The notes beneath the pieces were generated by a model, which worked only from the letters and a program-made list of their open reading frames with translations, was not told where the DNA came from and ran no database searches. A DNA stretch of 64,000 bases from Diacronema lutheri (taxonomy: Eukaryota; Haptophyta; Pavlovophyceae; Pavlovales; Pavlovaceae), in NCBI GenBank assembly GCA_019448385.1, contig JAGTXO010000007.1, positions 1-64,000 on the forward strand, given 5' to 3'. Shown here piece after piece: positions 1-64,000 of this stretch. The position numbers and the translations under genes are program-made. The first letter of the stretch is position 1, and every line of letters starts with the position of its first letter.

Positions 1-406
1 TATAGATGGTCAAGCCAAATCCGATCAGGGGCACGATCGCGCCCCCGAGTGCAGCGCGGGGCCGTTCGGAAGGACGTCCTTGTGAGGGAGCTCTTCGCGT
101 TGGCGAGCGGGGGAGCACGACGCGCAGCGTTGCTGCGGCGGCGTGCGGGCGGCGAGCAGCGGTCGGGCTGCTCGCGACGAGGCCGGAGCAGACGGCGCCC
201 GTGGCCGCCGGCGCAGGTGACGCGCGCCGACGAGCCGTAGCGAGCGTCCGTGATCCGCACGGCGGTTGGAGCGGGCCGGCTGGTGCGGCGCGCTCGGCCA
301 CGGGTGGCGGCGTGCACGGTCGTGCCGCGCGCGGCACGCGTCGCCAGCCGCGCGCGACCTGGGCAGAGCCCGCAAAGCGTCGACCGCTGCGCGGCTCGGC
401 CGTGCG
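1..406 (-). other. 3' flank of the Fanzor gene, no gene supported
   Basis: No independent gene is supported here; the open frames are GC-rich shadows. On the minus strand this is the stretch immediately downstream of the Fanzor stop codon. In known TnpB and Fanzor loci the guide RNA overlaps or follows the 3' end of the nuclease gene, so this is where such an RNA and the element terminus would be expected. I see no secondary structure that I can define confidently by eye, and the element end may lie outside the window. Confidence 0.3.
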
Positions 407-3083
407 TCAACGCCGGCCGCGCTTCGGCCCGCGCGCGCTGCCGCCGCCGGCACTGGCGCTGGCAGCTCCGCGGGCGGGGGTGCGGGCGCGAGAGCCGCCG
501 CCGCCACCGCCGCCGCGCCCGCCGCCGTCGTCGCCACCGCCGTCGCCGCCGCCGCCTCCCCCGCCGTCATCGTCGTCGTCGCCGCCGCCGCCTCCGTCGC
601 CGTCGCCGTCGCCGTCGCCCTCGCCGCCGCCGCCGTCGCCGCTGCCATCGTCGTCGTCGTCGTCGTCGCCCTCGTCGTCGCCCTCGTCGTCGCCGTCGCA
701 CTCGTCGTCGCAGTCGTCGCCCTCGCCGTGCACCATGCGCTCCTCACGCTCCCACACCTCGCCGCGCGCCCACCAGGCGAGCACGAGGGCAAAGCGCTCA
801 GGCGTCGACGTGGTGTCGCGCCCGGCCGCGTGCGCCGCCATGTCGTGCACGTCGTAGAAGATGTTGCGCGCGGCGTTGTAGTCGCGGTGCACGGGCTTCT
901 TGCCGCCGTTGCACGCCGGGCAGATGACGAGCGCGTGCACCGTGCGCGTGCCGCCCTTGCCACGGGCAGGCGCGGGTTCTGCGCGAGCTCCGCGCCGCAG
1001 CGCTGCAGCCTGCCGCCCTTGGCGAGCCGCGGCATCGAGCAGTGCATCGACGTGTACGCTCGGGCACGAAGACGGCCGCGACGGCCGCGCCGCCGCAGCT
1101 CGCGCAGCAGCCCCACCTGGAAGGCGGGCGGCGCGCCCTTGGGCTGCGCGCCCTTGTGGTCGCGCAGCCACTTGCCCACGCACACGAGCAGCCGGTCGCG
1201 CGTCACGCCGTCGACACAGTGCGCCGCGATGAGCGCCTCGGCGACGCGCGCCGCGTTGGACCGCCCGCCGCTGTCGCGCCGCCAGCGCTCCTTCCGGCGC
1301 GCCGGCGCGTCGTACACGTGCTCGGCGGCGCGCTCGCGCACCCGCGCGCTCTCGCGGGTGGAAGGCGTGGAACTCGCCCTCGCCGAGCACCTTGGCGCTG
1401 TGGCGCCTCGCCAAGCCGCGCCTCGTCCCGCCTCCACGCTGAACTCCTCGCCGCGCCCGTCGGTGCGCACGCGCCGCCGCGCCGCGTTGGTCTTGGCCGT
1501 CTCGGCGCGCAAAGCCCGCGGCGCGCGCGCGCGCGCGCTGCGTGAACTGCCGCCAGACGGCCGCCCGCCCGACGTGCGCAGAGTAGGTGGTGATGTTGCC
1601 CATGTTCGGGTCGGCCGCGACGACGACCGCCGCCTCGACGTCGATCGCCCGCCGCAGCTCGGAGCCGAGCGCGACGGCGATGCGCCCGTCCGGCCGGCGC
1701 CAGCGGTGCAGGACGCCCGAGCCGCCGGCCGGCGCCTGCGCCCTTCGGCACGAGGACGGTCCCGACGGCGTGCACGGCGACGCCATCTGTCACCACCGAC
1801 TTGACGGGCTGCCGGCCCGGGAGCGGCACGCGCGGCAGCGGCGCGAGGCCAACCCACGAGCGCCGCGCGTGCCACGGCAGATCGGCCGGCGGCCGCTCGC
1901 GCCCGGCGTAGTCGAAGACGCGGTTGGAGATGTCGAAGCGCGTCGCAAAGACCGCGTACCTGACGCGCACGTCCGACATCGGCGGGGTGTTGCCGTTTGT
2001 GCCTGTCCACTTGATCGGCTCGCCATCGTGGTCGCGCAGGTCCAGCGCCTTGAGCCGCGCGCGCAGCTCCTTGCGCTCGTCATCCGAAAGCGTCACCCAG
2101 ATGGCGCTCGCGGCGAGGCGCACGTTGCGCGGCACCTGCGCGCAGCGCGCGGCGCGCGAGCGCGCGGGCGCGTGACCAACCTGGCCGCGGGGCGGCGCGC
2201 ACGGCGGCGGCGCGCGCGCTTGGGCGCTCGGCGGCGGCAGCGGCAGCCACGCCTCGCGCGCACATTGTGCGTGCGCAGCGGCGCCACATTGTACCGCGGC
2301 GGCCGTCCGGTCAGCTGCGTGTGGATGTGCGCGAGCCGGCAGAGCAGCGCCTGCCCCTCGGCCACGTGCTGCAGGGTGCGGATCTGCACGAGGAAGTAGC
2401 GCGTCGTGTGCCGGTCGTAGTTCCACCTTTTCGTGGGCGTGCACTTGTAGTCGATCTTGTGGAGGACCATGTCGGGCAGGTGGCGGTCGAGCGCGGCGGG
2501 GCAGCCGACGCGCGCGCCCCTCCACGTCGCCGCGCAGCAGCCGCTCGCACAGCTCGCGCACGCGCGCGTTTCGCTGCATCTCGGGCAGCGCGACGAGCGC
2601 CTCGTCGCGCTCGACTGCCGCGCGGACGACGTCGCGGAGCAGCCCGTTCACGACGCGCGATGGATGCATCAGGCACGCGGTGGACACCTGCGTCGCCTCC
2701 GCCTCGAGGATCTCCGTGAGGCCCACCGCGCAGACGGGCTGGACGCCCTCGGCCATCTCGCCGACGGCGCGCGCCGTCGCCGCCTTGGTCTGCGCGGCGG
2801 CTTGCTCGGCGGGCTTGCCTCGGGGCGCTGCACCGTACGTGCTCTCGTCCTTGTGCCAGCCGATGGCCGAGAAGATCGCACGGACGGTTCCCTTGTCCAT
2901 CGTGGTCGACGTGTGCACGCTGGTCGACGGGCCGCCCGACGCCGCGCCGACGGCCTGCGCGCTCGCCACCGCAGCCTCGTCGCGCACCACCTTGTTGATG
3001 ACGCGGTACGCCTGTGTCGTGAGCCTGTGCACGGCCGCCGCGATGCGCCGCAGCTCCTTCCGCGCACCGGGCTGCGCCGTCAC
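407..3083 (-). CDS. Fanzor (eukaryotic TnpB/IS605 OrfB-like RNA-guided nuclease), frame-disrupted
   Basis: Fanzors are RuvC-fold, RNA-guided DNA nucleases related to TnpB, usually carried by eukaryotic mobile elements. Three parts of the signature are visible. A RuvC-I-like stretch with ADPNMGNITTYS lies near 1,583-1,620. The YTSMHCS box lies near 1,040-1,060. The C-terminal CPACNGG...HRDYNAARNIF box, with the RuvC-III aspartate, lies near 853-915. Upstream, MVLHKIDYKC and the start of the ORF supply the N-terminal region. The tail is strongly acidic (Asp/Gly run, 474-720) and ends in a basic KRGRR. Coding moves between frames at least three times, for example at a GGGG run near 2,510 and near 960, so the gene is decayed or contains sequencing indels. 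The first codon at 3,083 is GTG; the true start is unknown and may lie upstream. The RuvC-II glutamate could not be placed. The stop of the upstream ORF overlaps this start. Confidence 0.8.
474..720. repeat. GC-rich trinucleotide repeat encoding the acidic Fanzor tail
   Basis: Interspersed GTC/GCC/CTC trinucleotides read on the minus strand as an Asp/Gly/Glu-rich tail. The repeat is inside the nuclease reading frame rather than after it. Low-complexity length variation is expected here. Confidence 0.7.
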
Positions 3084-6000
3084 CGCCTGCGGCCCCGCGT
3101 GAGCGTCGAGCGCTTGACCACGAAGCCCGGGAGCACGCTGACGCGCGTGCGCGCCGTCGCGCCGCCGGCGGCGCGCGCGCTCGGCGCAGCGGGCTCGTCC
3201 ACGCGCGCGCGCTCGACGCCGCGCGCGCGGGGAACGCTCGGCGCGCGCGCGCCCGCGGCGTCGCGCGCGCTCGCGGCGGCACCCGCCGCGGCGCGCTTGC
3301 CCGCGGCGCCCGACTCGCCGTGCGCGCGAAGCGGCGCCGACGCCAATGCCGACGCCGCGCCCGCGCCGCCGCTGCCGCTGCCCGATACGCCCGCGCGCCG
3401 CTTCTGCTCGTCGCGCGTCTTGCGGAACTGGGCGACGAGGTCGCTGCTCACGTTGGCCTCAGGCTCCCACGTGTCGGCGCTCTCGTCGTAGCCCCGCCAC
3501 CTGATCCGGAACTGGAACGTCACCTTCTTGCCCGCCTTGCGGCGCTCGTCGACGACCGCCTCGACCTCGTACGTGCGCGCCTCCTCGTCGACGCTCGCGC
3601 CCGCCGCGCTCGCGCCCGTGTCCGGCCACCCAGCGACCGTGCCGCCCAGCCTCTCGGCGGCCGCGCGCAGCTGCCGCTCGCGCTGGGCGGCCGCGGCGCC
3701 TCGCGCGACCAGCGCGGGCAGCATGCCCGCGCCGCCCGCGAGGCCGTGCGCGCCGACGCTGGCGGTCATCAGCGCGTCGAGGCACGCGAACGTTGCGAGC
3801 GCACGCGCGCCATCGTCGCCGCCGCGCGGCTGCGAGCGCACGACGGGCGATGGCCGCGGCTCCCCCTCGGCCGCGAGCAGCGGCCAGATCGCACTGGCCA
3901 GCGCGACGGCATGCGCGCCGACCGCGACGGCCACGTCCGCGTCGAGCGGCGCAAAGTCGTAGCGCACGAGCGCGGCCGGGCGCGAGTCGTCCGTCGGCCG
4001 GTCGGCGACGAGCAGCCCGACCGGGCGCGGCGGCTCGCCGGACGGCGCGGCGACGGGCACGCAGAGGAGCACGACGAGCAGGCGCGGCGTGCCGCCGAGC
4101 AGCGCGCGCGCGGCATCCGCCCCGTCGGCTCCGCCGCGCGCGGGCCGCGGCGAGCAGCTCGGCCGCGCGCGTCGGGCCCAGCGCCGTGCGCGCGTCCTTG
4201 CGCGCGCGTGCGCGGGCCGTGTACGCGGCGCAGGCGTCGTCGAGCACCGCCGCGCTGGGCGCGGTGCCAGTCGTCGCCCACGCGCGCAGCGCGTCGCGCA
4301 CCCGCGTGACGATCGCCTGGTCGACTGCCGCCTCGCCGGCAGCGTGCGCCGGCGCGCACGCCGGCGGTGCGGCGGCAGGCGCGAGCGCGGGCGCGCCGTC
4401 GGCGCCGTCAACGCCGACGGCGCCGTCGGCGCGCCGCCACGCGAGCTTCGCCTCGATCTGCTGCCGGACGGCGTGGCAGTGCCGGTCGATGCCGCGCGCG
4501 TCGTCGAGCGCGGCCAGCGCGTCCTCAGCGGCGGGACGGCCGCTCGCGTCCGCGACGGCCTGCAGGCAGAGCAGCGCGGCCGCACGCGCGTTGCACGCGC
4601 TCTGCGGCTCGGGCGCGAGCGCGAGCCCGAGCTCGAGCGGCGACGCGCCTCGCGCCGCGGCGATCGCGTCCATCAGCACGTCCAACCGCTGCACCAGCGC
4701 CCTGTGCGCGTCGCGCGGCGCGCCCGTCGACGGCGCGCGCGAGCGCGTCGCCAGGAGCCCGAGCGCGCGCGCCGGCGCGCCCGCCGGCGTGTGCAGCACG
4801 AGCAGCGCCGCGCCCGCCAAGCTCGCGTTGCGCGTGACGAGCGCGAAGATGCGCGTCGCCTCGTGCGCGCCCACCGACGCCCAGATCGCAGCGCGATCGG
4901 CGTCCGTCTGCGCGTCGCACAGGTCGCGCACGTCGTCCGGCGCGAGCAGCGCGCCGCCGCCGGCGGAGCGCGCGACGATCGCCCGCGCCTCCGCCACGAA
5001 GACGGCCTGCGGCAGGTCGGCGTGGCGCGCGTCGACGATGGCGCGCGTCGCGTGCACGCCGAGCTCCACGCCGCGGTAGAAGGCGCGCGCGTTGGCCGCG
5101 CGCGCGTGCGCCGGCCGTCCGTCCGCGTTGCGCCTCGCGCGCGCCTGCTTGCTCGTGCGCGCGAGGCCGTCGCGTGGCGGTGGCGGCAGCGTGGCGAGGA
5201 AGCGCGCGGCGGGCGGCGGCGCGCGCACGCCGCGCTGCCGCCGTGCGATGGCCGCGAGCCGCCGGCCCGCCGCGCTGCCGCCCGCGCCGACGTGCTGCCG
5301 GCGGCCGAGCGCCGCCGGTGGCGGCGGCGGCGGCGGCGCGGCGGCGGGCGGCGGCGCGACGGCGGGCGGCGGCGCGGCGGCGGGCGGCGGCGCGGCGGTG
5401 GGCGGCGGCGCGGCGGCGGGCGGCAGCGGCGGCGGCGCGGCGGCGACGGCAGCACCAGTCGGCTTGTCCGCCCACGCACCCGAGACGCTGTCCCAGGCCT
5501 TGCCCGGTGGCGCGCGCCCACGCGGCCGCGGGTGGCGGGCTCGAGCGGCGGGGGGCGGGCGGCCGGCGCGCCAGTCGAAGACAGGTGCAACCGTGGCGGC
5601 AGGCGCCGAGTGCAGCGCGTCGGTCACAGAGCGCGTGGTGCGCGCGGCGACCGTGGCGCGCATGGCGGGCGGGCGGTGAGCAGCGCCCGCCGGCGCGCCG
5701 GCGGGCGCGGCAGCCGGCGCGCCGGCGGGCGCGGCCGCCTCGAGCCCGGCGGAGGCGCCGCGCTTGCGCTTGCGCGTGCCGCCGCGCGTGCGCCTGCGCG
5801 CGCGCCCGCCGCGCGCCCGTGCGGCCTGCGCGTCGCCAGCCGCGTCGCCGGCCGCGTCGCCGCGCCGCACGTAGACGATCGCGAACGCCTCCTCGCCGGT
5901 CCCGTCGACGCCGCCGCGCGCGCGGCGTAGGACCGACCGCCACTGCAGCCGCCGCGCGCGGCCGGGCTCGCACGCAAACCAGCGCCCACCGCGCCTGACG

Positions 6001-9000
6001 ACGGCCACAAAGTCGTCGTCGCGCCGCCCGCGCCGGCGCGTGCGCAGCAGCACGCACTGCACGTCGAGCCAGCCCTCGTGCCAGTCGGCCGTGCTGGGGG
6101 CGACGCGAATCGACTGCGGGAGCTCGACGCCAAAGCCGGCGAGGCGCACGATGTGCGCGACGATGACGCTCGAAATGGCGGGGGCGCTCGACGGGTCGTC
6201 CGCTGCAGCGAGCACCGCCTCGCCCCAGTGCTCACGCGTGACGCAATCCGCGTCCTCGACGTGCACGTGCGCCACGCTCGCGCCGAGCTGGTGCAGCAAC
6301 GCGCAGATGTCGGCGTCGACCGTCCTCTCCTCCTCGGCCGCCTCGGCCGTGCCGCGGGCGGCGGCGTCGCCCGCCGGCTGCCCGAGGTACGCGATCGCCC
6401 GCTCGACGGCCGCGCCCTCCGCACGCGCTGCGCTGTCGATCGCCGCATTGCCGACGGGCGCGCGCAGCGCCGCGATCGCGTCTTGCAACGCCGTCGCGTC
6501 GCCCGTCGCCGCCGCCGCCGTCACCGCCGCCGCGCTCGCGGTGCCGTGCGCGACGGCGTGCAGCGCGGCGGCGCGCGCGGCGGGGATGCGCCCGTCCAGC
6601 GCGAGCACGAGCGGCGGCCCGGCCGGCGTCTGCTGCCGCCGGTGCCGCCGGCTCGCAGCCGGGTGGTCGGCGCGCGCGCGCTCGAGCCGCGCGCGCCGCT
6701 CGACGACGCGCGCCCAGAAGGCCTGCACCCTCGGCTGCGCGAATGCAAGCCAGCCGGCGCCGCGCGTCACGACGTGCACGACGATCCGGTCCTCGTGCCT
6801 GAGGTACTGCACGTAGAGCGCTTTGCTCACGCCGAGGACGTGCATGCCGAGCTGCAGCTGATCGCGGTGCGGCTGCGGCGGCCCGTCCTCGTGCGCCGTG
6901 GCGCCCGCCTTGGTGAGCGTCTTCACCTCGACGAGGACCTGCTCGTTGTTTTCGGGGAGGATGGCGAGCCCGTCCGGCGAGAAGGCGAACGGCGCGCTCT
7001 TGTCGTGCGGGTCCGCACGCACCATCGGCAGGTTGCACACGACGGTGATGCCGTACGCGGCCGCCAGCTTGCGCAGCGCGACGGCCTCGCCGAGGATGCC
7101 CGCGGTCGTCGCCTTGGTCCGCACCTCGCGCCGCCGCCGGTGCACGTACTCGTCGGTGAGCGTCTCGTGCGCGACGCCGGCGTTGTCGTTCACGACGTCG
7201 CCAACCTTGCTGCCCGTGACCTCCTCCCATCGCTCGTCGTGCCAGCGCGGGCTGCGCTGCGCGGGCGCGCCCGCGCCGACGGCGTCGAGCACGCGGCGCA
7301 GCGCTGTGCCGTCGGGCGCAGCAGGCACGCGCGCGCGGTCCTGGGCCTCGCGAGCGTCGAGGACGCAGCCCGTAGTGGAATGTTGGGGTAGGTCGAGCTT
7401 GCTCGCCTCGCCGTAGCGGCTCTCCAGCTGGCGCGGTGCGTCGGCAGGGCCGCCGTCCGTGCGCGCACCCGACGCGCCCGCCAGTGCACGGGGCGCAGCG
7501 TCCGAGGCGCCCGCCGCGCCCGCGCCGCCGCCAATCGCGCCAGCGCACGCGCGCGCCGCGACCTGCGGACGGCCAGCCGCAGGGACCTCGTCCGCTCGGC
7601 CGGCCGCTGCGTCGGCCGTCCGCTTGGCCACCTCGCGCACGTCTCCGAGCGCGAGCGTGGCTGGCGCCGTCCAGCTCCCGTTGCGTTTGTCCCAAAATTT
7701 GAGCAGCCCGCCAAGGAAGGGCGTGCCCGTCGGGCGGTCCTCGGGCACCTCCGCCAGGATCGCGTCGACGCGCAGCGCGGCCGCCACATCGCAGAACGCG
7801 CGCGCGGCGCGCGCCATCCGCTCGGCGCGCGCGCCGCCGTCGTCCGCCGCGCGGCGGATGGCGTGGCTCACGTGCGCGACGCGGAGCGAGACGACGGCGT
7901 GCGCCGGCGCGTCGGCGCCCGTGCCGAGCGTGTGCCGCCGGATGGCCAGCTGCCCATCGCCCATGCGCGGCGGCAGCGACGCGCACGCCGCGACGGTCGT
8001 CGTGCCGGCCGCGCTGTCGCACAGCCAGCTCGCCTCGCCGCCGCCCGCAAACTCAAAGGTCGCGAAGCCCTCGCGGCCGAAAAGCGCGACGAAGTGGTCG
8101 AGCACCGCCTTGTTGATCGCGCGCGCCGCCGGCCGCGTCGATGCGCCGCGGGCAGCGCCACCCGCCGCGCCGCGCGCATCGCTGCACGTCGCAGGGCAGG
8201 TGCAGCCGGACGCGCGCACGCCGTCCGACCGCGTCCGCGGCAGCTCGAGCTCGCGCACCTTGGGGCAGAACCAGAGCGGGTTGGACGCCTCGAGGCACAG
8301 CACGACGAGCCGCCCGTCCGTGCCGGCCAGCGCGCGCGCGTCGCGCAGCAGCTCGACGGCGAGCTCGGACGTCGCCGCGTGCACCGCCGGCTCGCCCGTC
8401 GCGCGGTCGGGCGGGAAGAGGCCGCCGCCGACGAGCGGGCTGGGGCAGCGGCCGAGCATCACGAGCAGCGGCGGCGGCGGCGTCTGCGGCGCCTGCTGCC
8501 CGACCGCAGCCGCCGTCAGCCCGGCCAGGTCGGAGCTCGTGCGGAGGGCCTTGAGCGCGACGCGCGAGCCGGTGCCCGCCTGCTCGGAAAACGTGGCGAG
8601 CATGGCGCACGTGCTCGCCCTCGCGCCGCACTGCCAGCTGACGCGCGCGAGGAGGCCTTCCAGCGTGTCGTTTTCGCGCGGCCGCGTGACCGCGTCGAGC
8701 GCCGCCGGGCCGAGCTGGAGGCTGCCGGGCGTGACGCACAGCACCGCCTCGTGGTAGGCGCGCAGCAGCTCCCTCGGCAGCTGCTCGGCGGGCGTCGCCG
8801 CCTGCTCGCCCACCCACCGTACACCGTGGCCGCCGTCGCCCGCGCCCGCGAGCCGGACCGCCGGCCCGCCCGTGATCGCCGAGGTCGGTGGCGTGCCGAG
8901 CGCGTCGACGAGCGCGCGCACGGGCGCGACACGCCTGCGCGCAGCGTCCGCGCCGACGGCGAGCGCGGCGATCTGAGCGCCCTCCCATGCGCGCTCCCTC

Positions 9001-10953
9001 GCGTCGTCCCGCGCGGCCGCCGGCGCGGCGCCCGGCCGCGCGCCGGGCGGCACCGCGCACGCCGCCGCGACGACCTCCGCGCGCGCGCCGGCGGCGTCGG
9101 GCGCGTGCAGCTGCGCGAGCGCGCCAAAGAGCGCGGCGGCCGAGCGGTAGCGGCCGTGCGCCGCGACGAGCGCGTAGAGCACGCGCAGCGCGGCCACGCC
9201 CGCCTGGTCGGGCGCGTCGCCAGCGATGCGCCCGACCTCCCACGTGCGCGTGGGCGGCGGGCTGCCGTCGGCCGGGTCCGGACGCAGCGCCCACGCGCGC
9301 TCGACGATCGCGTTGAACACGTCGCGCGCGGCGCCCTCGTCAAACTCGGCGGCGCCCGCCGCGTGCGCGCACCACCCGTGCACGCGCGACGTGGGCGCAT
9401 CCACGGCGCGCTGCACGACGAGCACCGCCGGCCGGTCGACGCAGCCGAGGCTCACCGCCGCGTGCTTGCCCTCGAGCAGCGCCGCCGCCGCAGCCTCGAC
9501 CAAGGCGTCACCAGGCGCGTCGCCGACGACGACGGCACAGCCGTCGCCGTACTCGGCCTGCATCGCGGCGACGCACGACGCGACAAAGTCGCCGCCCGCG
9601 GCCGCCGCGTGTCGCGCCGCCAGCATCCGGCGCGCGATGGCAAGCCAGACGTACTCGGCCGGCGCGCGCGCGGCGCGCGCGCGAGGCGCGCCGGCCGCGC
9701 CGCGTGCGCCAGCGCGTGCGCCTCCAGCGGCCGCAACGGCCGAGGCGGCTGGAGCGGCGGTGAGCGTGCGCCGCGCGCGCTTCGCCGGCCGCGCGATGGG
9801 CGATGCACCCGCCGTCGCACCGCCCGCAGCAGCCGGTGCGGCCGCCACAGCGCCCGCCGCGACGCCACTCGTCACGACGCCCGTGGCGGGCGGCGCGGCG
9901 TCGGACGCGGCCGCCTCGACGGGCGTCGCGCAACTACCGCCAGCGGTCGCGGACGCGCCCGGCGACGCGTCGGCGAGGAGGTGGCGCAGCACGCCGCGCG
10001 CGAGCGCGACTCGCACGGCGAGCGTCAGCGCGCGCAGGCGGTCGGAAGGCGAGGCGTCGCGCTCGGCGTCGGCGGACGTGGCGGCAGCAGGCGGGGCGGC
10101 GGGCGGCGCGGCGGCGGACTGGGCGGCCGCCGGCGCAACCTCGTCGGCCTTGGCCAGCCAGACGAGCCCGGCGACTGCGAGCACGACGCTGTACGCGCCG
10201 ACATCGTCACCCGCAACGCGCGCCAGCCGGGCGTGGGCGTCGGCCTCGGACACGGCGACGCGGAAGAGCACGTCGTCGCGGGCAGCTTGCTCGGCAAACT
10301 GACGCAGCTGCTTGGCCATCGTCACGCCGGCGACGCACGCCTCGCCCGCCTCTGCCTCGACCTGCTCGTCCTGGCCGATGGCGGACGCGCCGGCCTCGGC
10401 GCCACCGTCGAGTGTCCGGCGGCGCTCGAGGGCAAAGCCACGCACACAGACGCTCTGGAGGCCGCCGAGCGCGCCCGCCTTCTCGTGCAGCGCGCACGAC
10501 AGCTCGACCACCGAGTCCACGCGCGTCGCGGCGGCGCCCCCCCGCTCGCCGCGCGTGGGCGCGCGCACGACGAACACCGTGAATTGCGCGCGCTTCGCCG
10601 CGCGCGCCGACGCGCACGCGTGCTTCAGGAGCCGGCAAAGCGCGGGCCTTTGCGCCGCTGCGCCCCGCGTGCACAGCAGCAGTTGGCCGCGCTCGTCGCC
10701 CAGCTCCTGCTCGACGGCGGCCTCGAGCGCGTCGTCCGTCAAATCGCCGTGCTCCGTCGAGGCGAGCGCGCGCGCAGCCGCGAGCGCCAGCTCGCCTGCG
10801 CCCGCGCGCCGCCGGCGGCGCGCACCGGCGGGCGCGTGCGGCGCCGACGCGTGTGACGACGCCGCCGCGTCCGCGCGCGCACACGCGGCGCGCAACGCCT
10901 CACGCGCCGAGGCGGCCGCGCGCGCCCTGGGCGCGAGCCTCAAGAACGTGCGC

Positions 10954-11034
<81 letters not shown>

Positions 11035-14000
11035 TCGCCCGCGTCGCCGGCCGGCGGCGGCGGTGGCGGCGGTGACGGCGCGGCCACGGCGGCGGCAGCA
11101 GCGGCGGCGGCGGCGGTGGCGGCGGCGGCGGCGCCCAGCGCGGGCGGCGGCGGCGTGGCGGCGGCGGTGGCGGCGGCGGTGACGCCAGCGGCGGCCTTGG
11201 CGACGCGCGTCTGCGGCGGCGCTTCGGCGCGATCGGGGCTGCCCCCGCCACGCACCGCGCTCGTGCCCGCGCAGACGCCGCCCGGCGCACGATCGCTGGC
11301 CGCGCCGGTCAGCGCGACGCGGAGGCGCTCGCCGACAGCGTACATGTCCGCCACGCTGAACGTGCGCGGCGCGGACGAGCAGCCCGCCGCGGCGAGCGCG
11401 TCGTTGAGCGCGCCCACTATCGCGAGGCCGCACGTCGCGCCACGCTGCGCCGCCTCGTCGAGCAGCCGCGCGCGGCGCACGCGCGAAATGTCGAGACCCG
11501 CCGCGTGCAGCGTGGCAGTTATCGCCGTGGCGAGCACGAGCGCCCGCCTGCAGGGCGACGCGAGCGTGTCGACGAGCACCGCGTCGTAGCGACGCTCGCC
11601 CGCGCGCGCGACGCGCACAAGGCGCAACGCGGTGAAATGGCCGGAGGCGAGCTGCGCGCCGTCGTCACCGCCCGCGCCGCCGCGCTCGTCCGACGGGCTC
11701 CACACGCCGATGACAGCCTGCGTCGTCGCCTCGCTGCGCAGGCGGTGCAGCAGCGCGGCGCGCTCGGCGCCGTCCTGGAACACCGCGGGTTGCGCGGCGA
11801 GCGGCACGTGGCAGACATGCCCGCCGCCGGCCTGCCCGTGCACGCGTAGCACGACCTCGCAGCACGCGTCGACGGTTGAGGCGAGCATGTCGCCGCTGGC
11901 GATGCGCTCCACCTCTGCCTGCGGGAGGCCGGCGCTCGCGGCGGCGGAGGCCAGCCGGCGCGCAGCCGCGTCGCCCGCCCACGCAAGCAGCGCCGAGTTG
12001 GCGGGTTGGAGGGGAAGCTCAAGGGCGGCTGGTTCGGTGGCGGTAGCCTCGTTGGCAACGGGCACGTTGGCGGTGCGCACGTTGGCGGCGGGCGCGGCGG
12101 CGATGGCTGGTGGGGCGGAGGACACGCCCGCGGCGGCAGGCGCGGACGCGACAGCGGCAGCGGCTAGCGGGGCGGGGAAAACGCCGTCGGTGGCTGGCGC
12201 GGAGGCGAGTGCAGGAGCAACTAGTGGGGCGGGAAAATCGGCGGCAGGCGCGAAGGCGGATGCAGCAGCGGCTAGTGCGGCGGGGAAAACACCGTCGGCG
12301 GCAGGCGCGAAGGCGGATGCAGGAGCGCCCAGCGGGGCGCAGAAAACACCGTCGGCGGCAGGCGCGAAGGCGACAGCAGCAGTGGCCAGTGGAGCGGAGG
12401 CGCAGGGCCACGCGCGCGCCAGCCGTGCAAGCCCAAGCCGCGCGCGAGCGACGCACGCGCCGATGGCCGAGGCGGCGGCGCAGGCCACGACGTGGCCTGG
12501 CACCGGTGTGGCCAGCCGCTCGCGGGTGTGCACGTCGAGCCGCGCCCCACGCCAAGAGCGGCGGCGCGCTGAACGGAGGCGCGCGACCCCGATCGATCCG
12601 CCCGCGCACGCGCGCGCCGGCTCAGTGTGGCCAACGCGCGCCGCTATGCAAGGCGCGCGCGCGATAACGGCGGCTGTCGGCCGTGGCGTGCGCGTGGCGG
12701 CGCCGCGGCGACGGGCGCGGCACACGAGCCGCTCGGGCGCGCCGCCGCCGCGCGGCACGATGTCGAGCAGCACGGTCACGCCGCGCGCGCGCGCGACCGC
12801 CGTGCACGCGAGCCGCACGGGCAGCGGCGGCCCGTCCGGGCGCGCGAGCGCCGCCACCTCGGCGTCGGTGAGGCTGTGCAGCTCGCGGCGCGCGCGCGCG
12901 AACGCGGCGATGTCCGCGCGCAGCTCCGCGTCCGTGCCGAGCGCGGCACGCGCGTGCACGGGGAGCGACGCGCGCAGCGCGTGGAGCACGCCGCCGCGCG
13001 CGCCGCGCGGCGCCGGCGCGCGCTCGCGCTCAGCGCGCGCGGCGCGCGTGAGCTCGCGCACCGCGCGCGCGAGATTGCGCCGCGCGGCCGCGACGGGAGG
13101 GCTAGGTGCGCGCGCGCGCCGGTTGTAGCGCGGCCGCGCCGAGTCGAGGGGCGGCGGACGCGGTGCGTACGCCGCGGCGCGGCCCGCGCGCCAAAAGGCC
13201 GGCGGCGGGCGCAGCTCCGTCGCGTCGACCGCGGCCGCGAGCGCGCCGAGCGCGGCGTCGCTGTCGCCCGCCGCGTCGGCCGCGTCGACGAGCACGAAGA
13301 GCGCGCCGAGCGCGCGCGACGCGGCCGCCTGCGCGGCGGTGGGGCGGGCGCAGGCAGCGACGCATGCGGCCGCCATGCCGCGCGCCGCGGCGAACGCCGG
13401 TGACGTGACGGCCGCGCCGATGGCAACGGCGGCGGCGGCGACGGTCGAGGCGGCAGCGCCGGCGATGGAGGTGGCAGCGGCGGCGGCGCTTGCCATCGCG
13501 CGGCGCGCGAGACGCGAGGCGCCACCGACCGCCGCCGCCGCAGCGCGCGCTGCGCGCGCGCCGGTGGCGCGCATCGTCGCCGCGCCAGGCGCCGCCGCGC
13601 CGACGCCGCCGGCGCCCGCGCCGTCGCCGCTCTCGGCCGTGCAGGGCTCCGATGGCGAACCCGGCGTGCGCTGGCGCGTGATGCGCGCGCCGAGGCGCGC
13701 GCTCCGCGCCGCGCGGCCGGCGACGTCGAGGAAGCGCCGTGCGCGCGCCGCGCACAGGCCACGCGCGCGCGGCGGCGCACCGACAGGCGCCGAGCGCCGC
13801 GGCGCGCACGCCGGCGCGTCGCTGTCGGGTTGCGCAGCGCGCGCGCGGGAACTCGGCGCGGCGTGTGCGGGCGGCGGGCGCGCGCCCGCGCGGCGCAGAG
13901 GCGCGAGGCGCCGGCCGCAGACGAGGCGTGTGCGCAACCAGGACGGCGAGGGCCGCAGGGCGCCGTCGACGTCGCGCATCGGCGGGCCGCGAGCCCGCCG

Positions 14001-15554
14001 CGCAGCCGTGCGGCGCGCGCGAGGCGCTCGGCGGCGCGCGCGCCGCACGGCGCGCGCGGCGGCGCGCACGCCAGCGACGGCTGCGGCCACGCCGCGCGCC
14101 AACACGGCCGCGGCGTGCGCCATCGCACCGAGCACGGCGCGTGGCGCGCCGAGCAAGCGCAGCAAGCGCGACGCCGTCGCGCGCGCCGGCGCACCGTGTG
14201 CAGGGGCCTCGCCAGCGCCAGCACCGACGCCGCCATCGCCGCAGCCGCAGGTGGCGTCGCCGCCGCCGCAGGCGTCGCGACGGACGCCGCCGCCGCCGAA
14301 ACAATCGCCGCACACGTCGCCGCCGACGTTGCCACCCCAGCCGCCGTTGCGTGCGCAGGTGGCTGCGGCGCGTGCGTGCGGGAGGCGTGCCGTGCGGCGC
14401 GCATCACACGGGCTGCGCGACGCGAGCGACGCCGCCGGGGTCCCCGCTGCGCCAGGCGCGCCGTGCGCGCCAGCCTCGCCGGCCTCGCCGGCGCGCGGTC
14501 GCGCGCTCGCCTCGACGTGGCCGCCTCCGCCGCCATCGCCGCCGTCGAACCGGGCGGCGGAGGGCTGCCGCTCGAACCGCTCGTCGGCGTCGGCCGCCAC
14601 CGCCGCCTCGCGCTCCGCCGCCGCGGCGGCCGCACGGCGCGCGTGGCGGAGCGCGCGGCCGCCGTCCGCTGCGCGGCGTGGCGGCGCGGGCGCCGCCTTC
14701 GGCGCGCGCGGCCCCTCGGCGCGCTCGCGGAGCACGGCGAGCGGCGTGCCCGTGGCGACGCTCGTGCAGACGCGCCGCAAGGCGGCGCTTACGCACGCGT
14801 GGACGACGCGCGCCGTCCGCTTGTCGGCGGCGCGCGCGGCGCGGCGCGCGGCCTTGGCGGCGGCCTTTTTGGCGCGCCTCCGCTCCGCCTGCTCCGACAG
14901 CGCGCGCGCCTGGCGCTCGGCTGCGAGCGCGTCCTCGGGCGAAACGGTCGGCCTCGGCGGCCGCGCGCGCGCGCTGCGACGCTGCGCGCTGCGGCGGTCG
15001 GACGGCGGCTGCCGCGGCGGCGAGGACGGCGGGCGCGAGCTCGGCGTGGGCGACCAATCGCCGCTGACGGTTGCGAGCGGCGCAAACGGGTTGTCGTCCC
15101 CGCGCCCCGCGGCGTGCGACAGTGCACGCGGCGTCGGGCGCCGGCCGACCGCTGGCGGGCCCCACTCGGACGGCGGCTCCGAGGGCGAGCGCGCCGTCGG
15201 CGCCGCGCGTTGCGCGGCCGGCGGCGCCTCCCGGTCCAGCGCCGCCTGCTCTCTCGCCGCGGCCTGCTCGTCACCCTCCGGCACGCCACGCGGCGCGAGC
15301 ACCGCGGTGGCGCAGCGCGTCGCGTTGAGCAACGCCGCCTCCATCTGCCGCACGCTGGCCTTGGCGCACGCCACACCCTGTCTCGCCCGGCGCAGCGCCT
15401 CGTGCGCGCGGCGCACTTCCGCGTCGGCATCTTCGCGCATGCCAAAGTGCGCCTGTTGCAGCCGCAGGTCCGCAGGGCGCCCCTGCGCGCGAGGGGCACG
15501 GGCGCGGCGGCGCGCAGGTGACGGAGCTGGCGCGCCGTTCTGCGCTGCGCGCAC
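3080..15554 (-). CDS. Giant multidomain protein: coiled coil, C48-like protease, YqaJ-type exonuclease, chromodomain
   Basis: A 4,031-codon frame covers 15,554-3,459, and a second frame (4,585-3,080) takes over near 4,140, apparently by a one-base shift in a GC run. The first codon at 15,554 is GTG, so the real start is uncertain. Near the N-terminus is a charged coiled coil. A papain-like protease of C48/ULP1 type follows (about 11,340-11,700), with the order SGHFTAL (His), VDTL (Asp), QRGATCG (Gln, Cys) near residues 1,300-1,375. A similar but Cys-less segment (PDQAGVAALRV) lies at about 9,130-9,245. A YqaJ/lambda-exonuclease-like nuclease spans about 6,700-7,270: RSPRWHDERWEEVTGS, GILGEA, FSPDG, LVEVKT and RDQLQLGM. 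A chromodomain lies at about 3,398-3,575, with RWRGYDESADTWEPEAN and cage-type aromatics. Poly-Ala and poly-Pro linkers separate the domains. It may be a continuation of the 15,271-19,290 ORF. Its function as a unit is unknown. Confidence 0.7.
10965..11032. repeat. (GGC)n trinucleotide tract, poly-Ala in the giant ORF
   Basis: An almost pure GGC/GCG run of more than 20 triplets reads as polyalanine on the minus strand between the C48-like protease and the next conserved segment of the giant ORF. The length is a multiple of three, so the frame is maintained. Confidence 0.85.
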
Positions 15555-18500
15555 GCCAATCGACGGGCGCGCGCGCGGCGGGGCGCGCGCGCGCGCGCGC
15601 GCGCGCGCTGCCTACCCAGCCGCCGGCCGGCTCGCGCGAGCGCGCCAGCTGCTCCGCCGCCTCGGCGTCGAGCACGCGCTGCTGCGCCTCCTCCTCGCCC
15701 AGTGCAGCGAGGTGCAGCCGGCGGGCTGCCTTGCGGCAGTTGCCCTCCGCCTTGCCCACGGCCTTGCGCGCCGCGTCGACGGGGTCGTCGTTGGCTCTGG
15801 CGCGCCTGCGCTTGCCCTTGTCGGCGGGCGGCGGCTCGGCGCGCTGCAGCGTGCCGAGCGCGTCGTCGGCTCCGCGCGCGGCCGCCCGCGGGCGGCGGGC
15901 CCCAAAAAGCGCACCGGTCGCCGTGCGCGCCGCGCAAGCAACGACCAGCGCTGACATGCCGGCGAAGACCGCACCGCCCAGCGCCACGGTTGCCACGATG
16001 CGCAGCGTCCCGTGCGCAAGCTGCGCTGCCTCCGCCGCTTTGGCGGCCTCGCGCGCGCGCGCATCGGCGGCTCTCATCTCGTGCAGCAGCCCGGCCGCGC
16101 CGCTCGCGCCGTCGCGGCCGCGCGCGAGCTCGCACAGCACCGCCGCCGCGCGCCGCGTGGGCTCGCGCGCGAGCAGCTGCGCGCCGCCGTCGGGGCGCAG
16201 CTTCTCAACGAACTCGACAAACGTCGCGTCGCGCCAGAGGGACATGCGGAAGGCCCTGTGCACCGCCCCCTCCTGCTCGCGCATCCGCCGTGCCGCCCGC
16301 CTGCCGTCGCGCGCGTGCGCGTGCGCGGCCGCGTCGACTCCCGCGACGCCGCGCTGCGCGTCGCGCGCGGCCGACGACGGCGCCGCCGCGCTGCCCGCCA
16401 AGGGCGCCGCAGCGGCGACGCGCGCGTGCGGAGCGACGGGATCGCCGGCGGCCGGCGGCTCGGCGCGCTGCGGCGTGCCGTTTGCTCCGCGCGCGGCCGT
16501 CCCGGGGGAGGTGGCCGCGATGGCGCCGCCAGCCGCGCCGCGCGCCAGCCACGCGCATAGGCTGCCGACGAGCTCGCCGAGACCCCCGACGGTCGCCGCG
16601 GCGGCGAGTGCGCCGGGCTTGCCGGCCGACAGCGGCTCGCGAGCGTCGTCGTCGCAGCCGCCGGCACCCGTCTTGGCGAGTGCGTCGCGCTCGCCCTCGA
16701 CGCCCGCCACGACCGCCGCCCCTCCGTCGTCCGCCGCGCCGGCCGCGCGCGCGGCCGGGCGCAGAGGAGGCGTGCCGGTGCAGCCGTCGCCGCTCGTCTT
16801 CGCCGTTTCCTCCACTTTGGTCACTTCGTCGCCACCTGCGCCATCTCCGACGCCGGGGCCCTTGGTCACGCTTGCCGCCATGCGCGCCGTGCCCGCCGGC
16901 CAGCCCGCCGACTGCTCGAGCGCGGCGGCGAGCGGCGCGACGCGCGTCGACTCGGGCGCGCTCTCGTCATCGGGCTCGAGCGCGTTGTGCAGGCGCGCGA
17001 GCGCGCGCTCGACGGCCGCGGCGCCACTGCCGGGGGCGCGGCTCGCCGCGCGCACCGCGCGCCGCCAGGCCGGCGCGAACATGAGCGCCGGCTCGAGCGC
17101 CGCGAGCGCGCGCGCCTCGCGCGCGTCGCTCGCGCCGAGGCGCGGCGGCACGCGCGCGGCTCCGCGCGGCGCGGTGCCTCGGAAGCGTGGGCTCAGCGTG
17201 TAGGCGAGGTGCTGCGGCACGCCGCGCGCCTCCGCGCGCGCGCGTCCGTCCTCGACCTCGCGCCGCGCCTTCGCGATCGCCGGCGTGGCGCGCGCGAGCC
17301 AGTCGGGGTCGGCGGGCAGGTGGATCACGACGAGAATCGGCGCCCAGTCCAGCCGCGGGTTCTTGTGACGGTCGGGCACGACCCACACGAGCAGCACCGT
17401 GCCCTCCGCGCCGCACGCCGCCTCGTAGATCCTGGGCTGCGAGCGCCAATCGGGCCTGACGCGCAGCGCCCGCGCGTGGTCGATGGCGGCGGCGCGGTCG
17501 CCATTGAAGTGAACCGTCGTCACCTCGCCGATGACGGACCGGCCGGACCGCCAGCAGAACACCGCGTCCGCCGACCCGCCGGCGATGGCCGCGAGCGATT
17601 CGGGCGCGGCGAGCCGCGGCAAGCCCTCGAAGGCGGCAAAGTCCTCGTGCGCATTGTACACGCCGCCCCAGCCGTCGTGCGCGTACGCGCGCGCGGCCGC
17701 TCGTACCGCGCGCGGCTGGTTCTCCACGCCCGACGTCATGTGCCATGTCGTCCCCGCGAAGCCGGGCTCGCCCAGCTCGGCCCGCACGACGGTACCGTAC
17801 CCCGCGCCCTGCGTCGGGGCGGCGAGGTGGTGCATGCCCGCGCCGGTCACGCCCTCCGTGCGCTGCCGCGTGACGATCGTGCCCGTCGCGTGCGCGAAAA
17901 GCGTGTCGACCACGGCGGGCGCGCGCCCGCTGTTCGCCCGTGGCCGCGCCCTGCCCGCTTTTAGCTGCTCGGGGTCCTTGGCGTCGTACACGCGCGCGTC
18001 CGCGTCGCCCTCATCAGGCGCAGTGTAGACGCAGCGGCGTTCGAGCGGCGCCGAGCCACCGCCGTCCGCCGCCGCCGGCGAGGTTGGCGCCGCGCCCGCC
18101 GCCACCGCGCTCGTCGCCGCCGTGCCCGTCGCCACCGCCGCAGCCGCCGCGCCCGCGGGGTCGTCGTCCCCGTCCTCCGCGCCCTCCCCGTCGTCAGCGG
18201 TGGTGGCGTCGCCATCGTCCCCGTCGCCCTCGCCCCCGCCGAGGCTGCTGAATGGTCGGGGCCCCCACGCCGAGGCGGCGCGCCGCTGCGGCGCACGCGG
18301 CGGTGGCGCTCGCGACGGCGGCCTTGGCGCCGCCGCGCCGCGCGGCCTGGCCGCCGTCGACAGCGCGCGGCCTGCAGCGCCCGTGAGCGCGTCGAGCGCG
18401 GCCGTGCGTGCGATGCGGTCGTCGGGCGCGCGCAGCGCCGCCTCGACGGCCTGCAGCAGCCCGTCGGGCGCGGATCCGCCGACACTGGCATCGCACGCCT

Positions 18501-19290
18501 CGGCGAGCCGCGCGGCCTCGGCGAGCCGCGCGGCCTCGCGGGTGAACGGGCCGAAGCGCCTGGCGCGGTCGCCGAGCAGAGCGCCGATGGCGGCGCGGAG
18601 CGTGCGCGCGCGGGTCTCCTCGTACGCGGCCGTCGTGAGGCGCGCGAGGCGCGCGTCCAAAGCCTTCTTGATGTCGACAAGGACACTCGCGCGGCGGCCG
18701 TAGAGCGTCGATGCGCTCGCCACGACCTCGGCCGCGACTGTTGCCGCGGCGAAGCAACACGCGGCCCCACTCTGCGGGGGCGCCTTGAAGGCATCGATGG
18801 GCGGCGCTGTTCTGCCGATGCGCTGCGCAAGCTTCTTGATGAGCACGCCGGCCGCCGTGGCGTACGCCGATTCGCCGTTGCCCAAGGTGCGCGAATCGGC
18901 GAGCAGGGCGAGCGCGGCGCCGGGCGGCGCGCCGCGCTGCGCGGGCGGCGCGAGGAGCAGGTACGCCGCCGTCCAGTGCACGAGGCCGCTGGACGCGCGG
19001 AGGCAGAGCGGTAGCACGACCACGAGCACCTGCCCAAACCGGTCCGCATCCGCGCATGCTTTGCGCAGGTTGCGCAGCGCCACCTTGAGCGCATGCTGCG
19101 AGCACCCCGTGTCGCCCACCCTAACCCTGCTCGTGCCGAAATCCGCGTAACGCAGCAGGGCGATGAGGCAAGTGGATGGGACCACGTGGGGGTGGGTATC
19201 TCCCGGCGACAGAATGGTGCTGAGGGCCAGCGAGAAACTGTCCGAGCCGCCCCGCCCGCCGGGCAAAGCGTCCTTCACGGAGTCCTCCAT
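15271..19290 (-). CDS. C48/ULP1-like cysteine protease with PD-(D/E)XK-like region and a TM segment
   Basis: This 1,339-codon ORF has an ATG start at 19,290. The N-terminal 190 residues carry a C48-type order of catalytic residues: His105 (VHWTAAYLLL), Asp132 (LLADSRT), Gln173 and Cys178 (PPQSGAACC). C48 proteases cleave SUMO or ubiquitin-like conjugates, and related domains occur in many mobile elements and large DNA viruses. Residues about 490-660 resemble a YqaJ/restriction-like fold (GGSADAVF, then VIGEVTTV), with Asp575 and Glu589. The usual lysine of the ExK motif is Thr591, so activity is doubtful. A hydrophobic segment near residues 1,090-1,120 may span a membrane. It is followed by a charged coiled coil that resembles the start of the next ORF. 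It overlaps that ORF by about 280 bases in another frame, so the two could be exons or broken halves of one gene. Confidence 0.65.
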   Translation of the reverse strand: MEDSVKDALPGGRGGSDSFSLALSTILSPGDTHPHVVPSTCLIALLRYADFGTSRVRVGDTGCSQHALKVALRNLRKACADADRFGQVLVVVLPLCLRASSGLVHWTAAYLLLAPPAQRGAPPGAALALLADSRTLGNGESAYATAAGVLIKKLAQRIGRTAPPIDAFKAPPQSGAACCFAAATVAAEVVASASTLYGRRASVLVDIKKALDARLARLTTAAYEETRARTLRAAIGALLGDRARRFGPFTREAARLAEAARLAEACDASVGGSAPDGLLQAVEAALRAPDDRIARTAALDALTGAAGRALSTAARPRGAAAPRPPSRAPPPRAPQRRAASAWGPRPFSSLGGGEGDGDDGDATTADDGEGAEDGDDDPAGAAAAAVATGTAATSAVAAGAAPTSPAAADGGGSAPLERRCVYTAPDEGDADARVYDAKDPEQLKAGRARPRANSGRAPAVVDTLFAHATGTIVTRQRTEGVTGAGMHHLAAPTQGAGYGTVVRAELGEPGFAGTTWHMTSGVENQPRAVRAAARAYAHDGWGGVYNAHEDFAAFEGLPRLAAPESLAAIAGGSADAVFCWRSGRSVIGEVTTVHFNGDRAAAIDHARALRVRPDWRSQPRIYEAACGAEGTVLLVWVVPDRHKNPRLDWAPILVVIHLPADPDWLARATPAIAKARREVEDGRARAEARGVPQHLAYTLSPRFRGTAPRGAARVPPRLGASDAREARALAALEPALMFAPAWRRAVRAASRAPGSGAAAVERALARLHNALEPDDESAPESTRVAPLAAALEQSAGWPAGTARMAASVTKGPGVGDGAGGDEVTKVEETAKTSGDGCTGTPPLRPAARAAGAADDGGAAVVAGVEGERDALAKTGAGGCDDDAREPLSAGKPGALAAAATVGGLGELVGSLCAWLARGAAGGAIAATSPGTAARGANGTPQRAEPPAAGDPVAPHARVAAAAPLAGSAAAPSSAARDAQRGVAGVDAAAHAHARDGRRAARRMREQEGAVHRAFRMSLWRDATFVEFVEKLRPDGGAQLLAREPTRRAAAVLCELARGRDGASGAAGLLHEMRAADARAREAAKAAEAAQLAHGTLRIVATVALGGAVFAGMSALVVACAARTATGALFGARRPRAAARGADDALGTLQRAEPPPADKGKRRRARANDDPVDAARKAVGKAEGNCRKAARRLHLAALGEEEAQQRVLDAEAAEQLARSREPAGGWVGSARARARARPAARAPVDWRARSAERRASSVTCAPPRPCPSRAGAPCGPAAATGALWHARRCRRGSAPRARGAAPGETGCGVRQGQRAADGGGVAQRDALRHRGARAAWRAGG

Positions 19291-21194
19291 CTGCAGACTG
19301 TGGGCACGTCAGTGTCCGGATGGCGGCCCGGATGATACTTTGGAGAATTTACATGATGCCCTGGAGAATGCCCCGCTCTCCCACAACCAGGACCCGCCAG
19401 CGCGCCGAGCCTACTCGTTTGCCCGCGCCGCCTCTCTTTGCGCGCCCGAGCGCGGCCTCCGAGCGCGGCCAACGTCCTCCGGGGGCGTGCATCGTGGCTG
19501 CTCGGAGGGGCTGCGACGCGGCGAAAGCTCGCTGCGCGGCCGCAACGTGAGCGCGCGCGCGCGGCCGCGCGCCGGCCTGCGCTGCTCTGCACGGCCGCGC
19601 GCCGGCCTGCGCAGCCTCGTCGCGCAGCGTGAGCGCGAGCGCGCGCGAGGTGAGCTCGGCGGATGGGTGCGCGGCGGCGTTGGCGGCGGGTGCGGCGGCA
19701 GGCTGGGCGGCGGGTTTGGACGGAGAGTGTCGGGGAAGAACGGGGCGCATCCTGGCTGGGAGTTGGACGGCGCCCACCACGCGCTGGCGGATCCTGGTTG
19801 CCACCACCACCCCCCCCCCCCCCCCCGGAGACGAGGACCAGGGGCATGGCCGACTCGCTGCGCCGCACAGCGCGCGGCGCGCGGCATGCTGCGCGACCTC
19901 AAGCACATCCAGCCGCGCTCCGCCCACGCAACGCGCGCAATGCCGCGTTGCACTGCAGGTGTGCACGTGCGGCTCTCACGCGCACTGTGTTGCACGAACG
20001 GCATCACGCCACCGAGCTGCGTCCGGACCACGCGCCGCGCGCAGGCGACCACACAGGGGCGCGCCGCGCCGCGCGTGCGCGCCCTCGCAACCGTTGCAGC
20101 ACGCTCTGCCTTGCACTGCGCCGAGCCGCCGCGCGCTGTGCGCGTGCATGCAGGGCGCACGCGTGCGACGAAGCGCGCGCGCGGCGAGGCGCGCGGGCGG
20201 CTCGCTGCGCGGGCGGCAACGCGCCCAGCTGCGCCCAGGCCAGGCGCGCGCCCGCGAGTGCCACCGGGACGCACTGCCCCCGCCGGGGTCGCCGCGCGCT
20301 CTGTGTGTGCGCTCGCGCGCTGCGAGCGCGGCGGAACGTTCGTGCATGGCGCGAAGAGCGCGGCACCCGAAGACGGCTGCCCCGAGCCCGCGCCGGGTGG
20401 CAGCGAGCGGCGGCACCTCCTCGGCGAGCCCGCCCCGCGCCTTCCCCTCCACGTGGCGTTTTGAGGCAGACGGACACGCGCCCACACTGCGACTGGGCAC
20501 GCTGCTCGAGGCAGACACGCACCCAACGCGCGCGCACCACGCGCCCGCGTCGGCGGGCCGGTGTGAACGAGCGAGAGCTCGGTGTCGCCAACGGGGGCAC
20601 GGGCGCGACTTCGGTCCGCCTCTCGACGGACGCAGGCGACGCTGCCGGGAACTTCCCCGACGCCTGCACATCCAGGGCTTCGAGGTACAGAGCTGGGCAA
20701 CAGTGCCGCTCGTCACCGATGAGGCGGCCAAGCTCGCTATCCTTGCTGCCCTCGGCTCCACCAAACAGCCGGGCGACCCAACGGTTCGTGATCGCCTGGC
20801 CGCCAGGTGCGAACCGCGCCCGTGCAAGCGCTTCACCCGCATTCTCCGCCCCGCTGCGGACGTCCGCCTGCCGGCCGCGAACACGGCCGGTGCGCGTTGC
20901 CGCCTGGCCCAACACGAAAACCCGCCCGCCCCCGAGGCCGCAGGTCCTACCTGCCCAAGCGCAGCCCAACGGCACGCAGACAGCCCGCCTTGGCAACCGA
21001 CTCGTGCGCGAGCGCTCCGCCCTCCACAAGAGCCTGCCCCACGCCACCGCCGACGCGGAGCCAGCGCAGCCGACGCCCCTCCGCGACGCTCGCGCCGCAA
21101 GGCGCAAGGGCCCCGGCGAGACGGCGTCAACCAAGCCCGCCGCTGGCACAGCGCCGGCACCCGGAGCCCACCCCAAGCCCCCGCGCACGCCTCG

Positions 21195-21230
<36 letters not shown>
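21195..21230. repeat. Poly-C tract, about 36 bases
   Basis: An uninterrupted C run in a gene-free stretch. Tracts like this can be miscounted in assemblies. Confidence 0.9.
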
Positions 21231-21231
<1 letters not shown>

Positions 21232-21633
21232 ATCGGCGGACCGATTGCGTTTTGGTGCGCCAGGCTCAATGCGCCATCGCAGTGGCGGGCCCGCAGACGC
21301 AGACGCTGACATGCCCAACGCTGGGCACTGAGGCCGCAGGCCGGCCCTCCTGGACCTGGCGGGCGAGCTGCCCGCGCAGCGGCCACGCGAGCCTCGCACT
21401 GACCGTGGCGGTCGCTGCCACCGTGATAGCTGCGGGTGCGGCGGCCTTGGCCCCAACCCCATCATCCGTCTTCATCCCCGCCCTGCTCGCGCTCGCGGCC
21501 TACGTCGGCAATCCCTGCACCGGGATCCGCCCCGCGAAGTCCACACAAGACTTATCCGTGCTGCACGCCAGCCGCGCGCGCCGACGCGCGCCGCTCCCAC
21601 ACGCTCACCTCCGTTTCCGCGGGCGGCCCAACG

Positions 21634-21673
<40 letters not shown>

Positions 21674-21690
21674 CCCCCCCCCCCCCCCCC
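21634..21690. repeat. Poly-C tract, about 57 bases with one T
   Basis: A C run interrupted once near 21,671, lying in the gene-free stretch between the two protease genes. Confidence 0.9.
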
Positions 21691-22233
21691 GGCAGGCGGC
21701 CATCGAGCCGCATTAGCACACCCGCCCGGGGCCTCCCGCCGCACCCGCAGCGGCTCGGCGCCTTGAATCCTCCCGTCCCCCGGGGTGAGGCCTTCAACCC
21801 GGGCCCAGCGCGCTCCGACTGCCTCACGCGCGCCAGCGCCAACCTCGGCGGCATGGTAGACCCCGAGCGAAAAGCCGCACTTCTCGCCGTCCTCGTCAGG
21901 CGCAAGTACGTTATCCTGCTCCTACTGCCGACGCGGCTCCCGCGCGCGCGGACTACTACGCCGGGCAGATCGCCGCAGACGCACGTGAGTGCACACGTGC
22001 GGACAAGGCGCACACGCTCGACGTCCAGTTAGCGCACGTGCACGTGCGCGCCACTGGTCACATTTGAGCGTCCGTGCTCGCCCACAGCGTCGCCATCCAC
22101 AAGATGCGCGCTGGAGCCATCCAAGCAGGGCTCTGCCTGCTCGGCTTCCGCAAGGCAATTTGGGCCGCGGACAGCGGACAGCGGACGGCGTGCGCGTGCG
22201 AGGTGCGAAAGGAGGAAGAAGGTAGGGAGAGTT

Positions 22234-22281
<48 letters not shown>
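22234..22281. repeat. (TG)n followed by poly-G
   Basis: A short TG microsatellite runs directly into 34 G. It lies 3' of the USP-like gene on the minus strand. Confidence 0.9.
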
Positions 22282-22286
<5 letters not shown>

Positions 22287-22687
22287 CGGCCGCCGGAGAC
22301 GAGGACGCACTCACCGCTGTTGGCAATGCGCGCGTCACGGAGACAACTTGGCGGGCCTCGCACGCAGCTGGGCCGATCGCCGCCGTAGAGATGTCTGCAG
22401 CCGTCTCCGCGATGCCGATCGTCGCATCTGTTGGCACCGCTGCCATCTGCCGCACCCGCGGCCAGGCTGCCGGCAAGGTCGGCGCGTCGGGCTCCGAGCT
22501 CGGCCACGCAGGCGATGCGGCCGACGGCGGTGACGCTGAGCCCAGCGCCGGGTCCAACGGCTCCACGTCGAGCCGGCTGTGAACGAGCATGCTCGCACCA
22601 CTTGCCCACGCCAGCGCGTCGGACTCAGGCACGTTGTAGATCTGCGCGGGCAACGCGCGTGCGTGCGGCAGGCGCGCGCGCGAGCTT

Positions 22688-23710
22688 TCAGGCCACGCGC
22701 GCGTGCCGCGCGGGAGGACGGGGCGGTCGCGGCTGCGCTCGACCGCCGGTCGCGGCACCGAGCGACCGTGCGCGCCGCCGCACGTTGTAGTCGTCGCACG
22801 GAAACCAAGCCTCGTTGCGGAGCACGATGGCGACAAGGTGCCCGCTCATCGGCCCCTCGCCCACGTGCACCACGCCGGCGACGGGGAGGTGGTCGCGCCC
22901 GCCGAGCAGCAGCCGCGGCGCGCACACGAGCGCGCGGTTGTTCTTGCACTGCGAGCCATTGCCGCGCGTCGTGCGCGGCGCCTCGACAGCAATGCTGGCT
23001 GGCGTGAGCACGCCCGAGTGGCCCGCGTTCGTGTGGCGATCCCGCGGCGGCCCAGCGGCGCCCCCCAGAGCGTGTGCAAGCGCGCGCGCCGCATCGCCGC
23101 CGACGCTGACGAGTACGGCGATGCCCTCGCCGGCCTCTGAAGGCACGGCGATCTGCTCGAGCACTGGCCCGACGCGTGTGTCGGCTTCAAAGGCCGCAGC
23201 GAGCCCGGGCACTCGGCCGAGCAGCAACCGGAAGAACTCAGCGGCATCCTGCGGCGTCCTTCGCGCGCCACGGCCCGAGATGACGTCGATGACGGACACA
23301 AGACACAGCCGTGTCGGCGCCCTGGTGTCCTCGATCAGCGTGCCAAAGTCCCGAAAACGCGCCCTCTCGACGCTGTTGGCACGGCGCGAAGCGGAGCGAA
23401 GCATCGCACGGAGCATGTTCAGGGCGAAGAGCGATTGCATAAGGACGGTCGTGTAGCACGCGCTGCCCTCGTTTTTCGCGCCTGCGCCGCGCCGCGCAGC
23501 GCCGGGTGTGCGGGGTGCGCACGCACGGTTTGCGGCGGGATGGAGGGAGGCTGGCTGGGCGCGCGCCGAGCCCGGCAAGCCGTGCAGGCGCTCACCACGC
23601 GGCACGCCGGGCACTCTCACCGGCCACATCGGGCCGTCAAACGCGTCTTCCACAGGCTGCCGACCGACGACGTAAAACTTGCTCAAGGCGCCGCGCCGTG
23701 CACGCGCCAT
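22688..23710 (-). CDS. USP/UCH-type ubiquitin-specific protease-like protein
   Basis: The frame runs open from 24,100, but the first ATG followed by conserved-looking sequence is at 23,710 (MARARRGALSKFYVVGRQ). All three landmarks of the USP (C19) family are present in order: the Cys box NEGSACYTTVLMQSL (about 23,430-23,475), the QDAxEF box TPQDAAEFFRLLL (about 23,210-23,256), and the His box SGHLVAIVLRNEAWFPCDDY (about 22,795-22,850). USPs remove ubiquitin from proteins. At about 340 residues this is a minimal catalytic domain with no obvious accessory domain. It lies between the helicase and the C48-like proteases on the same strand, which suggests a shared role in countering host ubiquitin or SUMO marking; that role is inference. 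The C-terminus after the His box loses similarity and may be frame-shifted. Confidence 0.7.
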   Translation of the reverse strand: MARARRGALSKFYVVGRQPVEDAFDGPMWPVRVPGVPRGERLHGLPGSARAQPASLHPAANRACAPRTPGAARRGAGAKNEGSACYTTVLMQSLFALNMLRAMLRSASRRANSVERARFRDFGTLIEDTRAPTRLCLVSVIDVISGRGARRTPQDAAEFFRLLLGRVPGLAAAFEADTRVGPVLEQIAVPSEAGEGIAVLVSVGGDAARALAHALGGAAGPPRDRHTNAGHSGVLTPASIAVEAPRTTRGNGSQCKNNRALVCAPRLLLGGRDHLPVAGVVHVGEGPMSGHLVAIVLRNEAWFPCDDYNVRRRARSLGAATGGRAQPRPPRPPARHARVA

Positions 23711-25179
23711 GCGCGCGCTGTTGCGGGCTGCGCAGCAGGGACGACGGGGGAATTGGCGAGCGAGGGTTGGGCGCAGATCAGCGTGGTGGCGCGGCAAGAC
23801 GAGCGCGCGCCGGGCGCCTGGCGCGGAGGCGCCCCGCGCGAGGACGCGAGCCGCTTCTCGCACCGGACGGGCGCCCACGCGCAAGCCGGCTTTCGAGGGC
23901 TGGTGGATGGTGGCAGATGCCGAAACGGACACATGGAATGATGCGTCGGCGGCGCGAGCGCGGGACGATCTTGCCCGGGCAATTTTGCGCACGCTGCCAG
24001 CGCGCGTATGCGTGCGCATGCAGCGGGCGGCGCGCACGTTGCGCGTGACGGGGCGCCGAGCGGCACACCGGCGGGGACGCGCTCGCCGCTGCCGTGGCAT
24101 CGTACGCTGCCTGCGTGCTGGCCCGCACGCACGTTGCCGGCGCGAGGGGACGGCGAGTGCGCCTCGGCCGAACAGGCGCGAACGTTACGCCCGAGCGCGT
24201 GGCCGGGCCCCGCCGACTGCACGCAGCGCCGGCCCAGGCGCGCATCCGCCCGACGCGGATTTGGACGACGCATCGACCGGCACGCCGAGCGTCTGCGCCC
24301 GCCTCGCGGCCGGTCGCGCCGGCCCCTCTTCGGCCCGAGGCCGCACGTCCGCCGCGCGCCGCTTTGGCGCGCGGCGCGGCGCTCCCGGAACGCGCATGGC
24401 ACACGCGCGGTGCGCGGGCACGCCCGCAACGCGCCATTCCAGCGCGAGCAGTTCGGCAAGCTTGCAGCGCGCGAGCAGCCGGGCATGTGCCGCGGAAACA
24501 CAGTTCGCTGTGTGCGCCGGCCGCGACGACACGGCGTAGCGGCGCGAGGCTGGCCGCCGGGGCCACGGGCGTACTGCCGTGGCGCGACGCCATGGTATGA
24601 GCAATAATTTCATCGGGGGGTGGGGTGGGGGGGGGGGGGGGGGGGGCGCGTTGTGCGCACTTGGCGCGCGAGTAGTGCGAGTGGCGGGCGAGCCTCGTCG
24701 CCCACGGAGCCCGCCCCCGGCTCGGCGGCGCGCCGCCTGCTCGCCGGGTCGCGCACCGCCGTCGCCGCCGCTGCGCACTTGCCCAGCTTGCCGGCAGGCG
24801 GCAGGCGGCGGCGACGGCGGCGGCGGCGGCTGCGGCTGCGGCGCGAGCGCGACGCCGGGCGGCGGCAGCGCCGACGGCACGCGCGCAGCGGCGACCCACG
24901 CGGCGGCGGGCAGCGCGCCAGCGTGAGGCCCCTGCGCGCCGGCCGCATTGGCGCCGCCCTGCGCGCCCTAGAAGGGCGCGCAGGTACGCGGGCCGGTCGC
25001 GCGGCGCGCGGTGCTGGCGAGCACCCGACGGCTGCGCGTCGGCGCGAGCGGCGCGGCGGGCGTCGCGCCGGCGGGTGCTGGCCAGCACCGCGCGCCGGCG
25101 GCGCGCCCGCCGCCAGCGCGCCGCCCGCCGCCGGCGCCGCGCGCGCCGTCCGCGCCCGCCGCCACCGCGCGCCGCCGCC
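23711..25179. other. Spacer between USP-like and helicase genes
   Basis: No conserved domain was recognised on either strand. A G-rich homopolymer lies at 24,615-24,646. The minus-strand open frames are Ala/Arg-rich and uninformative. The far right edge holds the Ala-rich C-terminus of the helicase. Confidence 0.4.
24615..24646. repeat. Poly-G tract with two T interruptions
   Basis: Runs of 6, 4 and about 20 G, the first two separated by single T bases. On the minus strand it is a pyrimidine tract. Confidence 0.85.
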
Positions 25180-27615
25180 GCGCATTCGCGCGCGGCGGCG
25201 ACGGCGGCCGCGGCGAGCGCCGCCGCCGCCGCCTCGCCACCGCTGACCGCGCGGAGCACCTCTTTGAAGACGACGCTGCGCGTCACGAGGTCCGCGCCGA
25301 GCGCAAAGCGGACGCGCGACGTGTGCCCGACGCGCGAAGCGGCCACGTGGAGCTGGCCGTGCGTGAAGCACGGCTCGGCGAGCCACACGCCCGCGCACCC
25401 GAGCGCTTGCCCCTGCGCCTCGTTACGCCGGCCGCACCGGGGAACTGGCGGCGCATCCGCACAAGCGCGAACGTGCCGTCGTCGGGCGAGTGGTGGTCGA
25501 CACGCGCGACGAGCACGGTGCTGTCGCGCCCGGCGGCCGCGCCGGGGCGTGCGCACTCGAGCAGCCGGCCGCCGGCGCGCACGCCGCGCACGATCAGCCG
25601 CGTGCCGCCGCACAGCCCCTCGCCGGGCGAGAGGTTGCGCGGCAGCATCACCACCATCCCGGGCTTCAGGTCGAGGACGCGGTGCGGCATCTGCGCGTGC
25701 TCGAGCGAGTCGAGGAATTCGACCGACGCCCGCGCAATCTGCTTGCCCGCCCCGTCGTCGCGCCAGCTCGTCCGCCGACGCGCACCTCGCCGCCGCGCCC
25801 GGGAAGCGGCCGATCGCCAGCCAGTTGATCCGCGCCACGTCCGTCTGCTTGGCGCAGAGCACCGCGCGGTCGCACAGCGAGCCGTCGTCGGTCCAACACG
25901 TCGCGCCGTGGACAAAGTCGTCACGAGCTCCGTCGGGTAGGCCGAGCCCACGCGGATGGGGACGCCGCCGACGGCCTCGGGCAGCTGCACGGGATCGAGC
26001 GGGAATGCGCCGGGCATGGCCCCGGCCGCCGGCACCGCCGCGGGAACGGCGCCGTCGCCGGGGCTGCGCAGCAGCTCCGCCCACTCGCCCGCGCCGAGCG
26101 CGTCGCCCGTGTCGCGCGCCGCGCTCGAGGCGCGAACGTTCTCGACCAAGGCGTGCTGCCGATCGTGCTGCCACGGCGCCGAGTACTTGAGGCAGGAGCG
26201 CACGATCTGCGCGCGCGAGCCGCGCCGCACCACCGGCAAGCACTGGCGAAAGTCGCCGGCGAGCAGCAGCGTCTCGCCGCCGAAGCGCTCGTCGACGCCC
26301 GTCACGTCGCGCAAACACCGATCAGGCGAGTCGAGGTGGCACCGCGTCTGCATCGGCGCCTCGTCCCACACGACCAGCCGCCGCGGCGGCCAGGGAGCGC
26401 CCGCGCTCGGAGCGCGGCACGCCATTGAACGGCTTGCCCGTCGGAGTCGGCACCGCCGGGCACCTTGAAGGTCGAGTGGAAGGTGCGGCCGTCGGGCAGC
26501 AGCGTGGCGGCGACGCCCGAGGACGCGCCCACGACGACCGCGTGCCCATCCGCGCGCACGGCGGCGATAATGGCGCGCTCGACGAACGTCTTGCCCGTTC
26601 CGCCCGGCGCGTCGCAAAGATGCAGCCGGTTGCCCACGCCGCGCAGCGCCGATTTGACGACCGCGCCGTGGAGCGCGCACTGCTGGCCGCCATCGGCCAT
26701 CGCCGCGCGCGCCGCCGCCGCGCTCGCAGCCCGCTCGGCGCGATGGTAGCCCTGCGCGCGCGCGAGCTCGCGCCCGCCCGGCCCGGCCGGCGCGCGCGCC
26801 GTGCGCAGACCGGCCACCGCCGCGAGCGCCGCCGCGCGCTCGCGCTCGTCGGGCACGTACAGCCCCGTGGAGTCGAACGTGTCGGCCCAGGCGGGCACGC
26901 CGTACGAGGCGAAGGCGTCCGAGCCGGGCTGCGGCCGCTGCTCGGCGCGCTTCAGGAGCATGACCCCGCACACGTTCCACTTGGTGCCAAACATCGAGCC
27001 CGTGAGCCCCGTGTAGACGCGGTCGAGCTGCGTGGCGATGGCGCAGACGTCCTCGTGCCGGATCTCGTCGACCGGTTCGCGCCGCGCGTCGACGAGCGGC
27101 ACGACGCGCTCGGAGCCCGCCCACGTGAACGTGCGCGTCGACATGTTCAGCCGCGTGTGCGCGAGCGTGTCGTCCTCGTACTTGGGCTTGACGGCGGGCG
27201 AGAGCTTGCCGCGCACCTCCTCCTTCGAGAGGCCGCGCGTGTTGAGCAGCTCCTTCTGGCGCGCGTGCACCGTCTCGACGCGCTGATCGTCGATGGCGCG
27301 CAGGGCGCCAAAGTAGGCGTCCATCTGCGCGAGCGGCGCGCCTTCAATCGGCAGCTCCTTGTCGGTCACGCCGGCCGTGTACGCCGCCTTGTCGACGTCC
27401 GTCGGCCCGTACATGGTGCCAAAGTTGCCGTCGCCCGTGAGCTCGGGCCAGTCGACGACGCAGGGCGGCGAGACGAAGGCGAGCGCGCGGCGCGACGGCC
27501 CGTAGCTCAGCTTGTCGACCGTGCGCGCCTGCTCGCTCGGCTTGACCGGCCGCGTGCTCACGATCTCGCAGTTGACGAGCGCCGCGTCGAAGGCGCGCAG
27601 GTCGATGGCGGCCAT
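25180..27615 (-). CDS. PIF1/Helitron-type superfamily 1 helicase with novel N-terminal region, frame-disrupted
   Basis: PIF1-family helicases unwind DNA 5' to 3' and power Helitrons and some large viruses. The ATG at 27,615 (MAAIDLRAFDAALV) opens a first frame with about 300 residues of unassigned sequence, then Walker A GGTGKT and GASSGVAATLL. Other helicase motifs follow in other frames: VVWDEAPM (Walker B), LLAGDFRQCLPVV, AVLCAKQTDVARINW, VLDLKPGMVVMLPRNLS, NEAQGQAL and FTHGQLHVAASRVG (motif VI). The coding signal changes frame near 26.4, 25.93, 25.76 and 25.43 kb, so as sequenced it cannot encode one protein without corrections or introns. No HUH Rep motif of canonical Helitrons precedes it. 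The N-terminal region may be an ssDNA-binding module, but that is a guess from its polar, beta-rich look. It starts divergently from a small plus-strand ORF. Confidence 0.75.
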
Positions 27616-27620
27616 GGTCG

Positions 27621-28091
27621 TTGTGCGCGGGAGATCACGCTGCAGGCGGGCTCCACAGTAGGTTCGAGAAAAAAAAAAGCTGGGCCAACGGTCAGTCGAG
27701 CGCCACAAGCAATCCTCGGGAGCCGGTGGCCCAACCCAACCCAACGATCTTCGTCGCCACCCTTCGCGCGTTTTCCGTTCGCGCCCAAGCAGACAATGAG
27801 ACCACAATCTCGGTGCTGCTCGGCGCGATGATGGGCCTCAGCGGCTCGGTGGCGATCGTGCTCTACGTGCGCGCGCGACGTCGCGAGGTGCAGCACGGGC
27901 GCGTGGCGACGCCGCGCATCATCCAGCGCCAGCTCGAGCTGCAGCTGCCGTGGGGCCGGCCGGACGAGGCATCCGTCGCCTCGCGTGCCGAAACGCCGGG
28001 CGTCGAGGCCGCGTCGCGCTCGGTGCGCGACGCGGCGCCCGAGCCGGACCCGGACGAGGGCTACGTGCGCGTGGCGAGCGCGGCGTTCTGA
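27621..28091 (+). CDS. Possible small single-pass membrane protein
   Basis: The open frame has one clear hydrophobic segment (ISVLLGAMMGLSGSVAIVLY), a basic stop-transfer stretch (VRARRREV) and an acidic C-terminal tail of about 70 residues. The open frame begins at a TTG. The first ATG is inside the hydrophobic segment near 27,828, so the true start is unclear and an upstream exon may exist. It faces away from the helicase start, from a shared intergenic region containing an A-rich run near 27,667. No family was recognised. Confidence 0.35.
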   Translation: MCAGDHAAGGLHSRFEKKKSWANGQSSATSNPREPVAQPNPTIFVATLRAFSVRAQADNETTISVLLGAMMGLSGSVAIVLYVRARRREVQHGRVATPRIIQRQLELQLPWGRPDEASVASRAETPGVEAASRSVRDAAPEPDPDEGYVRVASAAF

Positions 28092-28201
28092 GGCGCGCAC
28101 GACGTCGCCCAGCCAGAGCAGCCCGGGGCGGGGCGAGTCCGGCTGCGCGGAGGTCCGGCTCGAGCGGGCGGGCGCCATGCTCTGAGGCGCCGCCGCTTTC
28201 T

Positions 28202-28493
28202 AAAAGGGTGTAGGGTGTAGGGTGTAGGATGCAAAACAAGCCCTCCCCACATTTGGGCCCGACGTCATTCCTTCTTCGAAGCCGTGACGTTACTCACATA
28301 CGAGTACTTTTACTTAGTGTAGGATGTATCTATTCTCTAAGTATTTGCATAGTGTAGGGTGTAGGATACGTACGGTTACGAAAGTCCTACAGGGAGTGAA
28401 GGAATGACGCTGTGACGAAAGAAGGAATGACGTCGGGCCCAGATGTGGGGAGGGCTTGTTTTGCATCCTACACCCTACACCCTACACCCTTTT
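28202..28493. mobile_element. 292-bp terminal-inverted-repeat element, copy 1
   Basis: The copy starts AAAAGGGTGTAGGGTGTAGG and ends with the inverse. The terminal inverted repeats are about 95-110 bp, extend inward to GACGTCATTCCTTCT, and continue outward through a GCGCCGCCGCTTTCT flank to about 28,174. The interior is unusually AT-rich for this window. No ORF spans it. It is consistent with a non-autonomous, MITE-like or foldback element. No target-site duplication could be fixed because the flanks are themselves part of the inverted repeat. Confidence 0.7.
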
Positions 28494-28752
28494 GAAAAGC
28501 GGCGGCGCCTCAGAGCATGGCGGCTCGACAGCATGGCGCCTATACAGCATGGCGTCGTCCAGCGTCACGCCGCGTCGTGGTCCTGCCGCTCCTCCGTGGC
28601 GCACGGATGGCGCTCCTCCGTGACGCAGCCGAACGACGTCGCGGCGTCACGGCCCGGGCGCAGTCGCCATCCTGGACGCCACGCTGGACGACGCCATGCT
28701 GTCGAGGCGCCATGCTGTCGAGCCGCCATGCTCCGAGGCGCCGCCGCTTTCT

Positions 28753-29045
28753 AAAAGGGTGTAGGGTGTAGGGTGTAGGATGCAAAACAAGCCCTCCCCA
28801 CATTTGGGCCCGACGTCATTCCTTCTTTCGTCACAGCGTCATTCCTTCTCCCCCCTATGGGACTTTCATAACCGTACGTATCCTACACCCTACACTATGC
28901 AAATACCTAGAGAATAGATACATCCTACACTAAGTAAAGGTACTCGTATGTGAGTAACGTCACGGCTTCGAAGAAGGAATGACGTCGGGCCCAAATGTGG
29001 GGAGGGCTTGTTTTGCATCCTACACCCTACACCCTACACCCTTTT
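28753..29045. mobile_element. 293-bp terminal-inverted-repeat element, copy 2 (inverted)
   Basis: This is the reverse complement of copy 1, with minor differences at an internal poly-C and at single bases. The order of the asymmetric interior (CTTCGAAG end versus TTTCGTCACAG end) shows that the two copies are head to head. The right-hand flank keeps AGAAAGCGGC and then diverges. Confidence 0.7.
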
Positions 29046-29473
29046 AGAAAGCGGCGCCGAAGGTGGGAGGATGCCACCCGTATGCGCGCGTTTGAACGTG
29101 CGCGGACGGCCGTTGGCTTCGCGCCCTTTCGCCCACGGTTTGCGCGCCAACGGACCAGTCCTCCGCGGGCGCCGCGCATCGTCTCAGGGGCGGTCGGTGT
29201 GGTACGCCGCGCGCATCGTCAGCGCCGCGGCGTCGAGCTCGGCGAGCGAGGGCGCGTACGTGACGCCGCTCAGCACCTCGTCCGCGCCCGCCCTCGTCGC
29301 GCTCGCCGCCTCCGCAGTGCGCGCAGGCGGCTTCGTGACGGCACGCGAGGCCACGCCGCGCGCCGCAGGTGCCTTCGCGCGCTGCATCGTCTGTCTGCCG
29401 GTCCGACGCGCTCTGCTCTGAACGAACGGACGGCACGCCCGACGAGATCTCGTCGCGTGCACGCTCGCACAGC

Positions 29474-30306
29474 ATGTACCCCCAGAACGTCTCCGAGCTG
29501 CTGCCCGACGAGATCTTCGGCGACGAGCTGCTCGTCGACCGGCACTACCGCGTGCGCATCCTTCAGCGCGTCGCCCGCCGCCGCGATGCGGCCGAGGCCA
29601 ACTTTTGGCTCGACGGCGGGCCCGCCGACTCGGTCGTCGGCGCGTGCATGTGCGGCCGAATCTACGCGCTCAAGTGCATGGGCCGGCTCGTCCGCGGCGC
29701 CCGGATCCTCGCGCTGCTGCGCAAAAATGTGGCGCTCGCCACGTGCCGCGCACACCTCATGGGCCACATGCTCCAGCGCATCGTCGGCGACAGCGGCGTC
29801 GCGCGGCTGCTGCAGCTGGTTGCAGCTCGTTCGCGAGGATCACGACACGCTCAACGCCGAGCACCAGGCCTTGGAAGCACAGCATGACACCGGCCAAGTC
29901 ATGCGACGGCATGTGCGCGCGCGCCGACGCGCTCTCCAAGGACCTCGCACGGGCGCACGAGCACGCTCACAAGCTCGATGGCTATCTGGTGTGGTGCAGC
30001 GAGCGCCTCGGTGAGAGTGACTCTTTCAACGGAGCGCTCGAGAACCTGAACACGCGGTGCAGCATGAGATGTGCTGGCTCCACGCCGAGATGTCGTCGCT
30101 CGTTGCGAGTTCGCCCGAGGCTTACGCGAACGACAGCGAGGCCACCGACTTCAAGGACCACGGCGTGTGCGTCGAGTTCGATGTCTTCAACCGCGACGGG
30201 GTCGAGGGCGCGCCCGTGCCCGCGACCGCGCCCACGAAGGCAGAGCCGGGCATCGAGTCCGAGTGCATCGCGCCCGCACAGGCAGAGCCGGGCAGCGAGT
30301 CCGAAG

Positions 30307-30339
<33 letters not shown>

Positions 30340-30369
30340 GGCAGAGCCGCGCACCGAGCCCAAGTGAGC
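29474..30369 (+). pseudogene. Broken coiled-coil protein gene, family unknown
   Basis: An ATG at 29,474 begins MYPQNVSELLPDEIFGDELL, about 115 coherent residues. The reading then jumps frame at 29,812-29,831, where gcagctggtt is followed by gcagctcgtt, a near-exact 10-bp tandem duplication. The next frame gives VREDHDTLNAEHQALEAQH, a coiled coil, then shifts again within a GC run near 29,920 (ADALSKDLARAHEHAHKLDG) and near 30,060 (QHEMCWLHAEMSSLV), ending in an Ala/Pro/Glu-rich tail to about 30,369. Joining the frames gives a continuous helical protein, so this was a real gene. As read, it is inactivated. No known family was recognised. Confidence 0.5.
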
Positions 30370-31106
30370 CAACGTGCCGCCGAACTCGCCCAAGCTCTCG
30401 TCGGTCGACAGTCAGGCCACCGAGTACAAGACCTCCTACGCGAACTCACGTGCTCGCCACCTGCAACGCCTCGAGTTTACGCACGCGTTCGAGTCTGTGC
30501 AGGCCGAGGTCGCTTAGCCAAAGCGCGCCAAGGTTCCGGCCACCGGCGCATCCAGCCGCTGGCTGCGCAACACGGCGGTGCGCAACACCCGCAGCTCGGC
30601 CAACGGCAAGTAGCGCGCCGGCGCAGCGCACGGTATGCCGCGGCGAGCTCAGTCGCGAAGAGTGTCCGACTGGCCGCGCCCTCCACGGGGTGCACGCGCA
30701 CTCGGCGCGGTCCGGTCAGTCAGGGGGCCTCAGCTTGCGCGATGCCAGTTGCGAGCCCCCCCGGAATCCGCCATTCTATTCTACTAGGCGTAAATCACCC
30801 AAGCCCTTCCGGTCGCCCGCATTCCGGGGTCGGACCCTCCGTCGGCCCGGCTCGGGCCCTCCGTCCGCCGCGCCCGCTCGACCCCGAATTCTACTCCAAA
30901 TCGGCCGGTCAGGAGGGTGTCTCGGTCCTAGGCTCGTCATAAGCCTCGCCCCGACCCCTCGAGCGCTCGTTGGCTGGCTTTTAACCGTTGATTGTACGAC
31001 CCGGGTCGTACTCTCAGCCTTACACTGGCCGGACCAGCCCGGACCGCGCCGTATATAGCGCCAGTAAACGCGAGCGCGTCGCCGTAGGCGTCTTCCCGGG
31101 GCGACG

Positions 31107-31142
<36 letters not shown>

Positions 31143-31755
31143 ACTCGCGGCGGCTACTGGCATCGCCCACGACCACGTCGCGGAGCTTCGCCATGAACCC
31201 GCTCTCAACCTGCTCGCCTCGCTCGCTCGCAATTACGTTGGGACGTTCGCGCGGCGCGAGGTCGCGGAAATCTTTGGCTCCGTGCTCGCCGGCGTGCCAC
31301 AGGCCGGGCGCGCGGCTCTGCGGCATCGGCGCGTGTTCCCCGTCGATCTTGTCGTCGTGCTCAATGGCATGGGCTTGGCGCCCCAGCTCGCGCAGACGCC
31401 GTGCGAGCTCAAGTCGACTGCATACTGCCCTACGCGCTGCGGCCACAGGCCGCTGAGCGGCGGGCGGCGGCCGTCGGCGGCGGGCGGCGGCCGTCGGCGG
31501 CGAGCGGCGGCGCGCGTGCGCCCAGATCGACGGGGTGCCCTTCGACTTGCAGCCGGGCCAGGTGGGCCCAACGCAGGCGCGCCTTAACTCGTTCCTGCCG
31601 GTCCGCGCGCTGGAGCGAGCTGCGCCGCGCTCTCGATCGCGTCGGCGCCGCGCGCTCGCACCCGTCGGCGCCGCGCGCTCGCACCCGTCGCGCAGCGCGA
31701 CCGGCGGCGGCGAGCGCGGCGCGCGCGCTCTCGCGCCACAGCGCGTGCGCGCCTG
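30370..31755. other. No supported gene; poly-C at 31,107-31,142
   Basis: Weak open frames exist on both strands at 31,150-31,450, with no motif to choose between them. The 30,750-31,050 stretch is less GC-rich than its surroundings and holds scattered short direct repeats. The C run at 31,107-31,142 interrupts any frame that crosses it. Confidence 0.4.
31107..31142. repeat. Poly-C tract, about 36 bases
   Basis: An uninterrupted C run with no gene on either side that I can support. Confidence 0.9.
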
Positions 31756-32902
31756 TCACGGCGAACGTCGCGGCGCGCAGCCGCGCGCGCGCCGGGACGC
31801 GCACGTCGGCGCGCCGACGATCGGCGCGAGCGCATCCGCCGCGCCGCGCGTTTCGCCGTCGCGGAGCAGCACGAGCGCGCGCTGCAAGGTCGCCACCTGC
31901 CGCCAACCGCGCGCCACATTTGCGTCCGCGTCCAGCTCTGCCTTCGTGCGCACGTTGGCGGGCCGAGCGGCATTTGACTCGTCGGATGCACCTTCTGGCC
32001 CGAGCGCACGCGCGTCGTGGCCGCGCGCGAGCGCGACGACGGCGTGCGTGATCGCGCCGCGCAGCCGCTCCGCCGCCTCGGCGTGCTCGCCGCGCAATAG
32101 GAGACGGAGCGCAAGCGCAGCTTCGCCGCCACCGCCGCCGCCGCCGCCGGCCAGGCGTTCGCGCTGCTCGTCTGCGGACGGAGCGTCGGCGGCGGCGTCG
32201 AGCGTCGCGGCCGAGCGCGCCACGTCGCTCGCCGCGCACTGGCGCAGCGCCTCGCGCGCGGCGCGCGCGGCGACGCTCGCGCTCACCGCGGCGCCGACTG
32301 GCGCGCCGTCCATGCCGGCATCGTCACCGGCACCGACGAGTTGGCGCGTGTGTGTCGCGAGCGCCTGCACGCGTTGCGTGCGCTCCGCGGCGGAGAGGGA
32401 GAGGAGGAGCTGCGCGGCCGAGCGCGCTGCGGCGCCGAGCCCGCATGCGCCATCCGCGCCGGCCGAGCCGAGCGCACGCAGCGTGGCGGACGCGTCGCCG
32501 TCGTTGGCCGCGCACGCGGCTGCGCGCAGCGCGGCGGCGGCGGGCAGTGCGGCGGCGGCCTCGGCGGCGGTTGAGATGGCCGGCGCGCCTGCGCCGTCCT
32601 CGCCGTCCGCCGCGAGCTCGGCGAGGGTTGCGAACCGCACGGCCGCGCCGTCGAGGTCGCCCGCGATAATCCGCGCGATCGCGCAGCGCGGCGCGCGGCG
32701 GCGGCGCGCTGGCCACGGAGGGGAAGCCTGCGGCGAGCGCTCCGGCGAGCGCGGCACGCGCGTCGGCGCACGTGCCAACGGGGGCGTCGGCGTCGAGCGC
32801 GCGCGCGGCGCGGCGCGCGACGTCGGCCGCGCGCGCGCGGCCGAGCGCGTCCGAGCGGCGCGCGGACTCTAAGCCGAACGTCTCGGCACACGCCGTGCAC
32901 AC
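31756..32902 (-). CDS. Hypothetical Ala-rich helical-repeat protein, one frame change
   Basis: Two minus-strand frames appear to join near 32,690. The upstream part reads MCTACAETFGLESARRS and the downstream part reads RCAIARIIAGDLDGAAVRFA. The combined product is almost entirely helical, with short repeated patterns (LxxGExxxAxERL, LxRALVLLRDGET) resembling TPR or other superhelical repeats. It has no catalytic motif. It could be a GC-rich shadow, or a degraded gene belonging to the boundary zone. The strand choice rests on the balanced amino-acid use of this frame compared with Arg/Pro-rich alternatives. Confidence 0.35.
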
Positions 32903-33387
32903 CTCGGCGATGCGCGCGAGCTCGGCGTGCGCATCGGCCGACGCACCGTGCGCGCCGGGCGCGTCGGCTTGACATGAACGCCTGCGGCGTTGTGGACGGC
33001 GCTTGCCGCCGGCGCGGCGGCGGCTGCGACGGCGGGCGGATCGCGGTGCGGGGTAGGTGCGTGGGGGTGTCCACCTCTACCGCGTCATGCCGCGTCCTTG
33101 CCGCTCCTGTCGTCCCCGCTGCCGGCGTGCACAGGGTCATCGCTCTGCCTGCGGACGTGCGCTGCGCGCTCTGTGCCGCTCGCTACGTGCAGTACGATGC
33201 CTCCCTCCCCTTACGGCACATTTTATTAGCGAGGCTCGCTTCTTTCGAATTGCGATCACTCAGGCGAGCAGGCCCTTGTGCTCCTCATCATTGCCGCCCT
33301 CGCCGCGCGGGCGCGCGCGCGCCGGGCGCGATGCGGCGCCATTCCTGCCGCACGGCGCACGCGTGCGTGAGCAAAGTTGACGCCGGT
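32903..33387. other. Spacer with no supported gene
   Basis: I see no domain, RNA gene or ordered repeat here. Short tandem ggcgctgggcgcag copies begin immediately to the right, at about 33,395-33,470. Confidence 0.4.
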
Positions 33388-36300
33388 TCAACGTTGCTGG
33401 GCGCAGGGCGCTGGGCGCAGGGCGCTAGGCGCTGGGCGCTGGGCGCAGGGCGCTAGGCGCTGGGCGCACCTCTGCGCGAGCTGCGGGCTGGACGAAATAG
33501 CAAACGTGCCGGCGATAGGCGGCGGCGACGGTTTGGCTCTGTGTGCGCAGGAGGGTGGGGAGCGGAGGGAAGAAGAAGGCGAAGAAAGGAGGGGCAAGGC
33601 GGGAGGGTGGGGAGCGGAGGGAAGAAGAAAGGCGAAGAAAGGAGGGGCAAGGCGGGAGGGTGGGGAGCGGAGGGAAGAAGAAAGGCGAAGAAAGGAGGGG
33701 CAAGGCGGGAGGGTGGGGAGCGGAGGGAAGAAGAAAGGCGAAGAAAGGAGGGGCAAGGCGGGGCAAGGGCAAGGCGAGGTAAGGAAGGGCAAAGGCGGGG
33801 CAAGGGCAAGGCGAGGTAAGGAAGGGCAAAGGCGGGGCAAGGGCAAGGCGAGGTAAGGAAGGGCAAAGGCGGGGCAAGGGCAAGGCGAGGTAAGGAAGGG
33901 CAAAGGCGGGGCAAGGGCAAGGCGAGGTAAGGAAGGGCAAAGGCGGGGCAAGGGCAAGGCGAGGTAAGGAAGGGCAAAGGCGGGGCAAGGGCAAGGCGAG
34001 GTAAGGAAGGGCAAAGGCGGGGCAAGGGCAAGGCGAGGTAAGGAAGGGCAAAGGCGGGGCAAGGGCAAGGCGAAGAAAGGAGGGCAAAGGCGGGGCAAGG
34101 GCAAGGCGAGGTAAGGAAGGGCAAAGGCGGGGCAAGGGCAAGGCGAGGTAAGGAAGGGCAAAGGCGGGGCAAGGGCAAGGCGAAGAAAGGAGGGCAAAGG
34201 CGGGGCAAGGGCAAGGCGAGGTAAGGAAGGGCAAAGGCGGGGCAAGGGCAAGGCGAGGTAAGGAAGGGCAAGGCGGACGCGGCCAGCGCGCGCGCGCGCG
34301 CGCGCACGCACCGTCGGCCCGCGCCGTCGGCGCCACCATCGTCTGTCCAGCACGCCGGCATGCCGCTCGCTGCGCGCGCGCGTGCGAGCGCCGCCGAGCG
34401 GCTCGCAGCGCTGCCGCCGTCTCCGCCGCCGCCGAGCGTCGCGCCCGGCTCGCGCCGCACGCAGCCGCCGCCTCCGCCGGCCGGTGCGCGCAGCCTGGGC
34501 GTGGAGTAGAGGTTCTGCGCGCTGCCCACGCCGAGGCGTGCGAGCCGCGCCGCCTCGTCCGCGCCGCCGCCGTCCACGCCGCCCGCCGCCGGCGCGTACG
34601 CCGCGCCGCGCGCGGGCACGCCGCCCGCGGGCGAGCGCGAGCGCGCGGCGATTGGGCTCGGCGGCGCGCGCATCGGCGTGACCGCGCCGCCCGCCGCGCG
34701 GCCCGGCGCGGGCCGCCGGCGGTGGCGCGGCGGCATCGGCGGCGGCGGCGCGCGCGCCGACATGCGGCCGGGCGAGCGGTGGCCGGCACTGCCGCCGCTG
34801 GCGCGCCGGCCGGCGCCAGCGGCGCGCGCGTCGTCGCCGTCGTCGCCGTCGTCGTGCTCGGCGCCGCCGGCAGCCGGGCGCACGTTGCGCGGCAGCGGCG
34901 CGCGCTGCCCCAGTGCGGCGAAGCGTCGCTGCGCAATGGCCAGCTCGACGGGCAGGGGCGGCAGCTCGGTGGGCGAGCAATTGAGCGCCGGAAGCATCGC
35001 GCCGTCGCCGCGCGCGCGCGTGCCGTCCGGCCGCATCGCGCGCACGCCGCGTGCCTGCAGCGTGTACGTGCGCACCGCTGCGACGAGCGGCATGCCCTCC
35101 GCCTCGCTCGCCGGCGCGCCCTCGCCACCCGCGCGCTCGGCCTTGAGCCGCTGCGCGTCGGCCTCGCCCGCCTCGCCCCCGTCCTCCTCCTCCTCGGGCT
35201 CGAGCGCCGCGCCGCGCGCGCGCCGCCGGCGCTGCCGCGCGAGCAGAAGCAGCCCGGCGCAGCCGAGCGCAGCGCCAGTTGCGCAGATGGCGGCGATGAA
35301 AGCGGACGACGCCGCCCACTCGCCGCGCACGAGCGCGGGAAAAAAGCCGTCCACGTTGCCACCGCCCGCCGTGACGGTCGCCGCCGTGCCCGGCGCCGCA
35401 GTGGCTTCGTCGCCACCGCCGCCATCGTTGCCGCCGCCATCGTTGCCGCCGCCATCGTTGCCGCCGCCGCCATCGTTGCCACCGCCGCCGCCCCCGTCCG
35501 CCGCGCGCGGTGGCGGCGGGCTGGGCGGCGGGCTGGGCGGGCTGGGCGGGCTGGGCGGGCTGGGCGGCGGGCTGGGCGGCGCGGGCGGCGGGCGTGGGCT
35601 GGGCGGCGGCGGGCTTGGCGGCGGGCTCGGGCTCGGCGGCGGCGGCAGCGGGCTGGGCGGTGGGCTGGGCGGCGGCGGCGGGCGCGGCGGCGAGCGCGGG
35701 CTCGGCGGCGGGCGCGGCGGCGGCGGGCTCGGCGGCGGCGCGCGCGTCGGCGTGACCGGCGGCTCGAGCTGCGCGGCCGCCGCGCTCAGCTGGCTGTCCC
35801 ACGCGCCCGCGCTGCCAAAGGCCGCCGTGAGCGCGCCGATCGCCGCCGGGTCGAGCGCGGCGGCCGCGACCGCGTCAGCGAGCGGGCCGCCGAGCACGCG
35901 GCCGACGGCGGACGCGCCGACCAATGCCGCGGCGAATTGGGCGTCCGTCGCCAGCCGGCGACCACCACCACCACCGCCACCACCGCCACCACCGCCACCA
36001 CCGCCGCCGCCGTCCACTGCCGCCGACGCAAGCGCGCGCCGCGCGCGCCGGCGGTCGCCCCCGCCGTCGAGCGCGGCGAGCACATCGAGTGCCGCGCGCA
36101 GCCGCGCAAAGCCGAGCGCGAGCGCGGGCACGAGCGCGTCGAGCAGCGCCGCGGACGGCAGCGCGGCGGAGGCGGGCAGCGCGGCCGCCGCCGCCGCCGC
36201 GAGCGCGAGCAGCGCGTCGCGCACGCCGTCGTCGCTCGCGAGGTCGAGCTGCGCGAGCTCGGCGGCGCGCACGGTCGCCCTCCCGCCCGGCGCGCTCGGC

Positions 36301-38936
36301 TCGTCGAGCGGCAGCAGCGCGCGCAGCCACGCGTGGCATAGCCTGCCGGCGAGCCAGCCGGCGGCGAGCGGCCGCTCGGGCGGCACGTTGGGCGCTCGCG
36401 CGTACAGCGCGTGCGCGATCGCAGCCCACACGCTGTATGCCATCGTGCCACCGAGCACGGCGCGCGCAAGCGGCACATCCACGCCGCCCCGCCACAGCCG
36501 CGCGATCGGGTCGATGCGGCTGAGCTCCCACGGCGCGCCCGAGCCATCCGTGGGCGGCAGGCCCCAGAGCGCGCGCACCGCGGCCGCAGCGTCGTCGGGC
36601 GCGAGCGGCGCGCCCGGCCCCGCCGCGGCGAGCGCGTCGGCGACCACGCCGCCGGCCGCCGCCCACGCCGCGTCGGGCGGCGCCGCGCCGCCGAGCGTCG
36701 CGGCCGCGGCGGCGAGCGCCGAGAGATGGGCGCGGCCGGGCGCGTCGTGGTCGAGCGAGACGGGCAGGTGCAGCGGCAGGCGGTGCGGCAGGCCCGTGTA
36801 CGCGTCCGTGCAGTTGGGCGCGCGCCCGCTGCCGTCGTCGTGCGGCAGCAGCAGCAGCAGCGGCGGCGCGCGCCCGTCCGCACCTGCGCCCGCCTCCGCC
36901 TCCGCCGCGTTGCGCGCGAGGAGCAGCGCGAGCCCCGCCGCGCTGTACCCGACGGCCGAGGCGGCGGCGGCAAGATCGACACGCCCAACCTCGTCGGTGC
37001 GCGCCGCCGGGTCGACACCGACGCCGAGGGTGCCGTCTCCACCCACGTCGATGCCGACGAGGCAGCCGCGCAGGTAGCCGCCGTCAAAGGCGGCGGCGGA
37101 CGTCGGCCAGCGCCACGGCGGAGGGGGCGGCGCGGGCGGCGGCGGCGGCGGCGAGCGCGGCGGCGGCGCGCGCGGCGGCGGCGGCGGCGCGCGCGGCGGC
37201 GGCGGGCGGGGCGGCGGCGGGCGCGGGCTCGGCGGCGGCGACGCGGGCGGCGGCAGCGGGCTCGGCGGCGGGCTCGGCGGCGGCGCGCTTGGCGGCGGCG
37301 GGCGCGGGCTCGGCGGCGGCGGCGGGCGTGGCGAGCGCGGCGGCGCGGGCGGTGGCGGGCGCGGTGGCGGTGCGGGCGAGGGCGGGCGGGGCGGCAGCGG
37401 TGGTGGGAACGGCTCGACGCGCGGCGGCGGCGGGCGGCTCGGGCTCGGCGGCGGCGCGAGCGGCGGCGAGAAGGGCGGCCGGCTGGGCGGTTTGGGCACG
37501 AGCGGCGGCGGCGGGCTGCGCGGCGGCGCGGGTGGCGGATGCGGCGGCGACCTGTGCGGCGGGAACGGCGGCGGCGCGCTCGGCTGCGGCCGCGGCGGCG
37601 GCGGCACGTGCGGCGGCGGCGCGAGCGGCGGTGGTGGCAGCACGCCGAGCGGCGGCGGCGAGCGCGGCGACGGCGGCGGCGGGCGCGGCGGCGGCGCGCG
37701 CGGCGGCGACGGCGGGCTCGGCGGCGGCGGGCTTGGCGGGCGCGGCGGCGGCGGGCGAAAGGGAGGCAGGTGCGGCGGCGGCGAGCGCGGCGGCGCGGGC
37801 GGCGACGCGGGCGGGCTTGGCGAGCACAGCCCGCACGCCAGCCGGCATTGCGTCTGCACATTGCCAACGCTCGCGCAGAGCGCGAGCCGCGGCGCGCAAA
37901 AGCTGCCGCCGCCCACGTCGTAACAGCCGGGCGGCGGCGCGCGCGGCGGCGGCGGCTGGCTGGGCGGGCTCGGTGGCGGCGGCGGCCGCCGCGGCGGGCT
38001 GGGCGGCGTGAACGAGACGGGTGGCAGCGGCGGCGGCGGCTTGTGCGGCGGGCTCGGCGGCGGCGGCGCGGGCGGCGGCGGCGGGCGCGGGCTCGGCGGC
38101 GGCGGGCTCGGCGGCGGCGGGCCGGGCGGCGGCGCGGGCGGCGCTCGCGGCGGCGCGGGCGGCGGGCTCGGGCAGAGTCCGCACGACACGCGGCAGCGCG
38201 CGGCCACGTCGGCGACCAGCGCGCACGAGCCCACGCGTGGCGCGCAGAAGCCCGCGCCCGCCACGTCGTAGCAACCGGGCGGCGGGCTCGGCGGCCGCGG
38301 CGGCGGCGGCGCGCGCGGCGGCGGCGCCGACGGCGGCGCCGACGGCACGGGCGGCAGCGGCGGCGGCGTGGGCGGCGTGGGCGGCGGCGGCGAGGAGGGC
38401 GCCTGGGGTGGCGCGCTTGGTGGCGGTGGCGCTGGCGGCCGCTTGGGCGGCGGTTGCGGCGGCGGCGGCGACATGCGTGGCGCGATTGGCGGGCGCGGCG
38501 GGCGCGGCGGCGGCGGCGCTGGCGGCGGCGCGCGCGGCGACGGCGGGCTGGGCGGCGGGCTCGGGCAGAGGCCGCACGTGACGCGGCACTGCGTGTACAC
38601 GTTGGCCGTCGTCGCACACCGGTCGACCCGCTCCGCGCAAAAGTTGGCGTCCGACGCCGTGTCGTAGCAGCCAGGCGGCGGGCTTGGCGGCGGCGACGGC
38701 GGGCTCAGCGGCGCCGGCGGCGGCTTGGGCGGGCTCGGCGGCGACGGCGGCACGGGCGGCGGGCTCGGCGGCGGCGGCGGCGCGGAAGGAAACGGCGGTG
38801 GCAACGGTGCGCCCGTGGCACTCGCCGCGCGCGGGCCGCACCCCGCTGCGAGCAGCGCAGCGCAGCCGAGCAGGCGCGCGAGCGCCGCGCGCCGCGCGCG
38901 CGCACCGCGCGCCGGCGGCGCTCCAAGGCGCGTCAT
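33388..38936 (-). CDS. Proline-rich ShKT-domain type I membrane protein (cell-surface glycoprotein-like)
   Basis: An ATG at 38,936 is followed by a signal peptide (basic n-region, then LLGCAALLAAG). Three copies of a six-cysteine ShKT-like module follow, each beginning GCYD and ending CGLC. They are separated by long (S/P)P-rich linkers typical of algal extracellular matrix proteins such as pherophorins. Next comes a large Ala-rich ectodomain of about 450 residues with no recognised family. It is followed by another proline-rich linker, a Gly/Asn linker, one TM helix (AFIAAICATGAALGCAGLLLL) and a basic then acidic cytoplasmic tail. The frame runs into a minisatellite. A GTGCGT donor near 34,311 and a CACACAG acceptor near 33,539 would remove that minisatellite and join a short last exon, with the stop at 33,388, giving about 1,590 residues. 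The 3' splice is inference; the ectodomain and TM call is firm. Confidence 0.65.
33555..34275. repeat. Compound minisatellite (about 53-bp then 37-bp units)
   Basis: Four copies of a purine-rich unit of about 53 bp (33,555-33,760) pass into about 14 copies of a 37-bp unit, ggcaaaggcggggcaagg and so on, some shortened by an ag/aa variant. Three 37-bp units equal 37 codons, which explains the repeated peptide seen in all frames. It sits in the proposed last intron of the ShKT gene. Confidence 0.85.
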
Positions 38937-39738
38937 CGCGCACGGCGGCGGCGACGGCGGCAGCTCACGGCGGGCGGCGGGCCGGCCGCGCGCCCTCCGC
39001 GCCTCCTTTGCGCCGCGCCCGGCACGTGCGCACCTGTGACGCTCGGTGGGCAAGTGGTCCGGCGCGCCGCTGACCCCTATGAGGACACCGTGTCCGTTAC
39101 ACTCAATAGATCGTTGTAACGGCAGCGCACATATTTTTGGACGACCCTCCCGGTTGCCCTCTTCCGCCAGACTGCCACCCCGTGCGGAGTGCGGACACGC
39201 CCCGTCGCTCCCTTTTTCTGCTGGCGGAGGCGCGCAGGCCGATGCCAGAAGCGGTGTTGAGCCGGGCATCGACGACATGCCGCGCAAGCCCCCGCCTCAC
39301 CACCGGCCGTCCTCCTCGCCGGCGGCGCGGGCCGGCGCGCGTCTCGGGCCTCTTCACTCGTAGGCCCGAGCGTGTCGTCGAGCAGGCAGTGCACGCGGAT
39401 CCGCCGTACCATTCGGTCCCAGTCGTCGCCCGACTCGTGGCACACAGACTATCGCCGCAACTTTTGATCCGGACCAAGAGCTCAGCCGCTGCGTCGCGCA
39501 ACCGCTCGGCCGGGAGCCAACGTCGACGCGGCGCTTGGCCCCGATGGCGCGACCCGACAGCGCCGCATCGCGACGCCCCATCTGACCCTGGCCACCCCCG
39601 ACCGCGCTTGCGTGCGCGCTCTCCTTGCACCTGCATCGGGCGGCAGCCATTCCCGAGGTGAGTTTTCTTTGGGACGACGAGAAACTCGTCGTGTGTGGGC
39701 GGCTAGGAGGTGCGGGCGAACACGCCCGGAGCGTCCCG
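38937..39738. other. Divergent intergenic region, no gene supported
   Basis: It separates the minus-strand ShKT gene from the plus-strand EDR2-like gene. It has lower GC than either gene, especially at 39,080-39,140. The open frames show no domain. It presumably holds both promoters, but no recognisable element could be assigned. Confidence 0.4.
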
Positions 39739-39971
39739 ATGAGCTGGCAGCCCTTCGCCTCGCCGGCGCGCTCCTCTCGAGCACAGGCGCACGCCGACGC
39801 CACGCTGCTCGCCGAGCGCGCCGACGCACCCGCCATCCTGGCCGCCGCGCCGGCCGCGTCGCCCGCGCTCGGCGAGCGCGGGCACACGCCGGTCGCGCCG
39901 TACCGCGCGGCGTCCGCGGCGGCCGCGTACGGTGGCGCGGCCGGCTGCGCGCCCGTCACCGCCGTCACGAC

Positions 39972-40002
<31 letters not shown>

Positions 40003-43000
40003 GCTGCCACCGCCTCCGTCGCCGCCGTCACCGCCGCCGCCGCACCGGCGCTCGCGCCAGCGCGCGCCGCGCCGCCTCGCGCCGCGCGCGCCGACGCGGC
40101 CGTGCAGACGGCCGAGGTGCGCGTGCTCTCGAGCGGCGACTTTGCGTCGGGCGACGGTGCGCTGCTGCTCGCCGCCGCCGCGTGCGCGCTCGGCGCCGCG
40201 CTCGGCGCCGCGCTCGGCGCAACCGGCGCGCCGCTCGCGGAGTGGGCGCGCGCGGGCGCGGGCTCAGCCGACGCGGCGGCGCAGCCGGCGGCCGCCGCGG
40301 TCGCGCGCGCGCTCGACGCGGCGGCGGAGGGCGGGCGGTGCGCGGCGCAGCTTTGCGCGCGCTCGCTCCGCCTGCTCGGCTGGCTCATCAGCCTGCCCGT
40401 GCGCGCGCTCGGCTCGCCGCTCGGCGCGCTGCACACGTGCGGCGCGAGCATCGACGCCGCGGCCGCAGCGGCGCTCGGCGCGCTGACAGGCGGCCGGATG
40501 CAGCCCGAGCTGGGCGCGCGCGCGTGGCTGTGCGCGCTGCTCGTGTGCGCCGCCCTCCTCTACCGCCGCCGCCGCCGCCGCCTCGCCCGCGCGCGTGCCG
40601 CGCGGCTCGCGGCGGGCGGCGGCGCGCGCGGCGCGCCCGGCCGGCACGCGCGCCCGGGCGAGGCGGCAGGCGCGCGCGGCGCGGGCGCAAGCGGCGCGGG
40701 TGGCTCGGGCCGTCTCGCGTCGGGCGGCGGCACGAAGGGCGCGGGCGCGCTGCTCGCCGCTGGCCGCGCTTCGTCAAAGGGTCGGCTGGGCGGCGCCCTT
40801 CCCCTGAACGATGCCGCCCGACGCATGTCGCAAATCTTTGCTGCGCCCGAGCTCCTGTGCGCGCGGCTGGCGGCTGACTGCGCGGGCGAGCGGCGGCACG
40901 GCGCTGCGTGAGAGACGGGCGGGGGCGCGCGCGTCTACGCCGCGCCGCCGCTCACCGCGTGTGCGTGCGCGCGCGCGCCGCTCGCCGCCGCGCGCCGCCG
41001 CTCGCCGCCAGGCTCGCCGGCAGCGCTCCTTCGACCACGCCGCCGTCGCTCGTCGTGCAGGCGGGCGCGACGGGCTTCAGTCGGTGGGAAAGGCCGCCGG
41101 GCGTGAGCTCGTTCAGCGAGCAGCCCGCGGGCACCTGGTCCGTTCCGGACGCCGCTTCCTTCCACGTGCGCTCCGCCGGGTGAGGACGCAGCGGCACGCC
41201 GCGCGATGATCGCGATGGTGTCGATCCCTTCAACGCCGCGCCATCCACTGCCATCTCTGCCCACCCCGCGCCATCCACTGCCATCTCTGCCCACCCCGCG
41301 CCATCCACTGCCATGTGTGCCCACCCCGCGCCATCCGCTGCCATGTGTGCCCACCCCGCGCCATCCACTGCCATCTCTGCCCACCCCGCGCCATCCACTG
41401 CCATCTCTGCCCACCCCGCGCCATCCACTGCCATGTCTGCCCACCCCGCGCCATCCACTGCCATCTCTGCCCACCCTGCGCCATCCACTGCCATCTCTGC
41501 CCACCCTGCGCCATCCACTGCCATCTCTGCCCACCCCGCGTGCAGCTACTTGACGAGTCGCGTCAAGCAGCAGAGCGACGAACCGCTCCTCGCCATCCTC
41601 GGCTTTGACATCTTTGAGACCGAGCGCAAAGTATGCGACCTGGGCGGCCACCCCGCGCTCTGCCTGCCCAGTCCGAATGGGCCGGACAAGACCGGCGGCG
41701 GCGCGACGAGCGCGAGCACGAGCGTCCGCCCGTCCGACGCGGAGAGCGCGGCGGAGGGCGGCGGCCCCCCGCTCGCCGACGTGTTCGTGATCAACTGGCA
41801 GGTCTTCACCTACTCGCCGTCGGCCACGTCGCTCTTCTCCTCCGAGGAGGACGACGAGTGCGATGGCGAGGGCGGCTCCCTCGTGCAATACTTCCGGATC
41901 CCGCCACACCTCGGCATCACTTCCCACGATGGCGTCCCGCCCAGCCCAGCCGCGCGGCTGCTGCGCCGTTGGATGCAGGGCGCGACCACGGACGAGGTGT
42001 GCGACACGCGCATCCGCCGCTTCGCCCGTTGGCTGCGCTCGGCGGCCGCGTGCGCGCCCCCGCCCCGCCATCGGTGGGCTGCCCCTGCCCCGCCATCGGT
42101 GGGCTGCCCCCGCCCCGCCATCGGTGGGCTGCCCCTGCCCCGCCATCGGTGGGCTGCCCCCGCCCCGCCATCGGTGGGCTGCCCCCGCCCCGCCATCGGT
42201 GGGCTGCCCCCCTGCCCCGCCATCGGTGGGCTGCCCCTGCCCCGCCATCGGTGGGCTGCCCCCCTGCCCCGCCATCGGTGGGCTGCCCCTGCCCCGCCAT
42301 CGGTGGGCTGCCCCTGCCCCGCCATCGGTGGGCTGCCCCCCTGCCCCGCCATCGGTGGGCTGCCCCTGCCCCGCCATCGGTGGGCTGCCCCCGCCCCGCC
42401 ATCGGTGGGCTGCCCCCGCCCCGCCATCGGTGGGCTGCCCCCGCCCCGCCATCGGTGGGCTGCCCCCGCCCCGCCATCGGTGGGCTGCCCCTGCCCCGCC
42501 ATCGGTGGGCTGCCCCCGCCCCGCCATCGGTGGGCTGCCCCTGCCCCGCCATCGGTGGGCTGCCCCTGCCCCGCCATCGGTGGGCTGCCCCTGCCCCGCC
42601 ATCGGTGGGCTGCCCCCCTGCCCCGCCATTGGTGGGCTGCCCCTGCCCCGCCATCGGTGGGCTGCCCCCGCCCCGCCATCGGTGGGCTGCCCCCGCCCCG
42701 CCATTGGTGGGCTGCCCCCGCCCCGCCATCGGTGGGCTGCCCCTGCCCCGCCATCGGTGGGCTGCCCCCGCCTGCGCTGCCCTCACTCGTGCTGCCCCCT
42801 CCCCACTTCCCCCTCCCCCCCCTACCCTTACCCTTGCCTACTCGCCTCAGGGCCTGCGCAACCAGCTCAAGTTGATTCTGCGGCTGGACAACCAGGAGGA
42901 AGTGTCACTCAATGCGTTCGTGCGCCACAATGTGCGCAAGTACGAGGGCAAGCCATACCTCGCACGGCCCGCCTTCCGTGTCAGCCACGGTGTCAACCCG

Positions 43001-45491
43001 CCCTCCGGTCTGCGGTGCGCGCACAGACCGCACCGTCTTTGCCCCACCGCCGCGCAGCCGCGCCGCGCCGTGCAGCCCCGCCCATGTTTAAAACGCGCGC
43101 ACACTGCCCCCTTGCCCACATTGCCCCCCTCTGCCCCCCCCCCCCCCCCCCCCCCCCCCTGCCCCCTTCCCGCCAGCTACTTTGAGGTCGATATTGACAC
43201 GCACCGTTACTCGTATATCGTCAAGAAGACGATGACAGCGATGAGCCCAAACTTCCCGCAGTACAGATTCTCGCTCGCATTCCTGTGCGCGCGCGAGAGC
43301 GCGCGCGCGCCGCGACGCCGCCGGCCACGCCTGCACGCGCCGCGCGAGCCGACCCGCCGCCACCGCCGCCACCGCCGCCGCCGCCGCCGCCGCGGCGCTC
43401 GGCGCGCGTAGCATCGAGGGGCGCGAGGCGTTGGAGCTGCCCGAGGTGCTGGCCGGCTGCTCGACATGCTGCAAGTTTGACTGGACGATGCTCAAGCCCT
43501 TCCCGCCCCGGCAACCGCGCCGCGCCAAGAAGGCCTCCCTCCTGCGCGCTGACGGCATGGCGCGTGGCGGCGGCGGTGGCGGCGACGGCGGCGGCGACGA
43601 GAGCTCGAGCGACGACGACGACGACGACGAGGACGTTGCGATTGGCTGCGCTGACAACGCCGGCACGACCGCAGCGCCCGCCTCCAGCGCCGCCGGCGCG
43701 AGCGGCGTGCCCGGGCCGGACCCGCTCACGCAGCCCTCCGCCGTGATCGAGTCGAACTCGGGCGGCGCGCTGCTCGACGCGTCGGACCCGGAGTGCGTGC
43801 ACCGGCTGGCGACCGCCGCCTTCGAGCGCGTCTTGCCGCAGGTGCGCAGCCTCGAGGAGCAGGGTGCATATGCTGCCGCGTCTGAGCTGCTTGCGGGTGC
43901 CCTCGTCGAGTCGAAACGGATTGCGGACCAGAGTCGCACAGTCCTCGCAGCGCTCGACTCGGGCGGGCTCGTCGACGATGGCGTCGCGTTTGCGGGTCGC
44001 GCGGCGCTCGCGGCCGATTGGGCCAACGCGAACGGCGCGCGGCCGCCGCGGCTTGCCACGGGCGGCGGTAGCGGCGGCTCCGTCGCGCGGCTCAAGCAGG
44101 TGCGCTGCCCTGCGCTGCGCTGCGCTGCCCTGCCCTGCGCTACCCTGCCCTGCCCTGCCCTGCCCTGCCCTGCCCTGCCCTGCCCTGCGCTGCCCTGCCC
44201 TGCCCTGCCCTGCCCTCGCCCGTCACGCTGCGAGGGCGCGCATTTGGTGCGGCGCACTCCGATGCGCCACCCCTTCCCCCTTCCCCATTCATCACTTCTT
44301 CCCTGTCCATCCCATCCCATCCCATCCCATCCCATCCCATCCCATCCCCGCCCCTTGCGCGCGGCAGATCCGCACGGCCACGCGCCAGTACCGCGGCAAG
44401 CTCTACGTGCTCAGTCGGCAGGTGCACGGGATGAAATGGCGAGCGCGCGTCGCCGAGCTCGATGGCGGCACGCTGCGCCTTTTTAAAGTGCACAGGGGAG
44501 GTCGCCTCTCGCATTCGAAGCCCCTCTTGCTCAGGGTGCGCGGCGCACCCGCACGATGGGCGCTCCCACCTCGCGCGGCGGGCCACTCCCACTTCCCCCC
44601 TCCCCTCCCCTCCCCCCCCCTCCCCCCTGCCCCCGAACTCGACGCAGGATCTGGACGCTGCCGAGGTTGCGATGGTGGCGCGCTCCCGCATGATCGCGCC
44701 CACGCCCTTCGTCTTCCAGCTCGTCACGCCGCACCGCACGCTCCTCTTCTGCGGCGAGGACGAGACCGTCGCGTGCGCGTGGATGCACGCGATCCGCTCC
44801 GTCGCGACGCCGCCGCCCCTCGCCGCGCGTGAGCTGCGTGTGAAGCCGCGCACGCGCTTCGTGCTGCCCGTGCGCGTCGACGGGATCGCCGGCGAGGAGG
44901 TGCGCACCTGCGTGACGCTGTCGCAGCGCGCGCCACGCGCCCATCATGTCCGGCCGCCGCGCGCCGTGCGCGACCGCTCGGCCGCCGACGCGCCGCCCTC
45001 GCTCCACCGGACCACCACCCCCCCCTTCCCTACCGGACCCCCCCCCCCCCCCCCCCTCCTCCCGTTTCCTTCCCCTCTGCGCGATGGCGCAGACGACTTT
45101 CACTTGGGAGTGGCACGTTGTCGACAAGGACCTCGGCTTCGAGGGCTACTTCGAGGCGGAGGGCGAGGACGCGCAATACCCAACGCTTGTCGCCAAGTGG
45201 AACCGGCACACGGCGCAGGTGCGCGCGCATGCACGCCCGCAACGCCTCGACCAGCCCCCGCTTGGGGAGCGCCCGCAGCGCCACCAAGCGCCGCCGCCGG
45301 CGGCTGACACTGCTGAGGCGCCTTCGCTCAAACGCGCGTGCCCGCCTCGTGCCCGGCAGGCGGGCAAGGTGTTTGGCACGTACACTGTGCGCAGGCCTGG
45401 CGTTCTGATGCTCTGCTGGGACAACACTTACTCCGTCTTCACGCCAAAGCACCTCACCTACACTATCACCAAGGAGACGACGCCCGTCTGA
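39739..45491 (+). CDS. EDR2-C (DUF1336)/PH/GOLD-domain protein, ten exons
   Basis: Proposed exons are 39,739-40,907, 41,024-41,179, 41,546-41,996, 42,851-43,014, 43,177-43,284, 43,412-44,099, 44,368-44,487, 44,648-44,899, 45,093-45,218 and 45,360-45,491. All phases agree, giving 1,121 residues. The N-terminal 390 residues are Ala-rich with hydrophobic stretches and one likely TM helix (AWLCALLVCAALLY). An EDR2 C-terminal domain follows: GTWSVPDAASFHVRSAGYL, FVINWQVFTYS, GLRNQLKLI, YFEVDIDTHRYS, LAFLIEG and ALELPEVLAG. After an acidic linker come a PH domain (RGKLYVL...WRARVAELDGGTLRLFK, and WMHAIRS) and a GOLD domain (FTWEWHVVDKDLGF, GTYTVRRPGVLMLCWDNTYS). EDR2 proteins bind phosphoinositides, and PH and GOLD domains act at membranes, so a lipid-sensing or trafficking role is likely. 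Other start codons upstream are possible. Confidence 0.8.
41235..41540. repeat. 30-bp minisatellite in intron 2 of the EDR2-like gene
   Basis: About ten copies of a 30-bp unit (ccatctctgcccaccccgcg, then ccatccactg) with few substitutions, some tct changed to tgt. It fills most of the 366-bp intron between the donor at 41,180 and the acceptor ending at 41,545. Confidence 0.9.
42062..42775. repeat. 25-bp minisatellite in intron 3 of the EDR2-like gene
   Basis: Nearly thirty copies of a 25-bp unit built on gccatcggtgggctgccc, with a 28-bp variant that carries three extra C. It occupies almost the whole intron between the GAG|GTGTGC donor at 41,997 and the acceptor at 42,850. It is open in every frame, which creates long spurious ORFs. 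Confidence 0.9.
44104..44216. repeat. Pentamer repeat (TGCCC/TGCGC) in intron 6 of the EDR2-like gene
   Basis: More than twenty copies of a TGCCC-type pentamer begin a few bases after the donor at 44,100. A second pentamer array (CATCC) lies at about 44,308-44,346 in the same intron. Confidence 0.85.
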
Positions 45492-45574
45492 CGCACACAC
45501 ACTGCCTTTATCCGCCGCCTGGTGGGGGGTGCGGGCCCCTCCCACCGTCGCACAGAACACAGTCGTGATCCAGT

Positions 45575-45662
45575 CCCCCCCCCCCCCCCCCCCCCTTGAG
45601 TCCAATGCAGCTTGAACGGGTCGCGCGGGCTCGCACACCACCCCGCGTAGCCCCAGCGTTGT

Positions 45663-45712
<50 letters not shown>
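45575..45712. repeat. Facing poly-C and poly-G tracts 3' of the EDR2-like gene
   Basis: A C run of about 21 (45,575-45,595) and a G run of about 50 (45,663-45,712) are separated by 67 bases. They are inverted relative to each other and could pair in a transcript that runs through both. Confidence 0.85.
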
Positions 45713-45713
<1 letters not shown>

Positions 45714-45860
45714 GGGAGGGGGGGTTCTGCACGTCGCAGCTGATGAGACGAGGCTGCCGGCAACGGCGAGGGCACGACTGTGCGTGGCTCTGCTTTCGGA
45801 CGATCGTAGCCGACGGCGCACGTGCTTCTCGGACGGCACACGGCGCAGGCTTGAGACGCG

Positions 45861-46142
45861 TCATCTGCGCTTCTTGGCGCTCACGCCCGCCTGCAGCGCT
45901 TCCCGCTTGTCGGCGGCACGCCGAGCCTTCTCCTCGGCGACGTCGAGGGCGCGCTGCGTGAGCTCCACGTGCTGCAGGATGCTGCGATTGGCCTGGCAGA
46001 CGGCCGTGACCGCGATGCCGAAAGCAGTGAGCGGCGATAACTCGAAGTACGCGACGAGCAGCAGCGCCAGCGCGGCCGACAGGGCGCAGAGGAGGACGAA
46101 ATGGCCCGCGTGCCTCCAACTCAAGTTGAGCTCGACCGCCAT
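45861..46142 (-). CDS. Small two-TM membrane protein
   Basis: The ORF runs from ATG (46,142) to stop and encodes 93 residues: a short polar N-terminus, two hydrophobic segments (FVLLCALSAALALLLVAYF and LTAFGIAVTAVCQANRSIL) forming a likely hairpin, then a charged helix (ALDVAEEKARRAADKREAL) and a basic end KKRR. No family was recognised. It lies downstream of the sulfotransferase on the same strand, separated by a decamer array. The KKRR terminus might serve as an ER-retrieval-like or nuclear signal, which is speculation. Confidence 0.55.
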   Translation of the reverse strand: MAVELNLSWRHAGHFVLLCALSAALALLLVAYFELSPLTAFGIAVTAVCQANRSILQHVELTQRALDVAEEKARRAADKREALQAGVSAKKRR

Positions 46143-46258
46143 GCTGCCGACCAATCGTGGGGACTTGAGTCACTTGAGTCGGCGCGGTGTGACAGTCAAC
46201 AGTCAACAGTGATGCCGTGGCCCGCCCGTGTTGCCCTTCACCAGAGCATGCGACCGGT

Positions 46259-46440
46259 TCACACAGACTCACACAGACTCACACAGACTCACACAGACTC
46301 ACGCAGACTCACACAGACTCACGCAGACTCACACAGACTCACGCAGACTCACGCAGACTCACGCAGACTCACGCAGACTCACGCAGGCTCACACAGACTC
46401 ACGCAGACTCACGCAGACTCACACAGACTCACGCAGACTC
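46259..46440. repeat. Decamer tandem array (TCAC[A/G]CAGAC)
   Basis: About eighteen copies of a 10-bp unit, alternating A or G at one position, abut the stop codon of the sulfotransferase gene. The stop codon's TCA (minus-strand TGA) overlaps the last repeat unit, so array growth could change the C-terminus. Confidence 0.9.
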
Positions 46441-48017
46441 ACGCTGCCTTGACCTTTGCACCGCCGGCGCGCGCGCCGCCGCCGTCGGCGCCGGGCGCGG
46501 CCGGCTCGAGCCCGCTAGCCGCGACGCGCGCCTCGCGCTCCCGCCGCAGCTCGGCGCACAAGTGCGCATAGTTTCTCAGCCCGGTCTGGGGCTCTACAAT
46601 CGCCGCCCACTTTGCGTCCAGCTGCGCGCGCAGCGTGGGCGGCAGCGCGTACCCGACGCGCCCGCCGTCGCGCCGCGCCTTGCTCACGTGCGTCACCGCC
46701 GCGTTCGTGCCACTGCCGCCGCCCACCGCCGCAGCGGGCGCACAGCGCATGCGTGGCAGGACGTGCGCGCGCACAAAGTGGTCGTCAAACTTGCGCGCGT
46801 GCTGCGCGCAGGTCATCGCGTCGAGCGTGCATTGCGCAGCGACGCGCGCGACGAGCTCGTCGCGCGCTGGCCCCGGCTGCATGCCGAGGAAGTGGGCGAC
46901 CGCCGCCACCTCGCCGCACAAGTCGCGCTTGAGGTCCTCGTACGTGACGACGAGCACATGGGGTTGCGCACGCAGCTGCCACCAGCCGAGCAGGTGGTGC
47001 CAAATTTGGCCAGAGACGGAAACGCCAGAGAAGAGCGCACCGGCAAAGGCCTCGAGGCTCACATCGCCCGGCTGCAGTCCGGCATATGCGGGGAGGAAAC
47101 GCCAAAAGGAAACGAGCGCATCTGCGGGCTCTCGCAGCACGACGATGTAACGGCCGCCCTGCGCCACGGAATGCGCGGGCTCGTGCGACTTGAAGACGCG
47201 CGGGTGCCAGCGCTGCTCCGCGTCAAGGTCCTGCCCGCAGTCCAGCGCGAGGATGTCCCACGGGATCTCCTGCGCCGCCGACAGCGCCGCGCGCGCCAGC
47301 GCGCCATGCCGGGGAGGACGCCGGGACGCGCGGGAGGGCGCCGGGACGCGCGGGAGGACGCCGGGACGCGCGTGAGGACGCCGGGACGCGCGAAAGGACG
47401 CCGGGACGCGCGTGAGGACGCCGGGACGCGCGGGAGAAGCCAAGACGCGCGGGAGGACGCCGGGACGCGCGAAAGGACGCCGGGACGCGCCGGGCGCCGT
47501 GCCGTGGCGGCGGCGGCGCATGGGACGGCACGCAGCCGGCGCGCGCTGCTGCGCACCTCGCAAATGTCGTCATAGTCGAGCGCGCCGCCGCTGCGCAGCC
47601 CCTGCACGATCGCCTGCATCCACGTCTGCGCGCGTTGCGCGCGCGGCGCGCGACGGCGGCGCGTCGCGCCTCGCCGGGCGAGCGCACGGCGCGCCGTGCG
47701 CGGGCGGAGCGGCGCACCGTGCCGCACTTGGGGAACGTGACGATCGCCACGTCCGACGAGCGCAGCGCGAAGCACGGGTGCCGCCCCGCCGCGAGGGACT
47801 CGTCCGAGTGCATCAGCGAGTTGCGCACGCGCATCAGCTCGAGGCCGAGCTCGCACCGGCGCCGGCCGTCGCGCCGCGCCGCGGCCGTCGCGCGTGCGAG
47901 CGCGCGCTGCGTCGCGACGAGCCACGCGAGCGCGCACACGAGCGCGCACGCGAGCGCGACGATGACATCGCGGCCCACACTCGCACCAAATCGTGGTGCT
48001 ACGAGAACGGCCTCCAT
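46439..48017 (-). CDS. Membrane-anchored sulfotransferase, three exons
   Basis: Exons are 48,017-47,718, 47,625-47,557 and 47,269-46,439, all in phase 0, encoding 399 residues. An N-terminal anchor (VIVALACALVCALAWLVAT) suggests a type II, probably Golgi, enzyme. The 5'-phosphosulfate loop reads TFPKCGTTWMQAI across the first splice. The 3'-phosphate region is VVLREPADALVSFWRFL, and HVLVVTYEDLKRDL is the typical following strand. These proteins transfer sulfate from PAPS to hydroxyl or amine groups of glycans or small molecules; the substrate cannot be told. Length and motif spacing fit the Sulfotransfer_1 family. It starts 17 bases from the plus-strand LPA1-like gene, and its second intron is a minisatellite. 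Confidence 0.85.
47308..47494. repeat. 20-bp minisatellite in intron 2 of the sulfotransferase
   Basis: About nine copies of a 20-bp unit containing ggacgccgggacgcgcg, with short deletions in some copies. It lies wholly between the donor (47,556) and acceptor (47,270). Confidence 0.85.
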
Positions 48018-48034
48018 CGCACGACGACACGACG
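48018..48034. promoter_or_regulatory. 17-bp divergent start region
   Basis: Only 17 bases separate the ATG codons of the sulfotransferase (-) and the LPA1-like protein (+). Both transcripts must therefore start inside, or very near, each other's coding sequence, or one start codon is wrong. No TATA-like element is visible. Confidence 0.45.
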
Positions 48035-49624
48035 ATGCTCGCCTTCTCGCTGGCGTGCCTCGCGCTCCGAGGCGGCGTCGGCGCGCGCCCGGCGTTGCGT
48101 GCCGCCGGCGCCGCGCGCGCCGCGTTCGTGCGCATGGCCGAGCCCGCGGGGCGCGCGCCCGGTGGGTACGACATGAGCCGCGCGCAGCTCGACGTGCTCT
48201 CCGGCCGGCAGTTCCGGCGCGACGCGTTGCTGCAGTACAGCTCGACCAACCAGAGCGAGCCGCTGCGCATCCTGCTCTTCGCGCTGCTCGCCGCGGCGCT
48301 CGCACTCGCGCCGCTCGTCGCGGACGACGTGCCCTCCAGCATGACCGCCGCGCTCGCGGGCGCGCCCGCGCGCGGCGCGTGCGCGCTCGGCGCGGCCGGC
48401 GCGGGCGCGCTCTTTGCGCGCGAGCGCGCGAGGCGCACGGCGCAGCTCGTGCGCATCGAGCGCGAGTGCGCGCTGCGCGAGCTGCCGGTCACGCTCGACG
48501 ATGGGCTCGTGCGCCGGACCGTCGCCCTGCGCGAGCTCTCGGGCGAGCGCGCCGTCGTCCTCATCCTCGGCCCGCCCGCGCACGTCCGCCGGTGTCTCGC
48601 CGAAGCGGCGGCGCTCGCGCCGCGGCTGGCCGACGCGGAGGTGGCGCTCGTCGGCGTGCCCATCGTCGGCGCCGCCGTCGACGGCGCCGACGACGACGAC
48701 GAGCGCGCGAGCAGCGCGCAGACCGTGCGCGCCGCGCGCGCCCTCCTCGCGGCGCTCGGCCCCGCGCCGTGGCTTGGCGTCGCGGCCGGCGCGCACCGTT
48801 GGAAGCGCTTCGCGGCGGAGACGCTCGGCTCGGCAGCCGCGCTCGCGGCGCGCGGCGGTTGGATCGCGCTCACCCGGCGCGGGCGCACGTGCGGCTCCGG
48901 CGTGGGGCGCGCCCAGCTCGACGAGCTTCTCGGCTCGCTCTACGGGCCGCGCACGCCGCTCCCGCCCGCCGAGGCGTGGGCGGCCGCCGACGCGCGGCGC
49001 GCGGCAAGCGCCGGCGGCGCGGCGCCGGCGATGACCGCCGGCAACGACGCGGCCGCCGTGTCCCTGCTCGCAGCGCAGCGCGCCTTGTACACCGCGCTCG
49101 CCGCGGCGGATGCGCGCGCGCTCGCGCCGCTGTGGGCTGCGCGCTCAGCCGAGCTCGCCGCGCAGAGCGGCGACACACCCGCCGCCGTCTTCTTTGTCGG
49201 CGGCGTGAGCGCGGGCGGGCCGAGCAAGGCGGAGGCGGGCGAGGGCGCCGCGCGCATGGACGACTGGGCCGCGGTGCTCGCCGACGGCGCGACGCGCGGC
49301 TTACGCTTCGGCGGCTGCGCGGCCGCGTTGCTCGACGATGAAGTGCGCGCGGCCGACGCCGAGCCGCCGATCACCGCCGAGGGCGTCACGACGGCGATCG
49401 AGTACCCGCCGCCGAGGGCGGACGGCTCGATGCCGCCGACGCTGCTCGCCACGCAGCGCTGGGTCGCGACGGCTGAGGGATCCGCGGACGGCGCCGGCCC
49501 GCAGCCGCCGCGCTGGCGGCTCGTCTCGCACCGGACAATCCCGTTCTCCTACCGGATGGGCGCCGTCGCGTGCCTGCGTTGTGACGCGCGCGGCTGCGTC
49601 GCCTTCGTCAACCGCGGCGTGTGA
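48035..49624 (+). CDS. LPA1: LPA1-like (LOW PSII ACCUMULATION 1/REP27-type) plastid protein
   Basis: A single exon of 529 codons starts at ATG 48,035. The first 35 residues look like an algal bipartite plastid leader: a hydrophobic MLAFSLACLALRG, then an Ala/Arg-rich stretch with AAFVRM. The conserved-looking core is FRRDALLQYSSTNQSEPLRI followed by two hydrophobic segments (LLFALLAAALALAPLV and a second near residue 105). A long stroma-like domain follows, with LRELSGERAVVLILGPPAHV, and a C-terminal segment FSYRMGAVACLRCDARGCVAFVN. LPA1/REP27 proteins assist D1 synthesis and photosystem II assembly in thylakoids. The assignment rests on the RRDALLQY...EPLRI segment and on topology, so a different DUF3493-type protein is possible. 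Confidence 0.55.
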   Translation: MLAFSLACLALRGGVGARPALRAAGAARAAFVRMAEPAGRAPGGYDMSRAQLDVLSGRQFRRDALLQYSSTNQSEPLRILLFALLAAALALAPLVADDVPSSMTAALAGAPARGACALGAAGAGALFARERARRTAQLVRIERECALRELPVTLDDGLVRRTVALRELSGERAVVLILGPPAHVRRCLAEAAALAPRLADAEVALVGVPIVGAAVDGADDDDERASSAQTVRAARALLAALGPAPWLGVAAGAHRWKRFAAETLGSAAALAARGGWIALTRRGRTCGSGVGRAQLDELLGSLYGPRTPLPPAEAWAAADARRAASAGGAAPAMTAGNDAAAVSLLAAQRALYTALAAADARALAPLWAARSAELAAQSGDTPAAVFFVGGVSAGGPSKAEAGEGAARMDDWAAVLADGATRGLRFGGCAAALLDDEVRAADAEPPITAEGVTTAIEYPPPRADGSMPPTLLATQRWVATAEGSADGAGPQPPRWRLVSHRTIPFSYRMGAVACLRCDARGCVAFVNRGV

Positions 49625-49884
49625 GGCGGAGGGGCGGGAGGGGCGTCTGGGCCGAGCCCGTGATTGACGGAAGGTCGCTTCTCGCCAAGCCGTTCGAGTC
49701 GACGAGTCCAGCGTCGGATGGATGTGCCGCGCCCACCGCCCGTCAGCGGTCGGCGCACAGAGCCACTGTCCACTGAGGCGCTGACGCCCCGCCTCAGCAG
49801 CTGGGCCTCACAGTGAGAGCCCCCAGCCCTTCACAATCATGCTGTAGTCGGCACTCGCCACTCGGCTGTCCGCGTCGACCGTCC

Positions 49885-52232
49885 ATGGCTGCCGCGGAGG
49901 CGATCGACGCGAACGCAGCCGCGTTCGAGGCGGAAGTCGACGCGCGCGCCGCGGCGGCCGCGGCCGCGCGCGACGCGGCGCTCGCGTGCGGCATCGTCGA
50001 GCGCCGTGCGGCGTCCACCCTGAGCGTCGCGGAGTTCCACGAGCGCTTCGCGGCGCGCGGCGTGCCCGTCGTGATCTGCGGGCTTGGGCCGGCGCTCTGC
50101 CATCCGACCGGCGCTGCGTGGCTCGACGCGTGCCGCGCCAAGCGCGTGCCCGTCGCGTGCCGTTCGACGCACCGCGCGCCATGCCCCGAACGCGCGCTCA
50201 TGACGATCGGCGAGCTGCTCGACGCGATCGGCGCGTCACGGCCCGAGGGGGCGGACGCGCGCGCGGGCGCGGGCGGCGGCGCCGAGTCGTGCGGGGCGGA
50301 TGCAGGCGACGGGCTTTACCTATACGACGTGTCGATCGCGCACAGCCTGCCGTCGCTGCTCGCGTCGCTGCGCATCCCGCGCTACTTTTGCGCCGACCTG
50401 CTCACACGCACGCGCGGAGCCCACGCATGGCGAGGAAAGTGGCCGTCGCTTTTTGTGGGTGCGCGCGGCACGCGCTCGGGCCTGCACGTCGACCAGTGGC
50501 ACGGCGCGTTCTGGATGGCGCTCGTGAGTGGGCGCAAGCGTTGGGTCCTGTTCGAGCGCGAGGACGCGCCTTTGCTCTACCCGCGCAACGCGAGAAGCCA
50601 GCAGGGCGGCCACCCGCAGCTTCAGCCGTCCTTCCCAGACCTTTCCGAGCTCGAAACCGACACCGTGCGCTACCCCGCCTTTGCGCGCGCGCGCCGGCGA
50701 GAAGTCGTGCTGCTCCCCGGCGATGTGCTGTACGTCCCTGCGGGTACGCCGCATGCCGTCCTCAACGAGCTGCCGTCCATCGCATTCGGCGCAAACTTGA
50801 TGCACACAGCAGATGCGGCGGGTGTGCGAGCGGCGCTTGACGACATCAAGTGGCGCGCGAGCGTCGATGCGGCGCTGCGCGACAGCTGGCGCGCGCTCGA
50901 CGAGATCGACGACGAGCACGAGTATGCCCAGTCCGGCAGTATCCAGTCCGGCAGTGTCCAGTCCGGCAGCGCCGCTTCGCCAACCGACGCGGCGCAGCGC
51001 TCGTGGCCGCGCTGGCCCGACGGACGCGGGTGCGTCGCCGCGGAGGAACTTGTCGTGCCCTTCGACGAGTATGCGAGCGGCCGCGCGAGCGCGTACGCCG
51101 CAGCCGACGGGCCGCTGCCCCTCGGCGTACGCGACGACGTTCAGCCCAGGCGCGCCGACGCTCACGGTGACGGCGACGACGACGGCGACGATGAGGGTTT
51201 AGGCGAAGGCGGAGGCGAAGGCGCGGCTCGCGCGCCAAGCGGCTGCACGGCCGCGCTGCTCCGCGCGCTCGAGGTCGACGGCTTCGTCGTGCTCCCCGCC
51301 GCCATACCAGCGAGCTGCGCGGTGGCCTTGCGCGCCGAGCTGCTCGAGACGCTGCGCGACGCGCTCGCGGCGGAGGTGCGCGCGGCGGACGACGCGGCGG
51401 GCGGTGGGGGCGCGAACGGCGGCGACGCGTGCGTCGCGCGCACGTCGCCATTTGCGCGCGTGAATGACCGCGCGCGCCGGCCTGACATGCACCTGCCCCT
51501 CTCGGGCAGCACGCACGCAGCCGTGGCGTGCGTGCTGGGCGCGTATGCGCCCGTCTTCGCCGCCATCCTGCCCGCCGACGCGCCCCTCGTCGAGCTGGGC
51601 GTCATCTGCGCCCAGCCCGGGGCGTGCGCGCAGACGGTACATTCAGACGTGCAATTCGACGAGTGCGCGCGCGCCATCTTCACCACGTACATCGCGGTGC
51701 AGGTGCGCGCCGGCCTGCCGCGCCGCGCCCGCCGTGCCCGGCCCGCCGACGCACACGCTCCTCGCATGAGGCGTTGGCCGCTGCGCTCTCGCCCGCGCGC
51801 CGCCGCCGCTGCGCGCGCAAGGACGTGGAGGAGGGCATGGGCCCGACGCACGTGTGGCCGCGCACGCACACCGCCTTCTTCAACGGGTTCTACAAGCCAC
51901 GAATGGCCGGGCCCGTCGACCGGTACTACTCAGACACGCCGCCCGCGCGGCTGACGCTGCGCGCGGGTGACGCGCTGCTCCTCGACACGCGCGTGATGCA
52001 CGCCGGTGGCGCCAACAGCTCAGCCGTTGACCGCTGCCTGCTCCACTTTTCGCTCGAGACGACGGCCGAGCCGCACGCGGCCGACGGCTTCACGCACAAC
52101 CTGCACCCGAGCCTGCGCGGCGGGCGGGCGCGGCTCAGTAGCCTCACCGCGAGCCAATCGTCAACGTCGGCGCTGGCGCCGGCGCGCGCGAGCACACAGT
52201 CCGCACGGCCGCCCAAGCTGCGTCGCGCGTGA
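49885..52232 (+). CDS. JmjC (cupin-8) plus PhyH double 2-oxoglutarate dioxygenase
   Basis: Two exons (49,885-51,702 and 51,822-52,232), joined in phase 0, give 742 residues. The first half is a JmjC/cupin_8 hydroxylase: facial triad His201 and Asp203 in GLHVDQW, a basic KRWVLF strand, and distal His290 in PAGTPHAV. The second half (about residues 455-700) is a phytanoyl-CoA-hydroxylase-type domain: VDGFVVLPAAIP, His586 and Asp588 in VHSDVQFD, then YIAVQDVEEGMGPTHVWP across the splice, and distal His666 in RVMHAGGANSS. Both metal sites look intact. JmjC enzymes hydroxylate or demethylate proteins, and PhyH enzymes hydroxylate lipids or small molecules; the substrates here are unknown. The intron carries a GTGCGC donor and a GCAAG acceptor. 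An acidic low-complexity linker (51,170-51,230) separates the domains. Confidence 0.85.
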
Positions 52233-52523
52233 TCGAGCGGGCCGCAAGCCCGCCGTTGGTGTCGTGTCCAAGCGGGCCCAGACCGTCTCACGTTTCGCCG
52301 TTACCAAAGGCCCATGGCGGCAGAGCCCGACGACGCTGTCGTCTTGACGGGCCAGCCGGCCGAGGAGCCGAGTGCGCGCGCCGCTTCCCGGCCGTGCGCC
52401 CGACTGACAGATTGACGCACAGCCGCGCGTGTCTCCCGCCCGCGCGCCGTTGACGGCCGGGCCCCGCTCGTCCGCCCACGGCGCCGCCCCGCAGGACGCA
52501 ACTCGCGCACCGCCGCGTTCACG

Positions 52524-53516
52524 ATGGGCGGGCACGGGATCGCGGACTCGTTCGCCGAGTCCGCGCCCGCGACCGCGCCGCCTGCGCCCGACAATCTCGA
52601 GGAGAAGCGCGCCGCCGCCATCGCCGCGCGCGAGGCTGCTCGGCGCGAGCGCATCAACGCGGTGAAAAAGTCCAAGTTCACCAAAAACCTCGAGCGCAAG
52701 GCGGCGGAGGAGAAGGCGGAGGCGGCGCGCAAGGTGGAGGAGGCGCGGAAAGCGCACCTCGCCGAGATCGAGGCCAAGCGCCAAGCCAACATTTTGCGCA
52801 AGGAGGCCGAGCACAAGGCCAAGGCGGACGCGCTCCGCGTGCGCAAGCTGCACGCGCAGAGGGCGGACTTCAAGCAGGCGGACGTGCTCCTGCTGCACAA
52901 GGCACACGCGCTCGTCGACGCGGACAAGAGCGGCTCGGTGTCCATCGAGCAGCTCAAGGACGCGCTCAGGGCGAGCGCGCTTCCCGAGGGCCTTGTCTCC
53001 TCCTTCGACCGGAACAAGAAGGATGGCTCCGTCTCTCTCGACGAGTTTTTAAAGGTGCGCGCGCGCAGTCGGAGCCGCACCGCCGCGCCGCCGCACCGCG
53101 CGCCCGGCGTCCACTCACTCGCGCACGCGCGCGCGCGCGCGCGCACCGCATGCGTCCGCGCTCCGCCCGCCGCACAGCTCATCTACCCGCGGGCAAGTGC
53201 CGCCGACTTTGAATTGATGCGCTCATGGATTGATGAGGCGACCGCACCGCCACCGCCGCCGCCGCGCCGCACGCTCTCGCCGCACGAGCTCGGCGAGGTC
53301 CATGCCATCTTCTCAAAGTACGACGACGACAAGTCGGGCGGCCTCGAGATCAAGGAGCTCAAAGCGGCGCTCAAGGGCAAGTTTGCCGGCGTGGACGATG
53401 CACAAGTCGACGCCATGTTTGCAGCCGCCGACCAGGACGAGAGCGCAACGCTCGACCGCGACGAGTTCAAGGCGCTGCTCGTTGGGTCGGGGCTTTGGGA
53501 CGGCGAGCAGCGATGA
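52524..53516 (+). CDS. EF-hand calcium-binding protein with N-terminal coiled coil
   Basis: Exons 52,524-53,054 and 53,178-53,516 encode 289 residues. The N-terminal third is a long charged helix (about residues 30-120, rich in EKAEAARK-type repeats). EF-hand loops follow: DADKSGSVSIEQ, DRNKKDGSVSLDE, DDDKSGGLEIKE and DQDESATLDRDE, with acidic residues in the expected ligand positions. The second loop has an inserted residue. Two pairs of EF-hands suggest a calcium sensor. The 123-base intron is a multiple of three and lacks stops, so retention would insert an Arg/Ala-rich stretch rather than terminate the protein. Cellular partners are unknown. Confidence 0.85.
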   Translation: MGGHGIADSFAESAPATAPPAPDNLEEKRAAAIAAREAARRERINAVKKSKFTKNLERKAAEEKAEAARKVEEARKAHLAEIEAKRQANILRKEAEHKAKADALRVRKLHAQRADFKQADVLLLHKAHALVDADKSGSVSIEQLKDALRASALPEGLVSSFDRNKKDGSVSLDEFLKVRARSRSRTAAPPHRAPGVHSLAHARARARTACVRAPPAAQLIYPRASAADFELMRSWIDEATAPPPPPPRRTLSPHELGEVHAIFSKYDDDKSGGLEIKELKAALKGKFAGVDDAQVDAMFAAADQDESATLDRDEFKALLVGSGLWDGEQR

Positions 53517-53561
53517 GGAGCACACGCACGTCTGGCCCCAAAATTGCTGCAAAATTGCTGC

Positions 53562-53563
<2 letters not shown>

Positions 53564-53600
<37 letters not shown>
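53564..53600. repeat. Poly-G tract, 37 bases
   Basis: An uninterrupted G run between the convergent EF-hand gene and the minus-strand membrane protein gene, 27 bases from the latter's stop codon. Confidence 0.9.
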
Positions 53601-53601
<1 letters not shown>

Positions 53602-53626
53602 GTTGTTCAATAGATCCGGCCCCCGG

Positions 53627-55386
53627 CTACCGCACGCCGCTCGCGCCGGCCGCGTCGTTCTCCTGCGCGGCGAGGAGCGCGGCGACCACCTGCTCCGCGG
53701 CGCGCGGCTCGCTCGAGCCGAGCACGGCGGCCGCCGCCTGCGCGGCCGCCGCGCTCGACGCGCCGCCGCGGATCACCTCGAGAATGGCGAGCGACGCGTT
53801 CGCCGCGGGCTCTCCCAGCCCATTCGGGTCAGCGGCGCCCTCTCCGCTCGAGTATCGGTACAAGTGCGGGTAGTAATGGCGCGAGTGCTCGACGTACACC
53901 GCGATGAGCGTGCCCGACGCGACGAGCGTCGCCGCGAGCCAGATGGCACACACGCACCACGCGGAGAGCGAGACGAGCTGTGCGAGGCCGAGAGAGCGCA
54001 GATAGATCCGCCATCGTTGTCGCGAGTTGGTCAGGTCGGGCAGCACCGCGTTCATCATGCGGAAGCGCACATCGAGAGGGGGCAGCCCGAGCTTCTGCCG
54101 GACGGCGTCACACTTGCGCACGTCGGTGACGGTCACGTTGAACCGAAGCGAGAGCTCGTCGGCGGACATGGCGCGCTGCACCGCCGCGGGTGTCGCGTGC
54201 GCGCGCGGAGGCGCGCGTCGGCTCGGGCGCGTCGGCTCGGGCGCGTCGGCTCGGGCGCGTCGGTCGGCTCGGGCGCGTGGGCGCGTCGGCTAAGGGCGTT
54301 GCAAAGTTGGGGTGTGGCGCGCTCGGCGCACCTGCTTGCTGTAGCGGGTGAAGAAGATGAGCGACTGAAAGAAGAAGGCGCCACTGATCGACGCGCCCTT
54401 GACGAGCCCAAAGTTGAGCCACGCCGCGCCGAGGAGGTGCGCGCGTGCCATGTAGTTGTACGAGACCACAAACGACGTGCCGCCGATCACGCCAAAGGCG
54501 AAGAGGAGGACGTGCGACGCGCGCTCCCAGCGGTGGCGCACCTTGGGCGCGGCAAATTGGCAGCAGCCGCACGCCGCGAGCACGAACCAGAGCTGGCCAA
54601 GGAGCACGGTGAGCACGGCAAAGAAGAAGGAGATGAAACCGCCGCCAACCGTCCTGTAGAGCGCAAGCAGGCCCATCTGCTCCACCTGCCCGCCGAGGAG
54701 GGCACGCACGCAGCGGAGCGCAAGGCCTGAATGCGCGCGTCGTCGCTCGGCACCGCGCGCGGTGCGCCCAGCGTGCCGCACCGACGCGGCGCGTGCGCGC
54801 GCAGCCGCGCGGCACGGCGGCCGCGCACCATGCAGCACATGTACATATCAGGCGGGTCCCGCCCGTGAGGCAGCGCGCTGCCGCTAGGCGAGTTACCCGC
54901 GCCGGCGAGCGCGAACCCGCCGCCCACGCTGCCGCGGTAGTCGCTGCCGAGCGACGCGTCCAGCTCGCTCAGCCCCTCGGGTCGGCCGGTCGCGTCGACC
55001 GCGAGCAGTGTAACGTGCCGAAGGAAGCCCTCCGTGTAAGGCGCCTGCTTGAGCTGGTCGCACGTCGAGTCGAGGTGGCACTCGCGCGTTTCCACCGCGA
55101 GCGCCGCCATGAGCCAGTAGGCGCAGATGAGCATGCCGTAGATCCAGTAGCGCTCGACCTTGCCCACGACGTGCAGCTGGTGCGAGGCGAACGCCGCGAA
55201 GACCGGGTGGGTGTTGCGCAAAAAGCACCACCAGTCCTGAAGCAAGTTGTCGTACCAGATGAGCCGGCCGGCCGCCATGTCTTGCCGCAGCGCGAGCTGC
55301 GCCTCGTTGAAGCCGTACTCGACCGCGGAAGAGAGCCGCTGCCCCCGTCGGTACGAGAGCACCACCTCGTAGATCCCGACGTCCAT
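53627..55386 (-). CDS. Multipass membrane protein, three exons, family unknown
   Basis: Exons 55,386-54,829, 54,685-54,332 and 54,175-53,627 join in phase 0 to 486 residues. Hydrophobic segments include RYWIYGMLICAYWLMAALAV, FISFFFAVLTVLLGQLWFVL, HVLLFAFGVIGGTSFVVSYN, FFFQSLIFFTRY and LVSLSAWCVCAIWLAATLV, so at least five TM helices are likely. The segment before the first TM (NTHPVFAAFASHQLHVVGKVERYW) faintly recalls polycystin or PLAT-type membrane proteins, but no defining domain is present. Two extracellular-type cysteines lie after the first TM (CHLDSTC). The ATG at 55,386 is the first in frame; an upstream exon cannot be excluded. Donors are GTGCGC. Confidence 0.65.
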
Positions 55387-55676
55387 CGCGTTCACACGTC
55401 AGCGCGCGCGTCGCGAGCGGACGGTCGAACTCGACGAGGCGCGCCACCAGCGGGCGGCGAGCGCTGCCGCGCCGGCCGACGCGGTGCTCCGCGCTCCTCG
55501 ACCCCCAGACCCACCACCAGCTGGGCGTTGGCCCCAAACGATGGGCGCCCGATTTCCAGCGGCAAAATTGTCCAAGGGCAGCTAGCTCACCGAAGCCCAG
55601 TTCGCTCGTTTGCGATGCGACAGTCACACACGCGCCTTCTTTCAAACTACGGGCACCTGGGGTTGGTTTCGCGGCG

Positions 55677-57080
55677 TCACTCGTCGCGCGAGCCATCGGC
55701 CTCGGCCTCGGCCAGCGCGAGCGGCGCCTCCGTCGGCTCCTCCGACCACCACACGCGCTCGAGCGTCAGGCCGTGTGCAGGCGCGGGCGCAGGCAGGCGC
55801 GAGCGGTCGTGCGCGGCGAGAATCTTCGGGATCTCGTCGGGCCCGATCCGGCCGAGGCCGACGGCGGCGAGCGTGCCGACGATGTTGCGCACCATCTTGT
55901 ACAGCGCGCCGTCCAGCTCGAACTCGAGGCGCACGCTCCCGCCCATCAGCCCTCCGCTCCACACGCCCTCCTCGACAACGCGCAGCGCGCGCACGGTGCG
56001 CGTGTGGTCGCGCGCCGCGTGCTGCGCCCTGCCCGCGCGCGCCGCCTCGGATGCGCCCGAGAAGGGCAGATTTGTAAAGGAGCGCCAGTCGTGCGTGCCC
56101 TCCAGGTGCGACGCCGCGCGGCGCACCGCCTCGAGGTCGAAGCGAGAACGCTCGGACGTGCGCACATGCGCGCGCTGCGTGCAGTCGAGCGGGTCGTGCT
56201 GCGGGCAGATGGCCCAGCGGTAGACGTAGAGCTTGGCCAGCGCGTTGTGCATGCACGACCAGCGCAGCGCGCCACACGCCGACGTCGGCGCGAGCTCGAG
56301 CTGCCGCAGCCGTACGGTGCGGGGGAGCAGCGCGTTGAGCGCCCACTCGTGCTGCTCCGCCGGCTTGCCCAGCGCGCCCGGCACGCGCGGCGACGAGGCC
56401 GAACGCGCGTCGGCGCCCGCGAGGCCGCCGCGCCCGGCAAAGGCCTCCGCCGCCGCCTCGCGCGCGTCGGCGCCGCCCTCCGATTCGCGCGCGGCGGGCA
56501 GCGGCACGTCGAAGTGGATGAGCTGGCCGCGCGCGTGCACGCCCGCGTCCGTGCGGCTCGTGCCCGCCACGCGCACCGCCGTCTGGAAGCGGACGGCGAG
56601 CGCGGCCTCGAGCCGGCCCTGCACGGTGTCAACCTGGTGCGCGGTCGTGGCCGCGCGCACGGCGGGGCAAAGGCGCGAGAGCGGAGGCGCGCAACGCACG
56701 CGCCGTCGGCGCGCGCGCGCGCGAGCGCCAACGTCGCCGCGCGCGAGCGCGCGCGCGCGCACGTGCGGCTGCAGCTGCCAGCCGGCAAAGCTGCTCCCGT
56801 CGTACGCCACGAGCGCGCGGTACCGAACCGTCGCGGGCGCGGCCGCCGGCGCGGGCGGTGCGAGCAGTCGCGCTGTGCCGGCGCGCGCGTCCGGCCGAGA
56901 GGCGGTCGCGCCGCATGCGCGCGCCGCGCCCGTCGCGCGCCGCGCAGCGACCGTGGCCAGCCGGCGCGCGGGGGCGAGCGCGCGCAACGAGCCGCCCATC
57001 GGCGCCACTGCCATCACCACGGCGGCCGTGGTCGCCAACAACCTCCGCGCCGATCGTGCGAGCCTCGTGGCGGGCGCCAT
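55677..57080 (-). CDS. tRNA pseudouridine synthase, TruA/PUS3-type, organelle-type leader
   Basis: Exons 57,080-56,763 and 56,633-55,677 give 424 residues. TruA-family enzymes convert uridine to pseudouridine in the tRNA anticodon stem-loop. Motifs in order are YRALVAYDGSSFAGWQLQPH, then VDTVQGRLEAAL directly after the splice, the catalytic Asp in AGTSRTDAGVHA, and the C-terminal LEFELDGALYKMVRNIVGT. The first 85 residues are Arg/Ala-rich with few acids (MAPATRLARSARRLL), which fits mitochondrial or plastid targeting. The 129-base intron is a multiple of three and open. It starts 61 bases from SMC5 on the other strand. The PUS subfamily cannot be settled by eye. Confidence 0.85.
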   Translation of the reverse strand: MAPATRLARSARRLLATTAAVVMAVAPMGGSLRALAPARRLATVAARRATGAARACGATASRPDARAGTARLLAPPAPAAAPATVRYRALVAYDGSSFAGWQLQPHVRARALARGDVGARARARRRRVRCAPPLSRLCPAVRAATTAHQVDTVQGRLEAALAVRFQTAVRVAGTSRTDAGVHARGQLIHFDVPLPAARESEGGADAREAAAEAFAGRGGLAGADARSASSPRVPGALGKPAEQHEWALNALLPRTVRLRQLELAPTSACGALRWSCMHNALAKLYVYRWAICPQHDPLDCTQRAHVRTSERSRFDLEAVRRAASHLEGTHDWRSFTNLPFSGASEAARAGRAQHAARDHTRTVRALRVVEEGVWSGGLMGGSVRLEFELDGALYKMVRNIVGTLAAVGLGRIGPDEIPKILAAHDRSRLPAPAPAHGLTLERVWWSEEPTEAPLALAEAEADGSRDE

Positions 57081-57141
57081 CGCTCTGACCCCAACGGTCC
57101 GTATCGGACGCGCGGGAGAACGGCACCCGGAGACCGACGCG
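57081..57141. promoter_or_regulatory. 61-bp divergent promoter region, TruA-like and SMC5
   Basis: Two intact genes start head to head here with only 61 bases between their ATG codons. Shared transcriptional control is likely. No defined element was seen. Confidence 0.45.
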
Positions 57142-60100
57142 ATGGCCCCCGCCGCCAAGCGGCCGCGGCGGTCGGTCTTCGACGCATCAGAGTTCGCGGC
57201 GGGTGCAATCCGGCGCATCACGCTCCACAACTTCATGTCCTACTCGGACGCCGAGCTCCTCGACCCCGGCCCTCGCCTCAACTGCATCGTCGGTCCGAAC
57301 GGGACAGGCAAGTCGTCGATCGTCAACGCGCTCGCGATCGGTCTGGGCGGCACGCTCAAGCTGACCGAGCGCGGCTCGAGCGCGGAGGACGCGATCAAGA
57401 CGGGCTCCCCCTCCGGCTTCGTCGAGATCGAGCTGCGCGACGCCAACGGCGCCGGCCGGCCACTGGTCGTGCGGTGCGACCTGCAGCGCGAGGGTGGGCG
57501 CAAGGTGGAATATTCCCTCGACGGTCTGCGCCACGGCTGGCGCGGCGCGGCGCGCGGCGCGCGCGGCGCGTATTGCTCCCAGCGCTGGCACGCGCCGCGT
57601 GCGTTGCGTCCGCGCTCCTGCGCGCGCTGGCCGTCATCTGCCCCCCGCCCCCCCTTCTTCCTAACACCGCACAACCTTCCGCACCCTCGGCACCCGTGCC
57701 TGTGCCCCCGTCACCGTGCAGGCAAGCGCGCGCCGCTCAAAGACGTGAAGGAGCGCATGGCGTCGCTCGGCATCCAGATCGACAACATGCTCCAGTTCCT
57801 CCCGCAGGCACGCGCCTCCCCTCCCCCCTTCCACCCCCCTTCCCTCCCTTCCCTCCCTTCCTATTTTGCCGTCTCCTCCCCTTGGCTGTTGCGAGCATTG
57901 CCCAAGCGCTGCGCACCGCCCCCTGCACGCACAGCGGGCCCTTACGCGCCGCTTGGCGTCTGCCGTCGCCTCGCATGTACGCGTGCGTCCCTGCGCTGCG
58001 CCCCCCCCCCCTCCCCCCTCCCCCCTTTTCCCCACTTCAGGACAAAGTGGCGGCTTTCACTCAGATGAAGCCGACAGAGCTGCTGCTCAACACACTCAAG
58101 GCGACCCTCCCCTCCGCACACGCAGAGCATGCCGAGCTCGTCCGTGTCTCCGCCCACGCAGCCGAGCTGGCCGCCGAGCGCTCGCGCAAGGCCAACGAGC
58201 TCGACAAGGCGCTCAAGCTGCAGGACGCGTACCAGGGCGAGGTCGACGCGTTGCACGCACTGCAGGCCCTGCAGAAGCAGGTGCACGCGCTCGAGGGCAA
58301 GCGCGCGTGGCGCGCGGCGTTCGCGCTCGCCGACGAGGCCGACGCGAAGAAGGCGCGCGCGCGCGCCACCAAGGAGGCGCGCAAGGCGGCGGAGAAGGCG
58401 GCGGCAGACGCCGCGCAGCCGGCCGCGCGCGCCGAGGCCTTGTTGCGCGAATCGTCCGCCGCGAAGAAGGGCGCGGCTGCGCGCTGTGCCGAGCTGAAGG
58501 CACGGGCCGCCGCCGCCACAGACGATGTTGCGTCCAAGCTGATGCCCAAGTTTGACGAGGTGACCCTCGCCGCTGCCGCTGCACCTGTGTCCCTGCTCCC
58601 GTGTCCCCGCTCCTGTCCCGGCCCCTGCCGCACCCGTTGCACAGCAGCACGCGCGCACAGTACGCGAGCATGTCTTGATCGCCCCCACCCCCCCCCCCCC
58701 CCCTTCCCTTCCCTTTCCCCCTTCCCTTTCCCTTTCCCTTTCCCCTTTCCCTGTGTGCCCCCCGCTTTGCCGCGCAGCTCGAGGAGCGGCTTACGCAGGC
58801 GGAGCAGACCGCACTCGATCGGCGCGACGAGGCGGCGCGCGCAGACGCGGCCCTCGCGCGCGCGCGCTCCGACCTCGCCGCGCTGCCGCAGCTCGACGAG
58901 GCGGGCGTGCGCGCGTCGATTGCGGCGATCGACGCGGACGCGCGCGCGGCGAGGGCGGAGCGCGGCGACGCGGAGGAGGCGATGCACGCGGCCGAGCGGC
59001 GTGCGCGCGCTGTTGAGAATCACGTGCGCGCGCGCATCTGCCAAGCGGGAAGGGGAAAGGGGAAAGGGAAGGGGAAAGGGAAAGGGGAAAGGGGAAAGGG
59101 GAAAGGGGAAAGGGAGGAGGAGGGGTGCCAAGCGCCGCACGCCGCAGCGCTGCGCAGTCGCGAAGGCGTGCGTGCCCCCCCCCCCGCCCCTGCTCCCCCC
59201 CCCCCCCCCCCCCCCCCAAACCCCTGGCGATGGGACCCCACCTCACCTCTTGCGCTCCGCGGCGTGTCCCCCCCTCCCCCCCTCCCCCCCTCCCCCCCTC
59301 CCCCCCCTCCCCCCCTCCCCCTTTCCTTTGGGGTATTGCGATCAGGCCGCTGCCTTGAGGCAGCAGCTCAAGATGCTCGACGACCAGCGGCTCATGCGCC
59401 ACAACCGCGTGGCGAACGATCGCGACGGCGGCAAGGCGCTCGAGCTCGCCCGCTGGATCAAGGGTGAGCGCGTTGCCCACCCGCCGCGCCGCCCCCCCCC
59501 CCCCCCCCCCCCACCCCCCCCCCCCCCCCCCCACGGGGCCCCTCCCTCACCTGCGCGCGAGCGGTGCTGACGGGCACTGATGCGCGCGCGCGAGTGCATG
59601 CCGCGGCGATTTGGCGCGCGCCGCATGCCTTCCCCCCCCCCCCCCCCCCCCCGCGCCGTCCCCTCCCATTGGCTGGTGCAGAGAACCACACGCGCTTCGA
59701 GGCGGAGGTGATTGGCCCAATTGGGCTCTCGTGCGATGCCCTCGATGCACAGGGCGGCCGCTGGCTGGAGAACGCGATCCCGAAGAACGTGCTGCTTGGC
59801 GTGCTCTGCATCTCGCGCAGAGACCGCGACACGATCATGCGCTACGTCGTCGAGCACAGGCTCAACACGAGCGTCTACTGCTTTGATCGCGCGAGGGCAA
59901 ACGTGCGCCCAAAGTGAGACGGCAAAGCGCTCGCAGTCGCAATCCCCGCTCGCAGTCGCAATCCCCGCTCGCAGTCGCAATCCCCGCTCGCAGTCGCAAT
60001 CCCCGCTCGCAGTCGCAATCCCCGCTCGCAGTCGCAATCCCCGCTCGCAGTCGCAATCCCCGCTCGCAGTCGCAATCCCCGCTCGCAGTCGCAATCCCCG

Positions 60101-62407
60101 CTCGCAGTCGCAATCCCCGCTCGCAGTCGCAATCCCCGCCGCGCCCTCCGCTGGCTGCGCCGCCGAATCTGCGCGGCGCCTGCGCCCACCTGCGCCTGCG
60201 TTCACCTGCCGCTGTGTGCACCCGCGCCGCCGCGCCAAAGGTACGACGCGCACACCGACGAGCTGCGCCGGCTCGGCGTGCTTGGCTGGCTCTCCGAGCG
60301 GCTGAGCGCGCCGCAGGTCGTGCACGACTTTCTGTGCGACTTTTCAAACCTCTCTGCCATCCTCACTGCGAGCGAGCAAATCGGCGAGCGGTGAGGACGC
60401 GCACGCGCGCGGCGCCGTCGCAGGCGTGGGAGCGGCGGGCTACACCGCTGGCAGGGCAAAGGGTGGCGCGGGCGGGCCGCCAAAGGGCAGTCGACGGGCA
60501 GGCCGCAGTGGGCGGGGGCTGCACCGCTGGCAGGGCAAAGGGGCGTCGCGAGAGCAGCCGCACAAGCCGATGGCGGCGAGCGCGCGTCGTGCGCGCACAC
60601 GCGCCGCGCCGACGCGCGCGGCGAGCCCGCCGCCTCGCCGCCGCCCGCCCGTGCCGCGCAGCATGCCCGCGTTCGAGCAGCTGCAGCGCGCCTCCAACCG
60701 CGAGTCGTACACCCTCTTCTCGCCGTCGACACAGTTCAAGGCGTCGACCTCGCGCTACGGCAACAAGAAGCAGACCGTCTCCACGACCAAGTTCCGCGCG
60801 CCGCGCGACGGCTCGCTCTTCTTTGGAGACGCGGCCGCGCCCGACCCGGCCGAGCGCGCGCGGCTCGCCGAGCAGCTCGACGCGGACGTCGCCGCGCTCG
60901 ACGGCGCGCGCGCCGACATGGAGACGGCCAAGGCGGCGATGCACGACGCGGACGCCGCTGTCGCCGAGCTGCGTTCGCGCAAAGTCGCCGCGACCGGCCA
61001 GGCGAGCGCCACCGCAAAGGCACGCGCGCGCGTCGCCGAGCTCGAGCAGCGCGCGCGCGCGGCGGCGCAGGCGGCCGAGCCAGCGCGTGTGCAGCGCGAG
61101 CAGAGCGTCGTGCGCGCCGATATCGACAAGCTGCTCGATCGCCTCGCCGCGAAGGCGACCGAGCTCGCGCGCGCGCACGCCGCGCACGCCGACGAGGCGA
61201 TCGAACTGCAGTGCGCGGCGCTCGGCGCGCGCTGCGCGGCCGAGGCGGTCGCCGAGGTGACGGAGCGCGCGGCCGCCGCCAAGGAGGCGCTTGACGCGGC
61301 GGCGCGCGCAGAGGAGATGGCGCGCAAGTCCAAGGCGGACGCGGAGGCGCGCGTGGTGGCGGCAGTCAACGCGGCGACCGCGCTCGCGCCCGATTTCGCG
61401 GCTGCCAATCCGAAGGGCTTTGCGCTGAGCGGCGAGGCCAAGGAGACGTGGGAGGCGATGCCCGACAACGACGACGCGATCGCCGACGAGCTTGAGCACG
61501 TGAACAGGAAGCTGAGCACGAGCACTGCGGACGCGAGCGCGCTCCGCCGCTTCGAGGCGAACGCCAAGGCGATCGACGATCTGCAGCGCGCGCTCGAGGC
61601 GTTCGAGAGCGAAGCGCAGGGGCAGGCGCACGAGCTCGCGCGGCGCCGCGCCGCGTGGGAGCCAAAGGTGCGTCGCCGAAGCCGAAGGTCGCGCGCCGCG
61701 TCGCCACGCCGGCATGACGCGCTCGCGCGGCTCACGCGGCACGCCGCCGCCGCCGCGTGCGCGCGCGCGCCACCGCGCAGGTGCGCGAGATGGCCGAGCA
61801 CATCTCCGCCAAGTTTTCCGAGTTCTTCGCCGCGTTCAACTGCGTGGGCGAGGTGGTGCTGCATGCGCCCGCAAAGATGGAGGAGTACGCGCTGCAGATC
61901 CGCGTCAAGTGGCGGCCGTCCGAGGAGCTGCACACGCTCTCGGATGGCGGGAGGGACTCTGGTGGCGAGCGCAGCGTCGCGACGATGGTCTACCTGATCG
62001 CGCTGCAGGACGTCAACCCGTGCCCCTTCCGTATCGTCGATGAGATCAACCAGGCGATGGACCCGGTGCGCACCCACCGCCTTGGCGCGCGCGCGCGCGC
62101 GTGCTGCGCGCCGCGCGCGCGCCGCGCGTCGCTCACGCCTGCGCGCGCACGCGCGCGTGCGCAGACCAACGAGCGGCGCATCTTTGAGTGCATCACGCGC
62201 GCAGTCGCGTCGCAGCGCTCCCGCACCCAGTACTTCCTCATCACGCCAAAGCTGCTCCCAGACCTGCACTACTCAGAGCAGACGGCCGTGCACTTCATCT
62301 ACAACGGGCCATACATGCAGCCCAACCACCTCTTCGACGTGGGCGCGAGCGCCGAGCACGGTGGCGACCGGAGCCCGTCGGCCTCGCCCGACGACGAGGA
62401 CAGCTAA
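57142..62407 (+). CDS. SMC5: SMC5, SMC5/6 complex ATPase subunit, ten exons
   Basis: Exons are 57,142-57,523, 57,722-57,807, 58,041-58,559, 58,778-59,023, 59,346-59,463, 59,682-59,913, 60,241-60,390, 60,662-61,667, 61,781-62,065 and 62,165-62,407. Phases agree throughout and give 1,088 residues, the usual SMC5 size. Landmarks are ITLHNFMSYSDAEL, Walker A GPNGTGKSS near residue 52, IQIDNMLQFLPQDKVAAF (SMC5-specific), a first coiled coil, the hinge region (DELRRLGVLGWLSERL), a second coiled coil, the ABC signature SGGERSVATMVYLIALQ near residue 973, and Walker B FRIVDEINQAMDPTNERRIF. SMC5/6 compacts DNA, supports recombination repair and restricts extrachromosomal DNA. The second intron uses a GC donor (CAG|GCACGC). 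Several introns contain minisatellites or pyrimidine homopolymers. Confidence 0.93.
58690..58756. repeat. Pyrimidine tract and CCCTTT repeat in SMC5 intron 3
   Basis: A C-run followed by ccctttcc-type hexamers directly upstream of the acceptor at 58,777. It probably acts as an extended polypyrimidine tract. Confidence 0.8.
59047..59335. repeat. GGGAAA array, C-runs and CCCCCCT array in SMC5 intron 4
   Basis: A purine hexamer array (59,047-59,115) near the donor is followed by C homopolymers (about 59,175-59,217) and a tccccccc array (59,268-59,325) before the acceptor. The first array is nearly the complement of the intron 3 repeat. Confidence 0.8.
59494..59532. repeat. Poly-C tract with one A in SMC5 intron 5
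   Basis: Two C runs separated by a single A, in the intron between 59,463 and 59,682. A second C-run lies at about 59,633-59,652. Confidence 0.85.
59929..60138. repeat. 20-bp minisatellite in SMC5 intron 6
   Basis: About 10.5 essentially identical copies of cgctcgcagtcgcaatcccc. There are no unique spacers, so this is a tandem array and not CRISPR. It lies within the intron from 59,914 to 60,240. Confidence 0.92.
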
Positions 62408-62852
62408 CGCGGCCGGCCCAGTGAGCGCGGCTGCTGACGCGACGGCCGCGTGCCGCAGCCCGTGCTGCGCTGCATGCAAGCTTGACTACAGCTCGACGCC
62501 AAAGCTGAAGGCACCGGCGCGAGCCGGCCGCGCTTGTAACATGGAACCTAATCATTTGTCATGCGCTTCCCATCATCTCTGATCTGCCGTCCCCAACGGC
62601 CCCACGAGAAAGCACCGCTCTGAACGGCGGGCAGCACTGCCGCACCTGCCGCTCTCCTGCCTCCCCGCCTCCGGCCACCGGTGTCGGCGCGCGGGCGCGA
62701 AGCGGGCAGCAGCCGAATCCCCTTCCACTGGAGCAGCTGTTCCAGCGTCGGTTCGCCTTGCGAGTGCCCCCGCTCGCGCCCGCGCGCGGCGCCTCTGTGC
62801 GCCCTCCACCGCTCTGCCAGTGCTCTGCGGCCAGCTCGTGTTCAGCACACGA
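62408..62852. other. Convergent 3' intergenic region of SMC5 and eL30
   Basis: It lies between the two stop codons. The base composition drops locally (62,540-62,580), which would fit 3' ends. No gene or repeat was recognised. Confidence 0.5.
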
Positions 62853-63466
62853 CTACTCAACGACCGAGAGGATGTCCGAGTCGCCCTGGTCGGTGACCGA
62901 GAGCGCCGAGCAGCGGTACATCTTGCCGCACGCCGTGCCGAGGCCGACGTTGTTTCCCGAGTAGTGGTGCACCGCGCACTTTGCGAGCATCGCGTAGTAC
63001 TCGATCTCCGACTTGCGGATCGCGGGGCAGTTGTTTGAGACGAGCACGAGCTTGGCTGCGCGCACGCAGCCGCGCGAGAGCACGCGCGCGCGCGCACGCT
63101 GGTCGGCAACGGGTCGCAGTTCGCCCACGTAGGCTCGTCGAGCAGCGCTCGGCGTTGCGCTCGCGCATGCAAAGATCGCTGGCGTCCAAGCGGCAGCGGC
63201 GTGTGCCCGATGGCGCGCAGGCAACGCCTGCCAGACCTCGACCTCACGCGCGAGCGTGCCGCGCGTGCGGCGCGCGCGCTCGCGCCCGTGCCCGCGCTCG
63301 CGCCCGTGCCCGCGCTCGCGCTCGCGGCGCACTCACACTTGCCCTGTCGCAAGCTCTTGAGTACGCTCTTGTAGCCCATGTTGACCTTGCCGCTCTTCAT
63401 CACGAGCTGCAGCTTGCTGTTCACGCTCTCCACCGAGCCCTTCTTCGCCTTGGTCGCCTTCACCAT
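62853..63466 (-). CDS. RPL30: 60S ribosomal protein eL30, two exons
   Basis: Exons 63,466-63,337 and 63,055-62,853 give 110 residues. The sequence begins [20 protein letters not shown], continues [20 protein letters not shown] and crosses the splice as [20 protein letters not shown]. It then reads [20 protein letters not shown] and [20 protein letters not shown], ending [10 protein letters not shown]. This is the full length and order of eukaryotic and archaeal eL30, a large-subunit protein at the subunit interface. The donor is GTGAGT rather than the GTGCGC common here. Confidence 0.95.
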
Positions 63467-63732
63467 CCTGACAGGCTGCGCGCGCGGCGGGCGAAGAGGC
63501 GAGCGACGGTCAGTCGCGTCGTCGGCCCACGGCCGCACGCAGAGGGAGTGCAGGCCGCGCCCGCTCGCGCGCGCCCTTCCGCCGGCAGTGCACGCGGCGC
63601 TGCCCGCGTCCGGCAGCCGCACACGCCGCTCGCTCACCTCGCTGGTGAAGCAGCCACCACAGGAGCGCGTGGCCTCGCCTAGCACACTTTCAACTTGAGC
63701 GCGCGGAAAGTCCGGAGCGATCACGCGACACG

Positions 63733-64000
63733 ATGGCGGCGGGGGGAGTGTTTTGGTGGTGCGCGCTCGGCCTCGTGGCGAGCTCGGCGAGGGTGCGCGG
63801 CTGGGGCGTCGGGGCGGGCGCGCGGCGCGCACCGTTGAGCAGCGATGCACGCGCCGCTACCTTTGGCCGGCCGCGCGCGCCGCGCTCCGCCTCGCCTGTT
63901 GCGCTCTTCGGGCTCTTTGGCGGCAAGGGGAAGGAGGCGGAGCTGACCGACGAGCAGATCGCGGAGAAGTACGGGCTGCAGATCGCGCGCTTCGACGTGC
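63733..64000 (+). CDS. N-terminus of a probable plastid-targeted protein, cut by window end
   Basis: An ATG at 63,733 starts a hydrophobic signal-like segment ([20 protein letters not shown]), followed by an Arg/Ala-rich transit-like region containing ATFGRP. The mature part appears to begin near [12 protein letters not shown] and continues [20 protein letters not shown] to the window edge. The leader fits bipartite targeting to a secondary plastid. Too little of the mature protein is present to name it. It is divergent from eL30, 266 bases away. Confidence 0.55.

Follow-up and report, generated by a model that had tools for sequence, protein, structure and literature searches.

The window analyzed here is a stretch of 64,000 nucleotides of Diacronema lutheri DNA at the start of contig C5. 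The contig starts at the left terminus of a mobile element, of which window positions 1 to 31058 hold one complete copy of 31.06 kb, recognized by alignment to the copies on contigs C71, C85, and C9. The element and its parts are as follows.

1..31058, no strand assigned: whole mobile element, aligned end to end with the copies on C71 (99.70%), C85 (99.72%), and C9 (99.16%)
1..10, minus strand: left terminus, 3' end of the Fanzor strand, CCATCTATA(C); 224 places in the genome with at most 1 mismatch, control 0
1..407, minus strand: candidate guide-RNA (omega/fRNA) region that separates the Fanzor stop from the terminus, placed by position
408..3140, minus strand: Fanzor portion of the giant gene, with a frame that is interrupted in the window but open in C71, C85, and C9; N-terminal part assigned by eye
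2136..2263, minus strand: probable GT-AG intron in the Fanzor part; approximate coordinates converted from C71
3419..3571, minus strand: chromodomain (PF00385, E 6.4e-13), in the same open frame and upstream of Fanzor in intact copies
3462..15611, minus strand: giant ORF, 4,050 aa here, 4,506 aa in C71, 4,507 aa in C85, and 4,513 aa in C9
6693..7268, minus strand: YqaJ/RecE-like exonuclease domain (phrog_434, E 5.6e-15); at least 146 genomic copies
11112..11744, minus strand: second C48-like motif region, recognized by eye
15274..19308, minus strand: second large ORF, 1,345 aa, with the first C48-like motif region near 18694-19191
22691..24184, minus strand: ORF with a USP/UCH-like peptidase exon (PF00443, E 4.3e-8)
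25169..27621, minus strand: PIF1 helicase gene, whose coding segments shift frame; N-terminal piece present at least 107 times in the genome
27744..28086, plus strand: coding-like segment, codon score 32.4, one membrane span by eye
28173..29059, no strand assigned: nested palindrome built from inverted MITE-like units that carry TGTAGGG repeats, also in the three other copies
29426..30491, plus strand: coding-like segments close to the right end that may form a single spliced gene, frame uncertain
31049..31058, minus strand: right terminus, 5' end of the Fanzor strand, CTATATACGG; 220 places in the genome, control 0

Positions 1 to 31058 are, with near certainty, a single mobile element that has recently multiplied in the D. 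lutheri genome, where nearly identical copies number well over 100. The original prediction had joined the genes at positions 407 to 27615 into one large element; its unity is borne out by the recurrence of the block at three other loci with 99.2 to 99.7% identity and fixed spacing, but the element extends over positions 1 to 31058 instead. Full-length alignment of the three complete copies shows common ends, and the genes are therefore not separately inserted elements; end-to-end copies, shared termini, and fixed gene spacing rule out a stack of unrelated or separate insertions. The same gene order recurs elsewhere in the 43.5-Mb, 103-contig assembly in which the genome-wide counts were taken. 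The YqaJ and PIF1 counts given above were obtained with a 261-aa piece around the domain and with the N-terminal piece as queries; the Fanzor exon is present in at least 76 copies, and all 76 listed are free of stops. Among the matches listed, 79 of 146 YqaJ domains have a PIF1 match on the same strand no more than 40 kb upstream, at a distance of 19.7 to 20.8 kb in 69 of those pairs, compared to 2 of 146 with PIF1 within 40 kb on either side in the opposite-strand control. A listed YqaJ domain lies upstream of 55 of the 76 listed Fanzor exons, at 5.3 or 6.2 kb, which we read as one spacing measured from low coordinates on two strands.

The C71 and C85 copies show 27 differences in 31,005 compared bases, a near-identity that indicates a recent spread of the element. 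Divergence between C71 and C9 is patchy, high at 5 to 13 kb and at 28 kb and low at the Fanzor end and in the PIF1 region, which is the pattern expected from gene conversion or recombination-based copying. Indels in the coding part are net in frame (18, 33, 24, 6, 3, and 3); in the right part, 13 of 17 are out of frame and 4 are multiples of three. The dN/dS of the giant ORF between C71 and C9 is 1.29 and does not lie below the range of two wrong frames (1.32 and 0.79), so that this pair is without a sign of purifying selection.

All genes named in the original prediction lie on the minus strand, but the description as a one-strand block does not extend to the plus-strand coding-like segments near the right end, where three ORFs gave no Pfam match. 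An interrupted host gene at 27.7 to 28.1 kb was considered and rejected, the plus-strand segment being present inside the three other copies compared. The predicted PIF1 helicase is confirmed by PF05970 in two ORFs (E 1.9e-15 and 1.8e-24) and by Pif1_2B (E 6.2e-13), and the protein carries an N-terminal extension of ∼310 aa of unknown fold. The USP-like protease (UCH/USP profile, above the cut-off) and the chromodomain are likewise upheld by their Pfam matches. The two predicted C48-like proteases could not be substantiated: H/D/Q/C-type motifs are visible by eye only, both the second motif region and the second large ORF are without a credible profile match, and the Peptidase_C48 profile gave none at E values up to 10 on the segments given. 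The YqaJ assignment holds with the phrog_434 match, but the Pfam YqaJ matches (E 0.029 with the entire ORF, 0.0011 with part of it) and the TIGR03033 match (E 9.3e-7, from an NCBIfam scan that added only sub-cut-off matches) remain under the cut-off. The region shows SPDGL and VEVK motifs and a conserved acidic core. The genes YqaJ, chromodomain, and Fanzor, predicted as separate, appear instead as one open frame plus one spliced exon; in C71, C85, and C9, a single ORF spans the YqaJ domain, the chromodomain, and the presumed Fanzor N terminus in this order.

The predicted Fanzor nuclease is supported by a PF07282 match (E 1.7e-6; 28.5 bits, cut-off 26.3) to the uninterrupted exon of a different copy, but the frame in the window is broken, and the three window ORFs of the region that were profile scanned gave no hit; a further ORF of the region, at 410-1789, shows the C-terminal Fanzor motif. 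Of the two TnpB models, NCBIfam guided_TnpB reaches 13.9 bits against a cut-off of 100, and PF01385 (OrfB_IS605) matches nothing in the genome; Fanzors often miss TnpB profile models. The presumed N-terminal part matches no profile and is assigned by our own reading. The catalytic set (D, E, D) is complete, with D175, E357, TS, four Cys, and R416-D417. The exon fits the published Fanzor motif D-X(125,275)-[TS][TS]-XX-C4-X(5,50)-RD with gaps of 184 and 8. The first two Cys of the motif are unusually far apart. The first 4.2 kb of the window contain 15 one-base indels absent from the three other copies, and these contig-end indels account for the broken frame; a Fanzor pseudogene was rejected, as of the four copies compared only the one at the window's contig end has these frame breaks.

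The intron candidate in C71 (excerpt 1984-1857) starts with GT, ends with AG, and joins two coding frames. The Fanzor exon is thus inferred to be spliced onto the giant frame, and the product would be a protein of ∼5,000 aa with Fanzor as its tail. Fanzors are proven RNA-guided nucleases, and the 3' end of the Fanzor part, ∼0.4 kb from the terminus, has the placement that OMEGA logic would ask. RNA folding of the left end is not exceptional (z of -1.57 and -0.25), and Rfam gave no match in window 1-31100.

The element ends read CTATATACGG .. CCATCTATAC, and CTATA is present at both. With 7 of 10 positions matching, they make up an inverted repeat that is short and imperfect (CTATATACGG / GTATAGATGG). 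In 46 of 53 flanks at the right terminus, the first position is C. Target-site duplications (TSDs) over 4 bp are absent in 26 of 28 flank pairs; rare flank repeats of 13 and 6 bp occur, the 6-bp match being only mildly beyond shuffles, and a 53 by 49 flank cross-comparison revealed no hidden TSD of at least 7 bp beyond chance. The copies on C39 and C45 share a right flank and have different left flanks, which indicates that the assembly may have paired some left and right flanks wrongly.

The best overall explanation, which we consider probable, is a 31-kb mobile element that has multiplied recently. That the element was copied and not merely moved, by a mechanism combining PIF1, exonuclease, Fanzor, and chromodomain, is inferred tentatively, at less than even odds. 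Here, PIF1 would unwind the element, and the YqaJ exonuclease would provide single strands for annealing. A guide RNA transcribed from the left end of the element into its flank would be loaded on Fanzor, which would cut DNA that matches the guide, and repair of the break would then bring in a copy of the element. The chromodomain could steer insertion to marked chromatin. Insertion at the new site would proceed without target duplication, with Fanzor-guided cutting as the likely helper. Against this mechanism, no transposase that would account for the joining step was found in the ORFs scanned; the end-joining activity may reside in a divergent domain of the giant proteins. Transposases, recombinases, HUH Rep, polymerases, and capsids were all absent at profile level from the ORFs scanned, in agreement with the original prediction, which had recognized no polymerase, capsid, DDE/tyrosine recombinase, or HUH Rep. 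Ten segments scanned with Pfam and PHROG at E values up to 10 gave nothing credible.

Assignment of the element to a known transposon class was not possible. The predicted novelty of the gene combination holds within the literature searched, in which no such element and no fusion of Fanzor, chromodomain, and exonuclease was found. That the element is the founding member of a new superfamily of giant DNA transposons is a more far-reaching and rather unlikely reading. Fanzor would then be transposition machinery instead of cargo, and the ∼5,000-aa protein would join YqaJ resection, chromodomain reading, and guided cutting in a cut-and-copy repair without a classical transposase. One of its preferred landing sites would lie immediately 3' of the short abundant repeat AAGCGYCGTTAG, downstream of its end. 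In OMEGA/TnpB systems (IS200/605 and IS607) and in SpuFz1 and GtFz1, a RuvC nuclease with all catalytic residues is likewise found, and the nuclease gene ends near one end of the OMEGA/TnpB element. IS605 and IS607 insert without TSD, as does the element here in most pairs. In contrast, the element has no TnpA partner, its nuclease is the putative tail of a ∼5,000-aa protein, and its guide RNA is putative.

A very large Helitron or Helitron2-like rolling-circle transposon, with an HUH Rep that is too divergent or supplied in trans, is unlikely. PIF1-type helicases occur in the Helitron class, a likeness to the element here, and a PDB search with four queries gave as the only clear match that of the PIF1 protein with the Helitron transposase Helraiser (E 2.6e-6). 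According to Bao and Jurka (2013), the Chlamydomonas Helitron2 elements CRe-1, CRe-2, and CRe-3 are non-autonomous Helitrons that carry Fanzor1; they share with the element an algal host, Fanzor cargo, hairpins near both ends, and insertions without TSD, some having TSDs of ∼7 to 19 bp, comparable to the rare 13- and 6-bp repeats described above. Palindromes lie near both ends of the element as well. However, its 3' hairpin is ∼27 nt from the end, and C instead of an A or T-rich sequence precedes the 5' end. The ends fit neither 5'-TC..CTRR-3' of Helitron1 nor the 8- to 15-bp ATIRs of Helitron2, the latter being missing because no inverted repeat of at least 7 nt connects the first 60 with the last 150 bases. 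Helitron_like_N (PF14214)/RepHel is absent from the ORFs scanned, and the sole PF14214 match in the genome lies on C63, where no element copy is found among the matches listed. Unlike the CRe elements, the element is 31 kb long and has no recognizable Rep, and its Fanzor is apparently fused to a chromodomain and an exonuclease.

Quite unlikely is a tyrosine- or serine-recombinase element, such as a Crypton, a Starship, or an IS607-like element, with a short CTATA core. Starships are large cargo elements, and Cryptons insert without TSD. The presence of CTATA at both ends and the lack of a TSD in most pairs agree with this, and Fanzors are found in Crypton and IS607 elements according to the literature. 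Nevertheless, no tyrosine- or serine-recombinase profile and thus no recognized captain is found in the ORFs scanned, and all 16 tyrosine-recombinase matches in the genome lie, by eye and among the matches listed, outside placed copies. Where a junction falls inside a known repeat, as in a few cases, the repeat does not include the C, and a target origin of the CTATA core is therefore not clear.

It is very unlikely that the element is a giant relative of the DDE transposons of the PHIS group, such as Spy and ISL2EU. In published descriptions, ISL2EU contains a YqaJ exonuclease ORF and Spy inserts without TSD, and the imperfect inverted repeat at the element ends agrees with such an origin. 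On the other hand, no DDE profile was found in any ORF scanned at E values up to 0.01, 0.1, or 1, nor in ten segments up to 10, where divergent domains could escape. Autonomous ISL2EU elements average ∼4.8 kb and, according to those descriptions, have been found in animals only; the target also differs, with no AT or AAATTT at the insertions here.

An endogenized virus or virus-derived plasmid is highly improbable. YqaJ, PIF1, and Ulp1-like proteins as well as Fanzor occur in algal large DNA viruses, and the presence of Fanzors in viruses is documented in the literature. Against this, no credible PolB, capsid, or packaging ATPase match is found in the ORFs scanned, the only PHROG match at E values up to 10 in the ten segments is to a portal protein (E 0.9), viral-contig scans with four queries gave no relative, and the G+C content is host-like. 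Each gene alone is common in mobile DNA, but a chance stack of unrelated elements at the end of a contig has practically no probability, being already refuted by many copies with fixed spacing and common termini.

Chromodomain Ty3/gypsy elements (chromoviruses) resemble the element in carrying a chromodomain in a mobile-element protein. Here, in contrast, the chromodomain precedes an RNA-guided nuclease, and no reverse transcriptase or integrase profile is found in the ORFs scanned.

A very young element with at least 76 near-identical Fanzor exons bears on the question of why transposons keep Fanzors. Each copy has its own flank and hence, if OMEGA logic holds, its own guide, which makes the proposed cut-and-copy multiplication directly testable. 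If real, the fusion suggests a natural chromatin-targeted, resection-coupled editor.

The element sits at a number of contig ends in the assembly. A telomeric element, suggested by contig ends at the left terminus, was rejected: several other contig ends bear telomere-like repeats, and with 7 of 20 inspected ends inside the element (ends not chosen at random, some already known to carry it), the contig ends are read as assembly breaks. By our own estimate, the element accounts for several per cent of the genome, which its publication describes as streamlined. Element variants of 29.1 kb and 26.5 kb also occur.

The giant element, which occupies window positions 1 to 31,058 with its left terminus at position 1, is a real, large and young mobile element, undescribed within the literature that could be searched. 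The window is the first 64 kb of contig C5. In the assembled genome (G000; 43,492,796 bases in 103 contigs, with contig C9 comprising 3,042,068 bases), window 1-31058 can be aligned unbroken to copies on contigs C71, C85 and C9, and a further copy on contig C40 aligns over the first 17.6 kb of the window up to the end of that contig. At both ends, sequence identity breaks off at nearly the same position in each copy, to within a few bases. The terminal patterns occur genome-wide 224 times for the left and 220 times for the right end, compared to 0 for a reversed control. A 261-residue piece around the YqaJ domain is present in at least 146 copies with 98 to 100% identity over the whole query length, the Fanzor exon in at least 76 copies (99 to 100%, stops in none), and the N-terminal piece of PIF1 in at least 107 copies (99 to 100%); these are lower bounds from the scoring of 146 of 239 first-look candidates, 76 of 455 and 107 of 236, respectively. 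Among the matches listed, 79 of the 146 YqaJ copies have a same-strand PIF1 within 40 kb upstream, compared to 2 with an opposite-strand PIF1 at a distance of up to 40 kb. The distances in the 79 listed pairs are 19.7 to 20.8 kb (69 pairs), 14.8 to 15.7 kb (8 pairs), 21.4 kb and 1.4 kb (one each). YqaJ is likewise found within 20 kb upstream of 55 of the 76 Fanzor exons among the matches listed, 28 at 6.2 kb and 27 at 5.3 kb, values that by our reading represent a single spacing, low coordinates having served as the reference on both strands. All three genes are present at no fewer than 32 loci among the matches listed. The original prediction of one large element is thus borne out by a unit with fixed ends that recurs across the genome with its genes at fixed spacing.

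Profile searches show that the minus strand of the element encodes a PIF1 helicase, a UCH/USP peptidase, a chromodomain, a YqaJ/RecE-type exonuclease and a Fanzor, matching five of the co-oriented domains predicted from the sequence. Two C48-like proteases proposed along with them go back to motif resemblance alone, and the profile search of these segments is negative. Codon-usage decoding trained on the element's own open reading frames indicates minus-strand coding across most of 0.5 to 19.2 kb and 25.2 to 27.6 kb, with less strong signals in other places, also on the plus strand, antisense shadows among them; plus-strand segments, some of them coding-like, lie near the right end. Inside the 1,345-residue reading frame, window 16939-17991 contains a ADAVFCWRSGRSVIGEVTT motif resembling by eye the core of a PD-(D/E)XK nuclease; this stretch has no profile match. 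Window 28173-29059, also inside the element, is a nested palindrome built from MITE-like units in inverted orientation; it contains TGTAGGG heptamers, has a lower GC content and might serve as an origin or be an element that was captured.

The largest reading frame is open without interruption for 4,506, 4,507 and 4,513 residues in the copies on C71, C85 and C9. Compared with C71, the first 4.2 kb of the window copy contains 15 one-base indels, none of which occurs in C71, C85 or C9; by our reading they probably represent unpolished contig-end sequence. The long shared frame contains YqaJ, the chromodomain and then a putative N-terminal part of Fanzor, the last assigned by eye and unmatched in the profile search, and the translation holds no methionine between the chromodomain and the likely Fanzor start. 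The frame then runs into a candidate GT-AG intron of 128 bases (positions 1984-1857 of L023, a stretch from the C71 copy), downstream of which 574 residues include the RuvC residues D175, E357 and D417 and four cysteines. The Fanzor exon would be spliced onto the giant frame, and the protein would reach ∼5,000 residues if translation begins at the first methionine. Since the OrfB_IS605 profile (PF01385) has no match in the whole genome and the NCBIfam TnpB model scores far under its cut-off, the Fanzor assignment depends on PF07282 and the published motif. The fusion looks unprecedented. The accessible text of a paper that mentions both Fanzor and chromodomain describes no fusion of them (PMC6338049), and YqaJ together with a chromodomain is not reported in the literature searched.

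The divergence of the copies is recent, with 27 differences in 31,005 compared bases between C71 and C85 and 131 in 30,977 between C71 and C9. The latter are distributed patchily, most of them at 5 to 13 kb and 28 kb and few at the Fanzor end and in the PIF1 region. The indels of the coding part each amount, on balance, to a multiple of three: 18, 33 (4 + 29), 24 and 6 in C9, 3 in C85 and 3 in the window, counted there beyond its first 4.2 kb only. Among the 17 indels of the right part, which begins at 19.3 kb, 13 are out of frame (6/6 in C9, 5/6 in C85 and 2/5 in the window, one indel at its very end being omitted). The contrast is moderate evidence, because many of the right-part indels lie in base runs. 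Substitutions between C71 and C9 give a dN/dS ratio of 1.29 in the giant frame, the two wrong frames having ratios of 1.32 and 0.79, which lends no support to purifying selection between this pair of copies. Pairing by hand of the first 100 places listed for each terminus gives copy sizes of ∼31.0, 29.1, 26.5, 26.0, 21.5, 12.6 and 35.8 kb. One 21.5-kb and one 12.6-kb copy were sampled with ten 100-base probes each. All 10 probes of the 12.6-kb copy match the window exactly, skipping from 7.3 to 26.8 kb. In the 21.5-kb copy, five probes are exact matches at window positions up to 10 kb and one is an exact match at 29.5 kb; two others align near 23.9 kb (92%) and 26.0 kb (95%), and two have no match in the element.

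Insertion proceeds mostly without target duplication. Of 32 flank pairs fetched, 28 have both flanks, and in four the contig ends there. Junction direct repeats of 13 bp and 6 bp are found in two of the 28 pairs, and those in the other 26 measure at most 4 bp; the 6-bp repeat may be chance, since shuffled pairings give ∼0.3 of 28 at 6 bp or more. One right flank is common to C39:323467 and C45:2194, the left flanks being unlike, a sign of mis-joining or duplication that makes some of the pairing doubtful. As long repeats can be mis-joined, 53 right flanks (of 220) were compared with 49 left flanks (of 224), yielding the same 13-bp pair, one 8-bp match and two 7-bp matches; each round with shuffled letters gives ∼2.6 matches of at least 7 bp. 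A 33 by 29 comparison with wider offsets and no control also gives one 9-bp and one further 7-bp match. Scrambled pairing therefore does not hide a target duplication of 7 bp or more; a shorter duplication, or a constant TATA, may be present at the junctions.

Read along the Fanzor strand, the flank gives way to C (46/53) and then to TATATACGG; at its other end, the element finishes in CCATCTATAC, the last four bases of which are conserved in 46 to 48 of 49 cases. Five of the 53 right flanks end 1 to 7 bases past AAGCGYCGTTA (four) or the close form CGTTAGTA (one), always in the same direction. These sequences belong to an abundant short repeat that ends in AAGCGYCGTTAGTM, its 14-base form having 877 exact genomic copies (e.g., positions 60-190 of the genome stretch L034). 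The 3′ end of this repeat is a hot spot for the right end of the element: the 14-base form accounts for three right-flank cases against ∼0.005 expected by our calculation, and the looser form for five against ∼0.012, based on 5 matches in 109,550 background bases on both strands, with flanks that were not a random sample but came largely from the first 100 listed places. Three left flanks contain the repeat too, 11 to 26 bases off and in both directions. Four of 16 tyrosine-recombinase matches lie ∼1.5 to 11 kb outside a right terminus (C4:48529, C17:194914, C69:95472 and C50:195629), possibly by chance.

Copying of the element may be linked to replication and involve PIF1 together with the exonuclease. 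Cutting by Fanzor would take its guide from flank sequence, in line with the model put forward for TnpB and Fanzor (PMC10432273). The end of the Fanzor gene and the left terminus are ∼0.4 kb apart, and a putative guide RNA of this kind would arise there; the RNA fold at this end is ordinary. Among known kinds, Helitron2 shows the same target-site behavior, but no Rep was recognized in the reading frames scanned and no ATIRs were found at the ends of the giant element. ISL2EU elements also contain YqaJ, and Spy inserts without target-site duplication (PMC4482050), as the giant element mostly does; a DDE domain as in this kind was not recognized in the reading frames scanned.

The published D. 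lutheri NIVA-4/92 assembly comprises 43.503 Mb in 103 contigs, the longest of 3.042 Mb, with a GC content of 73.25%; repeats make up 22.9% of the genome, LTR and LINE elements account for 36.5% of masked bases, and the string "transpos" is absent from the main text of that paper (PMC8379373). The giant element is estimated at ∼4% of the genome, counting 69 copies of ∼27 kb, or ∼9%, counting all 146 listed YqaJ copies at ∼26 kb. It appears to have caused breaks in the assembly, because 7 of 20 non-randomly chosen contig ends fall within it, at the left terminus or near C/G runs (L163, L165, L168, L174, L175, L177 and L179). Contigs ending at the left terminus outnumber those ending at the right terminus among the places listed. 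Outside the element, window 46442-47569 and 49777-53513 contain ordinary host-like genes for sulfotransferase, JmjC/cupin and EF-hand proteins. Telomere-like repeats differ among contig ends within this one genome.

Telomere-like repeats from contig-end inspection (L160, L161, L164, L169, L170, L172, L173 and L178, each 1-120)
TAGGGG: both ends of contig C9
TTAGGG: start of contig C30
TAAGGG: ends of contigs C36 and C37
TGAGGG-type: ends of contigs C5 (the window's contig) and C11, start of contig C36
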